64,000 nucleotides of DNA from Celeribacter sp. PS-C1 (GTDB taxonomy: Bacteria > Pseudomonadota > Alphaproteobacteria > Rhodobacterales > Rhodobacteraceae), in contig NZ_JAHXRW010000012.1 in the NCBI RefSeq assembly GCF_019429625.1, positions 1-64,000 on the forward strand. Direction: 5' to 3'. This document shows, in pieces, positions 1 to 64,000 of this stretch. Position 1 is the stretch's first letter; every line of letters starts with the position of its first letter. The notes below the pieces were generated by a model. That model was not told where the DNA came from. It was given only the letters and a program-made list of their open reading frames with translations, and ran no database searches. A program made the translations under genes and the position numbers.

Positions 1-1614
<1,614 letters not shown>

Positions 1615-1616
1615 TT

Positions 1617-2408
1617 TCATTCCTCCTCATGCGTCAGAAACCGCAGCATCTCCGTCAACTGCGCCTCCAACATGTGATGCCCCGGATGGATCATAAGCCC
1701 GCGCGCCTCGGCGGCGTGCAAAAGCGGCGTGATCTCCGGCTGCATGATGACCTCGGCGACCAATGTGCCGGGGTCGAGTGTGTCAGGATCAAATGGCAGC
1801 GCATCGTCGGGCTTCAGCCCCAATGAGGTGCCGTTGATCGCGATGTCATGCCCGGCGGGGTCCGTGGCGGCGGCGAAGTCCACATCGGGGAAATGCGCCG
1901 CCAGCCGCGCGATCAGGGCCTCGGCTTTCTCAACGGAGCGGTTCGCGACAGTCAGCGCCGCAATGCCACGTTCCGCAAGCGCAAAGGCGATGGCACTCGC
2001 CGCGCCGCCCGCGCCCGCGAGGAACACACGCTTGCCCAAAAGCGTCACACCCGCCTGTTCCAAACCGCGCGCAAATCCTTCGCCATCGAGGATATCGCCG
2101 TAGAGCGACCCGTCCGGCCTGCGCCGGATGACATTGACGCTTTGCGCCGCCGCCGCGCGCGCACTCAGCGCATCGCAAAGCGCAGGCACAGCGGTTTTAT
2201 GCGGTACGGTGACCACGGCGCCCGCGAAATTGCGCGCACCTGCAAGACCTTTCAGCATCGGCTCCAAGGCCTCCGGCGGCACTTCGAGCGGGACCAAAAT
2301 GGCGTCCACGCCCTCGGCCTCAAAACGCGCGTTGAGTGCCTGTGGTGTGCGCACATGGGTGACCGGATCGGCGAGGATCGCCAGCGTTTTGGTGTGCCCC
2401 GTGATCAT
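1617..2408 (-). CDS. shikimate/quinate dehydrogenase-like protein (diverged AroE family)
   Basis: A protein of 263 residues with the AroE fold: the lysine motif VPHKT near residue 70, a glycine-rich NAD(P) loop (GAGGAASA) near 130, and NGTSLG near 192. The N-terminal serine pair that binds shikimate in AroE (S-x-S-P-x-x-H-N) is replaced by THVRTPQALN, so shikimate is probably not the substrate. Its ATG starts one base after the E2 stop and its stop overlaps the aldehyde dehydrogenase region, so it is tightly built into the catabolic operon rather than an aromatic amino acid locus. Likely an NAD(P) oxidoreductase of a hydroxylated carboxylic acid; the exact reaction is unknown. Confidence 0.7.
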   Translation of the reverse strand: MITGHTKTLAILADPVTHVRTPQALNARFEAEGVDAILVPLEVPPEALEPMLKGLAGARNFAGAVVTVPHKTAVPALCDALSARAAAAQSVNVIRRRPDGSLYGDILDGEGFARGLEQAGVTLLGKRVFLAGAGGAASAIAFALAERGIAALTVANRSVEKAEALIARLAAHFPDVDFAAATDPAGHDIAINGTSLGLKPDDALPFDPDTLDPGTLVAEVIMQPEITPLLHAAEARGLMIHPGHHMLEAQLTEMLRFLTHEEE

Positions 2409-2409
2409 G

Positions 2410-3642
2410 TTACACCAACAGGCTCATCGGGTTCTCGATGCCCTCTTTGAAGGCCACCAACCACTGCGCGCCCACGGCGCCATCGACGGTGCGATGATCG
2501 ACCGACAGGGTCACGCTCATGACCGGAGCCAGCACAATCTGATCGCCCCGTCCAACGGGACGTTTTTCGGCGGCCCCGACGGCGAGGATACAGCTCTGCG
2601 GCGGGTTGATGATCGCGGAGAAGCTCTTGACCCCATACATGCCGAGGTTCGAGAGCGAGAACCCACCGCCCTGATATTCATCCGGCTTGAGACGGCCTTC
2701 GCGGGCCTTCGCGGCGAGCGCTTTCATCTCCGACGACAGCGTGCCGAGGCTCTTTTGATCGGCATTGCGCAGCACGGGCGTGATCAGCCCGCCGTCGGTC
2801 GCGACCGCCACGGAAATGTCGATGGATTTGAGCTGCAACAGCGCCTCATCGGTCCAGATCGCATTGGCCGCGGGCACTTTGGCCAGCGCGTTTGCGACAG
2901 CTTTGACGATGAAATCATTGACCGAAATCCGGTCCGCTTTCTCGCGGCCCTCGTTGATTTGGGCCCGGAGCGCCATGAGCGCCTCGATGTCGCAATCGGC
3001 CTCAAGGTAGAAATGCGGCACGGTGGTTTTCGACTCGAGCAGCCGCCGCGCGATGGTGCGACGCATGCCGGTATGGGGAACTTCCTCGTAGTCGCCGATG
3101 CCCGCAAGGTTGGGTGCAGCGGCGGCCTTTACAGGAGCTGCCACAGGAGCAACAGCCCCGGCCTCGGCAGCACGTTCCACGTCGATGCGCACAATGCGAC
3201 CGCGCGGGCCGGATCCGGAAAGCCCCGACAGATCAACGCCTTTCTGTGCTGCGATCCGGCGGGCGAGCGGCGAGGCCGCAATCTTGTCGGAGGATTTCGC
3301 CACTGGGGCCGCTTCGGCTTTCGGAGCCTCAACCGGCGCTTCGACCGTCTCCGCAGGCGCAGCACCACCCGGCGTATAGCCGTCCAGCACAGAGGCGTCT
3401 TCGCCCTCCAACAGCAGGACCGCGATCACCGCATTCACATCGGCGCGCTCTCCGGCGGGGGTGAGGATTTTGCCCAACACCCCGTCAGCGTCGGCCTCGA
3501 ATTCCATCGTCGCCTTGTCGGTTTCGACCTCGGCCAATGTGTCCCCGGCCTTCACGGCCTCGCCTTCGGCCTTGAGCCAATTGGCGATCACCGCGTCTTC
3601 CATTCCGGCGGAGAGCGAGGGCAGTATGATTTCCTTGGGCAT
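2410..3642 (-). CDS. dihydrolipoamide acyltransferase (E2) of a 2-oxoacid/acetoin dehydrogenase complex
   Basis: Protein of 410 residues with three parts. One N-terminal lipoyl domain has lipoyl-lysine K43 in ETDKATME. After an Ala/Pro-rich linker comes a peripheral-subunit-binding domain at about 121-155. The catalytic acyltransferase domain spans about 180-410, with the active-site DHRTVDG near 382. The ATG at 3642 follows GGAGAGACAAG and begins the canonical PKEIILPSL. The frame stays open upstream to 3828, but only because it is antisense to codons of E1. It passes acyl groups from E1 to CoA. The gene follows E1 by 11 bases. Confidence 0.9.
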   Translation of the reverse strand: MPKEIILPSLSAGMEDAVIANWLKAEGEAVKAGDTLAEVETDKATMEFEADADGVLGKILTPAGERADVNAVIAVLLLEGEDASVLDGYTPGGAAPAETVEAPVEAPKAEAAPVAKSSDKIAASPLARRIAAQKGVDLSGLSGSGPRGRIVRIDVERAAEAGAVAPVAAPVKAAAAPNLAGIGDYEEVPHTGMRRTIARRLLESKTTVPHFYLEADCDIEALMALRAQINEGREKADRISVNDFIVKAVANALAKVPAANAIWTDEALLQLKSIDISVAVATDGGLITPVLRNADQKSLGTLSSEMKALAAKAREGRLKPDEYQGGGFSLSNLGMYGVKSFSAIINPPQSCILAVGAAEKRPVGRGDQIVLAPVMSVTLSVDHRTVDGAVGAQWLVAFKEGIENPMSLLV

Positions 3643-3653
3643 CTTGTCTCTCC

Positions 3654-5855
3654 TTATTCCGCAGCCTCTGCCGCAAGCGGCAAGCCCTGATCGGCCATGA
3701 CCTCGCGCAGGCCCGCTTCGATGTCTTGCGGACGCGCGCAAGCCGCCGCCTCCAAGACTTTGGAAATGCTGGGCGAGGCTTCCGCGCCATGCACCCGTTT
3801 GATCGGCTGATCGAGGAAGTCGAAACAACGGCGCTGAATCTCATCGGCGAGCCAGCCGCCATAAGACGTCCCAGAGGCACCCTGTTCGACGATCAACACA
3901 TTGCCGGTCTTCTCGATGGAGGCTTCGATGGCCGCCCAATCAAGCCCGGCGCGGTCGAGGCTGCGCAAATCAATAATCTCGGCATCCACGCCCAGACGCT
4001 CGACCACCTCACGGGTCTTTTCGACCATGGCGAGATAGGTCAGCACCGTGACCCGCGCACCTTCGCGGACGACTTTGGCCTTGCCGAGCGGGATCATGTA
4101 GTCGAGATCATCGGCGGGCCCGACGCCTTTTGAGGCGTATAGATCGACGTGTTCGATCACCAGAACCGGATCCTCACACTGAAGCGCCGCGTTCATCAGA
4201 CCGACATAATCATAGGGCGTCGAGGGCGCGACGATGCGCCAGCCGGGGGCCGTCGCAAAGATACCCGCCGGGTCCATCGAGTGCTGCGACCCATAGCCCG
4301 TACCCATCGCCACTTTCGTGCGCAAAACCAAAGGCATGGCATTGTCGCCGCCGAACATGTGACGCGCCTTGCCGATCTGGTTGAACACCTGATCTGCGGC
4401 CACCCACATGAAGTCCGGGTACATGAATTCGATCACCGGACGCACGCGCCCGTCGGCAGCCATACCTGCAGCGAGACCCGTAAAGGCGTTCTCGGCAATC
4501 GGGGTGCCGAGGCAGCGATCCGGGAACTTGTCCGAGAGGCCTTTGGTCGCGCCATTGGTGCCGCCTTTGAGACGGTGCACATCCTCGCCCATGACGACGA
4601 CGCGCTCGTCCGTTTCCATCCGGCGCATCATGACATCGGCCACGGCGTCGATGAATTTCACATTGTCCTTGAGCGTACCGGAAAACTCTTCCTGCTCTTC
4701 GAACCGTGCGCCGTCGAATTCCGACAGATCGCCACGCAGACCGAAATCGCGGAAGCTCTCTTCGGGCCAGAGCGCCGGTTTGATGCGGCGTTTGCCGTCG
4801 ACCTCTTCGATCAGCTCGCCCGCGATCTCTTCCATCATCTCTTGCGCCTGACCACGCAGGTCTTCGACCGCTTGCGCGCCGATGATCTGACGCTCCATCA
4901 GGTCGCGCGCCATAGCGTCGAGCGGGTCTCGGCCGCGCCATTCCTGCTCTTCTTCCTTCGTGCGATAGCCAAAGGCAGAGCCCGGAAGCGCGCCGTTTTG
5001 GTGGAAATAGCGGTAGACATCGGCCTCGATCACCACCGGGCCTTCGCCCGCACGCATGATCTTATTGGCTTCCTCGGAGGCCAGATACACGGACAGCGTG
5101 TCCATGCCGTCGACCTTCAGCGCCGGGATGCCAAAAGCCAGACCGCGCGCCGAAAGCCGCGTCTCTGCGGTGACTTCCTCGACATGGGTCGACACGGCGT
5201 AACGGTTATTTTCAATGAAGAAACAAATCGGCAGCTTCCAAGCGGCGGCGACATTCATGGTCTCAAGCACAGAGCCAATATTTACCGCGCCATCGCCGAA
5301 GTAGGTATAGACCACATCGCCCGTGCCCGCCTTCTTATGCGCCCAGGCCGCGCCCGCCGCCATAGGGACACCGCCGCCGACGATCGCGTTGGTCCCAAGG
5401 TTGCCGCTTTCGGCCCAACGCAGGTGCATCGAGCCGCCGCGGCCTTTGCAGAAGCCTTCGGAGAGGCCGAGAATTTCCGAAAGGGTGCGTTTCGACAGAT
5501 GCCGCAGCGTCTCGCCAAAGCTTTTCTCCGGGTCGATCCCCTCAGGCGCGGCATAGGCCAGCGCCTTGGCGAGGAACTGATGGTGCGCGCGGTGCGAACC
5601 GTTCACCTGATCGGAGCCGCGCATCGCCATGGCGGAGCCGACAGCACCACCTTCTTGGCCAATCGCGGAGTGCGCAGGCCCGTGCACAAGCCCCTGCCCC
5701 GCAAGGTCCAACACCTTCTCTTCGAACGCACGAATGAGGTGCAAATGGCTCAGCATCGTGCGCCCGACGGTGGGGTCAAGCTCGGTGCGATCCTCTTTGG
5801 AGGCTTTGATGTCACGCCAGAAGGCTTTCGGCGTCAGATCGTCATAGATCGGCAT
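3654..5855 (-). CDS. fused alpha-beta E1 component, thiamine-diphosphate-dependent 2-oxoacid/acetoin dehydrogenase
   Basis: Protein of 733 residues joining both E1 subunits in one chain. The alpha part (about 30-350) has the ThDP motif GDG at 187-189 followed by NN at 216-217. The beta part (about 397-725) opens with the transketolase-like stretch FIDAVADVMM and MGEDV. Alpha and beta are separate genes in most acetoin, pyruvate and branched-chain complexes of this type. With E2 and E3 in the same operon it should decarboxylate a 2-oxoacid or cleave an acetoin-like hydroxyketone to acyl-CoA. The substrate is not readable from sequence. Neighbouring SDRs and an aldehyde dehydrogenase would fit a diol-to-acetoin-type route. 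Confidence 0.88.
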   Translation of the reverse strand: MPIYDDLTPKAFWRDIKASKEDRTELDPTVGRTMLSHLHLIRAFEEKVLDLAGQGLVHGPAHSAIGQEGGAVGSAMAMRGSDQVNGSHRAHHQFLAKALAYAAPEGIDPEKSFGETLRHLSKRTLSEILGLSEGFCKGRGGSMHLRWAESGNLGTNAIVGGGVPMAAGAAWAHKKAGTGDVVYTYFGDGAVNIGSVLETMNVAAAWKLPICFFIENNRYAVSTHVEEVTAETRLSARGLAFGIPALKVDGMDTLSVYLASEEANKIMRAGEGPVVIEADVYRYFHQNGALPGSAFGYRTKEEEQEWRGRDPLDAMARDLMERQIIGAQAVEDLRGQAQEMMEEIAGELIEEVDGKRRIKPALWPEESFRDFGLRGDLSEFDGARFEEQEEFSGTLKDNVKFIDAVADVMMRRMETDERVVVMGEDVHRLKGGTNGATKGLSDKFPDRCLGTPIAENAFTGLAAGMAADGRVRPVIEFMYPDFMWVAADQVFNQIGKARHMFGGDNAMPLVLRTKVAMGTGYGSQHSMDPAGIFATAPGWRIVAPSTPYDYVGLMNAALQCEDPVLVIEHVDLYASKGVGPADDLDYMIPLGKAKVVREGARVTVLTYLAMVEKTREVVERLGVDAEIIDLRSLDRAGLDWAAIEASIEKTGNVLIVEQGASGTSYGGWLADEIQRRCFDFLDQPIKRVHGAEASPSISKVLEAAACARPQDIEAGLREVMADQGLPLAAEAAE

Positions 5856-5867
5856 GTGAGATGTCCT

Positions 5868-6644
5868 TTACAAATAGCTGTAGGAGGACCAGCCACCATC
5901 GGCGACCAGCGTTTGGCCGGTCACATAGGCGGAGGCGTCCGAAGCGAGAAACAGGGAGGCGGAGGCGATTTCCTCGGGCGTGCCGAGACGTCCGGCGGGC
6001 ACCCGCGCGTTGAGAGCGTCCATATCCAAACGGCCTTGCGCGGCGAGCGTTTCGGTCAGAGCGGTGCGCACGTAACCGGGCGCAATGGCGTTGACGCGGA
6101 TGTTGCGGTCGGCCCATTCGATGGCCAAAACTTTGGTGAGCGCCACAACGCCCGCCTTGGCGGCGCAATAGGCGGCACGTTCCGGCGCCGCGACGACGCC
6201 ATACATCGAGGCGGTGTTGACGATACTGCCGCCGCCTTGTTCGGCCATGACACGACCGGCGGCCTGGGCCACGAAAAACGCACCGTTGAGATTGATGTCG
6301 ATGCCCCGACGCCATGTGGCCTCGTCAAGGTCGAGCGAGGGTGCATTGCCGGAGATACCCGCGTTGTTCATAACCACGTCGAGCCGCCCACCAAAGGCCA
6401 CCGCCGCCTCACAGGCCGCTTCCACCGCCGCAGGATCGGTGATCGAGCCCGCAAGGGCGGTGACCTGTCCGGGGTGATCCGCGTTCAGCGTCTCCGCCGC
6501 AGCCCGCACACCGTCCTCATCCAGATCGAAAAGGACGGTCTTCGCGCCCGCGTCCACGAAAGCGCGTGCCATGGCAAGGCCAAGGCCCGAAGCAGCGCCC
6601 GTCACAAGCGCGGTGCGTCCAGTGAAATCGAACGTGGTGGTCAT
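5868..6644 (-). CDS. SDR family NAD(P)-dependent oxidoreductase
   Basis: Classical short-chain dehydrogenase of 258 residues. It has the cofactor motif TGAASGLG at 15-22, NNAG at 93-96, catalytic Ser near 146 and the Tyr159-x3-Lys163 pair (YCAAK). An acidic residue after strand two (FDLDEDG) suggests NAD. A GGAGGAG precedes the ATG. It lies 12 bases upstream of E1 and 81 bases after a second SDR. Probably oxidises a secondary alcohol or polyol of the pathway; the substrate is unknown. Confidence 0.85.
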   Translation of the reverse strand: MTTTFDFTGRTALVTGAASGLGLAMARAFVDAGAKTVLFDLDEDGVRAAAETLNADHPGQVTALAGSITDPAAVEAACEAAVAFGGRLDVVMNNAGISGNAPSLDLDEATWRRGIDINLNGAFFVAQAAGRVMAEQGGGSIVNTASMYGVVAAPERAAYCAAKAGVVALTKVLAIEWADRNIRVNAIAPGYVRTALTETLAAQGRLDMDALNARVPAGRLGTPEEIASASLFLASDASAYVTGQTLVADGGWSSYSYL

Positions 6645-6725
6645 GATAATTCTCCTCCGGTCCCGGAAACGCCCTCCTCGGGTCGCCGGGTTGAAAACAG
6701 TTAAATTTCTGCGCGCTGCGCTGGC

Positions 6726-7466
6726 TCAGCTCATGTAGAGCCCGCCGTTGACGTGAAGGGTCTCGCCGTTCACAAAGCTTGCCGCCTCACTGCACAGGAA
6801 GGCGATGACACTGGCGATCTCGGACGCCTGTCCGGTCCGCCCCATCGGCGTATGGCGCAGCGTGTCGTCGCCCCGCGTCGCAATCAGATCGCGCGTCATC
6901 GGCGTATCGATCACTCCGGGCGCCACGACATTGACCCGCGTTTTCGGCGCCAATTCATTGGCGAGCGCGCGGGTCATGGCGCTGATGGCGCCTTTCGACG
7001 CGCCGTAATGCGCGTTGGTCTTGGCGCCACGATGGGCGGCGAGCGAGCTGAGGTTGACGATGGACGATCCGGCTTTCAAATGGTCGACCGAGCGGCGGGT
7101 GAGGTAGAAGACGCCATCGAGATTGACGGACAGGGTGCGGCGCCATTGATCGTCGGTCATCTCGGCGAAAGGCTCCGCCATATAGATGCCGGCGGAGGGC
7201 ACGAGAAAGTCGATGCCGCCGAGTTTGGCCGCGACTGCGACGATCCGGTCGGCGTCATCGGGATTGGCGGCGTCCACGGCGAGCGTTTCAATCGTGCCGC
7301 CTTTCGGAGAAGTCAGCGTGGCGGCAAATTCCGCCAGCGCGGCACCATCGAGATCGGCCAGCACCAGATTGGCGCCAGCGGCGTGGAACAATTCAGCCAC
7401 GGCGCGACCGATGCCGCCATTGGCCCCCGTGAGAACCAGCGTGCGGTTGGTGAAATCGAACATCAT
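6726..7466 (-). CDS. SDR family oxidoreductase
   Basis: Short-chain dehydrogenase of 246 residues with TGANGGIG at 13-20, acidic ADLD near 37-40, Ser near 140 and Tyr154-x3-Lys158 (YGASK). The usual NNAG is PSAG at 90-93, a modest departure. GGAGG lies 7 bases before the first ATG at 7466, which overlaps the stop of the VOC gene. It is a paralogue, not a close copy, of the following SDR, so the two probably act on different steps or stereoisomers. Confidence 0.83.
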   Translation of the reverse strand: MMFDFTNRTLVLTGANGGIGRAVAELFHAAGANLVLADLDGAALAEFAATLTSPKGGTIETLAVDAANPDDADRIVAVAAKLGGIDFLVPSAGIYMAEPFAEMTDDQWRRTLSVNLDGVFYLTRRSVDHLKAGSSIVNLSSLAAHRGAKTNAHYGASKGAISAMTRALANELAPKTRVNVVAPGVIDTPMTRDLIATRGDDTLRHTPMGRTGQASEIASVIAFLCSEAASFVNGETLHVNGGLYMS

Positions 7467-7957
7467 GCCGACACCTCCGCAAGGTCTGCGCGATACTCGG
7501 TGATGTCGGCATATTCGACGATTTCGACGATATGCCCCTCCGGGTCGCGCAGGAAGGCGAGGAAGGTACCGGGGCGCACCTCAACCGGCTCATCGCCCGT
7601 CATCAAAGTGCCACCCGCCGCGACCACGCGGGCCACAACGGCGCGCAGATCGTCGACGATGAAGGTCAGGTACATCGCTTCGTGGCGGTCCAGAATGTGG
7701 TCCGTTGGCTCAGGGCGCTCGGCCGGAGCGATCTCTGGCGCGAGCAATTTGATCCGCTCCCCCCAAGAGGTTTGCAGCCGCACAACACGGTAGGCGCCCC
7801 GACTGAGCGCCGCGACATCCGCTTTCTCGGCGGGGACTGTCACATCGGCGGCAATCCTGAAGCCAAAGGCCTCTTGGTAAAACTCAAGCATTTTGGGCAG
7901 ATCGCGCACGGTCAGCCCCATTTCCATCGGTGCGGTCATGTTCATCGCAGATGTCAT
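7463..7957 (-). CDS. VOC family protein (glyoxalase/dioxygenase fold)
   Basis: Protein of 164 residues with the vicinal-oxygen-chelate pattern: an N-terminal half opening MGLTVRDLPKMLEFY and a C-terminal half ending FLRDPEGHIVEIVEY, where the last Glu is a usual metal ligand. GGAGG lies 8 bases before the ATG at 7957, which is preferred over an in-frame ATG ten codons upstream that overlaps the Shine-Dalgarno. Members of the family include epimerases, dioxygenases and glyoxalases, and the reaction here is unknown. It sits between the importer ATPase and the SDR genes of the same operon. Confidence 0.75.
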   Translation of the reverse strand: MTSAMNMTAPMEMGLTVRDLPKMLEFYQEAFGFRIAADVTVPAEKADVAALSRGAYRVVRLQTSWGERIKLLAPEIAPAERPEPTDHILDRHEAMYLTFIVDDLRAVVARVVAAGGTLMTGDEPVEVRPGTFLAFLRDPEGHIVEIVEYADITEYRADLAEVSA

Positions 7958-7971
7958 CACGCGTTCCTCCC

Positions 7972-8694
7972 TTACACCGCGAGCCATTCGTCGGTGATTT
8001 CTGGCTTGGCGTTCAATTCGTCAGGCGTGCCCTCAAAAACGATCTGACCATGGCCCATGACACAAACCCGATGCGAGACCTGCATGGCGATGGTGAGTTT
8101 CTGCTCCACCAGCACCACGGAGACGCCGTGTTTGTTGATGTCCTTGATCACTTCGCCCACGACCGTGACGATCTTGGGCGCAAGGCCTTCGGTCGGCTCG
8201 TCGATCAGCATCACCAGAGGATTGCCCAGAAGCGAGCGGCACATCGTCAGCATCTGTTGCTCACCGCCCGAGAGGCTTCCAGCGCGGGTGTTGCGGCGCT
8301 CCTTGAGACGCGGGAAATAGGTGAACATCTGGTCGACGTCCCATTTCGGCGCGCCCTCCGGCCCGTTTTGGCGCCCCATTTCGAGGTTCTCATCGACGGT
8401 GAGGTTGAGGAAAATCTCGCGCTCTTCCGGGACATAGCCGATGCCCCGCCGACAGATCGCGAAGCTGCGCTGTCCGGCCAGATCGACACCGTCGAGACGC
8501 ACATGGCCCTCAGACGGCGGGACCAGCCCCATGATGGATTTCATCGTGGTCGAGCGGCCTGAACCATTTCGCCCCAGAAGGCTCACGACCTCGCCTCGCG
8601 CCACATCGAAAGTGACGCCGTGCAGGATGTGACTTTTGCCGTAATGGGCGTGCAGCCCCTCGACGGACAGGATTGTATCGCTCACAGTCTCCAT
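7972..8694 (-). CDS. LivF-type ABC transporter ATP-binding protein
   Basis: ATPase of 240 residues of the branched-chain amino acid transporter type, with the LSGGEQQML signature and the Walker B line LVMLIDEPTEGL. The Walker A reads GRNGSGRST at 41-49, so the normally invariant P-loop lysine is arginine (codon CGC, read directly). The ATG at 8694 overlaps the LivG-type stop as TGATG and has AGGAGG 7 bases upstream. A GTG one codon earlier is also possible. It pairs with the next ATPase to energise import by the two permeases upstream. Confidence 0.9.
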   Translation of the reverse strand: METVSDTILSVEGLHAHYGKSHILHGVTFDVARGEVVSLLGRNGSGRSTTMKSIMGLVPPSEGHVRLDGVDLAGQRSFAICRRGIGYVPEEREIFLNLTVDENLEMGRQNGPEGAPKWDVDQMFTYFPRLKERRNTRAGSLSGGEQQMLTMCRSLLGNPLVMLIDEPTEGLAPKIVTVVGEVIKDINKHGVSVVLVEQKLTIAMQVSHRVCVMGHGQIVFEGTPDELNAKPEITDEWLAV

Positions 8695-9446
8695 CACGCC
8701 GCCTCCTCGCCCAGATAGGCTTCTTTCACGCGGGCATTGCCGCGAATTTCCTCGGGCGTGCCGGTGGCGATGATCTCGCCGTAGACCAGCACGCTGATGC
8801 GATGCGCGAGTGAAAAGACGACGCTCATATCGTGTTCGACGATCAGAAGCGTGCGGCCTTCGGTGATCTCCCGGATCAGGCCGGCGGTGTAATCGGTTTC
8901 CTCATGCGACATGCCCGCCATGGGTTCATCGAGCAAAATCACCTGAGGATCGGAAGCCAGCGTCATGCCGATCTCCAGCGAGCGTTGCTCCGAATACGAT
9001 AGCTGGCTGGCGAGCGTCTGGGCGCGGTCCGTGAGGCGGATTTTGGTCAGCAGATCATCGACCTCCTCATTGACCACCCGAAGCCGCGCGGCAGAGCGCC
9101 AGAACACGAATTGCAGGTTGTGCTTGCGCATGACCGCGAGACGCAGGTTCTCGAAGACCGTCACACCGGGGAAGATGTTGGTGATCTGGAACGAGCGCGC
9201 CAGACCGCGACGGTTGACCTCCGCCGGTTTCAACCCGGCGATGTTCTTGCCGTTCAAAAGGATCTTGCCCTCGGAGGGCGCGAACTGGCCGGAGCAGAGG
9301 TGGAACAGTGTCGACTTGCCCGCCCCGTTCGGCCCGATCACCGCATGGCGTTCGCCGGGGATCACATCGAGATTGGCATCCCGGATGATGTGGGCCTCGC
9401 CAAAGGACTTGTGAACATGTTGCAAAGACAGAATGGGATCGCTCAT
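8694..9446 (-). CDS. LivG-type ABC transporter ATP-binding protein
   Basis: ATPase of 250 residues with canonical Walker A GPNGAGKST at 38-46, an LSYSEQRSLEIGM signature that departs from LSGGQ as is common in LivG, and the Walker B VILLDEPMAGMS. It overlaps the LivM-type gene by four bases. It should form a heterodimer with the LivF-type subunit, and because the LivF Walker A lacks lysine this subunit may carry most of the ATP hydrolysis. Confidence 0.92.
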   Translation of the reverse strand: MSDPILSLQHVHKSFGEAHIIRDANLDVIPGERHAVIGPNGAGKSTLFHLCSGQFAPSEGKILLNGKNIAGLKPAEVNRRGLARSFQITNIFPGVTVFENLRLAVMRKHNLQFVFWRSAARLRVVNEEVDDLLTKIRLTDRAQTLASQLSYSEQRSLEIGMTLASDPQVILLDEPMAGMSHEETDYTAGLIREITEGRTLLIVEHDMSVVFSLAHRISVLVYGEIIATGTPEEIRGNARVKEAYLGEEAA

Positions 9447-10669
9447 GCCTGTGCCTCCTTGCGCGCCGCGACGCGGCGGTTGACCATGGTGACCAAAGCG
9501 ATGCCGATGCCGAAGAGACCGAGGCCAAAGGCCCAGGGCAGAACGGAGAGCGGCGCCCAGTCATAAGAGAAAAGCGCGATATCGGGCCAGTTGCCGTCGG
9601 TGACACCCGCGCGATATTCCGGCGACAGCACGCGTTGCAGGAATTCGATCAGGAAGACGGCGCCGAAAGCGGCAATCGCGAGGCTCGCCAGACGGGCCAG
9701 CAAAGTGCTGAGCGTGCGGGCAAAGCCTTCGCCGCTGGGATTACGGATGCGTTCAACCAGCTCGCCCACGAGACCGCGCGGCAGGAACATCATGACGAGC
9801 ACGAAGATGATGCCTTGGTACAAGAGCCAAACACGGGTCAGGTCGGAGGTGACATGGCCGAAGAAGGTCATCACAGCACCGCCGATTGCCGGGCCGAGGA
9901 AGACGCGCACACCGCCGATGAAGCTGTTGAGCACCACAGCCGTAGAGATGTGGGATTCGAGCACGACGTAGTTCGCGGCTTCGATGTTCATCGACTGAAG
10001 CGCGCCTGCAATGCCCGCGAACATGGCGGAGACAGCAAAGATCAACGTGCCAAGCGCATGGGTGTTGTAACCCAGAAAGCGCAGACGGTGCGCGTTTTCA
10101 CGCAGGCCCAGAGCCAGACGCCCAAGCGGGGTTTTGCTGAAGAGATAAAGCAAACCGATGCACAGAAGCGTCCAGACCAGCGTCAGGAAATAGACGTCAT
10201 TGAGCGAGCCGAAGCCGATGCCCCAAGCGGGCATACGGAAAGAGGACACGCCCGCCTCGCCGCCAAAAACGGTTTTGAGGTGCGGCGCCAGAGCGTGCAG
10301 CAACTCGGCCAGCGCCAGCGTGATCATGGCGAAGTAAACGCCCGTGCGCTTGGTGGAAAAATAGCCCGCCAAAAGCCCGCTCACGAGGCCCGTCGCGCCA
10401 CCGACCAGCGGCAGGAGCGGCGTCGGCAAAAGCCCTTCGCCCCCGAAGGCGTTCATCGCATGAACGGCGGCAAAGGCGCCGACGCCAAAGTAGGCGGCAT
10501 GGCCAAAGCTCAGCATCCCAGCCTGCCCGCACAACAGGCCAAAGGCCATGGCGAAAAGAGCGGCGATCAGCATCTGAACAGCGGCGTTGAGCATGGAGCC
10601 GGAGACCAGCCACGGCAGGGCGATCAGCACGGCGACCGTGACCAAAAGAAGTAGAGGTGCGTATTTCAT
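9443..10669 (-). CDS. LivM-type ABC transporter permease with C-terminal extension
   Basis: Integral membrane permease of 408 residues, with about ten hydrophobic segments in the LivM pattern up to about residue 320 (GQAGMLSFGHAAYFG, then the EAA-like region near 190). It continues with some 80 extra residues holding two more hydrophobic segments. Family members usually end near 320-340 residues. It forms the channel with the LivH-type protein, 3 bases upstream. No frameshift is seen, so the extension appears to be real coding sequence. Confidence 0.9.
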   Translation of the reverse strand: MKYAPLLLLVTVAVLIALPWLVSGSMLNAAVQMLIAALFAMAFGLLCGQAGMLSFGHAAYFGVGAFAAVHAMNAFGGEGLLPTPLLPLVGGATGLVSGLLAGYFSTKRTGVYFAMITLALAELLHALAPHLKTVFGGEAGVSSFRMPAWGIGFGSLNDVYFLTLVWTLLCIGLLYLFSKTPLGRLALGLRENAHRLRFLGYNTHALGTLIFAVSAMFAGIAGALQSMNIEAANYVVLESHISTAVVLNSFIGGVRVFLGPAIGGAVMTFFGHVTSDLTRVWLLYQGIIFVLVMMFLPRGLVGELVERIRNPSGEGFARTLSTLLARLASLAIAAFGAVFLIEFLQRVLSPEYRAGVTDGNWPDIALFSYDWAPLSVLPWAFGLGLFGIGIALVTMVNRRVAARKEAQA

Positions 10670-10672
10670 GAG

Positions 10673-11614
10673 TTATTCCTTCTCGCCCATCAGCCCGGAG
10701 GGGCGCAGCACCAGCACCAGAAGCATGATGAAGAACGGCAGGGTGGCGGCGAGGCTGGACATGCGCATGGTCAAAAGCCCGCCGATCTCCTCGGCCCAGC
10801 CGCCCATGCCGATCCACGTCAGAATATCCGCAATACGGAAATCGCTGCCGACCGCGAGCGAGTTGGTGATGCCGATCAACAGAGACGCCGCCATCGCACC
10901 GCCCATGGAGCCAAGCCCCCCGACCACGACGACCACAAAGACCATGACACCAAGCTCCAGAGCCATGTTGGGATTGGTGGTGTAGAAAGCGCCAGCGACA
11001 GCGCCCGCAAGACCCGCCAGAGCCGCGCCGATGCCGAAGACGCCCATGAAGACCATGGGGACGTTATGGCCCAGCGCCTCGACCATCTGCGGACGGTAAA
11101 TCGCGGAGCGCACGACGATGCCCACGCGGGTTTTCGTCAGCAAAAGATAGATCGCGATGAACATGACGACGGCGATGCCGCCCATGAACAGGCGATAGAA
11201 CGGATAGTCGATGCCCGACAAAGAGAAGGCCGCAAAGTTCAGCTCGGCCGGCACGCGGTAGTCCACCGCGAACTTGCCGTAGACCATCTTGATCATCTCG
11301 GCGATCACCACAGACAGACCGAAGGTCACAAGCAATTCATGCGCATGGCCGTGTTCGTGCACGTGGCGCAGGATGAAACGTTCGACCAGAATGCCGACAC
11401 CCATCACGAGGATCGGGGCCAGAATGATCGCCAGCCAGAACCCGGTCAGGGGCTGAAGCGTGTAGGCGAAATAGGCGCCCAACATGTAAAAGGATGCGTG
11501 GGCAAAGTTCAAAACCCCCATCATCCCAAAGATAAGCGTCAAACCGGCGGAAACCATGAAGAGCAAAAGCCCGTAAATGGTGCCGTTGAGCAAAGCGAAG
11601 AGTATCTGGTCCAC
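10673..11614 (-). CDS. LivH-type ABC transporter permease
   Basis: Membrane permease of about 313 residues beginning at ILFALLNGTIYGLLLF, the usual LivH opening. A GTG at 11614 has GGAGG five bases upstream and is preferred over an in-frame ATG at 11632, which lacks a ribosome-binding site. It partners the LivM-type protein. A strong hairpin lies in the leader between it and the binding-protein gene. Confidence 0.88.
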   Translation of the reverse strand: MDQILFALLNGTIYGLLLFMVSAGLTLIFGMMGVLNFAHASFYMLGAYFAYTLQPLTGFWLAIILAPILVMGVGILVERFILRHVHEHGHAHELLVTFGLSVVIAEMIKMVYGKFAVDYRVPAELNFAAFSLSGIDYPFYRLFMGGIAVVMFIAIYLLLTKTRVGIVVRSAIYRPQMVEALGHNVPMVFMGVFGIGAALAGLAGAVAGAFYTTNPNMALELGVMVFVVVVVGGLGSMGGAMAASLLIGITNSLAVGSDFRIADILTWIGMGGWAEEIGGLLTMRMSSLAATLPFFIMLLVLVLRPSGLMGEKE

Positions 11615-11652
11615 ACTGACCTCCGTAGGCATCGGTATAGCTGCGCCCTGAC

Positions 11653-11670
11653 CGGGGCCCTCTGGCCCCG
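11653..11670 (-). other. intercistronic stem-loop between binding protein and permease genes
   Basis: CGGGGCC and GGCCCCG form a perfect 7-bp stem with a 4-base loop (CTCT). It lies between the stop of the binding-protein gene and the permease start, with no U-run. This placement is typical of structures that make binding-protein mRNA more abundant than permease mRNA. The function is inferred. Confidence 0.55.
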
Positions 11671-11711
11671 ATCACGACATGCTTTTCGTGTGTAAGGGAA
11701 GTGTCCGAGGC

Positions 11712-12959
11712 TTAGCCCGGACGTTTCATTTGGCAGCTGTCCTGCACCGGCTGTTCCGCGTCTGCGGCGGAAATCACCTTGATCGGAACAAAGCCGAATT
11801 GGGTGTCATCAGCCTTATACTGCGCCTCAGTGCTGACCTCTTGGACGATCATCGGCAGCACGGCCTGGTGATCCGCATCGCGCATGGAGATGCTGCCCAT
11901 CGGCGTCTCGGCGGTAGCGTTTTCAAGGGCTGCGGCAAGATCAGCGGCGTTGAGACCGTCTTCTGTCGGCTCAACTTGTTTGAGCGCTTCTTGCAAAAGC
12001 ATCATCCCGAACACGGTGGCGGGTTCGACATAGCTCGGGTAGTGGCCGGTCACGGATTTGTAGTCCTCCATGAAGACCGCGGTTTCTTCCGGGTTTACCT
12101 CCGGGTTGAACGGTGCGGAGAGATAATGCCCCTCGGCCACAGCGCCAGCGTTGCCGATGTTGCCCGGCTGATCGAGGAAGGCCGTGCCGAAACGCACGTC
12201 GAGACCTGCGCCGCTGGAGGCTTTCATCAACAGGAGAAGATCGTTGGACCAGTTGCCGGTGATCACCGTGTCAGCACCTGCGGCCTGCACGCGTTGAACA
12301 TAGGGCGAGAAGTCCTGGATTTTGTTCACGTCATGCAGGGTCTGTTCCACCACGGTGAAGCCGAGACGATCGGCGGCGGCCACGGTGTTGTCCTGAACGT
12401 CGACACCCCAGGAGTAGTTCTGGTTCATCGCATAGACATTGTCGCCCAACACGCCCGCTTCGCTCATGCCGTCCAAAAGCGTGTTGACGCGGATTGCGGC
12501 GTTCGGGCTGGTGCGGAAGTGGTAGTAGTGACACTTGGAGCCGGTCAGTTCCATCGCCTCGCCACCGAGGTTGATGTAAAGAACTTCGTTGCCAGCGTTG
12601 CGCAGATTGTATTTGCGCACGTCTTCGGTCACCTGACCGGCCACAGCAGACGACGAGCCCTGAAGGATCACATCTGCGCCTTCGGAAATCGCGGCGCGGA
12701 CGCGGTCAGCGGCGCCCACCGGGCCACCCTGGTTGTCGAACTCGAGCAGTTCGATCGGCTCACCGCCGAAGCCGCCTGCTTCGTTGATCTTGCCAATCTG
12801 GTATTTCACCGCATCGCGGTAGAGCAAACCGGTCGACGCCTGCGGCCCCGACAAGGTTTCCACGAGGGCGATCTTCAAAGGCTCTGCCTGTGCCGCAGCT
12901 GTAGCCCCCATGACAAGCGCCATAGCCGCCGTTCCACGTGCGAATTTCTGGAATCCCAT
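11712..12959 (-). CDS. periplasmic substrate-binding protein of Liv-type ABC transporter
   Basis: Protein of 415 residues with a Sec signal peptide (Ala-rich core, cleavage probably after AAAQA near residue 25) and a type I periplasmic binding fold starting PLKIALVETLSGPQAS. It is the first gene of the minus-strand operon and should set the substrate range of the importer. The ligand is unknown: family members bind branched-chain amino acids, amides, aromatic acids or short organic acids. Its promoter is shared with a divergent GntR-type regulator. Confidence 0.88.
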   Translation of the reverse strand: MGFQKFARGTAAMALVMGATAAAQAEPLKIALVETLSGPQASTGLLYRDAVKYQIGKINEAGGFGGEPIELLEFDNQGGPVGAADRVRAAISEGADVILQGSSSAVAGQVTEDVRKYNLRNAGNEVLYINLGGEAMELTGSKCHYYHFRTSPNAAIRVNTLLDGMSEAGVLGDNVYAMNQNYSWGVDVQDNTVAAADRLGFTVVEQTLHDVNKIQDFSPYVQRVQAAGADTVITGNWSNDLLLLMKASSGAGLDVRFGTAFLDQPGNIGNAGAVAEGHYLSAPFNPEVNPEETAVFMEDYKSVTGHYPSYVEPATVFGMMLLQEALKQVEPTEDGLNAADLAAALENATAETPMGSISMRDADHQAVLPMIVQEVSTEAQYKADDTQFGFVPIKVISAADAEQPVQDSCQMKRPG

Positions 12960-13190
12960 ACTGTCCTCCCTGACATATTTGGATTGCGAAGAGATCCTCC
13001 ACCCCTTCGGCTTTTAATGTGATGGCACGAAATGGTCTTACCAGTCAACAACCTAACTGACCAATTTTATTAGACGCAAAAAATCACGTGAAAACTTGAA
13101 ATTCACAAATTAAAATATTGAATTTAAATAATAAATTTTTCTTTAACCTGTCAGACCAGTCGGGTATCATGACAAAACAGAGGGAAAGAA
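12960..13190. promoter_or_regulatory. divergent promoter region of importer operon and gntR-type gene
   Basis: This 231-base region is very AT-rich between about 13060 and 13150, in contrast to its surroundings. It holds a perfect TGGT-N3-ACCA palindrome at 13033-13043 and a weaker related site (CTGTCAGACCA) at 13048-13058 plus 100, that is 13148-13158. Both fit the FadR-subfamily GntR operator form T-N-G-T-N3-A-C-N-A, the second with one mismatch. One site is about 75 bases before the importer start and the other about 33 before the regulator start, which suggests joint autoregulation and operon control. Confidence 0.65.
13033..13043. promoter_or_regulatory. putative GntR/FadR-type operator
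   Basis: TGGTCTTACCA is an exact 4-3-4 palindrome in the intergenic region shared by the importer operon and a FadR-subfamily regulator. The form matches known operators of this subfamily. Binding by the neighbouring regulator is inferred. Confidence 0.6.
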
Positions 13191-13934
13191 ATGTCAGTAT
13201 CCAGTCGACTCACACAAGATCAATCGCGCACTACAACAGGGTCACGCAACGGGCATTTGCCCGATGAGATCGCACAGGACCTGAGCGCAAAAATTGCCTC
13301 TGGCGCCTTGTCGGTCGGCGATCGACTTCCCTCCGAACGCGACCTGTGCACGCAATATGCCGTCAGCCGCGCTGTCGTGCGCGAGGCGCTGTCGCAGCTC
13401 AAATCAGACGGCCTCGTCGCTGCCCGTGCTGGCAGTGGGGTCTATGTCACCCAACGCGATTCGACCAATGCCTTTCGGTTTCAGAACTTTTCGGTCTCCG
13501 ATCTCGGGCGGCTCGAAGAGGCGATGGAGCTGCTCGTGACCATCGAGGTTGCAGCCACACGCATCGCCGCCAAACGCCGCACGCCCGAGGATTTGAAAAA
13601 AATCAAAAGGGCTTTGATTGGCATGGAATATGCCATCGCCAGCGACCGGTTGGGCGACGAGGAGGACTATCAGTTCCACCAAGCCATTGTCGAAGCTACG
13701 CATAATCAGCACTTCATCTCTCTGTGCCAGCACCTTGAGGCCAGCGCGCGCAACATCATTCGCCAAGCCCGTAGCAACACAAAAACCAATCACGCCGACT
13801 TGCTGGACGCGGTGCAAGATGAGCACAAGGCCATCTACAAGGCCCTCGAAGACGGCGACGAAGAGGCCGCGGCAGAGGCGGCGGCACGCCACCTTCACAA
13901 CGCCTCGCAACGCATCCGCATTTATCTGGCCTAA
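13191..13934 (+). CDS. GntR family transcriptional regulator, FadR subfamily
   Basis: Protein of 247 residues. The N-terminal winged helix (about 22-90) carries the family signature LPSERDL at 47-53 and SRAVVREALSQL. The C-terminal all-helical FCD domain (about 105-235) shows likely metal or ligand residues in FHQAIVEATHN and the final histidine of AARHLHNAS. It is divergent from the region A operon and probably represses it until a pathway metabolite binds. The next gene on the same strand is gbcA, 609 bases away, so it is probably not part of the betaine operon. Confidence 0.9.
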   Translation: MSVSSRLTQDQSRTTTGSRNGHLPDEIAQDLSAKIASGALSVGDRLPSERDLCTQYAVSRAVVREALSQLKSDGLVAARAGSGVYVTQRDSTNAFRFQNFSVSDLGRLEEAMELLVTIEVAATRIAAKRRTPEDLKKIKRALIGMEYAIASDRLGDEEDYQFHQAIVEATHNQHFISLCQHLEASARNIIRQARSNTKTNHADLLDAVQDEHKAIYKALEDGDEEAAAEAAARHLHNASQRIRIYLA

Positions 13935-14033
13935 CCGCTTGGCGCGTTGTTCGCGCCTGATATGCGGCCTCCACTCCCCCCTGAATCTGGCATTCCTCGC
14001 GCGTCAACAGCAACGATCCACCCGACGGAAATG

Positions 14034-14048
14034 TGACGCATTTGATTC
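14034..14048 (+). promoter_or_regulatory. TGACGCA-type candidate regulator site upstream of gbcA
   Basis: TGACGCATTTGATTC belongs to a set of TGACGCA sites found in the intergenic regions of the betaine locus, usually followed 2-4 bases later by an ATTC-like tetramer. It lies about 500 bases before gbcA, which would need action at a distance or a far upstream start of transcription. Binding by the GbdR-like protein is inferred. Confidence 0.4.
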
Positions 14049-14174
14049 TTTGCATTCGTATTTCTGCACAGTCGCGCCATAGGTCGACCTGCCGCAACGT
14101 CGACGCTCAGAGCCCTCCCTCTTGTCAGTTCGCCCATTTCTCAGGCATAATAAAAACAGTTCAGCCATGTAAGA

Positions 14175-14295
14175 TTGGGGTATCGGCGAGTCCTGTCGCA
14201 AAAATACCGGCAATTTGACTTACCACTTCTCCCCGCTTTTTGCGCATTTTCAAATGATCATGGGATTGCTCAACCAACAGTGGGCGATACCCCAA
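14175..14295. repeat. 11-bp inverted repeat with distant arms upstream of gbcA
   Basis: TTGGGGTATCG at 14175-14185 is matched by its exact reverse complement CGATACCCCAA at 14285-14295. The centres are 110 bases apart. It could be a pair of oppositely oriented protein sites or the base of a long-range RNA fold. Confidence 0.6.
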
Positions 14296-14543
14296 GAGCA
14301 GGTTACCTGCCGCCATTTAAACAGGGAGACTTAGGGTGCGATCGACAACCCTTGCCAAAGCTCGCGCTTGTCGCGGGTCCTTCGCGCTTCCGCGCATGGC
14401 ACACCTCCGCTCGTCAGAGCGGGGCTTTCGCACTGCACCCGCTTGCGGTACGATTGGACAAAAGCGGTTCTCCGCCTCGCAACGCACACCCTTCTATCCG
14501 GTCCCCTTCCCCCGCCAACACGCAGTAGCCGAGGTACATCAAC

Positions 14544-15833
14544 ATGCGTGACTCCGTTAACATCCCCGCCCTCGTTGAACGTCGCGAAGCTTTCAAAAGC
14601 TTGGAAGCTCCGTTCTACACGTCTCAGGACGTCCTCGACCTCGATATCGAGGTGATCTTCGGCAACCATTGGATTTTCGTGGGTTCTGAGCCGGAACTGC
14701 CCGAGCCGGGCGACTGTATCACCGTCGAAATCGGCCCGGTTTCCGTGCTGCTTCTGCGCGGCGATGACGAAGAGATCCGTGGCTTCCACAACGTCTGCCG
14801 TCACCGTGGCGCCAAGCTCATCAACGAGAAATCCACCACCATCGGCAACATCGTCTGCCGCTACCATGGCTGGACCTACAACGAAGATGGCGAACTGATC
14901 CTGGCCGAGCACATGGGCAAGGATTTCAAAAAGAACTGCCACAACCTGCGCACCGTGCACGTCCGCTCGATCGCTGGCCTGATCTTCATCTGCCTCGCGA
15001 AAGACGCGCCGGCGGACTTCGAAAAGATGGCTGAGACGATGGAAAAATACATCGCTCCGCATGACATCAAGAACACCAAAGTGGCCTTCCAGTCCGAGCT
15101 GGTCGAAGAAGGCAACTGGAAGCTGACGCTCGAAAACAACCGCGAGTGCTACCACTGTGAAGGCAACCACCCGCAGCTGACCGTGCCGCTCTCCGAGTTC
15201 GGCTTTGGCTTCTCCCCCGACGAGCTCGACGAGCGCCGCTCCGAGGACGTTGCCAAATACGAAAAAGAAGTCGAAGAGAGCCACGCCCGCTGGGTTTCCT
15301 GCGGCCTGCCCTCTGCTGAGGAACAGCACCTCTCCGACGTCACCGGCTTCCGCACCATGCGCCTGCCTTTGATGTGGGAAGGCGAAAGCCACACCGTGGA
15401 CACGAAAGTGGCCTGTAAGAAACTTCTCGGCAACTTCAGCCGTGAAACCACCGGCGCCAAACTCGGCGGTCTGAGCTTCTGGACCCATCCGAACTCTTGG
15501 CACCATTTCATGTCCGACCACATCGTGACCTTCTCCGTGCTGCCGCTCTCTCCGGGCCGCACCATGGTGCGCACCACCTGGCTGGTGCACAAAGACGCGA
15601 TCGAAGGCGAGGATTACAACCTCGACAACCTCACTCAGGTCTGGACCTACACCAACCAGCAAGACGCCGATCTGGTCGCTCTGGCACAAAAGGGCGCGGA
15701 AATGTCCGGCTACCAGCCGGGGCCCTACTCGCCCTACACCGAGCCGCATGTGGAATCCTTTGCCGCTTGGTACATTGACCGCCTGAAAGACCATTTCGCC
15801 AAAGCTGAAACCCAAAAGGTGGCTGCCGAATGA
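14544..15833 (+). CDS. gbcA: glycine betaine monooxygenase, Rieske oxygenase subunit
   Basis: Rieske non-haem iron oxygenase of 429 residues. The [2Fe-2S] ligands are C85/H87 (CRHRG) and C105/H108 (CRYHGW). The mononuclear iron site lies in ENNRECYHCEGNHPQL with H204 and H209. The whole-protein pattern and the partner gene match GbcA, which converts glycine betaine to dimethylglycine plus formaldehyde with O2 and electrons from GbcB. GAGGT precedes the ATG by 8 bases. The stop overlaps gbcB (ATGA). Stachydrine or carnitine oxygenases are related alternatives, but the sarcosine and dimethylglycine enzymes nearby favour betaine. Confidence 0.88.
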   Translation: MRDSVNIPALVERREAFKSLEAPFYTSQDVLDLDIEVIFGNHWIFVGSEPELPEPGDCITVEIGPVSVLLLRGDDEEIRGFHNVCRHRGAKLINEKSTTIGNIVCRYHGWTYNEDGELILAEHMGKDFKKNCHNLRTVHVRSIAGLIFICLAKDAPADFEKMAETMEKYIAPHDIKNTKVAFQSELVEEGNWKLTLENNRECYHCEGNHPQLTVPLSEFGFGFSPDELDERRSEDVAKYEKEVEESHARWVSCGLPSAEEQHLSDVTGFRTMRLPLMWEGESHTVDTKVACKKLLGNFSRETTGAKLGGLSFWTHPNSWHHFMSDHIVTFSVLPLSPGRTMVRTTWLVHKDAIEGEDYNLDNLTQVWTYTNQQDADLVALAQKGAEMSGYQPGPYSPYTEPHVESFAAWYIDRLKDHFAKAETQKVAAE

Positions 15834-16924
15834 CTGCACCGGCCAACGAAAAGCTGACCGAAGCAACAGGCGTTCCTCTGTGGGACCCGGAGGTAGACGA
15901 TACGCTCGTCTGCCGCCAGGTCCGGCAGGAAACGCATGACGTGAAGACCTTCGTGTTCTCTGCACGCGAACCGCGCGATTTCCGGTTCTATCCGGGACAG
16001 CACATGACCTTTGAGCTGCCGGTCGACGGCATGGTCACGCGCAGCTACACGATTTCCGCCTCTGCGGCGCGTCCTTATCGGATCGAGATCACGGTAAAAC
16101 GCGTCCCGGGCGGCCCCGGCTCCAACTGGCTGCATGACAACATGTTGCCGGGCAAAGAGTTGACTGTGATTGGCCCGTCGGGGGATTTCACCACCGACGC
16201 CAATGCGGAAGAGAAACTTTTGTTCATCTCCGCCGGCAGCGGCATCACGCCTTTGATGTCGATGACCCGCACGGCCTGCGATTTGTCGGAACCCTATGAC
16301 CTGCACTTCGTCCACGCGGCCCGGACCCCTGCGGATTTGATTTTCCGTAAGGAGCTTGAGCTTCTGGCGATGCAAAACCCGACACTGCGTCTGGCTCTGA
16401 CGGTCGACACCACCTCCTCCAGCCACGCTTGGAGCGGCTACGTCGGTCGTCTGAACATCCAGATGCTCGCCATGATGTCCCCGGATTACAAAGAGCGCAA
16501 AGTGTTCTGCTGTGGTCCGGCGCGTTTCATGGAAGGCGTGCGCGACATGCTGCGCGAGGCCGGGTTCAACATGGACCACTATTACGAGGAAAGCTTTGAT
16601 TTCGGCGCCGAGACGGCGGGGACCATTGAGGACCCCACATCTGCACCCGAGATCAGCGGTGAAACCTTCCGCGTGAGCTTCCCGAAAACCGGCCATGTGG
16701 TCGAGGTCAGCCCTGGCATGACCATTCTGACCGCCGCCAAAGAAGCTGGCCTGCTGCCGATGTCGTCGTGCCAGCGCGGCATTTGCGGCACCTGTAAATC
16801 GAAACTTCTCTCCGGCGAAGTCGATATGCAGCACGGTGGGGGCATTCGCAAACGCGAAGTGGATCAGGGCAAAATCCTGATCTGTTGCTCCACGCCGCTT
16901 ACAGATGTCGAGGTCGAACTCTAA
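15830..16924 (+). CDS. gbcB: glycine betaine monooxygenase, ferredoxin reductase subunit
   Basis: Electron-transfer protein of 364 residues. It has a ferredoxin-NADP-reductase-type flavin domain (RSYTIS near 69-74), an NAD(P)H domain (SAGSGITPLM near 135), and a C-terminal plant-type [2Fe-2S] domain with C314, C319, C322 and C352. It passes electrons from NAD(P)H to the GbcA Rieske centre in the cytoplasm. Start and stop overlap with gbcA indicates coupled translation in a two-gene unit. Confidence 0.88.
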   Translation: MTAPANEKLTEATGVPLWDPEVDDTLVCRQVRQETHDVKTFVFSAREPRDFRFYPGQHMTFELPVDGMVTRSYTISASAARPYRIEITVKRVPGGPGSNWLHDNMLPGKELTVIGPSGDFTTDANAEEKLLFISAGSGITPLMSMTRTACDLSEPYDLHFVHAARTPADLIFRKELELLAMQNPTLRLALTVDTTSSSHAWSGYVGRLNIQMLAMMSPDYKERKVFCCGPARFMEGVRDMLREAGFNMDHYYEESFDFGAETAGTIEDPTSAPEISGETFRVSFPKTGHVVEVSPGMTILTAAKEAGLLPMSSCQRGICGTCKSKLLSGEVDMQHGGGIRKREVDQGKILICCSTPLTDVEVEL

Positions 16925-16937
16925 GACCTCGCCCCCC

Positions 16938-16985
16938 AGCCATGCCCTTCTCGCAGGCAACGCGTTTTGCGCGAACGGCATGGCT
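16938..16985 (+). other. intercistronic nested stem-loop between gbcB and the BCCT gene
   Basis: AGCCATGCC at 16938-16946 pairs exactly with GGCATGGCT at 16977-16985, enclosing a second small stem (CGCG, loop TTTTG, CGCG) at 16961-16973. No U-run follows, so it is more likely an mRNA processing or stability element, or a partial attenuator, than a full terminator. Confidence 0.5.
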
Positions 16986-17055
16986 GTGCCCTAAAGGCCC
17001 GAAAAGAGGCCTGAATACGGACTAAATCCGCGTAATTAACATTGGAGGGATATCC

Positions 17056-18696
17056 ATGACTGACCAGAAAGATCCGGATCCGACGTCCTACGAGGCGCCG
17101 CCGGAAAGTGTCATCGACACAGATTACGATATTGGCCAAGACAATATCGAAGGCACCTTCGGGCCGTTCGGGTTCGACCTGCACAAACCGGTGTTCCCCG
17201 TATCGGCCGCCGCCGTCATTGCCTTTGTGGTTTTCACCCTGCTGCTTCCCGAAGTGGCGGGCAACACCTTCAGCGCCATGTTCTCTTTCGTCACGAAAGG
17301 GTTCGATTGGTTCTTCCTCGGCGCCGCAGACATTTTCGTTATCGTCTGTCTTCTCATCGTCATCAGCCCCTACGGCAAAATCCGTCTGGGTGGCCCCGAA
17401 GCAAAGCCGGACTTCACCTACACCAGCTGGTTCGCGATGCTCTTCGCTGCTGGTATGGGCATCGGCCTGATGTTCTACGGGGTGTCTGAGCCGCTCAGCC
17501 ACTTCTCCTCCTCTCTGGGCGGAATTTCCGTCGGCGAAGACGGCGTGCGCACCGACTGGGCGCCGCTGGGTGCCGCTGGAGGCAACGAAGCCGAAGCCGT
17601 GCGTCTCGGCATGGCCGCTTCGATCTTCCACTGGGGCCTGCACCCCTGGGCGATCTATGCCATCGTGGCTCTGAGCCTTGCACTGTTCTCCTACAACAAA
17701 GGGCTTCCGCTCACCATCCGCTCCGCATTCTACCCGATCTTCGGTGAACGCGTCTGGGGCTGGCCGGGTCACATCATCGACATCCTCGCCGTGTTCGCGA
17801 CCCTCTTCGGTCTCGCCACCTCGCTGGGTCTCGGTGCGGCTCAAGCAAACTCGGGTTTCAACAAACTCTTCGGCATGCCGATCAGCGACACCTCGCAGGT
17901 GCTTTTGATCTGCGGCATCACCGCGATCGCTCTGTTCTCTGTGATCCGTGGCCTCGAAGCCGGTGTGAAACTGCTGTCCGAGATCAACATGGGCGTGGCC
18001 TTCCTGCTCTGGGCCTTCGTGCTCATCGCGGGTCCGACCGTTCTGCTGGCCACCGATATGCTCAGCTTCCTCGGCGCTTACCTGCAATACCTGCCGGAAC
18101 TGTCCATGCCGATCGGTCGTGAAGACGTGAACTTTGCCCAAGGCTGGACCTCCTTCTACTGGGCTTGGTGGATCTCCTGGTCACCGTTCGTTGGCATGTT
18201 CATCGCCCGCGTTTCCCGTGGCCGCACCGTGCGCGAGTTCATCATCTCCGTGCTGCTCGTGCCGTCGCTGGTCTGTGTGCTCTGGATGTCCGTCTTCGGC
18301 GGCGCTGCGATCAACCAGGTTGTGCGCGATGGCTACATGGCCGTCACCGAAGCCGCTCTGCCGCTTCAGCTCTTCACCATGCTGGACGCCATGCCCTGGA
18401 CGGCGATCACCTCCTTCATCGGGATCATTCTGGTCATCGTCTTCTTCGTGACCTCGTCTGACTCCGGCTCGCTCGTGATCGACACCATCGCCGCTGGCGG
18501 TAAAGTCGACGCCCCGGTGCCGCAGCGTGTGTTCTGGTGCCTGTTCGAAGGTGTGGTGGCCATCGTGCTTCTGCTCTCCGCAGGTGGCCTTAGCTCGCTG
18601 CAGTCCATGGTGATCTCGACCGGTCTTCCCTTCACCGTGGTCCTTTTGGTCATGTGTGTCGCGATCTGGCGCGGTCTGGCTTCCGAGCCTCGCTAA
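17056..18696 (+). CDS. BCCT family betaine/carnitine/choline transporter
   Basis: Membrane protein of 546 residues with about 12 transmembrane segments. The family glycine motif GMGIGLMFYGVSEP lies near residue 137, and the Trp-rich substrate stretch WAWWISWSPFVGMF is followed by IARVSRGRTVRE near 375. BCCT carriers import quaternary amines with Na+ or H+. The position behind gbcAB points to glycine betaine or a precursor for catabolism. There is a clear GGAGGG ribosome-binding site. The short acidic N-terminus and short C-terminal tail lack the long osmosensing tail of BetP, which fits a nutrient uptake role. Confidence 0.88.
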   Translation: MTDQKDPDPTSYEAPPESVIDTDYDIGQDNIEGTFGPFGFDLHKPVFPVSAAAVIAFVVFTLLLPEVAGNTFSAMFSFVTKGFDWFFLGAADIFVIVCLLIVISPYGKIRLGGPEAKPDFTYTSWFAMLFAAGMGIGLMFYGVSEPLSHFSSSLGGISVGEDGVRTDWAPLGAAGGNEAEAVRLGMAASIFHWGLHPWAIYAIVALSLALFSYNKGLPLTIRSAFYPIFGERVWGWPGHIIDILAVFATLFGLATSLGLGAAQANSGFNKLFGMPISDTSQVLLICGITAIALFSVIRGLEAGVKLLSEINMGVAFLLWAFVLIAGPTVLLATDMLSFLGAYLQYLPELSMPIGREDVNFAQGWTSFYWAWWISWSPFVGMFIARVSRGRTVREFIISVLLVPSLVCVLWMSVFGGAAINQVVRDGYMAVTEAALPLQLFTMLDAMPWTAITSFIGIILVIVFFVTSSDSGSLVIDTIAAGGKVDAPVPQRVFWCLFEGVVAIVLLLSAGGLSSLQSMVISTGLPFTVVLLVMCVAIWRGLASEPR

Positions 18697-18722
18697 GCTA
18701 AACGGGCTTCCCCTGCCCTATG

Positions 18723-18758
18723 CGCCGCCGGATGGGTCCTCATCTGGCGGCGTTTTTT
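18723..18758 (+). terminator. rho-independent terminator after the BCCT gene
   Basis: CGCCGCCGGATG and CATCTGGCGGCG form a 12-bp stem with one G-T wobble and a 6-base loop, followed by six T residues. It closes the gbcA-gbcB-BCCT unit. Confidence 0.85.
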
Positions 18759-18807
18759 ATACCCCGCCTCTCTTCCTTCCCCTCCCGTCCGATCCACGAG
18801 CCCGCCA

Positions 18808-19170
18808 ATGTCCGACCGCATTTTCATCAGCAAACTCTGCCTCTACGGCTTTCACGGCGTCATGCCCGAAGAAAAACGCCTCGGGCAGAGGTTTTACATC
18901 GATTTATCCTGCGACATCGACCTCGCACCTGCGGGTCAGGCGGATGACTACGGGCTGACAGTCTGCTATGATGCGCTGTGCACGCTGGCGCAAACGACCT
19001 GTGACAGCGGGCCATTTGATCTGATCGAAACGCTGGGCGAACGCATCGCGCAGGAGATTCTCGACCGGTTTACCACCATCCGTTCCGTTCGGGTGACCGT
19101 GCGCAAACCCTCCGCTCCGATTCAGGCCGCCCTGGATCACGTCGGCATAGAGATTCTGCGTCACCGCTGA
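18808..19170 (+). CDS. folB: dihydroneopterin aldolase
   Basis: Protein of 120 residues with the FolB pattern: an N-terminal YGFHGVMPEEKRLGQRF stretch, a catalytic-region Glu in DLIETLGERIA, and the C-terminal VTVRKPSAPI. It splits dihydroneopterin to hydroxymethyl-dihydropterin and glycolaldehyde in folate synthesis. Its place between the betaine oxygenase and sarcosine oxidase genes is notable because the later steps load methyl groups onto tetrahydrofolate. The ribosome-binding site is weak. A paralogous pterin function cannot be excluded. Confidence 0.85.
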   Translation: MSDRIFISKLCLYGFHGVMPEEKRLGQRFYIDLSCDIDLAPAGQADDYGLTVCYDALCTLAQTTCDSGPFDLIETLGERIAQEILDRFTTIRSVRVTVRKPSAPIQAALDHVGIEILRHR

Positions 19171-19523
19171 GCGAAAATTGCTGCGTATGCGACAGGACAT
19201 ATGCGGCAGCTGCACAGCCCGCCTTTTTGCGCGGGAAAACCACGCGGCAAAGCGATTCCCTTGCCTGAGCCGCAAAAATGATCGCACGCTTCGGCGTCGC
19301 GCCCCAAACGCACCAGAAATCAATCATAGAAAGGAATTTCACGCCCAAAGAATATGCAAAATGCAGACAATCCGCTCCAAAAAGGATATGGTTTTCTGAC
19401 CAACGCAACAAAAACGTGACGATGACGCATACATTCACAACGCGTGGCGCAAATATCCGATAATTTGCCCCGTTTAGACGCGATCATCGCTCAATTCCTT
19501 CTCTCACAGAGAAAGCCTGCACG
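19171..19523 (+). promoter_or_regulatory. 353-base upstream region of the sox-glyA genes
   Basis: No convincing gene is seen. An imperfect hairpin lies near 19227-19258, and the right half is AT-richer. The TGACGCA site at 19423 is preceded directly by another TGACG (19417-19421) and lies about 95 bases before soxB. This is the likely promoter region of soxBDAG and possibly glyA. Confidence 0.5.
19423..19436 (+). promoter_or_regulatory. TGACGCA-type candidate regulator site upstream of soxB
   Basis: TGACGCATACATTC has the same heptamer and following ATTC as the sites before gbcA and etfB. It is well placed for an activator about 95 bases before the start codon. Assignment to the GbdR-like regulator is inferred. 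Confidence 0.45.
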
Positions 19524-20777
19524 ATGACACGCTTCAATGCACTTAACCTTGTTAAGAACGCCCTGACCGGGCACAAAAACTGGACCGAGCAATGGCCGGA
19601 AAGCCAGCCGAAAGCCGAGTATGACGTGGTCATCGTCGGTGCTGGCGGCCACGGGCTTGGTGCCGCTTACTATCTGGCCAAAGAGCACGGCATCACCAAT
19701 GTCGCCGTGATCGACAAAGGTTGGCTCGGCGGCGGCAACACCGGCCGGAACACCACGATCATTCGCTCGAACTACCTCTACGACGAATCCGCACGGATGT
19801 TCGATCACTCGGTGGATCTGTGGCAGAACCTGAGCCAAGAGCTGAACTACAACGTGATGTACTCGAACCGCGGCGTTCTCATGCTCGCGCACACCGTGCA
19901 TGACGTTCAAAGCTTCAAACGTCACGTGCATGCCAACCGCCTGAACGGCGTCGACAACCGCTGGCTCACGCCGGAGGAGTGCAAGGAATTCTGTCCGCCG
20001 GTCAACATCGCACCGGACGCCCGTTACCCCGTAATGGGTGGCGCGCTTCAGGAACGCGCCGGCACCGCCCGTCACGATGCCGTGGCCTGGGGCTATGCCC
20101 GCGGCGCTGCAGAGCGTGGTGTGGACATCATCCAGAACTGTGCTGTGACCGCGATCCGTCGTCACCCCGATGGCTCCGTCGCAGGCGTCGAGACCGATAA
20201 AGGCTTCATCAAAGCCAAAAAGGTCGCCGTGTCCGCCTCGGGTCACAACTCGATGGTCATGGAAACCGCAGGCGTCCGTCTGCCGCTCGAATCCATGCCG
20301 CTTCAGGCGCTGGTCTCCGAGCCGATCAAACCGATCTTCCCCTGCGTTGTGATGTCGAACGCCGTGCACGCCTATTGTTCCCAGTCCGACAAAGGCGAAT
20401 TGGTCATTGGCTCCGGCACCGACCAATATGTGTCCTACTCCCAGCGCGGCGGCCTGCCGCTGATCGAGCACACCATTGCGGCCATCTCCGAAGTGTTCCC
20501 GATCTTCAACCGCATGCGCATGCTCCGCAAATGGGGCGGGATCACCGACAACACACCGGACCGTTCGCCGATCGTTGGCAAGACCCCGGTTCAGAACCTC
20601 TATGTCAACTGTGGCTGGGGCACGGGCGGGTTCAAAGCCACCCCGGGTGCAGCCCACACGCTGGCCTGGACCGTCGCCAAAGACGAACCGCACCCGATCA
20701 ACGCGCCTTTCACGCTGGACCGCTTCCGCACCGGCCGCCTGATCGACGAAGCCGCCGCTGCCGCTGTGGCCCACTAA
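19524..20777 (+). CDS. soxB: sarcosine oxidase, beta subunit
   Basis: Protein of 417 residues. The FAD Rossmann motif [16 protein letters not shown] lies near 35-50, followed by [16 protein letters not shown]. The histidine in [11 protein letters not shown] (H184) corresponds to the residue that, from knowledge of the family, binds FMN covalently. This subunit carries the sarcosine-binding site of the heterotetrameric enzyme. The gene order B-D-A-G is the standard one. Sarcosine is oxidised to glycine, and the methyl group goes to tetrahydrofolate or is released as formaldehyde, with H2O2 formed. Confidence 0.95.
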
Positions 20778-20790
20778 GGAGACCAAAGAC

Positions 20791-21096
20791 ATGATCCAGA
20801 TTCATTGTCCTTATTGCGGCGAAACGCTTCCGGAACTGGAATTCGCCTACGCGGGCGAGGCCCACATCGACCGTCCGGAGAGCCCTTCGGCGCAAACCGA
20901 CGAAGAATGGGCCGAGTTCCTGTTCATGCGCCAGAACGTCAAGGGCCCGCATTTCGAACGCTGGCGGCACCTGCACGGCTGTGGCCGGTTCTTCAACGCG
21001 GTCCGCAACACCATCACCGACCGTTTCTACATCACCTACAAAGCCGGTGAGCCGCGCCCCGACCTCGCCACGCTTCTGGAGGAAGACAACAAATGA
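20791..21096 (+). CDS. soxD: sarcosine oxidase, delta subunit
   Basis: Small zinc-binding subunit of 101 residues. C6 and C9 (CPYC) together with H60 and C64 in the HLHGCGRFFN region match the family zinc site. It lies 13 bases after soxB and overlaps soxA by ATGA. Its role in the complex is structural. Confidence 0.95.
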   Translation: MIQIHCPYCGETLPELEFAYAGEAHIDRPESPSAQTDEEWAEFLFMRQNVKGPHFERWRHLHGCGRFFNAVRNTITDRFYITYKAGEPRPDLATLLEEDNK

Positions 21097-24083
21097 GCAC
21101 TTACCGCGTACGTGGCAAAGGGCGCGTCGACGCCTCCAAGCCGATCGTTTTCACCTTTGACGGCAAACCCTACACCGGTTTGAAAGGCGACACCGTTGCC
21201 TCCGCCCTGCTGTCGCACGGCGTGCACCTGATGGGCCGTTCGTTCAAATACCACCGTCCGCGTGGCGCCATCGCCGCCGGTTCCGAAGAGCCCAACGCGC
21301 TGATCGGCACCCGTCGTAGCGCTGGCCGCTTCGAGCCGAACACCCGCGCCACGGTGCAGGAAATCTGGGAAGGTCTCGAAACCAACTCCCAGAACAAATT
21401 CCCGAGCCTGAAATGGGACGTGGGCGCCGTGAACGACGCCGCCTACATGATGTTCTCCGCCGGCTTCTACTATAAAACCTTCATGTGGCCGCGCTCCTTC
21501 TGGGACAAAGTCTATGAGCCCTTCATCCGCGCCGCCGCCGGTCTGGGTGTGTCCCCGACCGAGCACGACCCGGACACCTATGCCTCGCGCAACCTCTACT
21601 GCGATCTTCTGATCGTGGGCGCCGGTCCTGCCGGGATCGCAGCCGCACGCGAAGCTGCTGGCAAAGGTCTGTCGGTTGTACTCGTCGACGAGAATGCCGA
21701 AATGGGTGGTTCGATCCTCTCTGAGCCGCAAGCCAAGATCGAAGGCAAGACCTCCTGGGATTGGCTCTCGGACGAGTTGGCCGACCTGAAAGCGGCTGGC
21801 GTCAAGCTGATGACCCGCACCACCGCGATTGGCTACTATCACGAGAACCTGATCGCTCTGGTTGAGAAACTGACCGACCACCTTCCGACCCTGCCCGCCG
21901 ACACTCCGCGCGAGCGGATGTGGCGTGTGCGAGCAAAACAGGTCGTTCTGGCCCAAGGCGCGCTGGAAAAACCGCTGGTTTTCCACGGCAACGATCGTCC
22001 GGGCGTGATGCTCGCGGGGTCTGCCCAGACCTACCTGCACCGCTACGGCGTCAAGGTCGGCAACAGCCCCGTCGTCGTCACCTCGCATGACAGCGCCTGG
22101 TATGCCGCTTTCGATCTTCAGGATGCTGGCGCTTACGTTCAGGCCATCGTCGACACCCGCGCGCAGGTCCGTCAGGACCTTCAGGCCGAGGCCCGCTCCC
22201 GTGGCATTCCGGTGAAACTGTCGCACACCGTGACGGCAACCGGTGGTCGTCTGCGCGTCAACAATGTCCGCGTGAACCCGCTCTCCGGCACCAATGTCGG
22301 CGCAGGTCAGTGGATCAAATGTGACGCACTTCTGATGTCCGGTGGCTGGACCCCGTCCCTCCACCTCTTCTCCCACACCAAGGGCAGCCTTGCGTGGGAC
22401 GACGATCTCACCACCTTCTTGCCGAAAGACACGCCAGAAGACTGCGTGATCACCGGCGCATCCCGTGGCCTCTGGGGCACCGAAGCAGCACTTCGTGACG
22501 GTGCGACCCGTGTGGGCGAGGCTCTGGCCAAGCTCGGCGTCGAAGCCACCGCGACCGAGTACACCGTGGCGGACGACCGCACCGGCTCTGGCGTCATGAT
22601 GCGCGAACTGCCGACGGATCGTAGCCCGGGCAAGGCGAAAGCCTTTGTCGACTACCAGAACGACGTGACCGCAAAAGACCTGCGTCTCGCCGTGCGTGAG
22701 GGCATGCGCTCCATCGAGCACGTCAAACGCTACACCACCAACGGCATGGCGACCGACCAGGGCAAGATGTCCAACATCAACGGCCTGAACATCGCCGCCG
22801 ACGCTCTGGGCAAAAAGCAACCGCAGGTGGGTCTGACGACCTTCCGTCCGCCCTACACGCCGACCACCTTCGGCGCCTTCGCGGGCTACCACCGCGGTGA
22901 GCATTTCGAAGTGGTGCGCAAAACGCAGATCGACGCCTGGGCCGAAACCCAAGGTGCCGTGTTCGAACCCGTGGGTCAGTGGCGCCGTGCGCGTTACTTC
23001 CCGAAAGCGGGCGAGACTATGGATCAGGCCGTGACCCGCGAATGTGCGGCAACGCGTGCCTCCGTGGGCATCTTCGACGCATCTACGCTGGGCAAGATCG
23101 AAGTCGTCGGCCCCGACGCCGCCGAATTCGTCAACCGTATGTACACCAACCCGTTCCTGAAACTGGCGCCGGGCAAATGTCGCTACGGTCTGTTGTTGGG
23201 TGATGACGGGTTCATCCGCGATGACGGCGTGATCGCCCGCGTCGACGAGAACCGTTTCCACGTCACCACCACCACCGGTGGCGCGGCGCGTGTCCTCAAC
23301 ATGATGGAAGACTACCTCCAAACGGAATGGCCCGATCTGAACGTCTGGCTCACCTCCACCACGGAGCAATGGTCCACCGTTGCCCTGAACGGTCCGAACG
23401 CCGCCAAACTGCTCGCCCCCTTCGTCGAAGGCATCGAGCTAACCGAAGAAGCCTTCCCGCATATGTCTTGCGTGAACTGCACCGTGGCTGGCTACCCGGC
23501 CCGTCTCTGGCGCGTGAGCTTTACCGGTGAGGTCGGTTTCGAGATCAACGTGGCGGCACCTTACGGTCGCGATCTTTGGGAAAAACTGTGGGAGGCGGGT
23601 CAGCAATACGACATCACCCCCTACGGCACCGAGACCATGCACGTTCTGCGCGCGGAAAAAGGCTACATCATCGTCGGTCAGGACACCGATGGCACCGTCA
23701 CCCCTGCGGATGCGGGCATGGACTGGGCTGTTGGCAAGAAGAAAGACGATTTCGTGGGGATGCGCGGCCTCAAACGCCCGGACCTCGTGGCCGAGAACCG
23801 CAAACAGCTTGTGGGTCTTCTGACCGAAGACAACAGCTGGCTCGAGGAAGGCGCTCAGATCGTGTTCGATCCGAAACAGCCGGTTCCGATGACCATGCGC
23901 GGTCACGTGACCTCGTCTTACAACCAAGGCACGACCGGTCGTCCGATCGCTCTGGCCGTGATCGAAGGCGGTCACTCGAAAATGGGCGAAACGGTCTACA
24001 TCCCGATGCCGGATCGGACCATCGCCGCCAAAATCACCGGGACCGTGTTCTACGATCCTGAAAACAGCCGCCTGAAAATCTGA
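21093..24083 (+). CDS. soxA: sarcosine oxidase, alpha subunit
   Basis: Protein of 996 residues with the full alpha architecture. An N-terminal ferredoxin-like domain (about 1-100) lacks cluster cysteines, as in the family. The NAD-binding region has LLIVGAGPAGIAAARE near 172. A C-terminal GcvT-type tetrahydrofolate-binding aminomethyltransferase domain runs from about 610 to 990. It collects the methylene group released by SoxB and transfers it to THF. Length and domain order are normal, with no frameshift. Confidence 0.96.
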   Translation: MSTYRVRGKGRVDASKPIVFTFDGKPYTGLKGDTVASALLSHGVHLMGRSFKYHRPRGAIAAGSEEPNALIGTRRSAGRFEPNTRATVQEIWEGLETNSQNKFPSLKWDVGAVNDAAYMMFSAGFYYKTFMWPRSFWDKVYEPFIRAAAGLGVSPTEHDPDTYASRNLYCDLLIVGAGPAGIAAAREAAGKGLSVVLVDENAEMGGSILSEPQAKIEGKTSWDWLSDELADLKAAGVKLMTRTTAIGYYHENLIALVEKLTDHLPTLPADTPRERMWRVRAKQVVLAQGALEKPLVFHGNDRPGVMLAGSAQTYLHRYGVKVGNSPVVVTSHDSAWYAAFDLQDAGAYVQAIVDTRAQVRQDLQAEARSRGIPVKLSHTVTATGGRLRVNNVRVNPLSGTNVGAGQWIKCDALLMSGGWTPSLHLFSHTKGSLAWDDDLTTFLPKDTPEDCVITGASRGLWGTEAALRDGATRVGEALAKLGVEATATEYTVADDRTGSGVMMRELPTDRSPGKAKAFVDYQNDVTAKDLRLAVREGMRSIEHVKRYTTNGMATDQGKMSNINGLNIAADALGKKQPQVGLTTFRPPYTPTTFGAFAGYHRGEHFEVVRKTQIDAWAETQGAVFEPVGQWRRARYFPKAGETMDQAVTRECAATRASVGIFDASTLGKIEVVGPDAAEFVNRMYTNPFLKLAPGKCRYGLLLGDDGFIRDDGVIARVDENRFHVTTTTGGAARVLNMMEDYLQTEWPDLNVWLTSTTEQWSTVALNGPNAAKLLAPFVEGIELTEEAFPHMSCVNCTVAGYPARLWRVSFTGEVGFEINVAAPYGRDLWEKLWEAGQQYDITPYGTETMHVLRAEKGYIIVGQDTDGTVTPADAGMDWAVGKKKDDFVGMRGLKRPDLVAENRKQLVGLLTEDNSWLEEGAQIVFDPKQPVPMTMRGHVTSSYNQGTTGRPIALAVIEGGHSKMGETVYIPMPDRTIAAKITGTVFYDPENSRLKI

Positions 24084-24096
24084 TCGGAGGTCAGAC

Positions 24097-24651
24097 ATGT
24101 CCAAGCATATCTCTTCTCTGGCCCCCTCGGTCGTGGTGGATACCGCTGCTGCCCGTGTGGCCGTCTCGCAAATGATCGGGCGCATCTCTTTGCGCGCCCG
24201 TGGTGATCTCGCCGCCGTAGGCCAAGCCATCGGCGTCGAGCTTCCGACCCAGATCGGGGCCCGTGCCAAGGCAGATGGCATCGAAGTCGCCTGTCTCGGC
24301 CCGGACGAGTGGACCGTTCTGGTCTCCCTCGGCCAGATCGAAAAGGTGGAGGATGCTCTGGCGGCCCTCTACCCGTCCCTTCCGCATTCGATGACCGAAG
24401 TCACAGGGCGCGAAGTGACCTTTACCATTGAGGGTCCGCAGGCGGTCGAGCTTCTGAGCATCGGTGCCCCCCGCGACCTCTCCACGATCAAAGTGGGCCA
24501 AGCCCGTCGCATGTTTTTCGACGGCGCCACCGTCGTTCTCTGGCGCGATGCCGAGACCAGCTTCCGCATGGATGTCTGGAACAGCTTCGCGTCCTTCCTT
24601 GCCACAACCCTTGAGACCGGCGCGAAAGAACTCGCGGCCGAACTCGCCTGA
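24097..24651 (+). CDS. soxG: sarcosine oxidase, gamma subunit
   Basis: Protein of 184 residues with a SoxG/GcvT-like fold; readable features are CLGPDEWTVLV near 67 and SIGAPRDLSTIKVGQARR near 125. It completes the four-subunit complex and directly precedes glyA, which uses the glycine and methylene-THF produced. Confidence 0.92.
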   Translation: MSKHISSLAPSVVVDTAAARVAVSQMIGRISLRARGDLAAVGQAIGVELPTQIGARAKADGIEVACLGPDEWTVLVSLGQIEKVEDALAALYPSLPHSMTEVTGREVTFTIEGPQAVELLSIGAPRDLSTIKVGQARRMFFDGATVVLWRDAETSFRMDVWNSFASFLATTLETGAKELAAELA

Positions 24652-24669
24652 ACCTGAAGGATCATCCGC

Positions 24670-25938
24670 ATGTTTGACCGCCTGCCAAAACAAGAGATTG
24701 CAGACGCCGACATCGCCTCCGCCATTGGCGAGGAACTGGAGCGTCAGCAGACCCAGATCGAACTGATCGCCTCCGAGAACATCGTGTCCCCGGACGTGAT
24801 GGCGGCTCAGGGCTCCGTTCTGACCAACAAATACGCCGAAGGCTACGTCGGCAAACGCTACTACGGTGGCTGTGAGTTCGTGGACAAAGTAGAGGCCGTA
24901 GCCATCGACCGTCTGAAACAACTCTTCGGCGCCGAATACGCCAACGTGCAGCCGCACTCCGGCGCACAGGCCAACCAGGCTGTGTTCCTTGCTCTGCTCG
25001 AGCCGGGCGACCGCATTATGGGTCTCTCTCTGGCCCATGGTGGTCACCTGACCCACGGTTCGCCGGTGACCATGTCCGGCAAGTGGTTCGATGTCGTCTC
25101 CTATGAGGTCGACCCCGAAACCCACCTGATCGACATGGAGAAGGTGCGCGAGAAGGCACTTGAAACCAAACCGAAGCTGATCGTTGCCGGTGCGTCCGCC
25201 TACCCGCGCGTCATCGATTTCGAAGGCTTCCGCAAAATCGCCGACGAAGTGGGCGCTTACCTGATGGTCGACATGGCACACTACGCCGGTCTGATCGCAG
25301 GCGGCAAATACCCGAACCCGGTGCCGCACGCTCATGTGACCACCTCCACCACCCACAAGACCCTGCGTGGTCCGCGTGGTGGTGTGATCCTGTCCAATGA
25401 CGAAGCGATCGCCAAGAAACTGAACTCCGCCGTTTTCCCGGGCAACCAGGGTGGCCCGCTGATGCACGTCATCGCCGCGAAAGCCGTGGCTTTCGGTGAG
25501 GCGCTTCAGCCGTCCTTCTCTGACTACGCAGGCCAAGTGATCGAGAACGCGAAAGCTCTGGCAGACGTCCTCAAAGTCGGCGGTCTGGGCATCGTTTCCG
25601 GTGGTACCGATTGCCACATGGTCCTCGTCGATCTGCGCCCCAAAGGCGTGACCGGCAAAGTGGCCGAGATCGCGCTCGAGCGTGCAGGTCTGACCTGCAA
25701 CAAGAACTCGATCCCGAACGATCCGGAAAAGCCGTTTGTGACCTCCGGCATCCGTCTCGGCACCTCTGCGGGCACCACCCGTGGCTTCAAAGAGGCCGAG
25801 TTCGAACAGATCGGCTCTCTGATCCTCAAAGTGCTCGACGCCCTGTCCGAGAACCCCGAGGGCGATGCCGCCGTGGAAGCAGAAGTGCTGGCAGAAGTCA
25901 AAAAACTCTGCGCCGAGCACCCGATCTACGGCGCCTGA
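24670..25938 (+). CDS. glyA: serine hydroxymethyltransferase
   Basis: PLP enzyme of 422 residues. The Schiff-base lysine is K230 in [14 protein letters not shown], with substrate and cofactor residues in [10 protein letters not shown] (from about 34) and [14 protein letters not shown] (from about 54). It joins glycine with 5,10-methylene-THF to make serine. It follows soxG by 18 bases, so both products of sarcosine oxidase are used at once. A second housekeeping copy elsewhere in the genome is possible. Confidence 0.96.
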
Positions 25939-25945
25939 TCCTATC

Positions 25946-25973
25946 GCGGCCTCCCTTATAAGTGGGGGGCCGC
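25946..25973 (+). other. stem-loop after glyA
   Basis: GCGGCC at 25946-25951 pairs with GGCCGC at 25968-25973, extended by a TCCC/GGGG inner part. No U-run follows, so termination would be partial at best. It separates glyA from sdaA. Confidence 0.45.
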
Positions 25974-26021
25974 ACCACCGAATTGATCTCTGATCTGAGG
26001 GGCCTGACGTTTTACGCGCGG

Positions 26022-26041
26022 GCCCTGTTTTGCAAAAGGGC
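26022..26041 (+). promoter_or_regulatory. stem that covers the sdaA ribosome-binding site
   Basis: GCCCTGTTTTGCAAAAGGGC can fold on itself, with GCCC pairing GGGC and several A-T pairs. The AAGGG Shine-Dalgarno of sdaA, 8 bases before its ATG, lies in the 3' arm. It may moderate sdaA translation; this is inferred. Confidence 0.35.
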
Positions 26042-26047
26042 TAAGCC

Positions 26048-27454
26048 ATGTTCCTCTCCGTCTTCGACGTTTTCAAAATCGGCATCGGCCCCTCTTCGTC
26101 GCATACGATGGGGCCAATGGTCGCCGCGCACCGTTTCATTGAGGATCTGCGCGCCGGTAAGGGCAAATATCCGGGCTGTGGGCCGCTCTCGCGCCTGACC
26201 GCCACGCTCTATGGTTCGCTCGCCTTCACCGGCAAAGGCCACGCCACAGACCGCGCCGTCATCCTCGGCCTTTGTGGCCAACTGCCCGACACACTCGATC
26301 TGGATCAGGCCGATGCGATGGAACAGGCGGTCTATGACGACAAGAAAATCACCCTCGACGGCCTGCCGGAACTGGATTTCGATCCGAAAACCGATCTGGT
26401 GTTCGACTATGGTCCGGCACTCGAAGGTCACGCCAACGGCATGATCCTGCGTGGCCACGACAAGGACGGCAACATCTACTACGCCCAGACCTATTACTCG
26501 GTCGGCGGCGGCTTCATCATGACCGATGAGGAACTGGAAGCCTCGAAAACCGGCGTCTCGCTGCATGATGAGAAAGAAGCGCTGAACTTCCCCTACCCGT
26601 TTGGCTCTGCAAAAGAGATGCTCGCCATGGGGCTGGAGTCTGGCAAGACGATTGCAGAGATGAAACGCGCCAATGAGCGCAAGGTGCATGGTCCTGATCT
26701 CGAACCGAAACTCGACCGTCTGATCGAGACGATGAACGAATGCATCGACCGCGGCCTGTCCCAAGACGGCATCCTGCCCGGCGGTCTCAAGGTCAAACGC
26801 CGCGCCAAGGGCATCCATGAATCGCTCAAGGCCGAACAGGGCCTCAACATCACAGCACCCCATGTCGCCAACGACTGGATGAGCGTCTACGCCATGGCGG
26901 TGAACGAGGAAAACGCGGCGGGTGGCCGGGTCGTCACCTCGCCCACCAATGGTGCTGCGGGCGTGGTGCCTGCGGTGATGCGGTATTACCGGATGCATTG
27001 CCAGGGGGCGACGGACGCCAAGCTCAAGGACTTCTTGCTGGTCGCCGCCGCCATCGGTGGCCTGATCAAGCACAACGCGTCGATCTCTGGCGCCGAAGTG
27101 GGCTGTCAGGGCGAAGTGGGCTCCGCCGCCGCCATGGCCGCGGGCGCGCTTTGTGCCGTTTTGGGCGGCACCAACGAGCAGGTCGAAAACGCCGCCGAGA
27201 TCGCTTTGGAGCACCACCTCGGCATGACCTGCGACCCTGCGGCGGGTCTGGTTCAAGTGCCCTGCATCGAGCGCAACGCCTTGGGCGCAATCAAGGCGGT
27301 GTCTGCCGCATCGCTTTCGCTGCGCGGCGACGGCACGCATTTCATGCCGCTCGACAACTGTATTCAAGTGATGCTGGAAACCGGGCGCGACATGAACCTC
27401 AAATACAAAGAGACCTCCACCGGCGGCATCGCGGTGAACCTGCCCGAGTGCTAA
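26048..27454 (+). CDS. sdaA: L-serine ammonia-lyase (iron-sulfur type)
   Basis: Single-chain bacterial serine deaminase of 468 residues, with the beta domain (about 1-155) opening [15 protein letters not shown] and the alpha domain (about 190-460) containing [12 protein letters not shown]. Cysteines in GCQGEVGS and in [12 protein letters not shown] are the expected [4Fe-4S] ligands. It converts serine to pyruvate and ammonia. With GlyA it closes the route from glycine betaine to central metabolism. A good intrinsic terminator follows. Confidence 0.95.
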
Positions 27455-27486
27455 GACCTGAGTCCTAAGGGTTTCACCCGAAAGAT

Positions 27487-27525
27487 CAAAAACGCGCGGA
27501 GGCCAGTCCCCCCGCGCGTTTTTTT
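27487..27525 (+). terminator. rho-independent terminator after sdaA
   Basis: AACGCGCGG at 27491-27499 pairs with CCGCGCGTT at 27512-27520, and a run of seven T follows from 27519. It ends the sox-glyA-sdaA transcript. Confidence 0.9.
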
Positions 27526-27579
27526 ATGGCCCTTACGACCTAAGGCCCTACATAGGGTGAAAGACGCCCCGGAGGTCTC

Positions 27580-28020
27580 ATGCCATTCGAACATTTGTCC
27601 CGACGAGGTTTCATCGCCTCTGCCGCCGCAACAGCTCTCACAGTCCCCGCCCGCGCCCATGCGCAGAACGCGCTGCGGATGCGGGTCAGCTTTGACGATC
27701 AGGAGGCCTTCTACAGCCTCATCGACAACCCGACGACGCGGGACCTGAGTTCAATGCTGCCGGTCGAACTGACGATTCAGGATTTCTCCACCAACGAGAA
27801 AATCATCCACCTGCCCCGCCGTCTCGACGAGGGGGGCTATGCGCCATATGACGACGAGACGCCGGGTGATCTGTGCTATTTCCTCGGCTGGGGCAATCTC
27901 GCGCTGTTCCACGATGACTATACGTTCCGCAACGACTTGATCCGGCTTGGGCGGCTTGAGGGGCCCGTAACGCCCCTGCTGCACAAGGGGGAATATCCGG
28001 TGCGGATCGAGATGATCTAA
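27580..28020 (+). CDS. Tat-signal cyclophilin-like fold protein
   Basis: Protein of 146 residues. The N-terminus has a twin-arginine motif (SRRGF) and a hydrophobic core ending AHA near residue 29, so export by Tat is likely. The rest (about 33-146) resembles the cyclophilin-like domain of small bacterial proteins (DLSSMLPVELTIQDF, PGDLCYFLGWGNLALF, RLGRLEG). Peptidyl-prolyl isomerase activity is not established for this family. It lies between two terminators with its own GGAGG site, and its role at a betaine locus is unknown. Confidence 0.65.
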   Translation: MPFEHLSRRGFIASAAATALTVPARAHAQNALRMRVSFDDQEAFYSLIDNPTTRDLSSMLPVELTIQDFSTNEKIIHLPRRLDEGGYAPYDDETPGDLCYFLGWGNLALFHDDYTFRNDLIRLGRLEGPVTPLLHKGEYPVRIEMI

Positions 28021-28024
28021 CGCA

Positions 28025-28052
28025 AAAGGGCGACCAACTAGGGCCGCCCTTT
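28025..28052. terminator. terminator between the cyclophilin-like gene and fdhA
   Basis: AAAGGGCG at 28025-28032 pairs exactly with CGCCCTTT at 28045-28052. The stem is bordered by T-rich sequence on the right and A-rich sequence on the left, so it can work for both converging genes. Confidence 0.75.
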
Positions 28053-28073
28053 CTGTTTCTGATCGGAGCAGGC

Positions 28074-29261
28074 TCAGCTCGCCTTGAGCATGCCATGCGG
28101 GTCGAGCACGAATTTCTTCGCAGCACCGTGGTCGAAGGCCTCATAGCCCTTCGCCGCATCCTCAAGCGAGATGACCTGTGCGTTCACGATGTCTGCGATC
28201 GGCAGACGGCCGTGCAGGATGGCCTGCATGAGTTGACGGTTGTACTTCAGAACCGGGGTCTGTCCGGTGTGGAAGCTCTGCGCCTTTGCCCAGCCGAGGC
28301 CGAAGCGGAGCGACAGGCTACCCACTTTGGCGGCCTCATCCACAGCACCCGGATCTTCGGTCACGTAGAGGCCGGGGATGCCGATGTCACCCGCCGGACG
28401 TGTGATTTCCATCATCTGGTTCAGAACGATCGCCGGCTGTTCGCCACCGGCGTGACCACGGGCCTCAAAGCCCACGGCGTCGATGGCGGCGTCCACTTCG
28501 GGGCTGCCGGTGATCTCGGCGATCATCTCGCCCAGACGGTCACCCTTGGAAAGATCGACAGGGACAAAACCCATTTTCGCTGCGTGGTCGAGACGCTCTT
28601 TGTTGAAGTCACCGATCATCACAACAGCCGCGCCGAGAATCTGAGCCGAGGCTGCCGCAGCGAGACCGACGGGGCCAGCGCCCGCAACATAGACAACGGA
28701 GCCAACGCCCACGCCCGCTTTGACAGCGCCGTGGAAGCCCGTCGGCAGAATGTCCGAGAGCATGGTCAAATCGGTAATTTTCTCAAGCGCCTGATCACGG
28801 TCCGGGAATTTCAACAGGTTGAAGTCCGCGTAAGGCACCATGACATAGCGCGCCTGACCGCCGACCCAGCCGCCCATGTCGACATAGCCATAGGCACCGC
28901 CGGCACGTTCCGGGTTCACTGTGAGACAGACGCCGGTGTCCTGTTCTTTACAGCAGCGGCAGCGGCCACAGGCGACGTTGAACGGCACAGACACGATGTC
29001 GCCGATGTTGAGCATCTCGACATCGGAGCCTTTTTCGATCACTTCGCCGGTGATCTCGTGACCAAGGACAAGACCCTCAGGCGCGGTGGTGCGTCCACGG
29101 ACCATGTGCTGATCAGATCCACAGATATTGGTAGAGACCACTTTCAGGATGACAGCGTGATCGAGCTTGCGCCCGTTCGGAGCAGCCATGGTCGGGTCTG
29201 CGATATTCTGGACCTCGACCTTGCCGGGGCCCATGTAGACGACGCCTCTGTTGGAACTCAT
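28074..29261 (-). CDS. fdhA: glutathione-independent formaldehyde dehydrogenase
   Basis: Zinc-dependent MDR enzyme of 395 residues. Catalytic zinc residues are C47 (NICGSDQH) and H68 (LGHE), and structural zinc cysteines are C98, C101, C104 and C112. The NAD fold has GAGPVGLAAAAS near 178. The pattern matches Pseudomonas-type FdhA, which oxidises formaldehyde to formate with NAD. It would detoxify formaldehyde released by GbcAB. The ATG at 29261 follows GGGAGGAAAATC; a longer open frame upstream lacks such support. Confidence 0.92.
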   Translation of the reverse strand: MSSNRGVVYMGPGKVEVQNIADPTMAAPNGRKLDHAVILKVVSTNICGSDQHMVRGRTTAPEGLVLGHEITGEVIEKGSDVEMLNIGDIVSVPFNVACGRCRCCKEQDTGVCLTVNPERAGGAYGYVDMGGWVGGQARYVMVPYADFNLLKFPDRDQALEKITDLTMLSDILPTGFHGAVKAGVGVGSVVYVAGAGPVGLAAAASAQILGAAVVMIGDFNKERLDHAAKMGFVPVDLSKGDRLGEMIAEITGSPEVDAAIDAVGFEARGHAGGEQPAIVLNQMMEITRPAGDIGIPGLYVTEDPGAVDEAAKVGSLSLRFGLGWAKAQSFHTGQTPVLKYNRQLMQAILHGRLPIADIVNAQVISLEDAAKGYEAFDHGAAKKFVLDPHGMLKAS

Positions 29262-29285
29262 GATTTTCCTCCCACTATTTCTAGC

Positions 29286-29317
29286 CCAGTGCGGACGTGA
29301 CACCACGTCCAGTGCGG
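29286..29317. promoter_or_regulatory. overlapping direct and inverted repeats upstream of fdhA
   Basis: CCAGTGCGG occurs at 29286-29294 and again at 29309-29317. Between and overlapping them is the perfect palindrome GGACGTG-ACAC-CACGTCC (29293-29310). It lies about 25-55 bases before the fdhA start codon, a position expected for an operator. Confidence 0.55.
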
Positions 29318-29471
29318 TTTCAGGATCGGGCCACTCCGTCCTCCCGGATTGGCCCGCCCGCAAACGGATCGCCAAAATGCGGTCCATGCGTCCGACCAGA
29401 AGAGCGCGGCAGGCCCCTCTTGCGCGCGGAGCAATGAGGCGAAACCGCAGAACATCTGCGTCACAAACGCA

Positions 29472-29500
29472 AACGCGCCCGTCCAAGCGGAAGGGCGCGT
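29472..29500 (-). terminator. terminator of the Pot-type transporter operon
   Basis: On the minus strand ACGCGCCC and GGGCGCGT pair around a 12-base loop and are followed by a T-rich stretch (TTTGCGTTTG). It lies about 55 bases after the last permease gene. Confidence 0.7.
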
Positions 29501-29554
29501 AGCGATAGTGTAACATGTCAGGCGGCGAAAGTCGCGCCGCTCGGAATGGACGAC

Positions 29555-30493
29555 TTAATGCGCCGCCACGCCGCGCAGCCGTTCGGACCGACGACGCAGG
29601 ATTTCCACCGTGGTCAGAAGCGCGATGGAAATGATCACAAGGATCGTCGCCACGGCCAAGATCGCAGGGCTGATCTGTTCGCGGATGCCGCTCCACATCT
29701 GACGCGGGATGGTCTGTTGATCGGGGCCTGCAATGAAGAGCACGGCGACGACTTCGTCGAAGGAGGTGACGAAGGCAAAGAGACCGCCGGAGATCACGCC
29801 CGGCAAGATGAGCGGCATCACCACTTTGAAGAACGTCCGGCGCGGATTGGCACCGAGACTCGCAGACGCGCGGATCAGGGATTGGTCAAAGCCCGACATG
29901 GTCGCCGTCACGGTGATGATCACGAAGGGAATGCCAAGCGCTGCGTGAGCCAGAATGACGCCCGTGTAGGTCGAAGTCAGGCGCCCGCATTCCATGCCGA
30001 CGATGGCACAGGGGTTAGAGTAGAAAAAGAACATCCCCGTTGCGACGATGATGATCGGCACGATCATCGGGCTGATCAGGATCGCCATGATCGTCCGGCG
30101 CCACGGCATTTCGGGACGCGCCAAACCCAGCGCGGCCAGAGTGCCCAGAACGGTCGAGAGGATCGTCGCCCAGAAACCGATGATCACGGAGTTCTTCGCC
30201 GCTTTCACCCAATCCGCATTGTGCCACAGATCGGACCACCAAGCACCATCGCGCATGGCTTCTGCCGCCTGCATCCCGGAGGTCAGCAGAGAGTCATACC
30301 AGCGCAGGCTATAGCCTTCGGAGTCGAGGCTGAGCATCTTCTCGGTATAGGTGAAGTAGGGTTCCGCGTTGAAGGACAGCGGCACGATCACAAGGATCGG
30401 CGCGATCAGGAAGACGAACACGAGGACGCAGATCGCCAGATAGGCATAGTGCCAGGCGCGTTCGAGCGGGGAGGCGTAGGTTGGCAGGGCCAT
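29555..30493 (-). CDS. Pot-type ABC transporter permease (PotC-like)
   Basis: Inner-membrane permease of 312 residues with six predicted membrane helices. The EAA-like cytoplasmic loop is near 205 (IRASASLGANPRRTFFKVVMPL). It pairs with the larger permease, 12 bases upstream. The system resembles spermidine/putrescine importers, but nearby genes suggest betaine, choline or a related amine as substrate. Confidence 0.88.
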   Translation of the reverse strand: MALPTYASPLERAWHYAYLAICVLVFVFLIAPILVIVPLSFNAEPYFTYTEKMLSLDSEGYSLRWYDSLLTSGMQAAEAMRDGAWWSDLWHNADWVKAAKNSVIIGFWATILSTVLGTLAALGLARPEMPWRRTIMAILISPMIVPIIIVATGMFFFYSNPCAIVGMECGRLTSTYTGVILAHAALGIPFVIITVTATMSGFDQSLIRASASLGANPRRTFFKVVMPLILPGVISGGLFAFVTSFDEVVAVLFIAGPDQQTIPRQMWSGIREQISPAILAVATILVIISIALLTTVEILRRRSERLRGVAAH

Positions 30494-30505
30494 CAGTCTC
30501 TCTCC

Positions 30506-31753
30506 TTAACCGAGTTTCAGTTTGTCGATGCCGATCAGGCGATCGTAGAGCCAGTAAAGCACCAGCACGCCCACCAGAAGCATGGTCGCCAGAGCCGCAG
30601 CCATCGACCAGTTGGCCTTGGTCATGTGGAACTGCACCATGTTGGAGAACAGCTGACCATCAGCGCCACCGACAAGCGCGGGGGTGATGTAATAGCCGAC
30701 GGCAAGGATGAAGACCAAGAGCACGCCCGCGCCAATGCCGGGAATGGTCTGCGGCAGGTAGATGCGGCGGAAGGTCGTCCAGCTGGTGGCCCCCAGAGAG
30801 CGCGCAGCACGGGTGTAGCTCACCGGAATGACGCGCATCACGGAGTAGAGCGGCAGCACCATGAAGGGCAAAAGGATGTGCACCATGGCAATAATGGTCC
30901 CGGTCTGGTTATAGATCATCTGCAGGCGACCATCGTCACCGATGATGCCCAAAGCGACGAGAATGTCATTCACCACGCCCTGCCCCTGCAACAGCACGAT
31001 CCAGCTTGTCGTCCGCACCAAGAGCGAGGTCCAGAACGGCAGAAGGACAAGGATCATCAACAGGTTGGCTTTGGCCATCGGCAGGGTCGCAAGCAAATGC
31101 GCAATCGGGAAGGCCAGCACCAGACAGATCGCGGTGATTACGCCGGCAATCAGGAAAGTCTTGATAAACAGGCGGAAATAGATGCGCTGGGTCTCATCGA
31201 CCTTGGTAAGTTTGCCGTCTGCATCGCGTTCCAGATCGAAAGCGATGGTGTAGAAATCAAACGTCCAGGGGCTGGCGGCGGAACGCATCGCATTCCAAAC
31301 CAACGGGTTGTCCCAGTCCTCGTCCAACTCCAGCATGGCCTCCATAAAGGGCGGCTCAAGTTTGTCAGCACCACGGGCCGCCTTGGTGAACATCGAGCGC
31401 GTGCCGGAGACAACATAGTTGATCCGCGTGCCCGCATCACCAGCCGCCCGCGTCTCTTTCATCAGCACGAGATCGGAGGCCAGCGCGGCAAAGGCGGCCT
31501 CGTCCGGCGCGGTGCCTTTCGGGTTCTCGGCGAACCACTGGCTGAGTGCCGGAACGGATTTGGAAAACTGATCGTTGTAGACCGAGCGTTGCAGCATCTG
31601 GCCGATCGGTACGGCGAAGCTGATCAGAATGAACAGCAGCAAAGGCAGCACAAGGAAAAACGCGCGGCGTTTGGCCCGGGCCTGTGCCGAGGCCAGCGCG
31701 GCCTTGAGCGGGCGCCCGTCCGCGGTGGTCAACTGAGAGGCGACGTCAGACAT
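30506..31753 (-). CDS. Pot-type ABC transporter permease (PotB-like) with large periplasmic insertion
   Basis: Permease of 415 residues. After the first membrane helix (about 30-52) comes an unusually long hydrophilic segment (about 58-195), and the other five helices follow. The EAA loop reads YTRAARSLGATSWTTFRRIYLPQ near 315. Standard PotB proteins are roughly 280-320 residues, so the insertion is a real enlargement and could contact the binding protein. Confidence 0.87.
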   Translation of the reverse strand: MSDVASQLTTADGRPLKAALASAQARAKRRAFFLVLPLLLFILISFAVPIGQMLQRSVYNDQFSKSVPALSQWFAENPKGTAPDEAAFAALASDLVLMKETRAAGDAGTRINYVVSGTRSMFTKAARGADKLEPPFMEAMLELDEDWDNPLVWNAMRSAASPWTFDFYTIAFDLERDADGKLTKVDETQRIYFRLFIKTFLIAGVITAICLVLAFPIAHLLATLPMAKANLLMILVLLPFWTSLLVRTTSWIVLLQGQGVVNDILVALGIIGDDGRLQMIYNQTGTIIAMVHILLPFMVLPLYSVMRVIPVSYTRAARSLGATSWTTFRRIYLPQTIPGIGAGVLLVFILAVGYYITPALVGGADGQLFSNMVQFHMTKANWSMAAALATMLLVGVLVLYWLYDRLIGIDKLKLG

Positions 31754-31848
31754 CCTGTTTCCTATCTTTATTTTGGTGCCGGAGCAGCGCGGGTCACGCG
31801 CTCACGGCCGTGTCAGAACACGCGTCAAAATTCGGGTCGTTAGGGGAC

Positions 31849-31936
31849 CGGCGAAAGAGCAGAGGTAAAGCTCTTTCGCCGATCTGCCGGGGACAAGGGG
31901 AGCCCCCGGCAAACTTTTCAAATCCTGAGACAGGAT
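31849..31936 (-). other. three consecutive stem-loops between binding-protein and permease genes
   Basis: There are three perfect hairpins in the 182-base gap. A 12-bp stem (CGGCGAAAGAGC) spans 31849-31881, an 8-bp stem (TGCCGGGG) spans 31885-31911, and a 6-bp stem (ATCCTG) spans 31922-31936, touching the stop codon. None has a long U-run. They probably stabilise the binding-protein mRNA and reduce read-through into the permease genes. Confidence 0.65.
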
Positions 31937-33021
31937 CAGTTGGCGAGGAGCCAAGCGTTGAAACGCTCACCCAGCTCGGTTTCGCGATCGACCCAGAACT
32001 CGGCAGAGGACGCCAGAGCGTTGGTCATGTTCTCGGGGTAGGTCGGCAGGTTCGGAGCCATCGGGATGTCGGTGCCGAAGACGTTGCCCACGAGAGGTGC
32101 TGCGGATTTACGCGGGGTGCCGTAGGAAATGCGCTCAGAGAAGCTGGCGGATTGCTCAGAAGACGTTGCGTATTTGATGTATTCCATCGCAGCTTCAGCG
32201 TTCGGCGCGCCTTCCGGGATCACATAGCCTTCCCACTCATAGACCTGACCGTCCCAAAGCACTTCGAAGGGTTTACCTTCGTTGACGGCGGCATTGAAGA
32301 TACGGCCGTTGTAGGACATGGTCATGACGACTTCGCCATCGGCCAGAAGCTGCGGCGGTTGCGCACCGGCTTCCCAGTAGATCGCGTCGCCTTTGATGGT
32401 GTCGAGTTTCGCGAAGGCACGATCCACACCCTCGTCGGTGTCGAGCACGTCATAGACCTCATCGGCAGGCACGCCATCGGCCATCAGCGCCATTTCCAGA
32501 ACCACTTTCGGGCTCTTCAGAACGCCGCGCTTGCCCGGGAATTTCTCGGTGTCAAAGAAATCGGCGATGGAGGACGGAGCCGCACCTTCGGCAAATTTCG
32601 ACGCATCATAGGCCACGGCGGTGGCGTAGATGTCATTCGGCACCATGCATTCGCTCAGCGTGCCTTCGAGGAAGTCCTCTTCCGCCGGGGTGCCGTCAGC
32701 GCCTGCGGGCAGGAGCGAGGCATCGATCGGCATCAGCTGACCTTCGTCACAAAGACGCATCGCATCGGAGATCAGGAACAGGGCGACGTCGGTGGTGACG
32801 TTGCCAGCATCCACCTGAGCTTTCACCGGGGTCGCCGGGTTGTCTGCGTCCACGGAGACGACACCGATGCCGGTCTCTGCGGTGAAGGGCTTGTAGTAAG
32901 CCTCGGTTTCAGCGGCGGCATAGGACCCGCCCCAGCTCATGATGGTGATGTCCTCGGCCAGAGCCGGAAGTGCCAGTCCGCCAAAAGCGGTGGTCAGGGC
33001 CAAAAGGGTCTTTTTATTCAT
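31936..33021 (-). CDS. extracellular solute-binding protein (PotD-like)
   Basis: Protein of 361 residues with a Sec signal peptide (cleavage near PALA-ED, residue 22) and a type II periplasmic binding fold beginning ITIMSWGGSYAAAETEAYYKPF. The ATG at 33021 with GGAG 6 bases upstream is preferred over one four codons earlier. The Trp and acidic residues in IYWEAGAQPP and WEGYVIPEG could line a cage for a quaternary amine, but the ligand is not proven. It is the second gene after the ATPase. Confidence 0.87.
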   Translation of the reverse strand: MNKKTLLALTTAFGGLALPALAEDITIMSWGGSYAAAETEAYYKPFTAETGIGVVSVDADNPATPVKAQVDAGNVTTDVALFLISDAMRLCDEGQLMPIDASLLPAGADGTPAEEDFLEGTLSECMVPNDIYATAVAYDASKFAEGAAPSSIADFFDTEKFPGKRGVLKSPKVVLEMALMADGVPADEVYDVLDTDEGVDRAFAKLDTIKGDAIYWEAGAQPPQLLADGEVVMTMSYNGRIFNAAVNEGKPFEVLWDGQVYEWEGYVIPEGAPNAEAAMEYIKYATSSEQSASFSERISYGTPRKSAAPLVGNVFGTDIPMAPNLPTYPENMTNALASSAEFWVDRETELGERFNAWLLAN

Positions 33022-33118
33022 GTTGGTCTCCATGTTGGATCAGGATGAAACGCGGGCGGCCTTTGTGCCTCTCGCGTGTATGGCCTCGCCCCGGTCCTGA
33101 ACGCCGGGACGAAGAAAC

Positions 33119-34219
33119 TCAGATCATATCGAGCGCGCGTGCATCGAGCGGGTTCCAACCGATGCGAATGCGCTGGCCTGGGGTCAGAGGCATCTGGTCG
33201 ATGGTGTTGCGGCATTTCACGACGAATTCGTCATGACCGGCGACACGCATCCGGGTGCGCAGAATATCGCCCATGTAGATGACTTCGAGCACCTCGGCGT
33301 CGATCGTATGCGCGCCTTCGGGGATCAGTTCCGGTTTGAATTCGACGCGCTCGGGACGGATCGACACGAGGGTCTTTTCCCCCTTGGCTTTCACGTTCAC
33401 GGCGGTCGCGTCGATCAACTCGCCATTCTCGAGACGCACCACGGCGCGCTCGCCGTTCAAGTCCTCGACCACGCCCGGCAGTTTGTTGTTTTCGCCGATG
33501 AAGCCCGCGACAAAGCTGTTGTCGGGACGCTCATAAAGTTCGGCGGGCGGGGCGAGTTGTTGGATGCGGCCATCGTTGAACACTGCCACGCGGTCGGACA
33601 TGGTGAGCGCTTCGCCCTGATCGTGGGTCACGTAGACCACGGTGATGCCGAGGCTTTCATGCAGGTGTTTGATCTCGAACTGCATGTGTTCCCGCAGCTG
33701 TTTGTCGAGCGCGCCCAGAGGTTCGTCCATCAGCACGAGTTTCGGGTCGAACACCAATGCGCGGGCCAGTGCGATCCGCTGTTGCTGACCGCCGGACATC
33801 TGCGCCGGGCGACGGTTCGCGAAGGCGCCCATCTGCACCATATCGAGCGCACGTTTGATTTTCGCCTCGCGCTCGGATTTGCCCATGCCGCGCACTTCGA
33901 GCGGGAAGGACAGGTTTTCGCCCACAGTCATATGCGGGAAGAGCGCGTAGTTCTGGAACACCATGCCGATACCGCGTTTGTGCGGCGGCACCTGGTTGAT
34001 CGGTTTGCCATCGAGGCGGATCTCGCCATGCGTGGCGGTCTCGAAGCCCGCGAGCATCATAAGACAGGTGGTCTTGCCGGAGCCCGACGGCCCAAGCATG
34101 GTCAGGAATTCACCCTTGGCCAATTGCAGATTGAGGTCTTTCACCACGAGGGTCTCACCGTCGTAGCTTTTCTGTACATGTTCGAAAGACACGAACGCGT
34201 CGTCGCGGGATGCCACCAT
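33119..34219 (-). CDS. Pot-type ABC transporter ATP-binding protein (PotA-like)
   Basis: ATPase of 366 residues. Walker A is GPSGSGKTT at 43-51, the signature is MSGGQQQRIALARAL, Walker B is LVLMDEPLGALD, and a C-terminal TOBE domain begins near 290. The ATG at 34219 follows GGGAGAG; the upstream open frame to 34342 overlaps the operator region and is not accepted. It is the first gene of the ABC operon and is preceded by an inverted TGACGCA pair. Confidence 0.9.
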   Translation of the reverse strand: MVASRDDAFVSFEHVQKSYDGETLVVKDLNLQLAKGEFLTMLGPSGSGKTTCLMMLAGFETATHGEIRLDGKPINQVPPHKRGIGMVFQNYALFPHMTVGENLSFPLEVRGMGKSEREAKIKRALDMVQMGAFANRRPAQMSGGQQQRIALARALVFDPKLVLMDEPLGALDKQLREHMQFEIKHLHESLGITVVYVTHDQGEALTMSDRVAVFNDGRIQQLAPPAELYERPDNSFVAGFIGENNKLPGVVEDLNGERAVVRLENGELIDATAVNVKAKGEKTLVSIRPERVEFKPELIPEGAHTIDAEVLEVIYMGDILRTRMRVAGHDEFVVKCRNTIDQMPLTPGQRIRIGWNPLDARALDMI

Positions 34220-34333
34220 GACCCAAACTCTCCCTGAGTTCTTGTTGTTGAGCCTACGAAGACGCCCGAGAGCGGCACCGTGGCCAGGAATTTCAGGGAA
34301 TATTGAGAGAAGGCCGAAGCGCAGGGAGTATGG

Positions 34334-34386
34334 CTGCGTCAAACCCGCTGTATTATTGCGCCGCCGCTCTGGGCGATTTGACGCAG
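34334..34386. promoter_or_regulatory. inverted TGACGCA operator pair before the Pot operon
   Basis: CTGCGTCAAA at 34334-34343 and its exact reverse complement TTTGACGCAG at 34377-34386 are 43 bases apart centre to centre, close to four helical turns. The TGACGCA core is the same as in other betaine-locus promoters. It probably binds a dimeric or looping regulator, most simply the GbdR-like protein encoded next door. Confidence 0.6.
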
Positions 34387-34461
34387 AATTTTATATCTGC
34401 CTGTTTTGCGGTCAGAATCGCCCAGAAAAAGAACATTTGCGACCGGTTTACGGGCAGGAAA

Positions 34462-35523
34462 TTAATCTTCCTGTCCAGCAGATGAGCGAAAAGCCTGCGG
34501 CGTGTCGCCATAACGGCGCCGAAACATGCGGCTCAAATGCGAAGAATCACAGAATCCGGCGTCCACGGCGATCCGCGCGATGGATTTCTGCGACTTCTCG
34601 ATCAGGTGTTTGGCGAAATTCAGGCGCATGTCGAGAAAGGCCGCCTGCGGCGAGGTGTTGAGCGCCAAACGGAAATGGCGTTCGACCTGACGTTTGCTGT
34701 TGCCCATCCGCTGCGCGATGTCCTGCACCGTGATCGGCGTGTCGATATTCTGCTGCATCAACAAGAGTGCGCGCTGCACGATCGGGTCCTGGGTCTTGAG
34801 ATCAAGCGGCAGACCGGGCTGTGGTTTGTCCTCTTGCAGCGCGTCGTCGATGATCATGATGTGCAGGCTCTTGCTGGCCTGCGCGCGCCCCACATGTTTG
34901 TCCACCAGATAGGCCGCGAGATGTGCGGAGCTTGCCCCGCCCGAACAGGTCAGGCGATCTCTATCGACGACGAAAATCTGATCCGCGACCGGATTGAGAC
35001 CCTCGAATTGCTCAAGAAAATCAGAGTGATGGAACCAGCTCACACAGCAGCGATAGCCATCCAAAAGCCCGACCTGGTGCAAAAAGAACGCGCCGGTGCA
35101 GACCCCGATCAGGGGAATATTCGCCTCCGCCGCCTGATGCAGGAAACGGTGATAGGCCTGCCCCAGAGAGGGGGTTTCATCCATTAAGCCGCCGACCACG
35201 ACGATATAATCAAAGCGGCGCGGATCGCCCAAACGCTCTTTGGGTTGCACGGTGATACCGCTGCTCGACGCGACAGGGTCCATCGTATCCGACAGCACCG
35301 TCCAGTCGCAGAGAATCGGACGACTGCGGTCGCCATCGTCGGCCGCTAACCGCAACACATCGACAAAATTGGCAAAGGCACAGAGCGTAAACCGGCGCGC
35401 AAGGATAAAGCCGACCGACAGGCGCGGCCCCTCGGAGCGCGGTTTTTGCGCCCGTAACGTAGTGTTACGCGACACAGCGGCTGAGTCTCGACCGTATGGC
35501 TCTCGGGAAGAAGGCGTCGTCAT
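34462..35523 (-). CDS. gbdR: GlxA/GbdR-type AraC family transcriptional regulator
   Basis: Protein of 353 residues with an N-terminal DJ-1/PfpI-like domain (about 36-215), which keeps a cysteine at the nucleophile-elbow position (GVCTGAF, C142). The C-terminal double helix-turn-helix AraC domain (about 240-345) has QRMGNSKRQVERHFRLAL and AVDAGFCDSSHLSRMFRRRYG. GbdR of Pseudomonas has this architecture and activates betaine and dimethylglycine catabolism. Placement between the importer operon and etfBA supports the same role. Direct orthology is inferred. Confidence 0.8.
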   Translation of the reverse strand: MTTPSSREPYGRDSAAVSRNTTLRAQKPRSEGPRLSVGFILARRFTLCAFANFVDVLRLAADDGDRSRPILCDWTVLSDTMDPVASSSGITVQPKERLGDPRRFDYIVVVGGLMDETPSLGQAYHRFLHQAAEANIPLIGVCTGAFFLHQVGLLDGYRCCVSWFHHSDFLEQFEGLNPVADQIFVVDRDRLTCSGGASSAHLAAYLVDKHVGRAQASKSLHIMIIDDALQEDKPQPGLPLDLKTQDPIVQRALLLMQQNIDTPITVQDIAQRMGNSKRQVERHFRLALNTSPQAAFLDMRLNFAKHLIEKSQKSIARIAVDAGFCDSSHLSRMFRRRYGDTPQAFRSSAGQED

Positions 35524-35579
35524 CTTTGTCCCTCCAAGCAGGAAACCCCAGATATCCTGTCGTAGCGATAATCTTCGAT

Positions 35580-35593
35580 TGACGCAATCATTC
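35580..35593 (+). promoter_or_regulatory. TGACGCA-type candidate site between gbdR and etfB
   Basis: TGACGCAATCATTC shares the heptamer and the ATTC three bases later with the soxB site. It lies about 57 bases before the gbdR-like start codon, so autoregulation is possible. Confidence 0.45.
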
Positions 35594-35712
35594 TATTTTC
35601 CGACGCAAAAGTCGTCATATTGCCCAGCACGATCAGAAATCCGGTCGCCTTATCGAAGAAACGAGTCGAAATATCGAGTCGGGACACCATCGAAAGTGCG
35701 AGAGGTCAGGGA

Positions 35713-35752
35713 TCACGAAGCGCCACATAAGTGGCCTGTCGAACCTTCGTGA
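35713..35752. repeat. nested inverted repeat upstream of etfB
   Basis: The outer arms TCACGAAG (35713-35720) and CTTCGTGA (35745-35752) are perfect complements. Inside them GCCAC-ATAA-GTGGC (35722-35735) forms another perfect stem. It lies about 180 bases before etfB and could be an RNA leader structure or an operator. Confidence 0.6.
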
Positions 35753-35933
35753 AACCCGCTTAGCCTCTCTCTTTCAGTCCTCGTCTGGCGTCGGATTTGT
35801 GAAGGTAAACCTGGCTAGACCGGGAACGCCTGGAGCATCGCTACGGCACCTTGCTCCTTCATCTTGGAAATAATGCAAAGGCCTCAACGGGGCCGCCCCG
35901 GACAACAGCTTTCGGGCCGACAGAGAGGGAAAA

Positions 35934-36683
35934 ATGAAAGTACTCGTTCCTGTAAAACGGGTGGTCGACTACAACGTGAAAATCCGTGTCAAAGCGGACA
36001 ATTCCGGTGTCGAACTCGCCAACGTCAAAATGTCCATGAACCCCTTCGACGAAATCGCCGTCGAAGAGGCCGTGCGCCTGAAAGAAGCTGGCAAAGCTGA
36101 TGAGATCGTTGTTGTCTCCGTCGGCCCCGCTCAGGCGCAAGACGTTCTGCGCACCGCACTCGCCATGGGTGCCGACCGTGCCATTCTCATCACCGTTGAC
36201 GGCACTGTCGAGCCGCTGACCGTCGCCAAACTCCTCAAAGGCGTTGCCACCGAGGAAGAGGCCGGTCTCGTGATCCTCGGCAAACAGGCCATCGACGACG
36301 ACGCCAACCAGACCGGCCAGATGCTCTCCGCTCTCTTGGGCTGGTCGCAAGGCACCTTTGCCTCCGAGGTTGAGCTTGGCGACGGTTCCGCGAAAGTCAC
36401 TCGTGAGGTGGACGGCGGTCTGCAAGCCATCGAGATCAAACTCCCCGCCGTGGTCACCGCCGACCTGCGTCTCAACGAGCCGCGCTATGCCTCTTTGCCG
36501 AACATCATGAAGGCCAAGAAAAAGCCGCTCGATCAAAAGACCCCCGCCGATTACGGCGTGACGGTCGAAAACCGCCTCAACGTGCTGCGTGTCGAAGAGC
36601 CTGCACAGCGTGAGGCCGGGATCAAAGTCGCCTCCCCCGCCGAGCTGATCGAAAAGCTCAAAAACGAAGCTGGCGTGATCTGA
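35934..36683 (+). CDS. etfB: electron transfer flavoprotein, beta subunit
   Basis: Protein of 249 residues with the EtfB opening [20 protein letters not shown] and the signature [16 protein letters not shown]. The conserved loop around [25 protein letters not shown] near 178 contacts partner dehydrogenases. It binds AMP and, with EtfA, accepts electrons from flavoprotein dehydrogenases such as dimethylglycine dehydrogenase. The electron-transferring ubiquinone oxidoreductase is not in the window. Confidence 0.95.
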
Positions 36684-36701
36684 ACGTAGGGACCTGAACA
36701 C

Positions 36702-37634
36702 ATGGCTATTCTTCTTTTTGCAGAACATGACAACGCGACCCTGTCCGATCAGACCGCCAAGGCTCTGACCGCAGCGTCTCAAATCGGCGGCGACGTCGAC
36801 ATCCTGATCGCGGGCAAAGACGCCTCTGCCGCCGCTGACGCCGCCGCCAAACTGGCCGGTGTGCGCAAGGTGCTTGTGGCCGAAAGCGATGCGCTGGCCG
36901 AGCGTCTCGCCGAAGCCTCCGCAGCGCTGATCGTTTCGATCGCAGGCGATTACGACACCATTCTGGCCCCTGCCACCACGACCGGCAAAAACGTGCTGCC
37001 GCGCGTTGCTGCTCTTTTGGACGTGATGCAGGTCTCCGAAGTGATCGAAGTGGTCTCCGCTGACACCTTCAAACGTCCGATCTATGCGGGCAACGCCATC
37101 GAAGTGGTGCAAGCCACCGACGCGACCAAGGTTCTGACCGTCCGCACCGCCGGTTTCGCCGCTGCAAGCGAGGGTGGCTCCGCCGCCGTGTCTTCCGTGG
37201 ACGCCCCGGCTGAGGGAAGCGATCTGTCCAGCTTCGTCAAGAACATCCTCTCCGAGAGCGACCGCCCGGAACTGAACTCCGCGAAGATCATCGTCTCCGG
37301 TGGCCGTGCGCTTGGCTCCGAAGAGAAGTTCCAAGAGGTCATCACCCCCTTGGCCGACAAACTCGGTGCCGCCATCGGCGCGTCTCGCGCGGCTGTGGAT
37401 GCCGGCTATGCCGCCAACGATCTTCAGGTCGGTCAAACCGGCAAAGTCGTGGCGCCGGACCTCTACATCGCATGCGGCATCTCCGGTGCAATCCAGCACC
37501 TTGCCGGGATGAAGGACAGCAAAATCATCGTTGCGATCAACACCGATGAGGATGCGCCGATCTTCCAAGTGGCCGATTACGGCATCGTTGGCGATCTCTT
37601 CGAGATCGTGCCTGAGCTTGAGCGTCAACTCTGA
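36702..37634 (+). CDS. etfA: electron transfer flavoprotein, alpha subunit
   Basis: Protein of 310 residues. The C-terminal FAD domain has [12 protein letters not shown] near 200, and then [20 protein letters not shown] and [11 protein letters not shown]. It follows etfB by 18 bases and forms the FAD-carrying heterodimer. Sharing a locus with DMGDH, not with fatty-acid genes, suggests expression matched to betaine use. Confidence 0.95.
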
Positions 37635-37672
37635 CGCTCACCCATCAGACATTTATGAACGGAACCAACCCA

Positions 37673-38530
37673 ATGAGCTCCAATTCCTACACCCTGCGCA
37701 TCGCCTGTGACGACCAGCCGGGCATCGTTTCCGCCGTCACCACCGCCATGGCATCCCGTGGTGCGAACATCGCCGAATCCAACCAGTTCTGGGACCGCAA
37801 GACGAACAAGTTCTTCCTGCGCATGTCCTGCCTCTTCCCCGAGGCCATCGAACGTGACGCCATCGAACTGGCTCTGAAGCCTTCCGTCGATCGCTTCAAC
37901 TTGAACCTCAAGATCGCGGACGAGACCCGTAAGCCGAAGATCATCATCATGGTGTCGAAATTCGACCACGCCATGCTGCACCTTCTTTACCAGATCAAAA
38001 CCGGCTGGCTCGACGCCGAAGTGGTGGCCATCGTGTCCAACCACGAAGACGCCCGCAAAGTCGCAGATCAAGAAGGCATCCCGTTCCACTGCTGGCCGGT
38101 GAACAAGGAAAACAAAGCCGAGCAGGAAGAGAAACTTGCCGCGCTCGTGCAGGAAACCGGTGCAGAGCTGGTGATCCTCGCCCGCTACATGCAGGTGATT
38201 TCCAACGAGTTGTCGACCCAGCTTTTCGGCATGATCATCAACATCCACCACTCCTTCCTGCCGTCTTTCAAAGGCGCGAAACCCTATCACCAGGCTTACG
38301 ACCGTGGCGTCAAACTCATCGGGGCCACCGCGCACTATGTGACGCCGGACCTCGACGAAGGCCCGATCATCGAGCAGGAAACCGAGCGCGTCACCCACAC
38401 CATGTCTGCTGAGGACTTCGTGGCCACCGGTCGCGACATCGAGTCCCGCGTTCTGGCCCGTGCGGTGAAATACCACCTCGAAGGCCGCGTCATGTTGAAT
38501 GATCACCGCACCGTGGTCTTCACGCCGTAA
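37673..38530 (+). CDS. purU: formyltetrahydrofolate deformylase
   Basis: Protein of 285 residues with an N-terminal ACT domain (about 8-85) and a C-terminal formyltransferase domain (about 90-280) that holds the catalytic pattern [14 protein letters not shown], then the Asp in TPDLDEGPI. It hydrolyses 10-formyl-THF to formate and THF, regenerating THF for demethylation. Two nearby ATGs are possible (37655 and 37673); the second gives a length closer to known PurU and follows GGAA. The gene is downstream of etfA in the same transcript. Confidence 0.93.
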
Positions 38531-38543
38531 TTTCCCTGTCCGG

Positions 38544-38573
38544 AAGGGGGCCGGTCATCCGGTCCCCTTTTTT
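38544..38573 (+). terminator. rho-independent terminator after purU
   Basis: AAGGGGGCCGG pairs with CCGGTCCCCTT (one G-T wobble, loop TCAT) and is followed by TTTTTT. It separates etfB-etfA-purU from folD; read-through into folD, which starts 23 bases later, may still occur. Confidence 0.85.
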
Positions 38574-38595
38574 GCTTCTTCAAGGAGGTGCGTTC

Positions 38596-39483
38596 ATGAC
38601 CGCACAAATCATCGACGGAAAGGCTTTTGCAGCCGGGCTTGGGGATCGGATCGCCGAAAAAGCCGCCGTTTTCACCGAAAAGTCCGGCCGCGCGCCCGGT
38701 CTGGCCGTCGTGCTGGTGGGCTCTGACCCCGCCAGCGAAATCTACGTCCGCTCGAAAGGCCGCATGGCCCGCAAGCTGGGCATGGAGAGCTTTGAGCACA
38801 CGCTGCCCGAAGACACGACGCAGGAAACCCTCATGAACCTCGTGGCACGGTTGAATGCCGACGAGACCGTGGACGGCATCCTCGTCCAACTGCCCCTGCC
38901 CCGTCATCTCGACAGCCTGCAAGTGATCGAAGCCATCGATCCCGCGAAAGATGTCGACGGTCTGCACCCGCTGAGCGCGGGCTATCTGGCCTCCGGTCTG
39001 CCGGGTCTGGTGTCCTGCACACCGCTCGGCTGCCTGATGCTTTTGAAAGATCAGCTCGGGTCTCTGTCGGGTCTCGACGCAATTGTCGTGGGCCGGTCCA
39101 TTTTGGTCGGCAAGCCGATGGCGCAACTTCTGCTCGCAGAGAACTGCACCGTCACCATGGCGCATTCGCGCACCGCGGACCTGCCGGAGAAAGTCGGCAA
39201 GGCAGACATCGTCGTGGCCGCTGTCGGTCAGGCCGAGATGGTCAAAGGCGAATGGATCAAAGAAGGCGCCACGGTCATCGACGTGGGCACCAGCCGCGTC
39301 ATCCGCGACGGGGAAAAGCACCTCGTAGGAGATGTCGACTTTGCTTCTGCCTCCGAGCGCGCCCGTGCGATTACGCCGGTTCCGGGTGGGGTTGGTCCGA
39401 TGACCATCATGACCCTCATGCACAACACTCTGATCGCGGCGTATCGCCGAAAAGGCTATGATGTACCGGAGCTGGGTGCATGA
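38596..39483 (+). CDS. folD: bifunctional methylene-THF dehydrogenase / methenyl-THF cyclohydrolase
   Basis: Protein of 295 residues with the FolD motifs: substrate lysine in [26 protein letters not shown] near 93, the NADP loop [16 protein letters not shown] near 165, and [18 protein letters not shown] near 262. It oxidises methylene-THF to formyl-THF, the PurU substrate. AAGGAGG lies 8 bases before the ATG at 38596. Confidence 0.95.
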
Positions 39484-39519
39484 CGCCAAGCCGTGATATA
39501 GTTGACGGCGAAGATTCTG

Positions 39520-39550
39520 GCCGCGCGGGGGGAACCTTCCTCCGCGCGGC
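39520..39550 (+). other. GC-rich stem-loop between folD and the DMGDH-like gene
   Basis: GCCGCGCGG and CCGCGCGGC form a perfect 9-bp stem with a 13-base loop. No U-run follows directly. A terminator-like hairpin lies just after it, so the two may work together as an attenuator. Confidence 0.5.
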
Positions 39551-39554
39551 TATC

Positions 39555-39578
39555 GTCGGTTTCGGGGCCGACCTTTTT
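39555..39578 (+). terminator. probable terminator after folD
   Basis: GTCGG and CCGAC form a short stem (8-base loop) followed by CCTTTTT. It lies about 70 bases after folD and 70 before the next start codon. Confidence 0.55.
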
Positions 39579-39649
39579 CCCCGTAGATCGCGGCGCGTCC
39601 TCCCAGCGCCATACATAGACAAGCACCTCGAAAAGAAGGATTGAGAGAT

Positions 39650-42211
39650 ATGTCTTCGTTCCCCAACAGGGCCAAAGTCGTCATCGTCGGTCTCGGCGGC
39701 ATCGTCGGCGCCTCCGTGGCACACCACCTCATCGAAAACGGCTGGGATGATATTGTCGGCATCGACAAATCCGCCGTTCCCACCGACATCGGCTCCACGG
39801 GCCACGCGTCGGACTTCTGCTTTGCCACGAGCCACGATCTGTTGAGCACGTGGAGCACCATGTACTCCATGGACTTCTACGAGAAGATGGGCCGCTATTC
39901 CCGCATCGGCGGCATCGAAGTGTGCCGCAAAGGCGACGAAGACCGTCTGACCGAACTGAAGCGTCGCTGCGACTCCGGTCGTGCGTTCGGCTCCAACGTG
40001 AAGATGATCACGGCGGCCGAAGCCAAAGAGAAATTCCCGCTTCTCGAAGAAGACGAGATCGAATGCGCCATGTGGGACCCGGATGCCGGTCTCGTTGTGC
40101 CGCGCTCCCAAGCCGTCGCAGGCGAGCTGATCGACACTGCCGAGAAATCCGGCAAGCTCAAGGTCTTCGCCAACACCCCGGCGCTTGAACTGCTGACCGA
40201 GAACGGTCGCGTCACCGGCGTGAAAACCCACCGCGGCACCATCATGGCCGACTACGTTGTGGTCTGTGCCGGTCTCTGGGGCCGTCTGATTGCCGAAATG
40301 GCTGGCGAAGACCTCCCGGTCATGCCGGTCGACCACCCGCTGACCTTCTTCGGGCCCTATGATGAATTCGCAGGCACCGGCCTCGAAATCGGTCGTCCGC
40401 TGCTGCGCGACCAGGGCAACTCCGCCTATATGCGCGACACCGGCGATCCTGCGACCACCGAGGGTGGCCAGATGGAATGGGGCTACTACTACGAGAAAGA
40501 CGTGCGCATGGTTCACCCGCGCGACATTCTCGAAAAAGAAGAGGCCCGCATGGGTCCGTCCATGCGCGATCTGAGCTTGGAGGACGTGATCGAGCCGCTT
40601 GAAAAAGCCATGGAACTGACGCCGATCCTCGCAGAGCTTGGTTTCAACGAAGGTCACTCCTTCAACGGCCTTCTGCAAACCACCACCGATGGCGGCCCGT
40701 CCATGGGCGAAAGCCGCAAGCTGCGTGGCCTCTGGTATGCGGTCGCGATCTGGGTCAAAGACGGCCCCGGCATGGGCAAGCTCATCGCCGACTGGATGAC
40801 CAAAGGCCGTACCGATGTGGACCACAACGGCATCGACTACGCGCGTTTCAGCGACTACCAGCTGACCGAAGAGTGGATCTGGGGCCGTTGCGAAGAAACC
40901 GCTGCCAAAATCTACAACCCGCCAGTGCACCCGCGCGAGCCCTTCGCCAACGGTCGCGGCGTGCGTCGCTCGCCCTTCTACGAGCGCGAAGTTGAGCTTG
41001 GCGGCTACTTCATGGAGCTTGGCGGCTGGGAACGTGCTCACGGCTACGCCGCGAACGAGCACCTTCTCGAGAAATACGCCGATCAAGTTCCGGTGCGTGA
41101 GGCCGAGTGGGACAACCGTCACTTCTGGCGCGTCTCCAACGCCGAACAGCTTGAGATGTCCGCCGATTGCGGCATCATCAACCTGTCGCACTTCCACATG
41201 ACCGACATCTCGGGTCCCGACCACGTCGAGCTGATGGAATACCTCTGTGCGGCGAAAATCGGTGGCGACAACAACATCGGCAAGGGTATCTACACCCACA
41301 TGCTCGATGCCGAGGGCATGGTCCGCGCCGACTTCACGGTGTTCCGCATGGAAGACCGCTGCCGTCTCGTGAACGGTGCAGACGCCGGTCCGCGCGATCT
41401 CATGTATATGAAGCGTATGGCCGAAGACCGCGGTCTTGACGTGACCATCACCGAGACGACCGAGGACTTCACCACCATCGGCATCTGGGGTCCGAACGCG
41501 CGTGAGAACCTGAAAAAGGTTGTCGCCGATCCGGACATGCTGGACATCGAGAACTTCCCGTTTGCAGCGATCAAAACGATCGAAATCGCAGGCAAGAAAG
41601 TCTCCGCCTTCCGCATCTCCTACGTGGGTGAGCAAGGTTGGGAACTTCACATGCGCTACGAAGACGGCCTCGCTGTCTGGGACGCGCTGCGCTCGACCGG
41701 CGTGATGGCCGTGGGTGTTGAAACCTACGCCAACTCCCGTCGTCTGGAGAAATCCCTGCGTCTGCAGAACGCCGATCTGAACACGATGTACAACCTCTAT
41801 GAGGCCGACCTGTCGCGCCCCAAAGTGAAAGAGGCGGACTTCGTCGGCAAAGAGAAGCACCTCGAATACCGTGCCCGCGAACAGCAACCGGCGATGCTAT
41901 GCACATTGGTGATGCTCGAGCACACGGACTCTAACGGTGTGAAACGTTACCCGAACACCACCATGCCTGTGATGGACCCGGAAACGGGTGAGGTTCTGAT
42001 CGACGAGCTTGGCCGTCGTTCGTTCACCTCCTCGGTGGCTTACGGTCCGACCGTGGGCAAGAACATCGCGCTCGCCTACCTGCCGAAAGAGTATTGTGAA
42101 GTGGGCCGCACGCTCCACGTCACCTATCTCGACGAGACCTACCCGGTCGAGGTGGCTGGCGTCGGCTACGCGCCGCTCTACGATCCGGAAAACTCCAAAC
42201 CGCGCAGCTAA
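39650..42211 (+). CDS. dimethylglycine dehydrogenase-like FAD/GcvT protein
   Basis: Protein of 853 residues. An N-terminal FAD oxidoreductase domain has VVIVGLGGIVGASVAHH near 10-26. H52 in STGHASDF corresponds to the histidine that binds FAD covalently in dimethylglycine dehydrogenase, where the motif reads STWHA. The C-terminal GcvT-type THF domain begins near 470. AAGGA lies 9 bases before the ATG. The expected reaction is dimethylglycine to sarcosine with methylene-THF formation and electrons to ETF. Sarcosine dehydrogenase has the same architecture, but sarcosine is already covered by SoxBDAG. Confidence 0.82.
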   Translation: MSSFPNRAKVVIVGLGGIVGASVAHHLIENGWDDIVGIDKSAVPTDIGSTGHASDFCFATSHDLLSTWSTMYSMDFYEKMGRYSRIGGIEVCRKGDEDRLTELKRRCDSGRAFGSNVKMITAAEAKEKFPLLEEDEIECAMWDPDAGLVVPRSQAVAGELIDTAEKSGKLKVFANTPALELLTENGRVTGVKTHRGTIMADYVVVCAGLWGRLIAEMAGEDLPVMPVDHPLTFFGPYDEFAGTGLEIGRPLLRDQGNSAYMRDTGDPATTEGGQMEWGYYYEKDVRMVHPRDILEKEEARMGPSMRDLSLEDVIEPLEKAMELTPILAELGFNEGHSFNGLLQTTTDGGPSMGESRKLRGLWYAVAIWVKDGPGMGKLIADWMTKGRTDVDHNGIDYARFSDYQLTEEWIWGRCEETAAKIYNPPVHPREPFANGRGVRRSPFYEREVELGGYFMELGGWERAHGYAANEHLLEKYADQVPVREAEWDNRHFWRVSNAEQLEMSADCGIINLSHFHMTDISGPDHVELMEYLCAAKIGGDNNIGKGIYTHMLDAEGMVRADFTVFRMEDRCRLVNGADAGPRDLMYMKRMAEDRGLDVTITETTEDFTTIGIWGPNARENLKKVVADPDMLDIENFPFAAIKTIEIAGKKVSAFRISYVGEQGWELHMRYEDGLAVWDALRSTGVMAVGVETYANSRRLEKSLRLQNADLNTMYNLYEADLSRPKVKEADFVGKEKHLEYRAREQQPAMLCTLVMLEHTDSNGVKRYPNTTMPVMDPETGEVLIDELGRRSFTSSVAYGPTVGKNIALAYLPKEYCEVGRTLHVTYLDETYPVEVAGVGYAPLYDPENSKPRS

Positions 42212-42233
42212 GGCGCGCCGTTTCCGGTCACAT

Positions 42234-42265
42234 AAAAGGGGCGCCCAGTGCGCCCCTTTTTCTTT
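42234..42265 (+). terminator. rho-independent terminator after the DMGDH-like gene
   Basis: AAAAGGGGCGC at 42234-42244 pairs exactly with GCGCCCCTTTT at 42250-42260 around a 5-base loop, with more T residues after it. The A-rich left side makes it usable in both directions, also for the converging CPBP gene. Confidence 0.9.
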
Positions 42266-42281
42266 GGCTCAATTTACCGTT

Positions 42282-42986
42282 TTAGAACGGTCGGACGACA
42301 TTGCCCGAATAGAAAAACACCCCCATCCCGAGGGTGAAAAGCACATTGCCCGCAATCGCATGCAGCACCACGGCGAGAGGGAAGGATTTGCGCACCTCAT
42401 AGGCCCAGGCAAAAACGATCCCGCCCGCAAAGGTCATCAAAGCGACGATCCAGTTCCAATACAAAAGATGCGCCAACGAAAAGAGCCCCGCGTTCAACGT
42501 CAGCGCCATCCGCCCCTCAGGCAAGATTGTCCCGTAACGGCGGAAAAACAGCGGGCGAAACACCACCTCCTGCGGCAGCGCCGACATCAGCGGGTAGAGC
42601 AGCATAATCATCAGCCAAAGCTCCGGGTTCGCTCGGAACAGCGCAAAGATCGCGTTGGGCGCGGTGGTGGCCAAAACCGCATAGGAAATACCGGCGGTGA
42701 TCGCAGCGAAGGTGATAAGCGTCACGGGCGAAAAACTCCCCCGCCCCGCCAAAAGATCTCGCCATCGAAACCCAGGTGTAAAATGCAGCAGCACAACGCC
42801 CAAAAGGGTCGAGGCAAAAAGCGCCGTGAACATTGCACTCGGTGGCAGAACCACCGCCACGGCAACCGGCACAGCGATGAAAAGCACGATGAATTCGAGC
42901 CATAGCAAGGCCCGGCTCGGCACGGTGGCGCGGTCTCTGTCGGTCATCTCTGTCATCATCTGGTCCGAGGCAACAGCACGACACAT
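42282..42986 (-). CDS. CPBP family intramembrane metalloprotease-like protein
   Basis: Membrane protein of 234 residues with about seven hydrophobic segments and the three Abi/CAAX-protease blocks: EVVFRPLFFRR near 142, FSLAHLLYWNW near 170 and HAIAGNVLFTLG near 213. The first block is usually EExxxR; here the first Glu is Gln (QEVVFR). AGGAAGG lies before the first ATG. Targets of such proteins in free-living bacteria are mostly unknown. It converges on the betaine locus and shows no functional link to it. Confidence 0.8.
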   Translation of the reverse strand: MCRAVASDQMMTEMTDRDRATVPSRALLWLEFIVLFIAVPVAVAVVLPPSAMFTALFASTLLGVVLLHFTPGFRWRDLLAGRGSFSPVTLITFAAITAGISYAVLATTAPNAIFALFRANPELWLMIMLLYPLMSALPQEVVFRPLFFRRYGTILPEGRMALTLNAGLFSLAHLLYWNWIVALMTFAGGIVFAWAYEVRKSFPLAVVLHAIAGNVLFTLGMGVFFYSGNVVRPF

Positions 42987-43055
42987 TCGTCGCGCCCTTC
43001 CTAGTTAGCGCGGGCCTGTGTCTGTGCAATGACGCGGCTGACGTTTTTGACCACC

Positions 43056-44072
43056 TCAGACCAAAGACACCACCGCAATGGTGAAGAGCGCCAAAAACAC
43101 CGTCTCGCCAACGACCATGACAATCGCCGGACCGCCCACTGCAAAGCTCTTTCCCGGCGATGTCTTGATCCCGACAGCAGCAATCGCAATCAAAAGCGCC
43201 CAGCTCGACAGCTGCGTCAGGACAGATTGCAGTGCAGCCGGAATGACCCCGAGCGAGTTCAGGACGGCAAAAATCACGAAAGCGATCAGGAACCCCGGCA
43301 GGAGTTGCACCTCTCCCCGCTCACGCCCTGTCATATACCGACGCCCGCGCAGTGCCAGCAAAAGCACCACTGGGGCGAGCATCGAAACCCGGATGAGCTT
43401 GACCAGCACGGCGATCTCGCCCGCCTCGTCCGAGACGGAAAAGCCCGCGCCGACGACCTGCGCCACATCATGAATCGTGGCGCCGAGGAACACACCGGAC
43501 AATTCGGTGTCGAGTCCCAGAAGACTGACCAGCATCGGATAGAGGATCATCGCCAATGTCGACAGGATCGTCACGCCAAGCACCGTGAAACTCAGGTCGC
43601 GTTCGCTGGTCTCCCGCGCGGGCAAGACGGCGGAGATCGCCATCGCCGCCGAGGCGCCACAGATCGCGACAGACCCACCGGTCAACAGTCCGAACTCTGT
43701 GTCTTTGCCCAAAAGCCGCGCCAAGAGGACGCCGAAGCCGATGGTCAGGACCACACCTGCGATGACACAGATCACAATTCCCGGTCCCAGATCGCGCAGC
43801 ATCTCCCAACTGATCCGCACGCCCAAAAGCGCGACACCGATGCGCAATACGCTCCGCGCCGTAAAGTCGATCCCGGCATGGGTGCGCGGATCGTCGGAAA
43901 GAAAATTCATCGCGATGCCCAACAGAAGCGCCATCAACATCGCGGGCGCGCCGTAATGTTCCGACAGGAACTTGGCCGCCACAGCGACCAGCACGGCAAC
44001 AAGAACCCCTTTGCTGTAGTCCCGCATCATGTCAGACCCAATGCGTGTCACCGTTGCGATATGTCTGCGCAT
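43056..44072 (-). CDS. YeiH family putative sulfate/anion exporter
   Basis: Membrane protein of about 338 residues with some ten transmembrane segments and the family stretches LLGIAMNFLSDDPRTHAGI, TGGSVAICGASAAMAI and GATIHDVAQVVGAGF. Family members are annotated as putative sulfate exporters, mainly from genomic links to sulfonate use. The ATG at 44072 fits the family N-terminus, although its ribosome-binding site is weak. It is divergent from a molybdoenzyme gene 132 bases away. Confidence 0.82.
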   Translation of the reverse strand: MRRHIATVTRIGSDMMRDYSKGVLVAVLVAVAAKFLSEHYGAPAMLMALLLGIAMNFLSDDPRTHAGIDFTARSVLRIGVALLGVRISWEMLRDLGPGIVICVIAGVVLTIGFGVLLARLLGKDTEFGLLTGGSVAICGASAAMAISAVLPARETSERDLSFTVLGVTILSTLAMILYPMLVSLLGLDTELSGVFLGATIHDVAQVVGAGFSVSDEAGEIAVLVKLIRVSMLAPVVLLLALRGRRYMTGRERGEVQLLPGFLIAFVIFAVLNSLGVIPAALQSVLTQLSSWALLIAIAAVGIKTSPGKSFAVGGPAIVMVVGETVFLALFTIAVVSLV

Positions 44073-44204
44073 TTGCTGTGTCTTTCTCGAAAATATCGTT
44101 TCGGACCTGTCGTCCGGACAATCCCGCAGGGGGCACGGAAAATCAACGCCGCGTCGCGCACAACGCATAGCGCAGGGATTTCAAGCCGTGATAACAGGGA
44201 CACC

Positions 44205-46490
44205 ATGACAGGATATATTCAAAACGCCAGCCATTGGGGCACCTTCGAAGCGCGCTACACAGAGGGGCTCCTTGACGTGCGCCCTGCGCCCAATGATCCG
44301 CATCCCTCGCCCATGCTCGGCAATATCGACGCCATGGTGCATGGGCCGCAGCGCCTCTGCAGGCCTTTGATCCGGCGCGCCTTTTTGGATGGCGATTTTG
44401 AGGCCGCACAGGCCGCACGCGGCGGCGATGATTTCGTGCCTGTCTCTTGGGAGACGGCGCTGGAAATCACCGCACGGGAGCTGGCCCGCGTGCGCGACAC
44501 GTATGGCAACGAGGCGATTTTCGGTGGTTCCTATGGTTGGGCCAGCGCTGGGAGGTTCCACCATGCCCGAACCCAATTGCAGCGCTTCCTCGGCCAATTC
44601 GGCGGCTATACCGCGCAGGAACAGAATTACAGCTACGCCACCGCAATCACCTTTCTGCCGCATATTTTAGGCGACATCGACACGGTGCAAGGCCCGGTCA
44701 GTTCGCTCGACGGGATTGTAAAACACACCGGGCTTTTGCTGAATTTCGGCGGCATTTCTCCGGGCAACATGCAGGTCGAAGCAGGCGGCATGGGCCAGCA
44801 CACAGGCTTCGAATGGCTCGCGGCCTGTCGTCAAAGCGGCATGGAAATCCTCAATATTTCGCCGACGGATCAGGAGCTTCCCGGTGAGGGCGATCCGATC
44901 CCATGGCTGCCCATACGCCCCGGCACGGACACGGCGCTCTTGCTGGCGATGTGTTACACGCTTCTGAACGAGGGCCTCGCCGATCTCGATTTCGTCGCGC
45001 GCTATTGTGTGGGCGGCGCAGAGGTCACGGCCTATATTCGTGGCGAAAGCGATGGCATCGCAAAGACGCCCGACTGGGCCAGCGCGATTTGCGGCATTCC
45101 GGCGGAGCGCATCGCTGATCTCGCCCGCAAATGTGCCGCGACACGGTGTTTTCTCACCATGTCCTGGTCGGTGCAACGCGCAGATCATGGCGAGCAACCG
45201 ATGTGGGCGCTGATCACCTTTGCCGCGCTTCTGGGCCAGATCGGCCTGCCGGGGGGCGGCCTGGCGATTGGTCTCTGGTCGCTCTGCGGCATGGGCAATC
45301 CGCGCCCCGCACTACCGTCTCCGGCGCTGCGCCCCGGCCCGAATCCGGTCAAGGCCTGCATCCCCGTGGCGCGGATTTCCGACATGTTGCTGAACCCCGG
45401 CGCCACCTATCCGTTCAACGGCGAGACCCGGACCTATCCCGACATTCGTCTGATCTATTGGTGCGGCGGCAATCCGTTTCACCACCATCAGGACCTCGCC
45501 AAGCTGACCCGCGCCTTTCGACGTCCTGAGGTGGTGATCGTGCAGGAAATCGCCATGACCGCCACCGCGCGCCATGCCGACATCGTCCTGCCCGCGACCA
45601 CCACGCTGGAGCGCAATGACATTGCCTCCAGCGCGCGCGACCGCTTTATCACCGCCATGTACCGCGTGCTGCCGCCCGTTGGCGAGGCACGAGACGATCA
45701 TGCGATCTTTGCCGATCTGGCGGAACGTCTGGGCTTTGCCGACGCCTTCACCCAAGGGCGCGATGAGATGGCTTGGCTGCGGTCAATCTATGAGGAGGCG
45801 CGCGAAACGGGCGCAAAACGCGATCTGCCCCTGCCCGATTTCGACACCTTTTGGCGGGACGGCCAAGTCGAACTGCCCGCGCCTGAAGCACCCTACGTGC
45901 AATTTTCCGCCTTCCGTGCCGATCCCGAAAGCGCGCCGCTAAAGACGCCGAGCGGCAAGATCGAGCTTTATAGCAAAACCATCGCCGCCATAGGCTATGA
46001 CGATTGCCCCGGCCATGTGACTTGGTTGCCGCCGCGCGAATGGCTTGGGGCGGAGGAGGCGCAAAACGGCCCGGAGGCCCTGCGCCCGCTGCATATGTTG
46101 TCGCTGCAACCGGCAACCCGCCTGCATTCCCAGATGGACCCCGGCCCCCTCGGTCAAGCGACAAAGATCCACGGCGCAGAACCTTGTTTGATCCACCCCG
46201 AAGACGCCCTGCTGCGCAGCATTCAGGACGGCGATCTGATCGAGCTGTTCAATGCCCGAGGGCGCTGTTTGGCGGGCGCGCGCCTGTCGGAACGGGTCAT
46301 ACGCGGGGTGATCGTCCTGCCGACCGGAGCATGGTATCGGCCCGAGGCACCTGAGGGCCGTGACCTGTCGGGCAACCCCAACACATTGACCGAAGATCGC
46401 GGCAGTTCGAAACTGACACAGGCGCCGATCCCGCAGACCACATTGGTGTCCCTAAAACGGTATGAAGGACCGGCGCCTCTTACGCCGTAA
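44205..46490 (+). CDS. BisC/TorA-type molybdopterin oxidoreductase, cytoplasmic
   Basis: Protein of 761 residues of the DMSO-reductase family. The opening has no Tat signal and no cysteine motif for an iron-sulfur cluster, as in BisC. YGWASAGRFHHARTQ lies near 110, and S143 in QNYSYATA is placed as the likely molybdenum-ligand serine. C-terminal cofactor-binding blocks follow (TRLHSQMD, HPEDA). It probably reduces an S-oxide or N-oxide such as biotin sulfoxide or methionine sulfoxide in the cytoplasm. A long frame open upstream of 44205 is antisense to the YeiH gene and is not used. AGGGA precedes the ATG. Confidence 0.85.
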   Translation: MTGYIQNASHWGTFEARYTEGLLDVRPAPNDPHPSPMLGNIDAMVHGPQRLCRPLIRRAFLDGDFEAAQAARGGDDFVPVSWETALEITARELARVRDTYGNEAIFGGSYGWASAGRFHHARTQLQRFLGQFGGYTAQEQNYSYATAITFLPHILGDIDTVQGPVSSLDGIVKHTGLLLNFGGISPGNMQVEAGGMGQHTGFEWLAACRQSGMEILNISPTDQELPGEGDPIPWLPIRPGTDTALLLAMCYTLLNEGLADLDFVARYCVGGAEVTAYIRGESDGIAKTPDWASAICGIPAERIADLARKCAATRCFLTMSWSVQRADHGEQPMWALITFAALLGQIGLPGGGLAIGLWSLCGMGNPRPALPSPALRPGPNPVKACIPVARISDMLLNPGATYPFNGETRTYPDIRLIYWCGGNPFHHHQDLAKLTRAFRRPEVVIVQEIAMTATARHADIVLPATTTLERNDIASSARDRFITAMYRVLPPVGEARDDHAIFADLAERLGFADAFTQGRDEMAWLRSIYEEARETGAKRDLPLPDFDTFWRDGQVELPAPEAPYVQFSAFRADPESAPLKTPSGKIELYSKTIAAIGYDDCPGHVTWLPPREWLGAEEAQNGPEALRPLHMLSLQPATRLHSQMDPGPLGQATKIHGAEPCLIHPEDALLRSIQDGDLIELFNARGRCLAGARLSERVIRGVIVLPTGAWYRPEAPEGRDLSGNPNTLTEDRGSSKLTQAPIPQTTLVSLKRYEGPAPLTP

Positions 46491-47355
46491 CCCCCAACAA
46501 CCGCATGGCATTTTCCTTCAAAATCAAAGGCCGCACCTCGTCGCGGAACTCGGCTTTGTCGAAGGCATCCAGCCATTTCTCCGGCGCGATCATCGGCCAG
46601 TCGGAGCCGAACAACATCTTGTTTTTCAACAAAGTATTCGCGTAGCGCACCAGGATCGGCGGGAAGTATTTCGGCGACCAGCCCGACAGGTCGATGTAGA
46701 CATTCGGCTTGTGGGTCGCGACCGACAGGGCCTCTTCCTGCCACGGAAACGACGGGTGCGCGAGGATGATCGGCATATCGGGAAAATCGACCGCCAGATC
46801 GTCCATATACATCGGATTCGAGTATTTCAGCCGCATGCCATTGCCGCCCTTCATCCCCGATCCGACCCCCGTCTGGCCGGTGTGAAACAGCGCCGGTTTT
46901 CCCGCCTCGGCGATGGCCTCATAGAGCACATAGGCGCTCCGGTCGTTCGGATAAAACCCCTGCATCGTCGGGTGGAATTTAAAGCCCTGAATGCCGTGGT
47001 TCTCCACCAGATCGCGCGCCTCACGGGCACCCAGTTTGCCTTTCGCGGGGTCGATGGAGGCGAAGGGAATGAGGATGTCGGAGTGCTTGGCGGCGGCGTC
47101 CGCGACCTCGTAATTGTCGTAGCGGCGGTAGCCCGTCTCGCGCTCGGCATCGACCGGAAAGATCACGGCGGCGATGTTTTTCTCACGGTAATGCGCAGCG
47201 GTTTGGTCGATGGTGGGCGGATGGGCCCAGGGCGCGTTGAAATATTTCGCCATCGCGGATTGCAGATCGTCGTAGCCATCATCGTGGTGACAGCCGCAGG
47301 CCTCCTCGGCATGGGTGTGAAAATCAATCGCGCGGACGCTCGTAAAATCTACCAT
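46480..47355 (-). CDS. amidohydrolase family protein (amidohydrolase_2 type)
   Basis: Metal-dependent hydrolase or decarboxylase of 291 residues. The metal-binding pattern is H13-x-H15, then H127 (FKFHPT), H157, H199 (LAHPSFPW) and D251 (FGSDWP). An uncommon CGCHH cluster lies at 20-24. Relatives include hydroxybenzoate decarboxylases and lactone hydrolases. It is the last gene of the region D operon and overlaps the converging molybdoenzyme gene by 11 bases. Its substrate is unknown. Confidence 0.82.
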   Translation of the reverse strand: MVDFTSVRAIDFHTHAEEACGCHHDDGYDDLQSAMAKYFNAPWAHPPTIDQTAAHYREKNIAAVIFPVDAERETGYRRYDNYEVADAAAKHSDILIPFASIDPAKGKLGAREARDLVENHGIQGFKFHPTMQGFYPNDRSAYVLYEAIAEAGKPALFHTGQTGVGSGMKGGNGMRLKYSNPMYMDDLAVDFPDMPIILAHPSFPWQEEALSVATHKPNVYIDLSGWSPKYFPPILVRYANTLLKNKMLFGSDWPMIAPEKWLDAFDKAEFRDEVRPLILKENAMRLLGVTA

Positions 47356-47386
47356 CGGTCTTTCAGTCTGTCGTGTGAGAAATAGG

Positions 47387-47412
47387 ACCGGGCGCAGCGC
47401 ACCGCGCCCGGT
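47387..47412 (-). other. stem-loop between Tm-1-like and amidohydrolase genes
   Basis: ACCGGGCGC and GCGCCCGGT form a perfect 9-bp stem with an 8-base loop in the 81-base gap. No strong U-run follows on the minus strand, so it may only reduce expression of the amidohydrolase. Confidence 0.5.
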
Positions 47413-47436
47413 GTGGTCTTTGCAAGGAGGAAGGCG

Positions 47437-48693
47437 TTACGCCATCGCCGGCACGCGCGTCACCTCGCGCACGGCCGCCAAAAGCGCATCGGCAAAGACC
47501 GGATCGTTGATGTGGCCATCAATGCCTTCGACCGGGGCGTAGTCACCAAAGGCCTCCTTGCATTGCGCCTCAAACACCGGCGGCAGGTTCGGACGCGGCA
47601 GCGGGCCATCCGGGCTGTCGTGATGCGAAAAGCCTTTGCGCGGCACAAAGAACCGCACGGGGCCGGTCGCGTCTTTGATGATCCCGGCCATGTGATCGGC
47701 CAGATGCATCAAGTCCTCTTCGGTGGTGCGCACGGCCGTCAGCGCGCTGTTGTGCACGTGATAGCCCCGGCCTTCGAACGGCGCGGCGCCGACCGCAAGC
47801 TGCGAGGGCATGATGTAGAAATCCACATTGCCGGGGGCAAAGACCACGGGGATGCCCTTTTGCACAGCGGTCGCGGCGCGGTACGGCCCCACGGCGCACA
47901 TGCCACCGCGCAGGAAATCGTTGATCTCGACCAGAGACATATCGACGACGGCGGCCACTTCGCGCTCAGAACAAATGGTCTCAAGCGTCCGCCCGCCATT
48001 TCCGGTGGTGTGGAACACCATGACCTCAAAGCCATCGGCCTCAAGCCCCTCGCGCACCCGACGCGAACAGGCTTCGGTCGTGCCCAATGTCGAGACCAGA
48101 ACCAGAGGTTTCTCGCCCGAATGGATCGGCTCATAGCCCTTCGCCATGCCCGCCACAGCCAGTGCGCCGTTGCGGTAAACATCATGGGAAATCGAATTCA
48201 GCCCGGAAATATCGCAAACCGAATTGAGCATGCAGATGTCTTTGACGCCCACGAAGCCTGCCGTCATGCCCGAGGCCAGCGTCGAGATCATCATCTTCGG
48301 CATGCCATAGGGGAAGGCGCGCATCACGGTGGTGCCCATGGTGGTGCCCATCGAGCCGCCGATAGAAAGAATCCCGGAGATCGGCGTTTTCTCATGCACA
48401 GCCAGCGCGCAGGCCACCGCGCCCTCGATCATCTTGTCGAGGATCTTGCCCTCATGGTGAATGGCGCGGACCTCGGCGAGCGTTTTACCCGTGGCGGCGG
48501 CGACCTCTTCAGGCCCGATCTCAGCGCCGCCGATCACTTTGCGCACCGAAGGGTCGAGATGGATGACATCCACCCCTGCGCCTTCGAGTGTCGCGCGCAA
48601 GTAGGCGGCCTCCTCCCGTTTCGTGTCCTGAGTGACAATCATCAGAACCTTTGGACGCGATGCGCCCGTTGTTTGTGCGTTATGTTCAGCCAT
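47437..48693 (-). CDS. Tm-1-like ATP-binding protein (UPF0261)
   Basis: Protein of 418 residues of the UPF0261/Tm-1-like family, with IGGSMGTTMGTTVMRAFPYGMPKMMISTLAS-type glycine-rich blocks near 105-135 and a second Rossmann-like half after about 200. GGGAGG lies before the ATG at 48693. The biochemical role is unclear: plant Tm-1 blocks a viral replicase, and bacterial genes often sit beside a TIM-barrel partner, which is missing here. The operon context suggests a catabolic or ligase-like role. Confidence 0.78.
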   Translation of the reverse strand: MAEHNAQTTGASRPKVLMIVTQDTKREEAAYLRATLEGAGVDVIHLDPSVRKVIGGAEIGPEEVAAATGKTLAEVRAIHHEGKILDKMIEGAVACALAVHEKTPISGILSIGGSMGTTMGTTVMRAFPYGMPKMMISTLASGMTAGFVGVKDICMLNSVCDISGLNSISHDVYRNGALAVAGMAKGYEPIHSGEKPLVLVSTLGTTEACSRRVREGLEADGFEVMVFHTTGNGGRTLETICSEREVAAVVDMSLVEINDFLRGGMCAVGPYRAATAVQKGIPVVFAPGNVDFYIMPSQLAVGAAPFEGRGYHVHNSALTAVRTTEEDLMHLADHMAGIIKDATGPVRFFVPRKGFSHHDSPDGPLPRPNLPPVFEAQCKEAFGDYAPVEGIDGHINDPVFADALLAAVREVTRVPAMA

Positions 48694-48726
48694 GTTTTCC
48701 TCCCTGAACATGTTAATGATAGCGGA

Positions 48727-49476
48727 TCAATGTGCCGTCTGTCCTCCATCGACGACATGCACTGTTCCATTTGTGAAACTTGCGGCCTCGGAACACAGAT
48801 GCAGCACTGTCCCCGAGATCTCGGCGGGATCTGCGGCCCGTCCGATGATGTTGTGTTTGAACATTTCCTCGCGGAAGTCTTCGTCCTCGAGCCAGGCCTC
48901 TGTCATCGGCGTCGCCACAAAGCCCGGCGCGATGGCGTTCACGCGAATGCCGCGCGTGGCGTATTCGACGGCAGCCGCTTTGGTGAGGCCCACGACCGCA
49001 TGTTTGGCGGCGACATAGACCGACATCATCGGATCAGCGATCAGACCGGCGACCGAGGCGGTGTTGACGATGGCCCCGCCGCCCGTGGTCAGAAACTGCG
49101 CGATCTGGGCCTGCATACAGTGGAACACGCCTTTAAGGTCGACTTCCATCACGCGGTCAAACCCGGCATCCGTGACCTCATGCATCGGCTCAGGTTTCGG
49201 CAGGACGCCCGCGTTGTTGAAGGCCGCATGCAGCCCGCCGTGGTCTTGCACCGCCTTGGCCACCGCCGCGCGCACCTGTGCGGCGTCGGTGACATCGCAT
49301 TGGGCAAATTGCGCCACACCGCCCATTCCCGAGATCTCGGCCACCACATCGGCTGCGCGCTTGTCCACGTCAGCGATCAGAACCTTCGCGCCCTGAGAAG
49401 CAAAGGCCAGCGCCGTCGCCCGCCCAATGCCCGTCGCGGCGCCACTGATGAAGACGGATTTGTTTTCGAATGTCAT
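48727..49476 (-). CDS. SDR family NAD(P)-dependent oxidoreductase
   Basis: Short-chain dehydrogenase of 249 residues with SGAATGIG at 11-18, acidic ADVD near 35-38, NNAG at 87-90, Ser141 and Tyr154-x3-Lys158 (YVAAK). An acidic residue after the second strand favours NAD. It follows another SDR by 11 bases. It probably oxidises a secondary alcohol; together the two SDRs could handle two stereoisomers or two steps. Confidence 0.85.
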   Translation of the reverse strand: MTFENKSVFISGAATGIGRATALAFASQGAKVLIADVDKRAADVVAEISGMGGVAQFAQCDVTDAAQVRAAVAKAVQDHGGLHAAFNNAGVLPKPEPMHEVTDAGFDRVMEVDLKGVFHCMQAQIAQFLTTGGGAIVNTASVAGLIADPMMSVYVAAKHAVVGLTKAAAVEYATRGIRVNAIAPGFVATPMTEAWLEDEDFREEMFKHNIIGRAADPAEISGTVLHLCSEAASFTNGTVHVVDGGQTAH

Positions 49477-49487
49477 AGCATCCTCCC

Positions 49488-50261
49488 TCAGCGTGCCGCG
49501 CAGCCGCCGTCGATCACGAGGCTGGTGCCCGTGACGAAATCCGACGCTGACGAGGCGAGATAGAGCACTGAGCCCATGATCTCCTCCGCCTTGGCGGTGC
49601 GGCCCATGGGCGTGAACTCCACGGTCGCCTTGGCAAAATCCGGATCGTTCGGATCGCCGATGGCGGTGTCGAAAAAGCCCGGACAGATCGCGTTCACCTG
49701 CACGTTGTCTTTCGCGTACTCAAGGCCAAGTTCCCGCGTCAGGTTCACCACCGCGCCCTTGGTCGCCGTATAGGCCGGAAGCGGCGCAACGGCTGCCGCG
49801 CCCGCAAGCCCCCACATGGAGGCAGTGTTGATCACCTTGCCGCCGCCCGTTTTGAGCATCTCGCGGATTGCGGCGCGGTTCACGTAGAACACGCCGTCGA
49901 GGTTGATCCCGACCGTCTTATGCCAGTTCTCGCTCTTGTAGCCGTCCAACCGCGCGGGCTCCGGATCGGCGATGCCCGCATTGGCGCAGGCGATGTCGAG
50001 CCGACCGAACCGCCCGATACAGGTGGCGATGGCGCCTTCGACGGCGGCCTCGTCCGACACATCGCCAACCACGGTTTCGACCTCGGTCGCGCCCAGCCCC
50101 GAGACGGTGGTCGCAAGCCCCTTGGCGCTCACATCGAAGAGCACGAGCTTGGCCCCATTGGCGGCCAGCACTTCGGCCATCGCGCGACCAAGTCCGGAAC
50201 CCGCGCCGGTGATAAAGGCCACCTTGCCAGTGACATCGAAAATCTTCTGTGCGGTTGTCAT
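49488..50261 (-). CDS. SDR family NAD(P)-dependent oxidoreductase
   Basis: Short-chain dehydrogenase of 257 residues with TGAGSGLG at 18-25, FDVS near 42-45, CANAG ending at 96, Ser148 and Tyr164-x3-Lys168 (YTATK). The start overlaps the stop of the acyl-CoA ligase gene by ATGA, so the two are translationally coupled. Substrate unknown. Confidence 0.85.
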   Translation of the reverse strand: MTTAQKIFDVTGKVAFITGAGSGLGRAMAEVLAANGAKLVLFDVSAKGLATTVSGLGATEVETVVGDVSDEAAVEGAIATCIGRFGRLDIACANAGIADPEPARLDGYKSENWHKTVGINLDGVFYVNRAAIREMLKTGGGKVINTASMWGLAGAAAVAPLPAYTATKGAVVNLTRELGLEYAKDNVQVNAICPGFFDTAIGDPNDPDFAKATVEFTPMGRTAKAEEIMGSVLYLASSASDFVTGTSLVIDGGCAAR

Positions 50262-52276
50262 GCGCGTTCCTCCTCGCGTGATTGGGTTTCGCGCCAGTCG
50301 GCGGCATAGTCCGCGAACCAGCGCAGAGCGTGGGGATTGCGGGTTGCGCCTTCGCTCGCCACATCCTCCATGGCCGCGCCCAAGAGCAGTTTGCGCACCG
50401 GCACTTCCATTTTCTTGCCCGTCAGCGTCAGCGGAATTTCCGGCGCCTGCAAAATCACATCCGGCACATGGCGCGGACTGCGATCCTTGCGCAGCGTCGT
50501 GCGGATCGCGCCGATCAGCTCTTCGGTCAGCGCCACGCCCTCGGCCAACTCCAAAAACAGCGGCATGAAATAGCCGCCCTGCCCGTCCTCGACACAGACG
50601 ATGAGGCTGTCCTTAACGCCCTCGAAACTGTCGACCGTGCGGTAAATCTCCGCCGAGCCGATGCGCACGCCAAAGCGGTTGAGCGTCGCGTCCGAGCGCC
50701 CGAGCACAAGGCAGGTGCCATCCTCGTGAAACACCACCCGGTCGCCATGGGTCCAGACACCGGGGAAGCGCTCGAAATAGCTCGACCGGTAGCGCGCATT
50801 GCCCTCGTCGCCCCAAAAGAACAGTGGCATCGAGGGCATCGGCTTGCGGATCACCAATTCGCCCACCTCACCGGTGAGCGGCTCACCCGCCTCGGAAAAG
50901 GCCTGCGCATCGGTGGCGAGGCCGCGCGACTGGATCACGCCCGCGCGCACCGGCTGGATCGGCGCACCGGCGAGAATGCCCGAACAGAACTCCGTGCCGC
51001 CCGATTGCGAGGTGACCCAGAGATCGGATTTAACGTTGGCGTAGACCCACTCAAACACCTCCGGCGTGGCGGGCGAACCGACCAGCATGACGGATTGCAG
51101 GGCTGAGAGATCAAAGCGCTCTTTCGGCACGATGCCTTGCTGTTTGACGATCTGCAAAAACGTCGGATTGGTGCCAAAGACGGTCGCACCTGTGGTCTCG
51201 GCCAGTTCGAACAAGGACGTGATTTCGGGAAAAGCCGGATGCCCGTCATAGAGCACGGCGGAGGCGCCCATGAGCGGCCCCCACATCAGCGTGTTCCACA
51301 TCATCCAGCCGGTGGTGGAGTAAAAGAACAGCGTGTCGGAGGGCTTCAGATCGAAATGCACCGCCGCGGATTTCAGGTGTTCGACCACGATGCCATGATG
51401 CCCATGCACAATGGGTTTCGGCAGGCCGGTCGTGCCTGAGGAGAACAGCACCCAAAGCGGATGATCGGACGCCACACGGGTGTAGGTGAAGGCCTCGCGG
51501 GTCACTTCCTCGCCGGAGAGCATGTCGTCCCAAGTGTGGATCGTGCCATCGAACGCTGGGGCCTTGGCCGCCGTCGGTTGGTAATCAAGCATCACCAGAT
51601 CGCGCGCCTCGGGCAGCGCCGCGAGGATCATCGCAAGGTCCTCGGTGCGGTCGAAATCCTTGCCGCCGTAGCGATAGCCATTGGCCGCAAACACCAGTTT
51701 CGGCGCGATCTGACCGAAGCGGTCGATCACCGTCTGCGCGCCGAACTCGGGCGCAGCAGAGGACCATGTGGCGCCAATGGCCGTGGTCGCGAGCATAGCG
51801 ATCACCGCCTCCGGAATGTTAGGCATATAAGCGGCGACGCAATCTCCCTCGCCGAGGCCCATGCCGCGCAGTTTGGTCGCCAGTTTCCGTACGGCGGACC
51901 CAACCTCCCCCCAGCTCATCGTCGCATGAGGCCGCAACTCCGACGAGTGATGCAGCATCACACGGGCCGGATCACCCGCCTCTTCGAGCCGCAGCACATG
52001 TTCGGCGTAGTTGAGCTTGGTGCCGGTGAACCAGCGCGTGTCGGGCATCGGGTCGGCGCTCATCACCTCTTTGATGTCGCCATCATGGATTACATCAAAA
52101 TAGGTCCATATATGTCGCCAAAAATCCTCCGGTTCGTCAATCGACCATGCAAGCATGGCATCGTAATCGTCGAAACTCAGACCCTGTTCTGCGAGCCAAT
52201 CCAAGAGTTTCGTGGCATTGGCTGCGGCATGACGGGCCGAGGGCGCGGTCCAGAGAATATCAGTGTGTGTGGTCAT
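50258..52276 (-). CDS. acetoacetate-CoA ligase-like acyl-CoA synthetase
   Basis: Adenylate-forming enzyme of 672 residues. The AMP/phosphate loop FSSGTTGLPKP lies at 278-288, and the C-terminal catalytic lysine stretch LTLTGKKMEVPVRKLL begins near 616. Length, the N-terminal helical part (ending WFTGTKLNYAE) and the Trp-rich GWMMWNTLMWGPL stretch match acetoacetyl-CoA synthetases rather than acetyl-CoA synthetases. It should activate a 3-oxoacid with ATP and CoA. A carboxylase encoded just upstream could supply that 3-oxoacid. Confidence 0.85.
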   Translation of the reverse strand: MTTHTDILWTAPSARHAAANATKLLDWLAEQGLSFDDYDAMLAWSIDEPEDFWRHIWTYFDVIHDGDIKEVMSADPMPDTRWFTGTKLNYAEHVLRLEEAGDPARVMLHHSSELRPHATMSWGEVGSAVRKLATKLRGMGLGEGDCVAAYMPNIPEAVIAMLATTAIGATWSSAAPEFGAQTVIDRFGQIAPKLVFAANGYRYGGKDFDRTEDLAMILAALPEARDLVMLDYQPTAAKAPAFDGTIHTWDDMLSGEEVTREAFTYTRVASDHPLWVLFSSGTTGLPKPIVHGHHGIVVEHLKSAAVHFDLKPSDTLFFYSTTGWMMWNTLMWGPLMGASAVLYDGHPAFPEITSLFELAETTGATVFGTNPTFLQIVKQQGIVPKERFDLSALQSVMLVGSPATPEVFEWVYANVKSDLWVTSQSGGTEFCSGILAGAPIQPVRAGVIQSRGLATDAQAFSEAGEPLTGEVGELVIRKPMPSMPLFFWGDEGNARYRSSYFERFPGVWTHGDRVVFHEDGTCLVLGRSDATLNRFGVRIGSAEIYRTVDSFEGVKDSLIVCVEDGQGGYFMPLFLELAEGVALTEELIGAIRTTLRKDRSPRHVPDVILQAPEIPLTLTGKKMEVPVRKLLLGAAMEDVASEGATRNPHALRWFADYAADWRETQSREEERA

Positions 52277-53130
52277 GTCAGGCTCTCCTCCTGCGCAAAG
52301 AGCCAGTCTTGCGCTTCGAATTCTTCAAGGCTTTTCAAAACGATGTCGGCGCGCCAATCGGGCGGTGCAGCCAGGAAATCGTGGCGCTCTGCGATCCCAG
52401 TCGTGACACCCACGGTGATGGCGCCCCCGACCCGGCCCATGCGGATTTCGAGTTTCGGATCGTCGCCGATCACCACCATGTTGCGCGCGGCAACACCGGT
52501 TTGCTCGGCGATCATCTCAAGACCCCAGGGCGCGGGTTTGCCGATCACCGTCGGCTCCACGCCGCTGGTGTGGGCGATCATCGCGCCGACCGAGCCGGAG
52601 ACGCCCAACACGCGGCCCTTTGCGCCCGCAAAATAGGGGGCATCCGAGACGGAATAGGGCATCGCGCCTTCCCAGACCGCTTCGACCATGGAGGTGAGTT
52701 GCGCGAGGTTGAAATCCCGTGCCCAGCCGACCAGAACGGCGTCCACATCGCGCGCCTCCTCTCCGGTCACTTCTCCGGCGAGCACCACATCGAACCCCGC
52801 CGCGCGCATCGGCTCCACCGTGCCTTCGGCGCCCAGAACCATCACACGTTTGTGCCCGGTCTGGTGAAGGTGATGCGCCGCCACGCTGGCGGGGGTCATC
52901 ACGCGGCCCTCGTCCAACACGATCCCGGCATCCGCCAGACGCGGGTAGTAATGCTCCGGCGTGAAGAACGTCCCGTTGGTGTAGGCCCAGACATCCATGC
53001 CGGCTTCGCGACAAATCTCCATCGCGCGGATCGCGCCGGGCAAAGCCTCATAGGTGCCTTTCGCCTTGTCCATCATCGCCAGCGTGCCATCGATGTCGAA
53101 GACTGCGACATTCAGAGAACGACCGTCCAT
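52273..53130 (-). CDS. HAD-IIA family phosphatase-like protein
   Basis: Protein of 285 residues with the HAD motifs: nucleophile and acid D12/D14 (DIDGT), TNG at 51-53, the lysine in GKPAP near 195 and GDDP near 218. Between them is a C2-type cap of the NagD/pNPPase class. It overlaps both neighbours at start and stop. It could clear a phosphorylated side product or dephosphorylate a pathway intermediate; the substrate is unknown. Confidence 0.85.
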   Translation of the reverse strand: MDGRSLNVAVFDIDGTLAMMDKAKGTYEALPGAIRAMEICREAGMDVWAYTNGTFFTPEHYYPRLADAGIVLDEGRVMTPASVAAHHLHQTGHKRVMVLGAEGTVEPMRAAGFDVVLAGEVTGEEARDVDAVLVGWARDFNLAQLTSMVEAVWEGAMPYSVSDAPYFAGAKGRVLGVSGSVGAMIAHTSGVEPTVIGKPAPWGLEMIAEQTGVAARNMVVIGDDPKLEIRMGRVGGAITVGVTTGIAERHDFLAAPPDWRADIVLKSLEEFEAQDWLFAQEESLT

Positions 53131-54599
53131 CAGCGGCCTCCTTTCAGTTCAAGAGTGAGACCGGGTTTGGACAATTTCACCTCCCCCAGATCGCGCCGCG
53201 ACGTCAGCTCGCGGATCAGATCGACCGTGGGCCGGGTTTTCGGGTCATAGCCCCGGCGCGCCGGACCGGCGGCCTTCATGGCGTCGACCTGTTCAGCGGG
53301 CATCACGGCACGGAGCAGGAATTCCTCATCCGACAGGTCCTTGCCGATCTTGGCGCGGAGCTCGTCGAGCGAGGCCATATGCGGCTCTTCGGTCAGTTCT
53401 TTCGCGCGTTTCGAGCTTTTGATCCGGTCCTCCAACGCGCTGTCCATCGGCATCGCCGGTTGCCCGAAGCGCCCCAAAGCGTATCGCACCACCTCATCGG
53501 GGATGGTCGAATAGCGCTCGCCGCCAATGACGTTCAAAAGCGCCTGCGTGCCGACCACCTGCGAAAACGGCGTCACCATGATCGGATAGCCCAGATCGGC
53601 GCGGACGCGTTCGACCTCTTCGAGCACCTGCGGCAAAAGATGCAGACGTTTGGTCTCCGAGAGTTGCCGTTTCAGCGTTCCCATCATGCCGCCGGGCATC
53701 TGGTGACGGAAATAGCTGCGGTCGAATTCCTGCGGCTGACCGTGGCTCAGCCCCTCGGCCTGCGCCAGCGCGTTAAAATAGGTGTCGATCTCGGAAATCG
53801 CTTCATTATCCACATCGACGCTCACCCCCATGTCACGCAGGTTGCGCAGCGTTGAGGCCACGGCGGGTTGCGACGTACCATTCGCCGCCGCTGCCGATGC
53901 CGTGTGCAGACAATCGACACCCTGCCCCGCGGCCTCCAGATAGGAGAACTGCGCCAGCGCGATGGTCGAATGCGAATGGAACTCCAAAGGCATCTGACCG
54001 ACCGCCTTGCGCAGCGCCGGGAAAAGTGTCGCGGCACGCTCGGCGGATACCAGCCCGCCGGGGTCTTTCAGGTAAAGCCGGTCGAATTTGCCGGACTTCG
54101 CCAACGCCTCGGCAGCCTTCGCGAAATGCGCATCGTCATGGAGCGGCGAGAGCGTAAAGGTCAGCGCGGCGACAATGCTCTCGCCCCCGGCCTTGCGCGT
54201 CAGATCGGCCATGGTGGTCATGGCGGCGATATTATTCATCGGATCCATGACGGCAAATCGCCGGATGCCGCGATTGACCAAAAGACGGAAGGCAAATTCC
54301 ATCAGCTCATGACTGGCCACCTCCCAGGAGATAAACCGCATCCCCGTCGTCAAAAACGACAGCGGCGTCTCCGGCATGGCCTCACGCATCAGCGACAGAC
54401 GCTCCCAGGGGTCTTCTTTGGTGAACCGCACGGCGACGGCCATATGGGTCGAGGTCGAGAAATCAATCGCCTCATAACCCACCCGGTCCATTGTCGGCGC
54501 GATTTGCAGCATCTGCGCGGTATCGAGGCCGGTAGCCCCCCAAAGGCTCTGGTTGCCGTCGCGCAGCGTGGTGTCGATCAGGGACAGGCTCATTGGCAA
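53130..54599 (-). CDS. carboxyltransferase subunit of a biotin-dependent carboxylase (pyruvate carboxylase/oxaloacetate decarboxylase alpha-like, diverged)
   Basis: Protein of 489 residues with an HMGL-like TIM barrel opening IDTTLRDGNQSL at 8-19 and a conserved C-terminal PYC/OADA domain. Metal histidines H208 and H210 (FHSHST) and K178 (KDPGG) are in place of the familiar HTHD and KDM-A/S-G. The WGGAT block of pyruvate-using relatives is replaced by DFSTSTHM near 46-53. No biotinyl domain is fused; the carrier is a separate gene. The changes suggest an acceptor other than pyruvate, perhaps a ketone or acyl-CoA. Confidence 0.82.
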   Translation of the reverse strand: MPMSLSLIDTTLRDGNQSLWGATGLDTAQMLQIAPTMDRVGYEAIDFSTSTHMAVAVRFTKEDPWERLSLMREAMPETPLSFLTTGMRFISWEVASHELMEFAFRLLVNRGIRRFAVMDPMNNIAAMTTMADLTRKAGGESIVAALTFTLSPLHDDAHFAKAAEALAKSGKFDRLYLKDPGGLVSAERAATLFPALRKAVGQMPLEFHSHSTIALAQFSYLEAAGQGVDCLHTASAAAANGTSQPAVASTLRNLRDMGVSVDVDNEAISEIDTYFNALAQAEGLSHGQPQEFDRSYFRHQMPGGMMGTLKRQLSETKRLHLLPQVLEEVERVRADLGYPIMVTPFSQVVGTQALLNVIGGERYSTIPDEVVRYALGRFGQPAMPMDSALEDRIKSSKRAKELTEEPHMASLDELRAKIGKDLSDEEFLLRAVMPAEQVDAMKAAGPARRGYDPKTRPTVDLIRELTSRRDLGEVKLSKPGLTLELKGGR

Positions 54600-55954
54600 A
54601 CCTCCGCGCCATGATGTTCAAGGAAACGCGGCAGGTAGGTCGTATCGACCCCGCCCGCGCGAAATTCACCCTCGGAGAGGATCGCGTGATGCAGCGGCGC
54701 GTTGGTTTTGACGCCTTCGAGCACACAGACATCGAGCGCCTTGAGCATCCGGTCCATCGCCTCTTCGCGGGTGGCGGCATGGACGATGAGCTTGGCGATC
54801 ATCGAGTCGTAATAGGGCGAGATCATCGCACCGGGCACCATATGGGTGTCGACCCGAAGGCCCTCCATCGGCGGAAACCAAGCCATGGTGACGCGCCCCG
54901 GTGCGGGGCGAAACTCATGGGCGAGGTCTTCTGCGTTGAGACGACATTCGATGGCATGGCCGGTGAGACGGATGTCATCTTGCGTCAGTGTCAGGGGCTT
55001 GCCCTCGGCCACCTCGATCTGCTGCGCCACGAGATCGAGGCCGGAGATCATTTCCGTCACCGGATGTTCGACCTGAATCCGGGCGTTCATTTCCAGAAAA
55101 TAAAAGTTCTGCCGCTCCATATCGACGAGGAATTCGACGGTGCCCAGCGAGCGATAGCCAAGGTGGCGGGCGAATTTCACCGCCGCCGCCAAAAGCCCGT
55201 CTCTGAGCGCCTTGGGCAGTTCCGGCGCGGGGGCCTCCTCGATCACCTTTTGATAGCGTCGTTGCACCGAACAATCGCGTTCGCCGACGTGCAAGACCGT
55301 CTCGCCATCGGAGAGGATTTGCACCTCGACATGGCGTCCGACTGTCACAAACCGTTCGAGATAGACCCGCCCGTCGCCAAAGGCAGCGGCGGCTTCAGAG
55401 GTCGCCAAATCGAGCTGGCTTTCCAGATCTTCCATCCGGTCCACACGTTTCATGCCGCGCCCGCCGCCGCCGGAAACGGCTTTGATCAGCAAAGGAAATC
55501 CGATTTCTTCGGCGATCTTACGAGCGTCTTCCACGGTCTCGGCAGAGCCCCCCGGCACCAGCGGCACCTGAGCGGCTTCGGCATGGCTACGCGCGGTGAG
55601 CTTGTCACCCACGGCGTCGAGATGCGGCAGGTCAGGACCGATGAAGATGATCCCCTCCTCGGCACAGGCCTCGGCCAGCGCGCGGTTCTCGGAGAGAAAG
55701 CCGTAGCCCGGATGAATGGCGTCACAGCCTGTGCCCTTGGCGGCCTCCACGACGGTGCCGACAGAGAGATAGCTTTCCGTGGCCCGCGCGGGGCCGAGGC
55801 ACACCGCGCGGGTGGCAAGTTTCGCGCCCAAAGTGTCGCGATCCGCCTCCGAGACGCCCAGCACGGTTTCGATGCCCAAGGCCCGGCAGGTCTTGATCAC
55901 ACGCACGGCGATCTCGCCGCGGTTGGCGATGAAAATTCGTTTGATCGGGGTCAT
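54590..55954 (-). CDS. biotin carboxylase subunit
   Basis: ATP-grasp protein of 454 residues. ATP-loop GGGGRGM lies near 165, RHVEVQILSD near 208, ERDCSVQRRYQKVIEEAP near 228 and NARIQVEHPVTE near 291, all canonical for AccC-type biotin carboxylase. It carboxylates the biotin of the carrier with ATP and bicarbonate. The overlap with the carboxyltransferase gene (10 bases) and the 4-base gap to the carrier gene show a dedicated enzyme rather than the housekeeping acetyl-CoA carboxylase. Confidence 0.92.
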   Translation of the reverse strand: MTPIKRIFIANRGEIAVRVIKTCRALGIETVLGVSEADRDTLGAKLATRAVCLGPARATESYLSVGTVVEAAKGTGCDAIHPGYGFLSENRALAEACAEEGIIFIGPDLPHLDAVGDKLTARSHAEAAQVPLVPGGSAETVEDARKIAEEIGFPLLIKAVSGGGGRGMKRVDRMEDLESQLDLATSEAAAAFGDGRVYLERFVTVGRHVEVQILSDGETVLHVGERDCSVQRRYQKVIEEAPAPELPKALRDGLLAAAVKFARHLGYRSLGTVEFLVDMERQNFYFLEMNARIQVEHPVTEMISGLDLVAQQIEVAEGKPLTLTQDDIRLTGHAIECRLNAEDLAHEFRPAPGRVTMAWFPPMEGLRVDTHMVPGAMISPYYDSMIAKLIVHAATREEAMDRMLKALDVCVLEGVKTNAPLHHAILSEGEFRAGGVDTTYLPRFLEHHGAEVCQ

Positions 55955-55958
55955 CGGT

Positions 55959-56432
55959 TCACTCCGGCTGAACGGAGATCAGCGCCTGACCGTGTTCGAC
56001 CAGCACGCCGTCCTCGGCATGGATCGCGGTGACGATGCCCGCCACATCGGCGGTGACGGAGTTCATCAACTTCATCACCTCGATGATGCCGATCACCGTG
56101 TCCGGCTCGACGCGATCTCCGACTTTGACGAAGGGTGCAGCGCCCGGTTTCGGCGCGGAATAATAAGTGCCCAAAAGCGGCGCGGGCACTTCGGAGCCGC
56201 CACCCGAGGCGACGACAGGGGCCGCAACCGGAGTTGCCTCTGTCGGCTTCGGCGCAGGAGCCGCCTGCGCAACAGGGGCCTCTGCGACAGGCGCGGCAGC
56301 CCCGGATTGACCCGCCCCACGGCGGCGCAGCTCGATCTTCGTGTCGCCGATCTCAAGGCGCAGCTCGTCGAAATCGGATTGATCGACCAGCGCGAGAATG
56401 TCGTTGATGTCTTGTCGTGTCAGCGCGCTCAT
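55959..56432 (-). CDS. biotin carboxyl carrier protein
   Basis: Protein of 157 residues. The N-terminal 45 residues (ALTRQDINDILALVDQSDF) resemble AccB, then come an Ala/Pro linker and a C-terminal biotinyl domain with biotin-lysine K121 in EVMKLMNSV. The ATG at 56432 follows GGAGACC. It is the first gene of the carboxylase operon, about 190 bases from the IclR-type palindromes. Confidence 0.9.
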   Translation of the reverse strand: MSALTRQDINDILALVDQSDFDELRLEIGDTKIELRRRGAGQSGAAAPVAEAPVAQAAPAPKPTEATPVAAPVVASGGGSEVPAPLLGTYYSAPKPGAAPFVKVGDRVEPDTVIGIIEVMKLMNSVTADVAGIVTAIHAEDGVLVEHGQALISVQPE

Positions 56433-56669
56433 GCCCCGGTCTCCGTCACAAAACGGGCGTTCAGGCACAGCGTCGCCATGCACGCAAATTGCGTGTTCAA
56501 TGCGGTCATTCGGTATTCCTCCCAATCGAGACCCACGTTGTGAGATGTGCGTTTCACTGCGGGTCTTCTTACAGTTTGAGGCTAGGCGCTGAGCCCCGCC
56601 CCATCAATCGCGTGCGACCAAAGTTTCACAGTGTGAAATTCACGAGGTGAAATTTATGATGCGGCTTTC
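56433..56669 (-). promoter_or_regulatory. promoter/operator region of the carboxylase operon
   Basis: This 237-base gap between the iclR-type gene and the carrier gene holds two adjacent palindromes at 56623-56654. Nothing else gene-like is seen. It probably carries a second promoter within region D. Confidence 0.55.
56623..56654. promoter_or_regulatory. tandem IclR-type operators
   Basis: The first site is a perfect palindrome, TTTCAC-AGT-GTGAAA (56624-56638). The second, TTCAC-GAG-GTGAA (56639-56651), is centred 14 bases away and extends to GTGAAATT on its right. The same form recurs before the binding-protein gene at 62425. The IclR protein encoded next to it is the likely binder. Confidence 0.65.
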
Positions 56670-57542
56670 TTACGGGGCCGCGATTTTCGGCCCTGCACTT
56701 TGCTGCGTGAAACTGTTCTGAGCTTCCATCAAGCCTTCGGAAATCTCACGCGCCGCCGCTTGCAGCGGCCCAACAAAGCGTTCGATGGCTTGCGCGCGCG
56801 GCAGCACCTTTTTGGCCCAAGTGATGTTGATCGCGCCAACAGTGGAATAACCGACGACAATCGGCACACCGACGGAATCGCGCCCATCATCATGGCTGGC
56901 GCGGCCTTCGTCATAAGAGCCGCCGAAATCGACATCGCGCAGGCCGAATCCCTGCTCGCGGGTGACGGCGATGGCCTCTGCGACCATTTCCGGCACGGCG
57001 GCCATAAGATCGCCCTTGCGGCCCGTGCGGCGCAGCGCATCGAGGATCGCCTCGCGTTTGGCATCCTCGCAATAGGCGATGTAGGCGCGCCCCGTGGCGG
57101 AGCGCAACATATTGATCTTGAACCCCAAAGGCCCGAGGGGGATGTGGTGAAAATAGCTGCGCGGCGTGTTGGCCTCGATCACCTCCATGCAGGTGAGACG
57201 CGGCGCCGCCAGCACGGAGGGCCATTTCACCTCGCCCGTCAGAGCCTCCAGAACCGGCGAGGCGACCTCGACCAGTCGGGTTTCGCGGTCGACCCGGTTG
57301 GCCAGTTCCGAAAGCGAATAAGACGGGATGTAATGGTCGTCCAAGATGCGTTGCCAAATCATGCCGCGCTCGGCCAAGGTTTTCAGGATGCGCAAAAGCG
57401 AGGCCTTAGGAATGCCCGACATGCGGTGCAGATCATGCAGGCTAACGGCGCCCGCGGCCTGGATGAGTTGCAACACCTCCAGCCCGCGGGCAAGCGATTC
57501 AATGGATTTCACCTGAACCTGTTTCACCCGTCCGCGCTCCAT
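56670..57542 (-). CDS. IclR family transcriptional regulator
   Basis: Protein of 290 residues with an N-terminal winged helix (about 12-75; LHDLHRMSGIPKASLLRILKTLAERG) and a C-terminal effector domain (about 85-265; RSATGRAYIAYC, then GYSTVGAINIT). The start overlaps the LivM-type gene by 19 bases and has GGAAAGGATC upstream. It is in the importer operon and next to the carboxylase promoter, so it probably controls both in response to the imported substrate or a product. Confidence 0.9.
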   Translation of the reverse strand: MERGRVKQVQVKSIESLARGLEVLQLIQAAGAVSLHDLHRMSGIPKASLLRILKTLAERGMIWQRILDDHYIPSYSLSELANRVDRETRLVEVASPVLEALTGEVKWPSVLAAPRLTCMEVIEANTPRSYFHHIPLGPLGFKINMLRSATGRAYIAYCEDAKREAILDALRRTGRKGDLMAAVPEMVAEAIAVTREQGFGLRDVDFGGSYDEGRASHDDGRDSVGVPIVVGYSTVGAINITWAKKVLPRAQAIERFVGPLQAAAREISEGLMEAQNSFTQQSAGPKIAAP

Positions 57543-58618
57543 CCCGATCCTTTCCCGCTCTTCTTGGTTTCAGGCGCCTCAAGATGCCGCCCGACCATCA
57601 CCAATGACAGGCCGTGCCGCGATTTGAGATAGCCCCAGATACCCTGCGGAAATCCGAGCGCCATGACGATGGCCGAAGCACCGAGCACCAGAAGATACCA
57701 GACACCGTAACCGCCCAGAAAGGTTTCGAGGAGGAAAAAAACGATGGCTCCCAAAATCGCGCCCTCGAAGGTGCCGATGCCGCCGACGATCACCATGAAA
57801 ATCGTGTAGGCCATCCATTGCACGGAGAAATAGGCTTTCGGCTGAAAGCTCACATTGCCCGCGAGCCAAAGCGCACCGGCGAGGGCCGCGCCGAAAGCCG
57901 CGAAGACAAAGATCACCTGTTTGGTGCGGAACACATTGACGCCCACCGAATGCGCCGCCGCCTCGTCATCGCGGATCGCCTGAAGCGCCGCCCCGATGCG
58001 CGAGCGCAGCAAGAGGAACATGGCGGAGATGACCGCCACAGCGGAGACCAGTGCCATGAGGTAGATCACCAGATTTCGGGTCTCGGCAGGCACGGCATTG
58101 AGCGCGATGAGCGACACGCCGGTCTCGCCCTGAATGAGCGGATCGAGATTGACGAGGAGGTGAAACAGGGTGGCGAGCACCCACATGCCGATGGCGAATT
58201 CGCCCTCCTTGAGCCGCAGCATGACGAAACTCACAGGAAGCGCGATGGCACCCACGACAAGAGCCGCGACGACGAGTGAGGGAAAGACCGGTAGCCCCGC
58301 GTCCGAGAGCCGGATGGTGACATAGGCGCCAAGGCCAAAGAAGCCCTGTTGCCCGACAGAGACCTGCCCCGCATAGCCCGCCAGTGCATTCCAGGTCACG
58401 GCCAAGAGGATGTAGACAAAGAGCGCCACCGCCCGGTCCATAAAGGCCGCGCCAGTGACCGCCGGGGCCAGCGCCAAAGCGGCGACGGCGACGGCAAAGA
58501 GCAGCACGGTGATCTTGGCACGCGGGGTCCAGCGGCGGACGCGGTAGGCGGGGGTGGGTGTATCGGCCATATGCGCGAACTCCGTGGAGGCAGAAGAAAA
58601 AGGAGAGGAGAGGCTCAT
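57524..58618 (-). CDS. LivM-type ABC transporter permease
   Basis: Permease of about 364 residues with the LivM pattern (GQVSVGQQGFFGLGAYVTIRL near 85, RIGAALQAIRDDEAAAHSVG near 215, VGGIGTFEGAILGAIVFF near 290). The start overlaps the LivH-type gene by ATGA. A second start 16 codons later (MADTPTPAYR) is possible because it also has a ribosome-binding site. Confidence 0.9.
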   Translation of the reverse strand: MSLSSPFSSASTEFAHMADTPTPAYRVRRWTPRAKITVLLFAVAVAALALAPAVTGAAFMDRAVALFVYILLAVTWNALAGYAGQVSVGQQGFFGLGAYVTIRLSDAGLPVFPSLVVAALVVGAIALPVSFVMLRLKEGEFAIGMWVLATLFHLLVNLDPLIQGETGVSLIALNAVPAETRNLVIYLMALVSAVAVISAMFLLLRSRIGAALQAIRDDEAAAHSVGVNVFRTKQVIFVFAAFGAALAGALWLAGNVSFQPKAYFSVQWMAYTIFMVIVGGIGTFEGAILGAIVFFLLETFLGGYGVWYLLVLGASAIVMALGFPQGIWGYLKSRHGLSLVMVGRHLEAPETKKSGKGSGWSADG

Positions 58619-59496
58619 GCCGCAGCCCTCCGCAACTTGGGCAGACGCAGCGTGCCGAATTGCAGACGCAGGAAAAGCGCCGCGAAGAACACGAGATGCC
58701 CACCGATGAGGAAGCCCTGGGTGTGAATGGTTGCGCCCAAGGTCTGGGCGAGACCCAAGACGATGCCGCCAAAGAGCGTGCCGCGCACGGAGGTCGAGCC
58801 ACCGATGACGGCCGCCTGAAAGGCAAACAAAAGCTGGGTCACACCGGCATAGGGCGTGAATGTGGTGCGCATCCCAAGCGCCGCCCCCGCAACGCCAATG
58901 GCGACAAAGGCCAGCGCCGAAGCAATCGTGCGGGCGCGCCGCGCATCGACGCCCACAAGCCCCGCCGTGTCCGGATCAGTTGCTGTGGCCCGGATCGCGC
59001 GTCCCAAAGGCGTGCGTGCGATCAACAGTGTCAGCCCGGTCAAAAGCCCGACAGCGGTCAAGAGGATATAGACCGAGATCTTGCCCACCCAGAGCCCGCC
59101 AATTTCCCAAGACGCCCAGGCGAGATCCCCCAGAGCATTGGCCAGCGTGCGCGTGTTGGCGCCCCAAATTTGAAAGATCAGATTGTCGATCACGACAGAG
59201 AGACCGAAGGTCGCCAGCACCGACAAAAGCTGTCCACCCTTTTGCACCGGCTCGAAAATCAACCGATCCACCAGCGCGCCGATCACCGCCATGATTGGCA
59301 AGACAGCCAGCACCGCAAGCCAGACATTGATCCCCAAACTGTCGGCCATCGCCAAGACGAGATAGGCCGCGAGCACGGCAAAAGAGCCATGTGCGAGGTT
59401 GATGATCCCCATGATGGAATAGAGAAACGCAAGGCCCACGGCCAAAAGCGCATAATAGCCGCCCAAGAGGACGCCCTGCAGCAGAATATCGATCAT
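58615..59496 (-). CDS. LivH-type ABC transporter permease
   Basis: Permease of 293 residues with eight or so membrane segments, opening IDILLQGVLLGGYYALLAVG and carrying GRAIRATATDPDTAGLVGVD near 167 as the coupling loop. Partner of the LivM-type protein; overlaps both neighbours. Confidence 0.92.
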   Translation of the reverse strand: MIDILLQGVLLGGYYALLAVGLAFLYSIMGIINLAHGSFAVLAAYLVLAMADSLGINVWLAVLAVLPIMAVIGALVDRLIFEPVQKGGQLLSVLATFGLSVVIDNLIFQIWGANTRTLANALGDLAWASWEIGGLWVGKISVYILLTAVGLLTGLTLLIARTPLGRAIRATATDPDTAGLVGVDARRARTIASALAFVAIGVAGAALGMRTTFTPYAGVTQLLFAFQAAVIGGSTSVRGTLFGGIVLGLAQTLGATIHTQGFLIGGHLVFFAALFLRLQFGTLRLPKLRRAAA

Positions 59497-60239
59497 GTCA
59501 TGGCTCCCATGGCAGGATTGGCATGGTCTTCAGAACCGGGCGGAAGACCGAAATAAGCACCGATGATCTCCTCGCGGGAGAGGCTGTCGGCGCGGCCCTG
59601 AAGGACGATCTCGCCCTCCAACATACAAATCACCCGATCCGCCACCGACAGGGCGCGGCCGAGGTCTTGCTCGACCACAACAACGCCCGTGCCCGAAGCG
59701 CGGAGCTCCGGCAGCACGGCATAGACGCGGTCGACGATGGCCGGAGAAAGGCCCAGTGAAACCTCATCGAGCATGATGACATCGGGGTTGCTCACCAGCG
59801 CCCGGCCAATGGCCACCGCCTGTTGTTCACCGCCCGAGAGATGCGTACATGCGGAATAACGACGCTTTTGCAGATTGTCGAAAACGTCGAAAATCCGCTC
59901 CGGCGTCCAGTCGCCGGACCGCCCGACCTGTGCTCCGAGACAGAGGTTTTCCCAGACGTTCATTTGGCTGAAAAGCTTGCGCCCCTCGGGCACCAAAGCC
60001 AGACCGCGCTGCACCCGTTTGTGGGCGTCGCATCCGGTGAGGTCCTCGCCCTTGAGCGTGACCCTGCCGCCCTGATCCAAATGCGCGCCGGCGATGGACC
60101 GCAACAGCGTGGACTTGCCCGCCCCATTGGCGCCGACCAAAGCCACCACTTCGCCGGGCGCGACGGAAAAGGACACGCCTTTGACGGCGGTCAAAAGCCC
60201 GTGGCGGGCCGTCAGATCGGAAATTTCGAGAACGCTCAT
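59493..60239 (-). CDS. LivF-type ABC transporter ATP-binding protein
   Basis: ATPase of 248 residues with canonical Walker A GANGAGKST near 36-44, signature LSGGEQQAVAIGRAL, and Walker B VIMLDEVSLGLSP, where the usual Pro after Glu is Val. The ATG at 60239 overlaps the LivG-type stop. Compare the LivF-type protein at 7972, in which the Walker A lysine is lost. Confidence 0.92.
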   Translation of the reverse strand: MSVLEISDLTARHGLLTAVKGVSFSVAPGEVVALVGANGAGKSTLLRSIAGAHLDQGGRVTLKGEDLTGCDAHKRVQRGLALVPEGRKLFSQMNVWENLCLGAQVGRSGDWTPERIFDVFDNLQKRRYSACTHLSGGEQQAVAIGRALVSNPDVIMLDEVSLGLSPAIVDRVYAVLPELRASGTGVVVVEQDLGRALSVADRVICMLEGEIVLQGRADSLSREEIIGAYFGLPPGSEDHANPAMGAMT

Positions 60240-60994
60240 GCCACCCCCTGCCCCAGATAGGCTTCCATCACCAATGGATCGCGCATCACCGCTTGCGGCT
60301 CGCCATCGGCGATGATCCGGCCCATATCCATGCAGATCAGCCGCTCGGAGACCTGCAACAACACATGAACGATGTGCTCGATCCAGACGATGGCACAGCC
60401 CGAGGCGCGGATTTCGCGGATGATCTCGACCAACACTTCGGCCTCTGCATCCGTGAGCCCGCCGCCCACCTCGTCCAACAGGATCACGCGGGGCGAAGTC
60501 GCCAAAGCACGCGCCATTTCCAGACGTTTGCGGTCCAAAAGCCCGAGCCGATCCGCCTGCGTGTTGGCCAGCGGCAACATCCGGCAAAGCTTGAGCGCGT
60601 CATATGCCAGCGCATCTGCGTCGCCATTTTCCGGCCCTCCAAAACTCGCCGCGAGACGGGCGTTCTCGAACACCGTCAGCCCCCCGAAGGGCCGCGGGAT
60701 TTGATGCGTGCGCACCACGCCGCGTCGGCACATGATCTCGGCGGGCGTGCCGGTCACATCCGAACCATCCAAAAGGATCGTCCCGGTCGAGGGTGCAAAG
60801 GCCCCGGTGAGGGCGGCGAGAAAGGTCGACTTGCCCGCACCGTTGGGACCGACAATGCCCACGGCCTCTCCTGCCCTGAGATCGAAACTCACCTCAGACA
60901 GCGCATGCACCGCGCCAAAGGACTTGCCGAGATCAGACACCGAGAGAATGGGAGGCGCAGCCTGCGCCCCCTCTGTCGTGATAGACTGTGTCAT
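60236..60994 (-). CDS. LivG-type ABC transporter ATP-binding protein
   Basis: ATPase of about 252 residues with Walker A GPNGAGKST and Walker B VILLDEVGGGLTD. The canonical LSGGQ signature is not evident; the matching place reads RLGLLDRKRLEMARAL, as in many LivG proteins. Start is either ATG 60994 or a GTG at 61003 overlapping the binding-protein stop; neither has a strong ribosome-binding site. Confidence 0.9.
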   Translation of the reverse strand: MTQSITTEGAQAAPPILSVSDLGKSFGAVHALSEVSFDLRAGEAVGIVGPNGAGKSTFLAALTGAFAPSTGTILLDGSDVTGTPAEIMCRRGVVRTHQIPRPFGGLTVFENARLAASFGGPENGDADALAYDALKLCRMLPLANTQADRLGLLDRKRLEMARALATSPRVILLDEVGGGLTDAEAEVLVEIIREIRASGCAIVWIEHIVHVLLQVSERLICMDMGRIIADGEPQAVMRDPLVMEAYLGQGVA

Positions 60995-60999
60995 CCCGC

Positions 61000-62301
61000 T
61001 CACCCGTTATAGGGCAACAGCGCGCCAGCCACCGGCACGTTCGGATCGGTGGCGTTTTCGGTCAGCACCTGACTGACTGGGAACTCGCTGCCCTCGACCG
61101 GCTGCCATTGCGAGCCAAGGATCGGACCATGCGCCACATTAGGCACCGGACCGGAGGTGAAATCGACCGTGCCGTTCACCGTCTCGACGTTGAGCTTTGA
61201 GATCGCTGTCGCGATGGCGTCGCGATCCATCGGCGCGCCGCTTTGATCAAGCGCGGCCAAGGCCACGTCAAACAGCGCCAAAGACGCCCCGAGTTGCAGC
61301 ATCCATTGACGCCCGGTCTCGGTCTCATAGGCGGCGGCAAGTGCTTCGGCGCTGTGGCCCGTCGTGGGCGAGCTATAGGGCATGTCGCGGTGCCAATAGA
61401 CGGCGGAGGCGAGTTTCGGCCCGAGCGAGCCCATCGCATCGATGTCGGATTGGAAGAGGCCAGTCTTGGCGACCTGTACGATTTTCACCTGACGGCTCAG
61501 CCCCTGTTGCGCGGATTGGCGCCAGAAGGTGGCAAAGTCGGGCGGCAGGGCGAAGGAATTGATGATCTCCACGCCATTCTCACGGAAATAGCGGATTTGC
61601 GTCGTATAATCGGAGGTAAAGCTCTCAAACGCACCCGGATCGAACACCTCGAAACCCGCAGCCTCAAGTTGCGGTGCGAGCATGGCGCGCACGGCGTTGC
61701 CATCGGCGTCGTTCGGGTAGAGCACGCCGACCTTTTTGTTGGTGTCAATCGCGTTCCACTGCGAGATATAGGCCTGCGCGAATTCATCGACGCCAAAGCC
61801 GAAGTGGTAGGAATATTTGAACGGGCTGGGCTCGCCGGGTTTCGCCCCACGGCCGAAATAGAACGCCTGCCACGGCATCACGGTCGAGACACAGGGCACG
61901 CCCGCCGCTTCGCAGGCGTCTGCCACCGGATTGATGGTCTCGGGGGTGCAGGAGGCGAGGATGATCTGGACGCCTTCGCCGTTGATCAGATCGCTTGCAA
62001 GCTGGGCCGCGCGGGCCGGATCGGATTGCGTATCACGGTCGAGAATTTCGATCTCCCGTGTTTCCCCGGCAATCGATGCGCCTTCGGCCACCGCCTTGCG
62101 CACCAGATCGAGGATAAAGGGATCGGCCTCACCAAACGCGGCAAGCGGCCCGGAGCGCGGCGAGATAAAGCCAATGCGGATCGGCGCGCCATCTGCGGCC
62201 ATGAGTCCGCGTGCGGCTGTGAGCAAAGGCAAACTCGCAAGACCGGCGGTGAAGGCACGTCTGGAAACCCCGCTAAAGCGGGGGCGTTTCGAATGTGTCA
62301 T
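61000..62301 (-). CDS. Tat-exported substrate-binding protein of Liv-type ABC transporter
   Basis: Protein of 433 residues. The N-terminus has a twin-arginine motif (SRRAFTAGL, from about 13) and a hydrophobic core ending near AADGAPI, so it is likely exported folded. The rest is a type I binding fold opening IRIGFISPRSGPLAAFGEADPF. GGGAGGAAATC precedes the ATG at 62301. It heads the region D importer operon. Its substrate is unknown, and no hairpin separates it from the ATPase gene, unlike region A. Confidence 0.88.
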   Translation of the reverse strand: MTHSKRPRFSGVSRRAFTAGLASLPLLTAARGLMAADGAPIRIGFISPRSGPLAAFGEADPFILDLVRKAVAEGASIAGETREIEILDRDTQSDPARAAQLASDLINGEGVQIILASCTPETINPVADACEAAGVPCVSTVMPWQAFYFGRGAKPGEPSPFKYSYHFGFGVDEFAQAYISQWNAIDTNKKVGVLYPNDADGNAVRAMLAPQLEAAGFEVFDPGAFESFTSDYTTQIRYFRENGVEIINSFALPPDFATFWRQSAQQGLSRQVKIVQVAKTGLFQSDIDAMGSLGPKLASAVYWHRDMPYSSPTTGHSAEALAAAYETETGRQWMLQLGASLALFDVALAALDQSGAPMDRDAIATAISKLNVETVNGTVDFTSGPVPNVAHGPILGSQWQPVEGSEFPVSQVLTENATDPNVPVAGALLPYNG

Positions 62302-62350
62302 GATTTCCTCCCTTAGGCGCTTGGCGCGCCTTGATTGTCCCGGGCCTCCC

Positions 62351-62368
62351 TGACGTGATCGCACGTCA
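62351..62368. promoter_or_regulatory. 18-bp palindrome before the Tat binding-protein gene
   Basis: TGACGTG-ATCG-CACGTCA is a perfect 7-4-7 palindrome about 50 bases before the start codon. Its core GACGTG-N4-CACGTC is identical to that of the palindrome upstream of fdhA. It may be an operator or a leader hairpin. Confidence 0.5.
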
Positions 62369-62424
62369 CCCGGTGCCCCCACTATGCGGGGTTTGCAGGA
62401 GGTCACATAGGAACATTCCCGGAG

Positions 62425-62443
62425 GATTTCACAGAGTGAAATC
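62425..62443. promoter_or_regulatory. IclR-type operator before the importer operon
   Basis: GATTTCAC-AGA-GTGAAATC is a perfect 8-3-8 palindrome about 125 bases before the binding-protein gene. It has the same TTTCAC-N3-GTGAAA form as the site before the carboxylase operon, linking both to the IclR regulator. Confidence 0.68.
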
Positions 62444-62480
62444 TTCCTAAAAAGAGGTCAGTTGAACGGCAGTGTGGTCC

Positions 62481-63464
62481 TCAGGCGTAAGCGGCCAAGG
62501 CCTCCGCAAGATCGGCACCGCTCAAGCCTTTGCCCAAGAGTGCTGCAAGCAACAACCGCGCTTTGACCGCCGAGAGGTCTCCCGCAAGGATCGCGCCCTT
62601 TTCCACCAAAGTGACGCCGCCGCTGTCCTTGCCATAGATCGCCTGAGTGCGGCCTTCGTGACAGCGGGACGCCACCACAACCGGACAGCCCGACGCGATA
62701 AGACGCGCGGTGACATCAGCAAAGCCTTTGGGCGCATTGCCACGACCGAAGGCAGAGAGCACGATGCCCGTTGCTCCCGCCTGCCCCGCCAGTTCCATCA
62801 GACGCGGCGTCGAGCCGAGGCCCACGCCAATCAGCTCGACATTCGGATCAAGCGCAGGGGTCTCGAGCGCCACGCGGACTTTGGCCGGGCGGGTATAGAG
62901 ATGGACGATCCCGTGATCGACCTCACCGAATTTGCCGAGGCCCACGGAGCGAAACGTGTCGACCCGCGAGGTATGCGCCTTGGTCACATAGCGCGCGCCG
63001 TGGATGTCGCCCTCGAAGAGGATCACGGCACCGACGCCCGTTAGATCGGCACTGGCAGCGGCACAGATCGCGTCATGAATGTTGCGCGGACCGTCGGTGT
63101 CGGGTTGACCGGCGTGGCGCTGCGCGCCGGTGAAGACCACGGGCTTGTCGCTCTTGACCAGAAGCCAGGCGAGAAAGGCACTTTCCTCCATCGTGTCGGT
63201 GCCATGGGTGACGACAACGCCGTCCACATCCGACCCCGCCAACACCTCATCGATCCGTGCGCAAAGCCGATGAATGGTTGCCAGATCAAGCGCATAGCTG
63301 CCCGCCGCCTCGAAATTCTCGACGGTGACCGTGATGCCATCCAACGGCTGATGCAGGCTCGCAAGCAGGGTTTCACCGCTCAGCCCGGCATTGACGGCAC
63401 CTGCGGTTTTATCGGCGGCGGAGGCAATGGTTCCGCCAGTGGCGATCAAGACGACATGTTTCAT
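62481..63464 (-). CDS. asparaginase family protein
   Basis: Protein of 327 residues with both family threonine motifs: ATGGTIAS near 8-15 and HGTDTMEESA near 86-95. No signal peptide is seen, so it should act in the cytoplasm. It hydrolyses asparagine or a related amide to the acid and ammonia. It follows a Pot-type binding-protein gene by 39 bases and may belong to that operon rather than region D. Confidence 0.88.
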   Translation of the reverse strand: MKHVVLIATGGTIASAADKTAGAVNAGLSGETLLASLHQPLDGITVTVENFEAAGSYALDLATIHRLCARIDEVLAGSDVDGVVVTHGTDTMEESAFLAWLLVKSDKPVVFTGAQRHAGQPDTDGPRNIHDAICAAASADLTGVGAVILFEGDIHGARYVTKAHTSRVDTFRSVGLGKFGEVDHGIVHLYTRPAKVRVALETPALDPNVELIGVGLGSTPRLMELAGQAGATGIVLSAFGRGNAPKGFADVTARLIASGCPVVVASRCHEGRTQAIYGKDSGGVTLVEKGAILAGDLSAVKARLLLAALLGKGLSGADLAEALAAYA

Positions 63465-63503
63465 CGGTGTCTTTCCGTGTTCAGCAATTTCAAGAGAGCG
63501 GCC

Positions 63504-64000
63504 CTAGCTGGCGCGACGTTGCGCGCGGCCTTTCGCGGCGGCGAGATCGACCAACTCGCTCCAGCGACGCACGACGTAATTGTGCTCGTCCATGGTCGAG
63601 TTCCAGATCGCGATGTGATGCGCGCGGTCCTTGCGCGACCCGCCAGAACGGGTTTCGCCCGGACGGATCGCCGGACGCCCGGCCACGTCAACGAGTTCTT
63701 GCGGCGCCGGAAGACCCTCATACCAATAGTCCCATTCCGCCTCGGACATATGCGCTTTCACCCGGTCTGGCACAGACATGTAATAGCCCTGACGCGCCAC
63801 AACGGACCCTGCATAGCCATCCAGATACCAGTTCAGCCATTCATAGGCCCGGTCGAGTTTGTCGTCTTTCAACAGACGCGACAGGCACATGCCGCCATGC
63901 CAGGCACGATAGCCTTCGAGCGGGCGGGCCTGGCGGACATGAATGCCGCGGCGTTTCATTTCCACAATCGTCGGCGACCAGATCGAGGCGAGCTTCAACT
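63504..64000 (-). CDS. Pot-type extracellular solute-binding protein, C-terminal part
   Basis: The last 164 or so codons of a gene that enters from the right edge. The sequence (GYRAWHGGMCLSRLL, YEWLNWYLDGYAGSVVARQGYY, WDYWYEGLPA) resembles the C-terminal lobe of PotD/PotF-like binding proteins. The Trp/Tyr content could suit an amine or amino acid ligand. With the asparaginase downstream, an amide or amino acid substrate is plausible but unproven. Confidence 0.65.
   Translation of the reverse strand, partial: LKLASIWSPTIVEMKRRGIHVRQARPLEGYRAWHGGMCLSRLLKDDKLDRAYEWLNWYLDGYAGSVVARQGYYMSVPDRVKAHMSEAEWDYWYEGLPAPQELVDVAGRPAIRPGETRSGGSRKDRAHHIAIWNSTMDEHNYVVRRWSELVDLAAAKGRAQRRAS

Follow-up and report, generated by a model that had tools for sequence, protein, structure and literature searches.

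Organization and conservation of the gene cluster

In Celeribacter sp. PS-C1, a three-part biotin-dependent carboxylase is encoded beside an importer, two short-chain dehydrogenases (SDRs) and a CoA ligase, which raises the question of which compound this gene cluster serves. An initial annotation had read the locus as a possible undescribed pathway for ketones in general. We put at roughly 85% the probability that the cluster is a MarK-type hydroxyphenylethanone operon and thus belongs to a known pathway, described as Hpe in Rhodococcus and as Acv in Sphingobium SYK-6, with hydroxyphenylethanones as the likely substrates instead. Hydroxyacetophenones, for whose degradation the cluster seems to offer a nearly complete gene set, are ketones that derive from lignin or bisphenol A.

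The genes, all on the minus strand, occupy positions 46480-62301 of the window, i.e. the whole stretch of 64,000 nucleotides that was analysed. Every gene named in the initial annotation was recovered with Pfam and NCBIfam models, including an importer with two ATPases and two permeases (Table 1). Genes overlap or are closely spaced, the widest gap being the 237 bases between the IclR gene and the carrier gene, and this strand and spacing suggest a putative single regulon. A promoter scan of that IclR-carrier intergenic region gave a single match, on the opposite strand only. The carrier protein contains the motif EVMKLMN, which we take to be the biotinylation site.

Table 1. Genes of the Celeribacter sp. 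PS-C1 cluster, with positions in the window
Feature	Position	Strand	Evidence
Liv-type ABC importer, periplasmic binding protein	61000..62301	-	Peripla_BP_6, E 1.1e-41
ABC ATPase, LivG type	60236..60994	-	ABC_tran and BCA_ABC_TP_C
ABC ATPase, LivF type	59493..60239	-	ABC_tran
ABC permease, LivH type	58615..59496	-	BPD_transp_2
ABC permease, LivM type	57524..58618	-	BPD_transp_2; alternative later start 58570
IclR-family regulator	56670..57542	-	PRK09834 and PcaR/PcaU/PobR models matched below cut-off
Biotin carboxyl carrier protein (BCCP), AccB-like, HpeC counterpart	55959..56432	-	TIGR00531, 122.8 bits (cut-off 115.2)
Biotin carboxylase (BC), HpeA counterpart	54590..55954	-	PRK08591, 598.4 bits (cut-off 597)
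Carboxyltransferase (CT), PYC/OADA family, HpeB counterpart	53130..54593	-	Pfam PYC_OADA; Thr83
HAD-IIA phosphatase, HpeD counterpart	52273..53130	-	DIDGT motif; Pfam/NCBIfam
AMP-forming ligase, acetoacetate-CoA ligase family, HpeE counterpart	50258..52276	-	TIGR01217, 725.6 bits (cut-off 520.9)
SDR 1, proposed 1-arylethanol dehydrogenase (putative role)	49488..50261	-	adh_short_C2
SDR 2, proposed 1-arylethanol dehydrogenase (putative role)	48727..49476	-	adh_short_C2
UPF0261/Tm-1-like protein, proposed MarK-type hydroxyphenylethanone kinase	47437..48693	-	PF06792 and PF23189; 9MPY homology; occurrence complementary to HpeHI
Amidohydrolase-family protein, HpeF type by position, proposed aryl-beta-ketoacyl-CoA hydrolase	46480..47355	-	Amidohydro_2

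Searching the genomes of 84,980 species returned 417 relatives of the CT, from which the best 80 were kept. Although many of these best 80 of 417 loci are interrupted by contig ends, 75 of them have the carrier, 72 the HAD gene and 70 the biotin carboxylase, and because these genes recur the set is not a chance assembly. Among 83 related loci, counted without L096-L100, whose CTs are of a different kind (33-39% identical), and L101, which lacks a CT, the HAD gene was present in 75, on the strand of the CT in all of them, and the DxDGT motif was conserved in all 67 members of the HAD gene cluster. SDR genes were present in only some related loci. Neither of the two activation modules considered below, HpeHI or the UPF0261 protein, was seen in 15 of the 83 loci, and in each of these the sequence extends no more than 2.7 kb beyond the CT frame on one side or on both. 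L159, of a distant kind with neither module, was excluded from the counts. As for plasmid records, 16 matched and six were taken (five counted). The loci compared do not include G647, a 98% match.

Counterparts of the Hpe genes

For six of the eight types of hpe gene, namely C, B, A, D, E and F, the cluster has a counterpart. On a plasmid of Rhodococcus JS3073, the hpe-type locus L156 holds HpeH- and HpeI-type kinases, carrier, BC, CT, HAD, AacS and amidohydrolase together, and identities to it were 49% for the CT, 48% for the BC, 43% for the BCCP, 42% for the ligase and 54% for the amidohydrolase, compared with the gene at the HpeF position. That HpeF is the amidohydrolase is suggested by this gene position, and HpeE and HpeF functions would be present in PS-C1 by homology. 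The Hpe/Acv pathway has already been described (PMC9618137), so the locus does not open an undescribed route. Nor are all known ketone carboxylases biotin-free, as had been assumed: Dexter et al. tested HpeHI, HpeCBA and HpeD in enzyme assays, HpeCBA is biotin-dependent, and XccBCA and the Acv system are its homologues (PMC9618137).

The UPF0261 protein as candidate kinase

The nearest solved structure of the UPF0261 protein is 9MPY, Novosphingobium Saro_1862, which is 53% identical and has acetovanillone bound. The cluster protein scored 450.6 bits against 9MPY, whereas two UPF0261 proteins from beyond the Hpe-linked clade reached 170.7 and 187.5 bits. In N. aromaticivorans, according to Hall et al. 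2025 as cited in PMC13101465 (2026), a closely similar route begins with MarK, a kinase of a single component; we infer that MarK is Saro_1862. Since the UPF0261 gene is complementary in occurrence to HpeHI, its homologue 9MPY binds acetovanillone and MarK has been reported, the cluster protein is most likely a MarK-type kinase. Given 9MPY and the MarK report as cited there, the idea that a kinase role of UPF0261 had gone unrecognised was dropped.

Two other arrangements were rejected. A HpeHI kinase encoded elsewhere in the PS-C1 genome was discarded because full-length HpeH was not found there; the one match was a PEP-utiliser mobile domain within a frame of 819 codons. Action of UPF0261 with its usual PEP-hydrolase-like partner (PF09370) was discarded because this partner was not found in 15 of the 17 UPF0261-type genomes, PS-C1 included. 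A search for a known kinase fold in UPF0261 brought up UPF0261/Tm-1 structures as its strong matches, the weaker ones being enzymes of many kinds, and we base no mechanism on the fold.

Exchange of the two activation modules

Among the 76 loci with one of the two modules, 55 carried HpeHI, 21 carried UPF0261 and none carried both, and the HAD gene was retained in 21 of 21 UPF0261-type loci. Mapped on a second CT tree, built without L030, L098-L100 and 14 other module-less loci, module state changed six times, five of these forced by supported branches; on the first tree, those loci included, there were five changes, four of them forced. Independent pairs were complementary in five of five cases (sign test, p 0.0625, with five pairs only). 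This pattern, with at least five changes of state on the CT tree, speaks for the two kinases being interchangeable modules.

The two systems can also share a genome. A diverged full-length HpeH lies elsewhere in four of the 17 UPF0261-type genomes; in that of L035, HpeH neighbours another carrier-BC-CT-HAD set, more distantly related (L132), so that both systems are present at separate places. At L134 and L135 a distant UPF0261 protein is encoded next to a UbiD-family enzyme and kinases of HpeHI-like type, and therefore a UPF0261 protein need not replace the kinase. No AacS or amidohydrolase match was found in the stretch examined at L160, L161 and L164.

UPF0261-type clusters also occur on plasmids, one of them in P. 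putida YC-AE1 (L158), a bisphenol A degrader which is reported to degrade 4-hydroxyacetophenone fully; there the authors assign this compound to a hydroquinone route and not to the UPF0261-type cluster. Another is found in Sphingomonas bisphenolicum AO1 (L160), adjoining an RPE65-family oxygenase, an aldehyde dehydrogenase and a BKACE enzyme. It is a tentative reading, which we think somewhat doubtful, that UPF0261 (MarK type) and HpeHI are interchangeable and replaced each other at least five times round one carboxylase-phosphatase core. By extension, all members of the UPF0261/Tm-1 family, among them the antiviral protein Tm-1 of plants and the bacterial proteins paired with PEP-hydrolase-like partners, may be small-molecule phosphotransferases, in which case the Hpe-linked clade would be the first with known substrates.

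Proposed route

PS-C1 has a second copy of the amidohydrolase, 98% identical, beside an acyl-CoA synthetase (CoA ligase) and near pobA and pcaD/H/G/B, and this neighbourhood points to a hydroxybenzoate as the pathway product. In the proposed route, 1-(4-hydroxyphenyl)ethanol would be imported by the Liv ABC system and oxidized to the ketone by the SDRs, both roles being putative. The phenol hydroxyl would then be phosphorylated with ATP by the UPF0261/MarK-type kinase, the acetyl methyl group carboxylated in a biotin-dependent manner by BCCP, BC and CT, the phosphate removed by the HAD enzyme and the CoA thioester made by the AacS-like ligase. Hydrolysis by the amidohydrolase would yield 4-hydroxybenzoate or vanillate plus acetyl-CoA. 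From there PobA and Pca enzymes, whose genes lie elsewhere in the genome, would presumably take over. Each reaction in PS-C1, the exact substrate and the roles of SDRs and importer are predictions from sequence; PDB sequence matches indicated nothing specific for the SDR substrate.

The order alcohol, ketone, carboxylate, CoA ester given by the initial annotation was mostly right: biotin-dependent ketone carboxylation followed by CoA activation stands and the SDRs are plausible, but the phosphorylation and dephosphorylation bracketing carboxylation had been missed. The HAD and Tm-1-like proteins, present as noted there, had been given no roles and fit these two steps. The final cleavage, assigned to a thiolysis elsewhere, need not be external, the amidohydrolase being 54% identical to the HpeF-position gene of L156.

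Carboxyltransferase residues and alternative readings

Acetone and acetophenone carboxylases are non-biotin enzymes with hydantoinase-type large subunits; the cluster is of a different type, with biotin carrier, biotin carboxylase and PYC_OADA domains in Pfam. In oxo-acid carboxylases an Arg binds the carboxylate of the oxo acid, and five printed alignments (OADA, PYC-B and transcarboxylase 5S chains) place Arg at CT position 83, where 87 of our 88 sequences have Thr and one has Ser. The metal-site residues are kept. At column 240, presumably the catalytic Thr of pyruvate carboxylase, 46 of the 88 sequences have Thr, 14 have Ser, 21 have Ile and seven have another residue; Ile occurs in 19 of 51 kinase-type rows versus none of 17 UPF0261-type rows, and therefore the two types are not identical there. 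They agree at eight of the nine columns inspected as active site, and the columns separating them by the chosen threshold (157, 172, 289 and 346) are all outside these nine. Little weight was given to the five distant outgroup CTs, whose alignment is poor at some columns (at Lys176, four of the five have Tyr).

This residue pattern bears on the reading of the locus as an anaplerotic split pyruvate or oxo-acid carboxylase operon with unrelated catabolic genes. The CT is above the Pfam PYC_OADA cut-off and matches NCBIfam pyruvate carboxylase and oxaloacetate decarboxylase models, but none of the 17 NCBIfam models matching it reaches its cut-off, and a separate pyruvate-carboxylase-like match lies in a 1157-codon frame (contig C12) of the same genome. 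Together with the replaced Arg, the missed cut-offs led us to reject this reading, which we hold to be very improbable. An aliphatic or alicyclic ketone, formed from its alcohol, carboxylated directly with biotin and ligated in AacS manner, with UPF0261 and HAD otherwise employed, would agree with a ligase above the acetoacetate-CoA ligase equivalog cut-off, with SDR matches (below cut-offs) to butanediol and hydroxycyclohexane-carboxylate dehydrogenase models, and with the other route to which the authors assign hydroxyacetophenone in YC-AE1. However, the closest characterised homologue of HpeE is itself an acsA2 product (PMC9618137), the constant HAD phosphatase makes sense if a phosphate is added, and the acetovanillone-bound homologue of UPF0261, the amidohydrolase copy near pob/pca genes and the CT agreement at eight of nine columns all speak against a non-phenolic substrate, so that we regard it as unlikely.

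Less likely still is a hydroxyphenylethanone pathway in which UPF0261 is an accessory protein for binding or scavenging and an unrelated kinase phosphorylates. Fold matches beyond the UPF0261/Tm-1 entries contain no outstanding known kinase, which is no proof, and L134/L135 combine a distant UPF0261 with HpeHI-like kinases; against this stand the absence of loci with both modules (0 of 76), the single-component MarK reported in PMC13101465, and the acetovanillone in the homologue.

Significance and comparison with known systems

With the MarK-type hydroxyphenylethanone operon as the preferred reading, the locus adds a single cluster in which importer, regulator and two SDRs are joined to the putative steps ending at hydroxybenzoate, and the comparison of loci adds evidence that the two kinase types can stand in for each other as modules. 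A compact cluster with a single-gene kinase and seemingly every step from hydroxyphenylethanone to hydroxybenzoate would be useful for converting by-products of lignin or bisphenol A, and the false lead of an undescribed ketone pathway is removed. The repeated swap of two unrelated kinases round the same core offers natural pairs for asking why phosphorylation precedes carboxylation, as well as a way into the UPF0261 family, where no function was found for the majority of members.

Compared with Hpe of Rhodococcus rhodochrous GD02 (hpeHICBADEF; PMC9618137), the cluster shares carrier, CT, BC, NagD-like phosphatase, AacS-like ligase, hydrolase and the proposed order of chemistry, but it has a UPF0261 protein in place of the HpeHI dikinase and, in addition, two SDRs, the Liv importer and the IclR regulator. 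In Sphingobium sp. SYK-6 the Acv system (acvABCDEF), which shares homology and synteny with hpeHICBAD, likewise has a kinase, a three-part carboxylase and a phosphatase, but its kinase is two-component and its last two steps are carried out by the non-homologous VceA and VceB (PMC9618137). XccBCA of Aromatoleum aromaticum EbN1 is also a three-part biotin carboxylase, for 4-hydroxyacetophenone, about 50% identical to HpeCBA and encoded with hpeHI homologues (PMC9618137), but it belongs to the anaerobic ethylphenol pathway. In the MarK pathway of Novosphingobium aromaticivorans, as reported in PMC13101465, a single protein is likewise the starting kinase; kinase and carboxylase genes are clustered in only 52 of 836 cases according to that paper, whereas in PS-C1 they are clustered with phosphatase, ligase, hydrolase, SDRs and importer.

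Gene content of the cluster

The initial annotation had proposed an undescribed pathway for ketones or alcohols through biotin-dependent carboxylation. All the gene families that it named were found in one run of fifteen genes (see the table); the cluster as a whole is most likely an unusually complete hydroxyphenylethanone (Hpe) cluster of the type opened by the kinase MarK, and this kind of pathway is already known. That the run forms one regulon, as had also been claimed, is suggested by its common strand and spacing. Contig C4, whose first 64 kb make up the window, belongs to a genome of 3.87 Mb. The window also encodes an asparaginase-family protein upstream of the importer and, elsewhere, genes that look from their families like a block for betaine/methylglycine degradation.

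Features of the window and of related loci
Feature	Location	Strand	Content
Fifteen-gene run	window 46480-62301	minus	Liv-type importer (five genes), IclR regulator, biotin carrier protein, biotin carboxylase, PYC/OADA-type carboxyltransferase, HAD-IIA phosphatase (HAD), acetoacetate-CoA-ligase-family enzyme (AacS), two SDRs, UPF0261 (Tm-1-like) protein, Amidohydro_2 protein (gene and domain calls)
Asparaginase-family gene	window 62481-63464	minus
Putative betaine/methylglycine block	window 14544-27454 and 39641-42211		Rieske oxygenase, BCCT transporter, DAO, sarcosine-oxidase alpha-like protein, GCV_T/DAO proteins with serine dehydratase
pob/pca block	L165:440-11441 (contig C38, window's genome)		pcaQ-like, pcaD, pcaH, pcaG, pcaB, pobA
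HpeHI-like kinase genes	L134:3815-11070		beside UbiD-family enzyme and distant UPF0261 protein
HpeHI-like kinase genes	L135:5113-10985		beside UbiD-family enzyme and distant UPF0261 protein
UPF0261 protein with adjoining HpeI-type match	L152:8329-10968

The carboxyltransferase

Judged from its sequence, the carboxyltransferase is predicted not to be an oxo-acid carboxylase. Although 17 NCBIfam models matched it, none did so over its own cut-off. In five alignments with chains of known structure (OADA, PYC-B and transcarboxylase 5S) its Thr83 stands opposite an Arg, and this column holds Thr in 87 and Ser in one of 88 Hpe-type carboxyltransferases. In five distant outgroup sequences, which align poorly elsewhere, it holds Arg in four and a gap in one. 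Asp12, Lys176, His206 and His208, which correspond to metal-site residues in the numbering of Rhizobium etli PC, are conserved in 88/88, while column 240, presumably the catalytic Thr, varies (Thr 46, Ser 14, Ile 21, others 7). A separate pyruvate-carboxylase-like frame lies on contig C12 of the same genome.

HpeHI or a probable second kinase around one core

A scan of 84,980 species' genomes with the carboxyltransferase alignment matched 435 stretches, 417 of which encode relatives; the best 80 of these, two loci from a class sample and the window made up 83 Hpe-type loci. Among the 80 kept, the closest named carboxyltransferase was that of Celeribacter naphthalenivorans (98%). In profile scans, 51 loci carried either part of the two-part kinase HpeHI (a PEP-utiliser domain in the HpeH-type and PPDK_N in the HpeI-type protein, by Pfam), 17 carried UPF0261, none carried both and 15 neither; in all 15 the sequence was short on at least one side. 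Five plasmid loci (HpeHI in L156 and L157; UPF0261 in L158, L160 and L161) and three further genomes (HpeHI in L162 and L163; UPF0261 in L164) fitted the same rule, bringing the totals to 55 with HpeHI, 21 with UPF0261 and none with both. The naive hypergeometric value for 0/83 with both is 2.8e-9, but it takes no account of the relatedness of the loci. On a careful carboxyltransferase tree (76 rows plus two outgroup rows) there were six state changes (5-7 across the bootstrap replicates), of which well-supported branches require five, and 5/5 independent pairs were complementary, a number of pairs that cannot reach p 0.05. Since the HAD gene is kept in both locus types (among the 83, 17/17 with UPF0261 and 48/51 with HpeHI), phosphate is presumably added in both. 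We did not find this exchange of two unrelated kinases stated in the literature searched; the MarK paper (Hall et al. 2025) may contain it.

The search for full-length HpeH gave none in 13 of the 17 UPF0261-type genomes, the window's among them, and the other four (loci L132 to L135) carry a diverged form at other loci, with 738-783 bits versus 949-1141 in five HpeHI-type control genomes. In L132, from the genome of L035, an HpeHI-like kinase accompanies a second, more distant set of carrier, biotin carboxylase, carboxyltransferase and HAD; this genome and those of L134 and L135 also carry a UPF0261-type cluster. The kinase loci L134 and L135 resemble phenylphosphate synthase/carboxylase clusters. 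In L152 and L154, from two genomes, a UPF0261 protein adjoins a weak HpeI-type match (148 and 171 bits).

Different carboxyltransferases were also seen. Those of L096, L097 and L098 (37-38% identical) stand with a carrier, a biotin carboxylase and three further gene families shared by these loci, possibly another biotin carboxylase pathway. L159, on Rhodococcus oxybenzonivorans pRB98, has a distant one (38%) beside genes annotated as pyruvate phosphate dikinase, thiolase family and tyrosine-protein phosphatase; HAD had no match in this locus, which may represent a further variant of phosphorylate-carboxylate-dephosphorylate chemistry.

The UPF0261 protein

In a tree with 24 further UPF0261 rows, the 17 Hpe-linked proteins group together in a separate clade of their own (SH-aLRT 100). 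PF09370, which we take to be the TBST family, was not found in 15 of the 17 genomes. By contrast, 491 of the 504 bacterial genomes reported to encode a TBST protein also have UPF0261 (PMC5028733). The AlphaFold model of the window protein (mean pLDDT 84.8) best matched 9MPY, Saro_1862 of Novosphingobium aromaticivorans with acetovanillone bound, released in September 2025. Sequence scores against 9MPY were 450.6 bits for the window protein and 578.1 for that of Sphingomonas bisphenolicum; two proteins that fall outside this clade reached 170.7 and 187.5. According to a report citing Hall et al. 2025, the first enzyme of a closely similar pathway in N. aromaticivorans is MarK, a kinase of one component (PMC13101465). 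HpeHI is described as a two-component dikinase (PMC12167813). MarK is probably Saro_1862, and the UPF0261 protein of the window is most likely a kinase of this type, an answer that 9MPY and the MarK report had already provided.

Substrate and downstream steps

S. bisphenolicum AO1 is, as its name indicates, a bisphenol A degrader. On its plasmid pBAR1 (L160) the cluster comes after an RPE65-family oxygenase, an aldehyde dehydrogenase and a BKACE enzyme, and a profile scan of the locus gave no match for AacS or amidohydrolase. L158 is the UPF0261-type plasmid locus of Pseudomonas putida YC-AE1, which breaks down bisphenol A via 4-hydroxyacetophenone; this strain is reported to degrade the intermediate fully (data not shown in that paper), but the authors assign the compound to a route through hydroquinone (PMC9733184).

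In the window's genome, PobA scored 635 bits (cut-off 538.7), and pcaD, pcaH, pcaG and pcaB of its block were all over their own cut-offs. Nearby are an acyl-CoA synthetase, whose 669 bits fall short of its model's cut-off of 777, and a second amidohydrolase that shares 98% identity with the one in the window. From these genes the block looks like a hydroxycinnamate-to-hydroxybenzoate module sharing its last enzyme with the window cluster. In the simplest reading, both amidohydrolases would split aryl-beta-ketoacyl-CoA into acetyl-CoA and hydroxybenzoate, the latter then being used by PobA and the Pca enzymes. The SDRs, encoded in some loci only, may oxidise the matching 1-arylethanol.

Comparison with the Hpe pathway

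As described by Dexter et al. 2022, hpeHICBADEF of Rhodococcus rhodochrous GD02 encodes a kinase (HpeHI), a biotin-dependent carboxylase (HpeCBA) and a NagD-like phosphatase (HpeD), all three assayed, followed by an AcsA2-like ligase (HpeE) and a CouO-like hydrolase (HpeF); the carboxylase accepted 4-phospho compounds and not free phenols (PMC9618137). The premise of the initial annotation that known ketone carboxylases are non-biotin enzymes is thus contradicted by HpeCBA and by its homologues, XccBCA of Aromatoleum and the Acv system of SYK-6 (PMC9618137). With the profiles built here, kinase H and I, carrier, biotin carboxylase, carboxyltransferase, HAD, AacS and amidohydrolase were found together in L156, a Rhodococcus plasmid locus, where gene position suggests that HpeF is an amidohydrolase. 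HpeHI is absent from the window cluster. The window proteins are 49% (carboxyltransferase), 48% (biotin carboxylase), 43% (carrier), 37% (HAD), 42% (AacS) and 54% (amidohydrolase) identical to those of L156, and the two amidohydrolases have the Amidohydro_2 domain in common.
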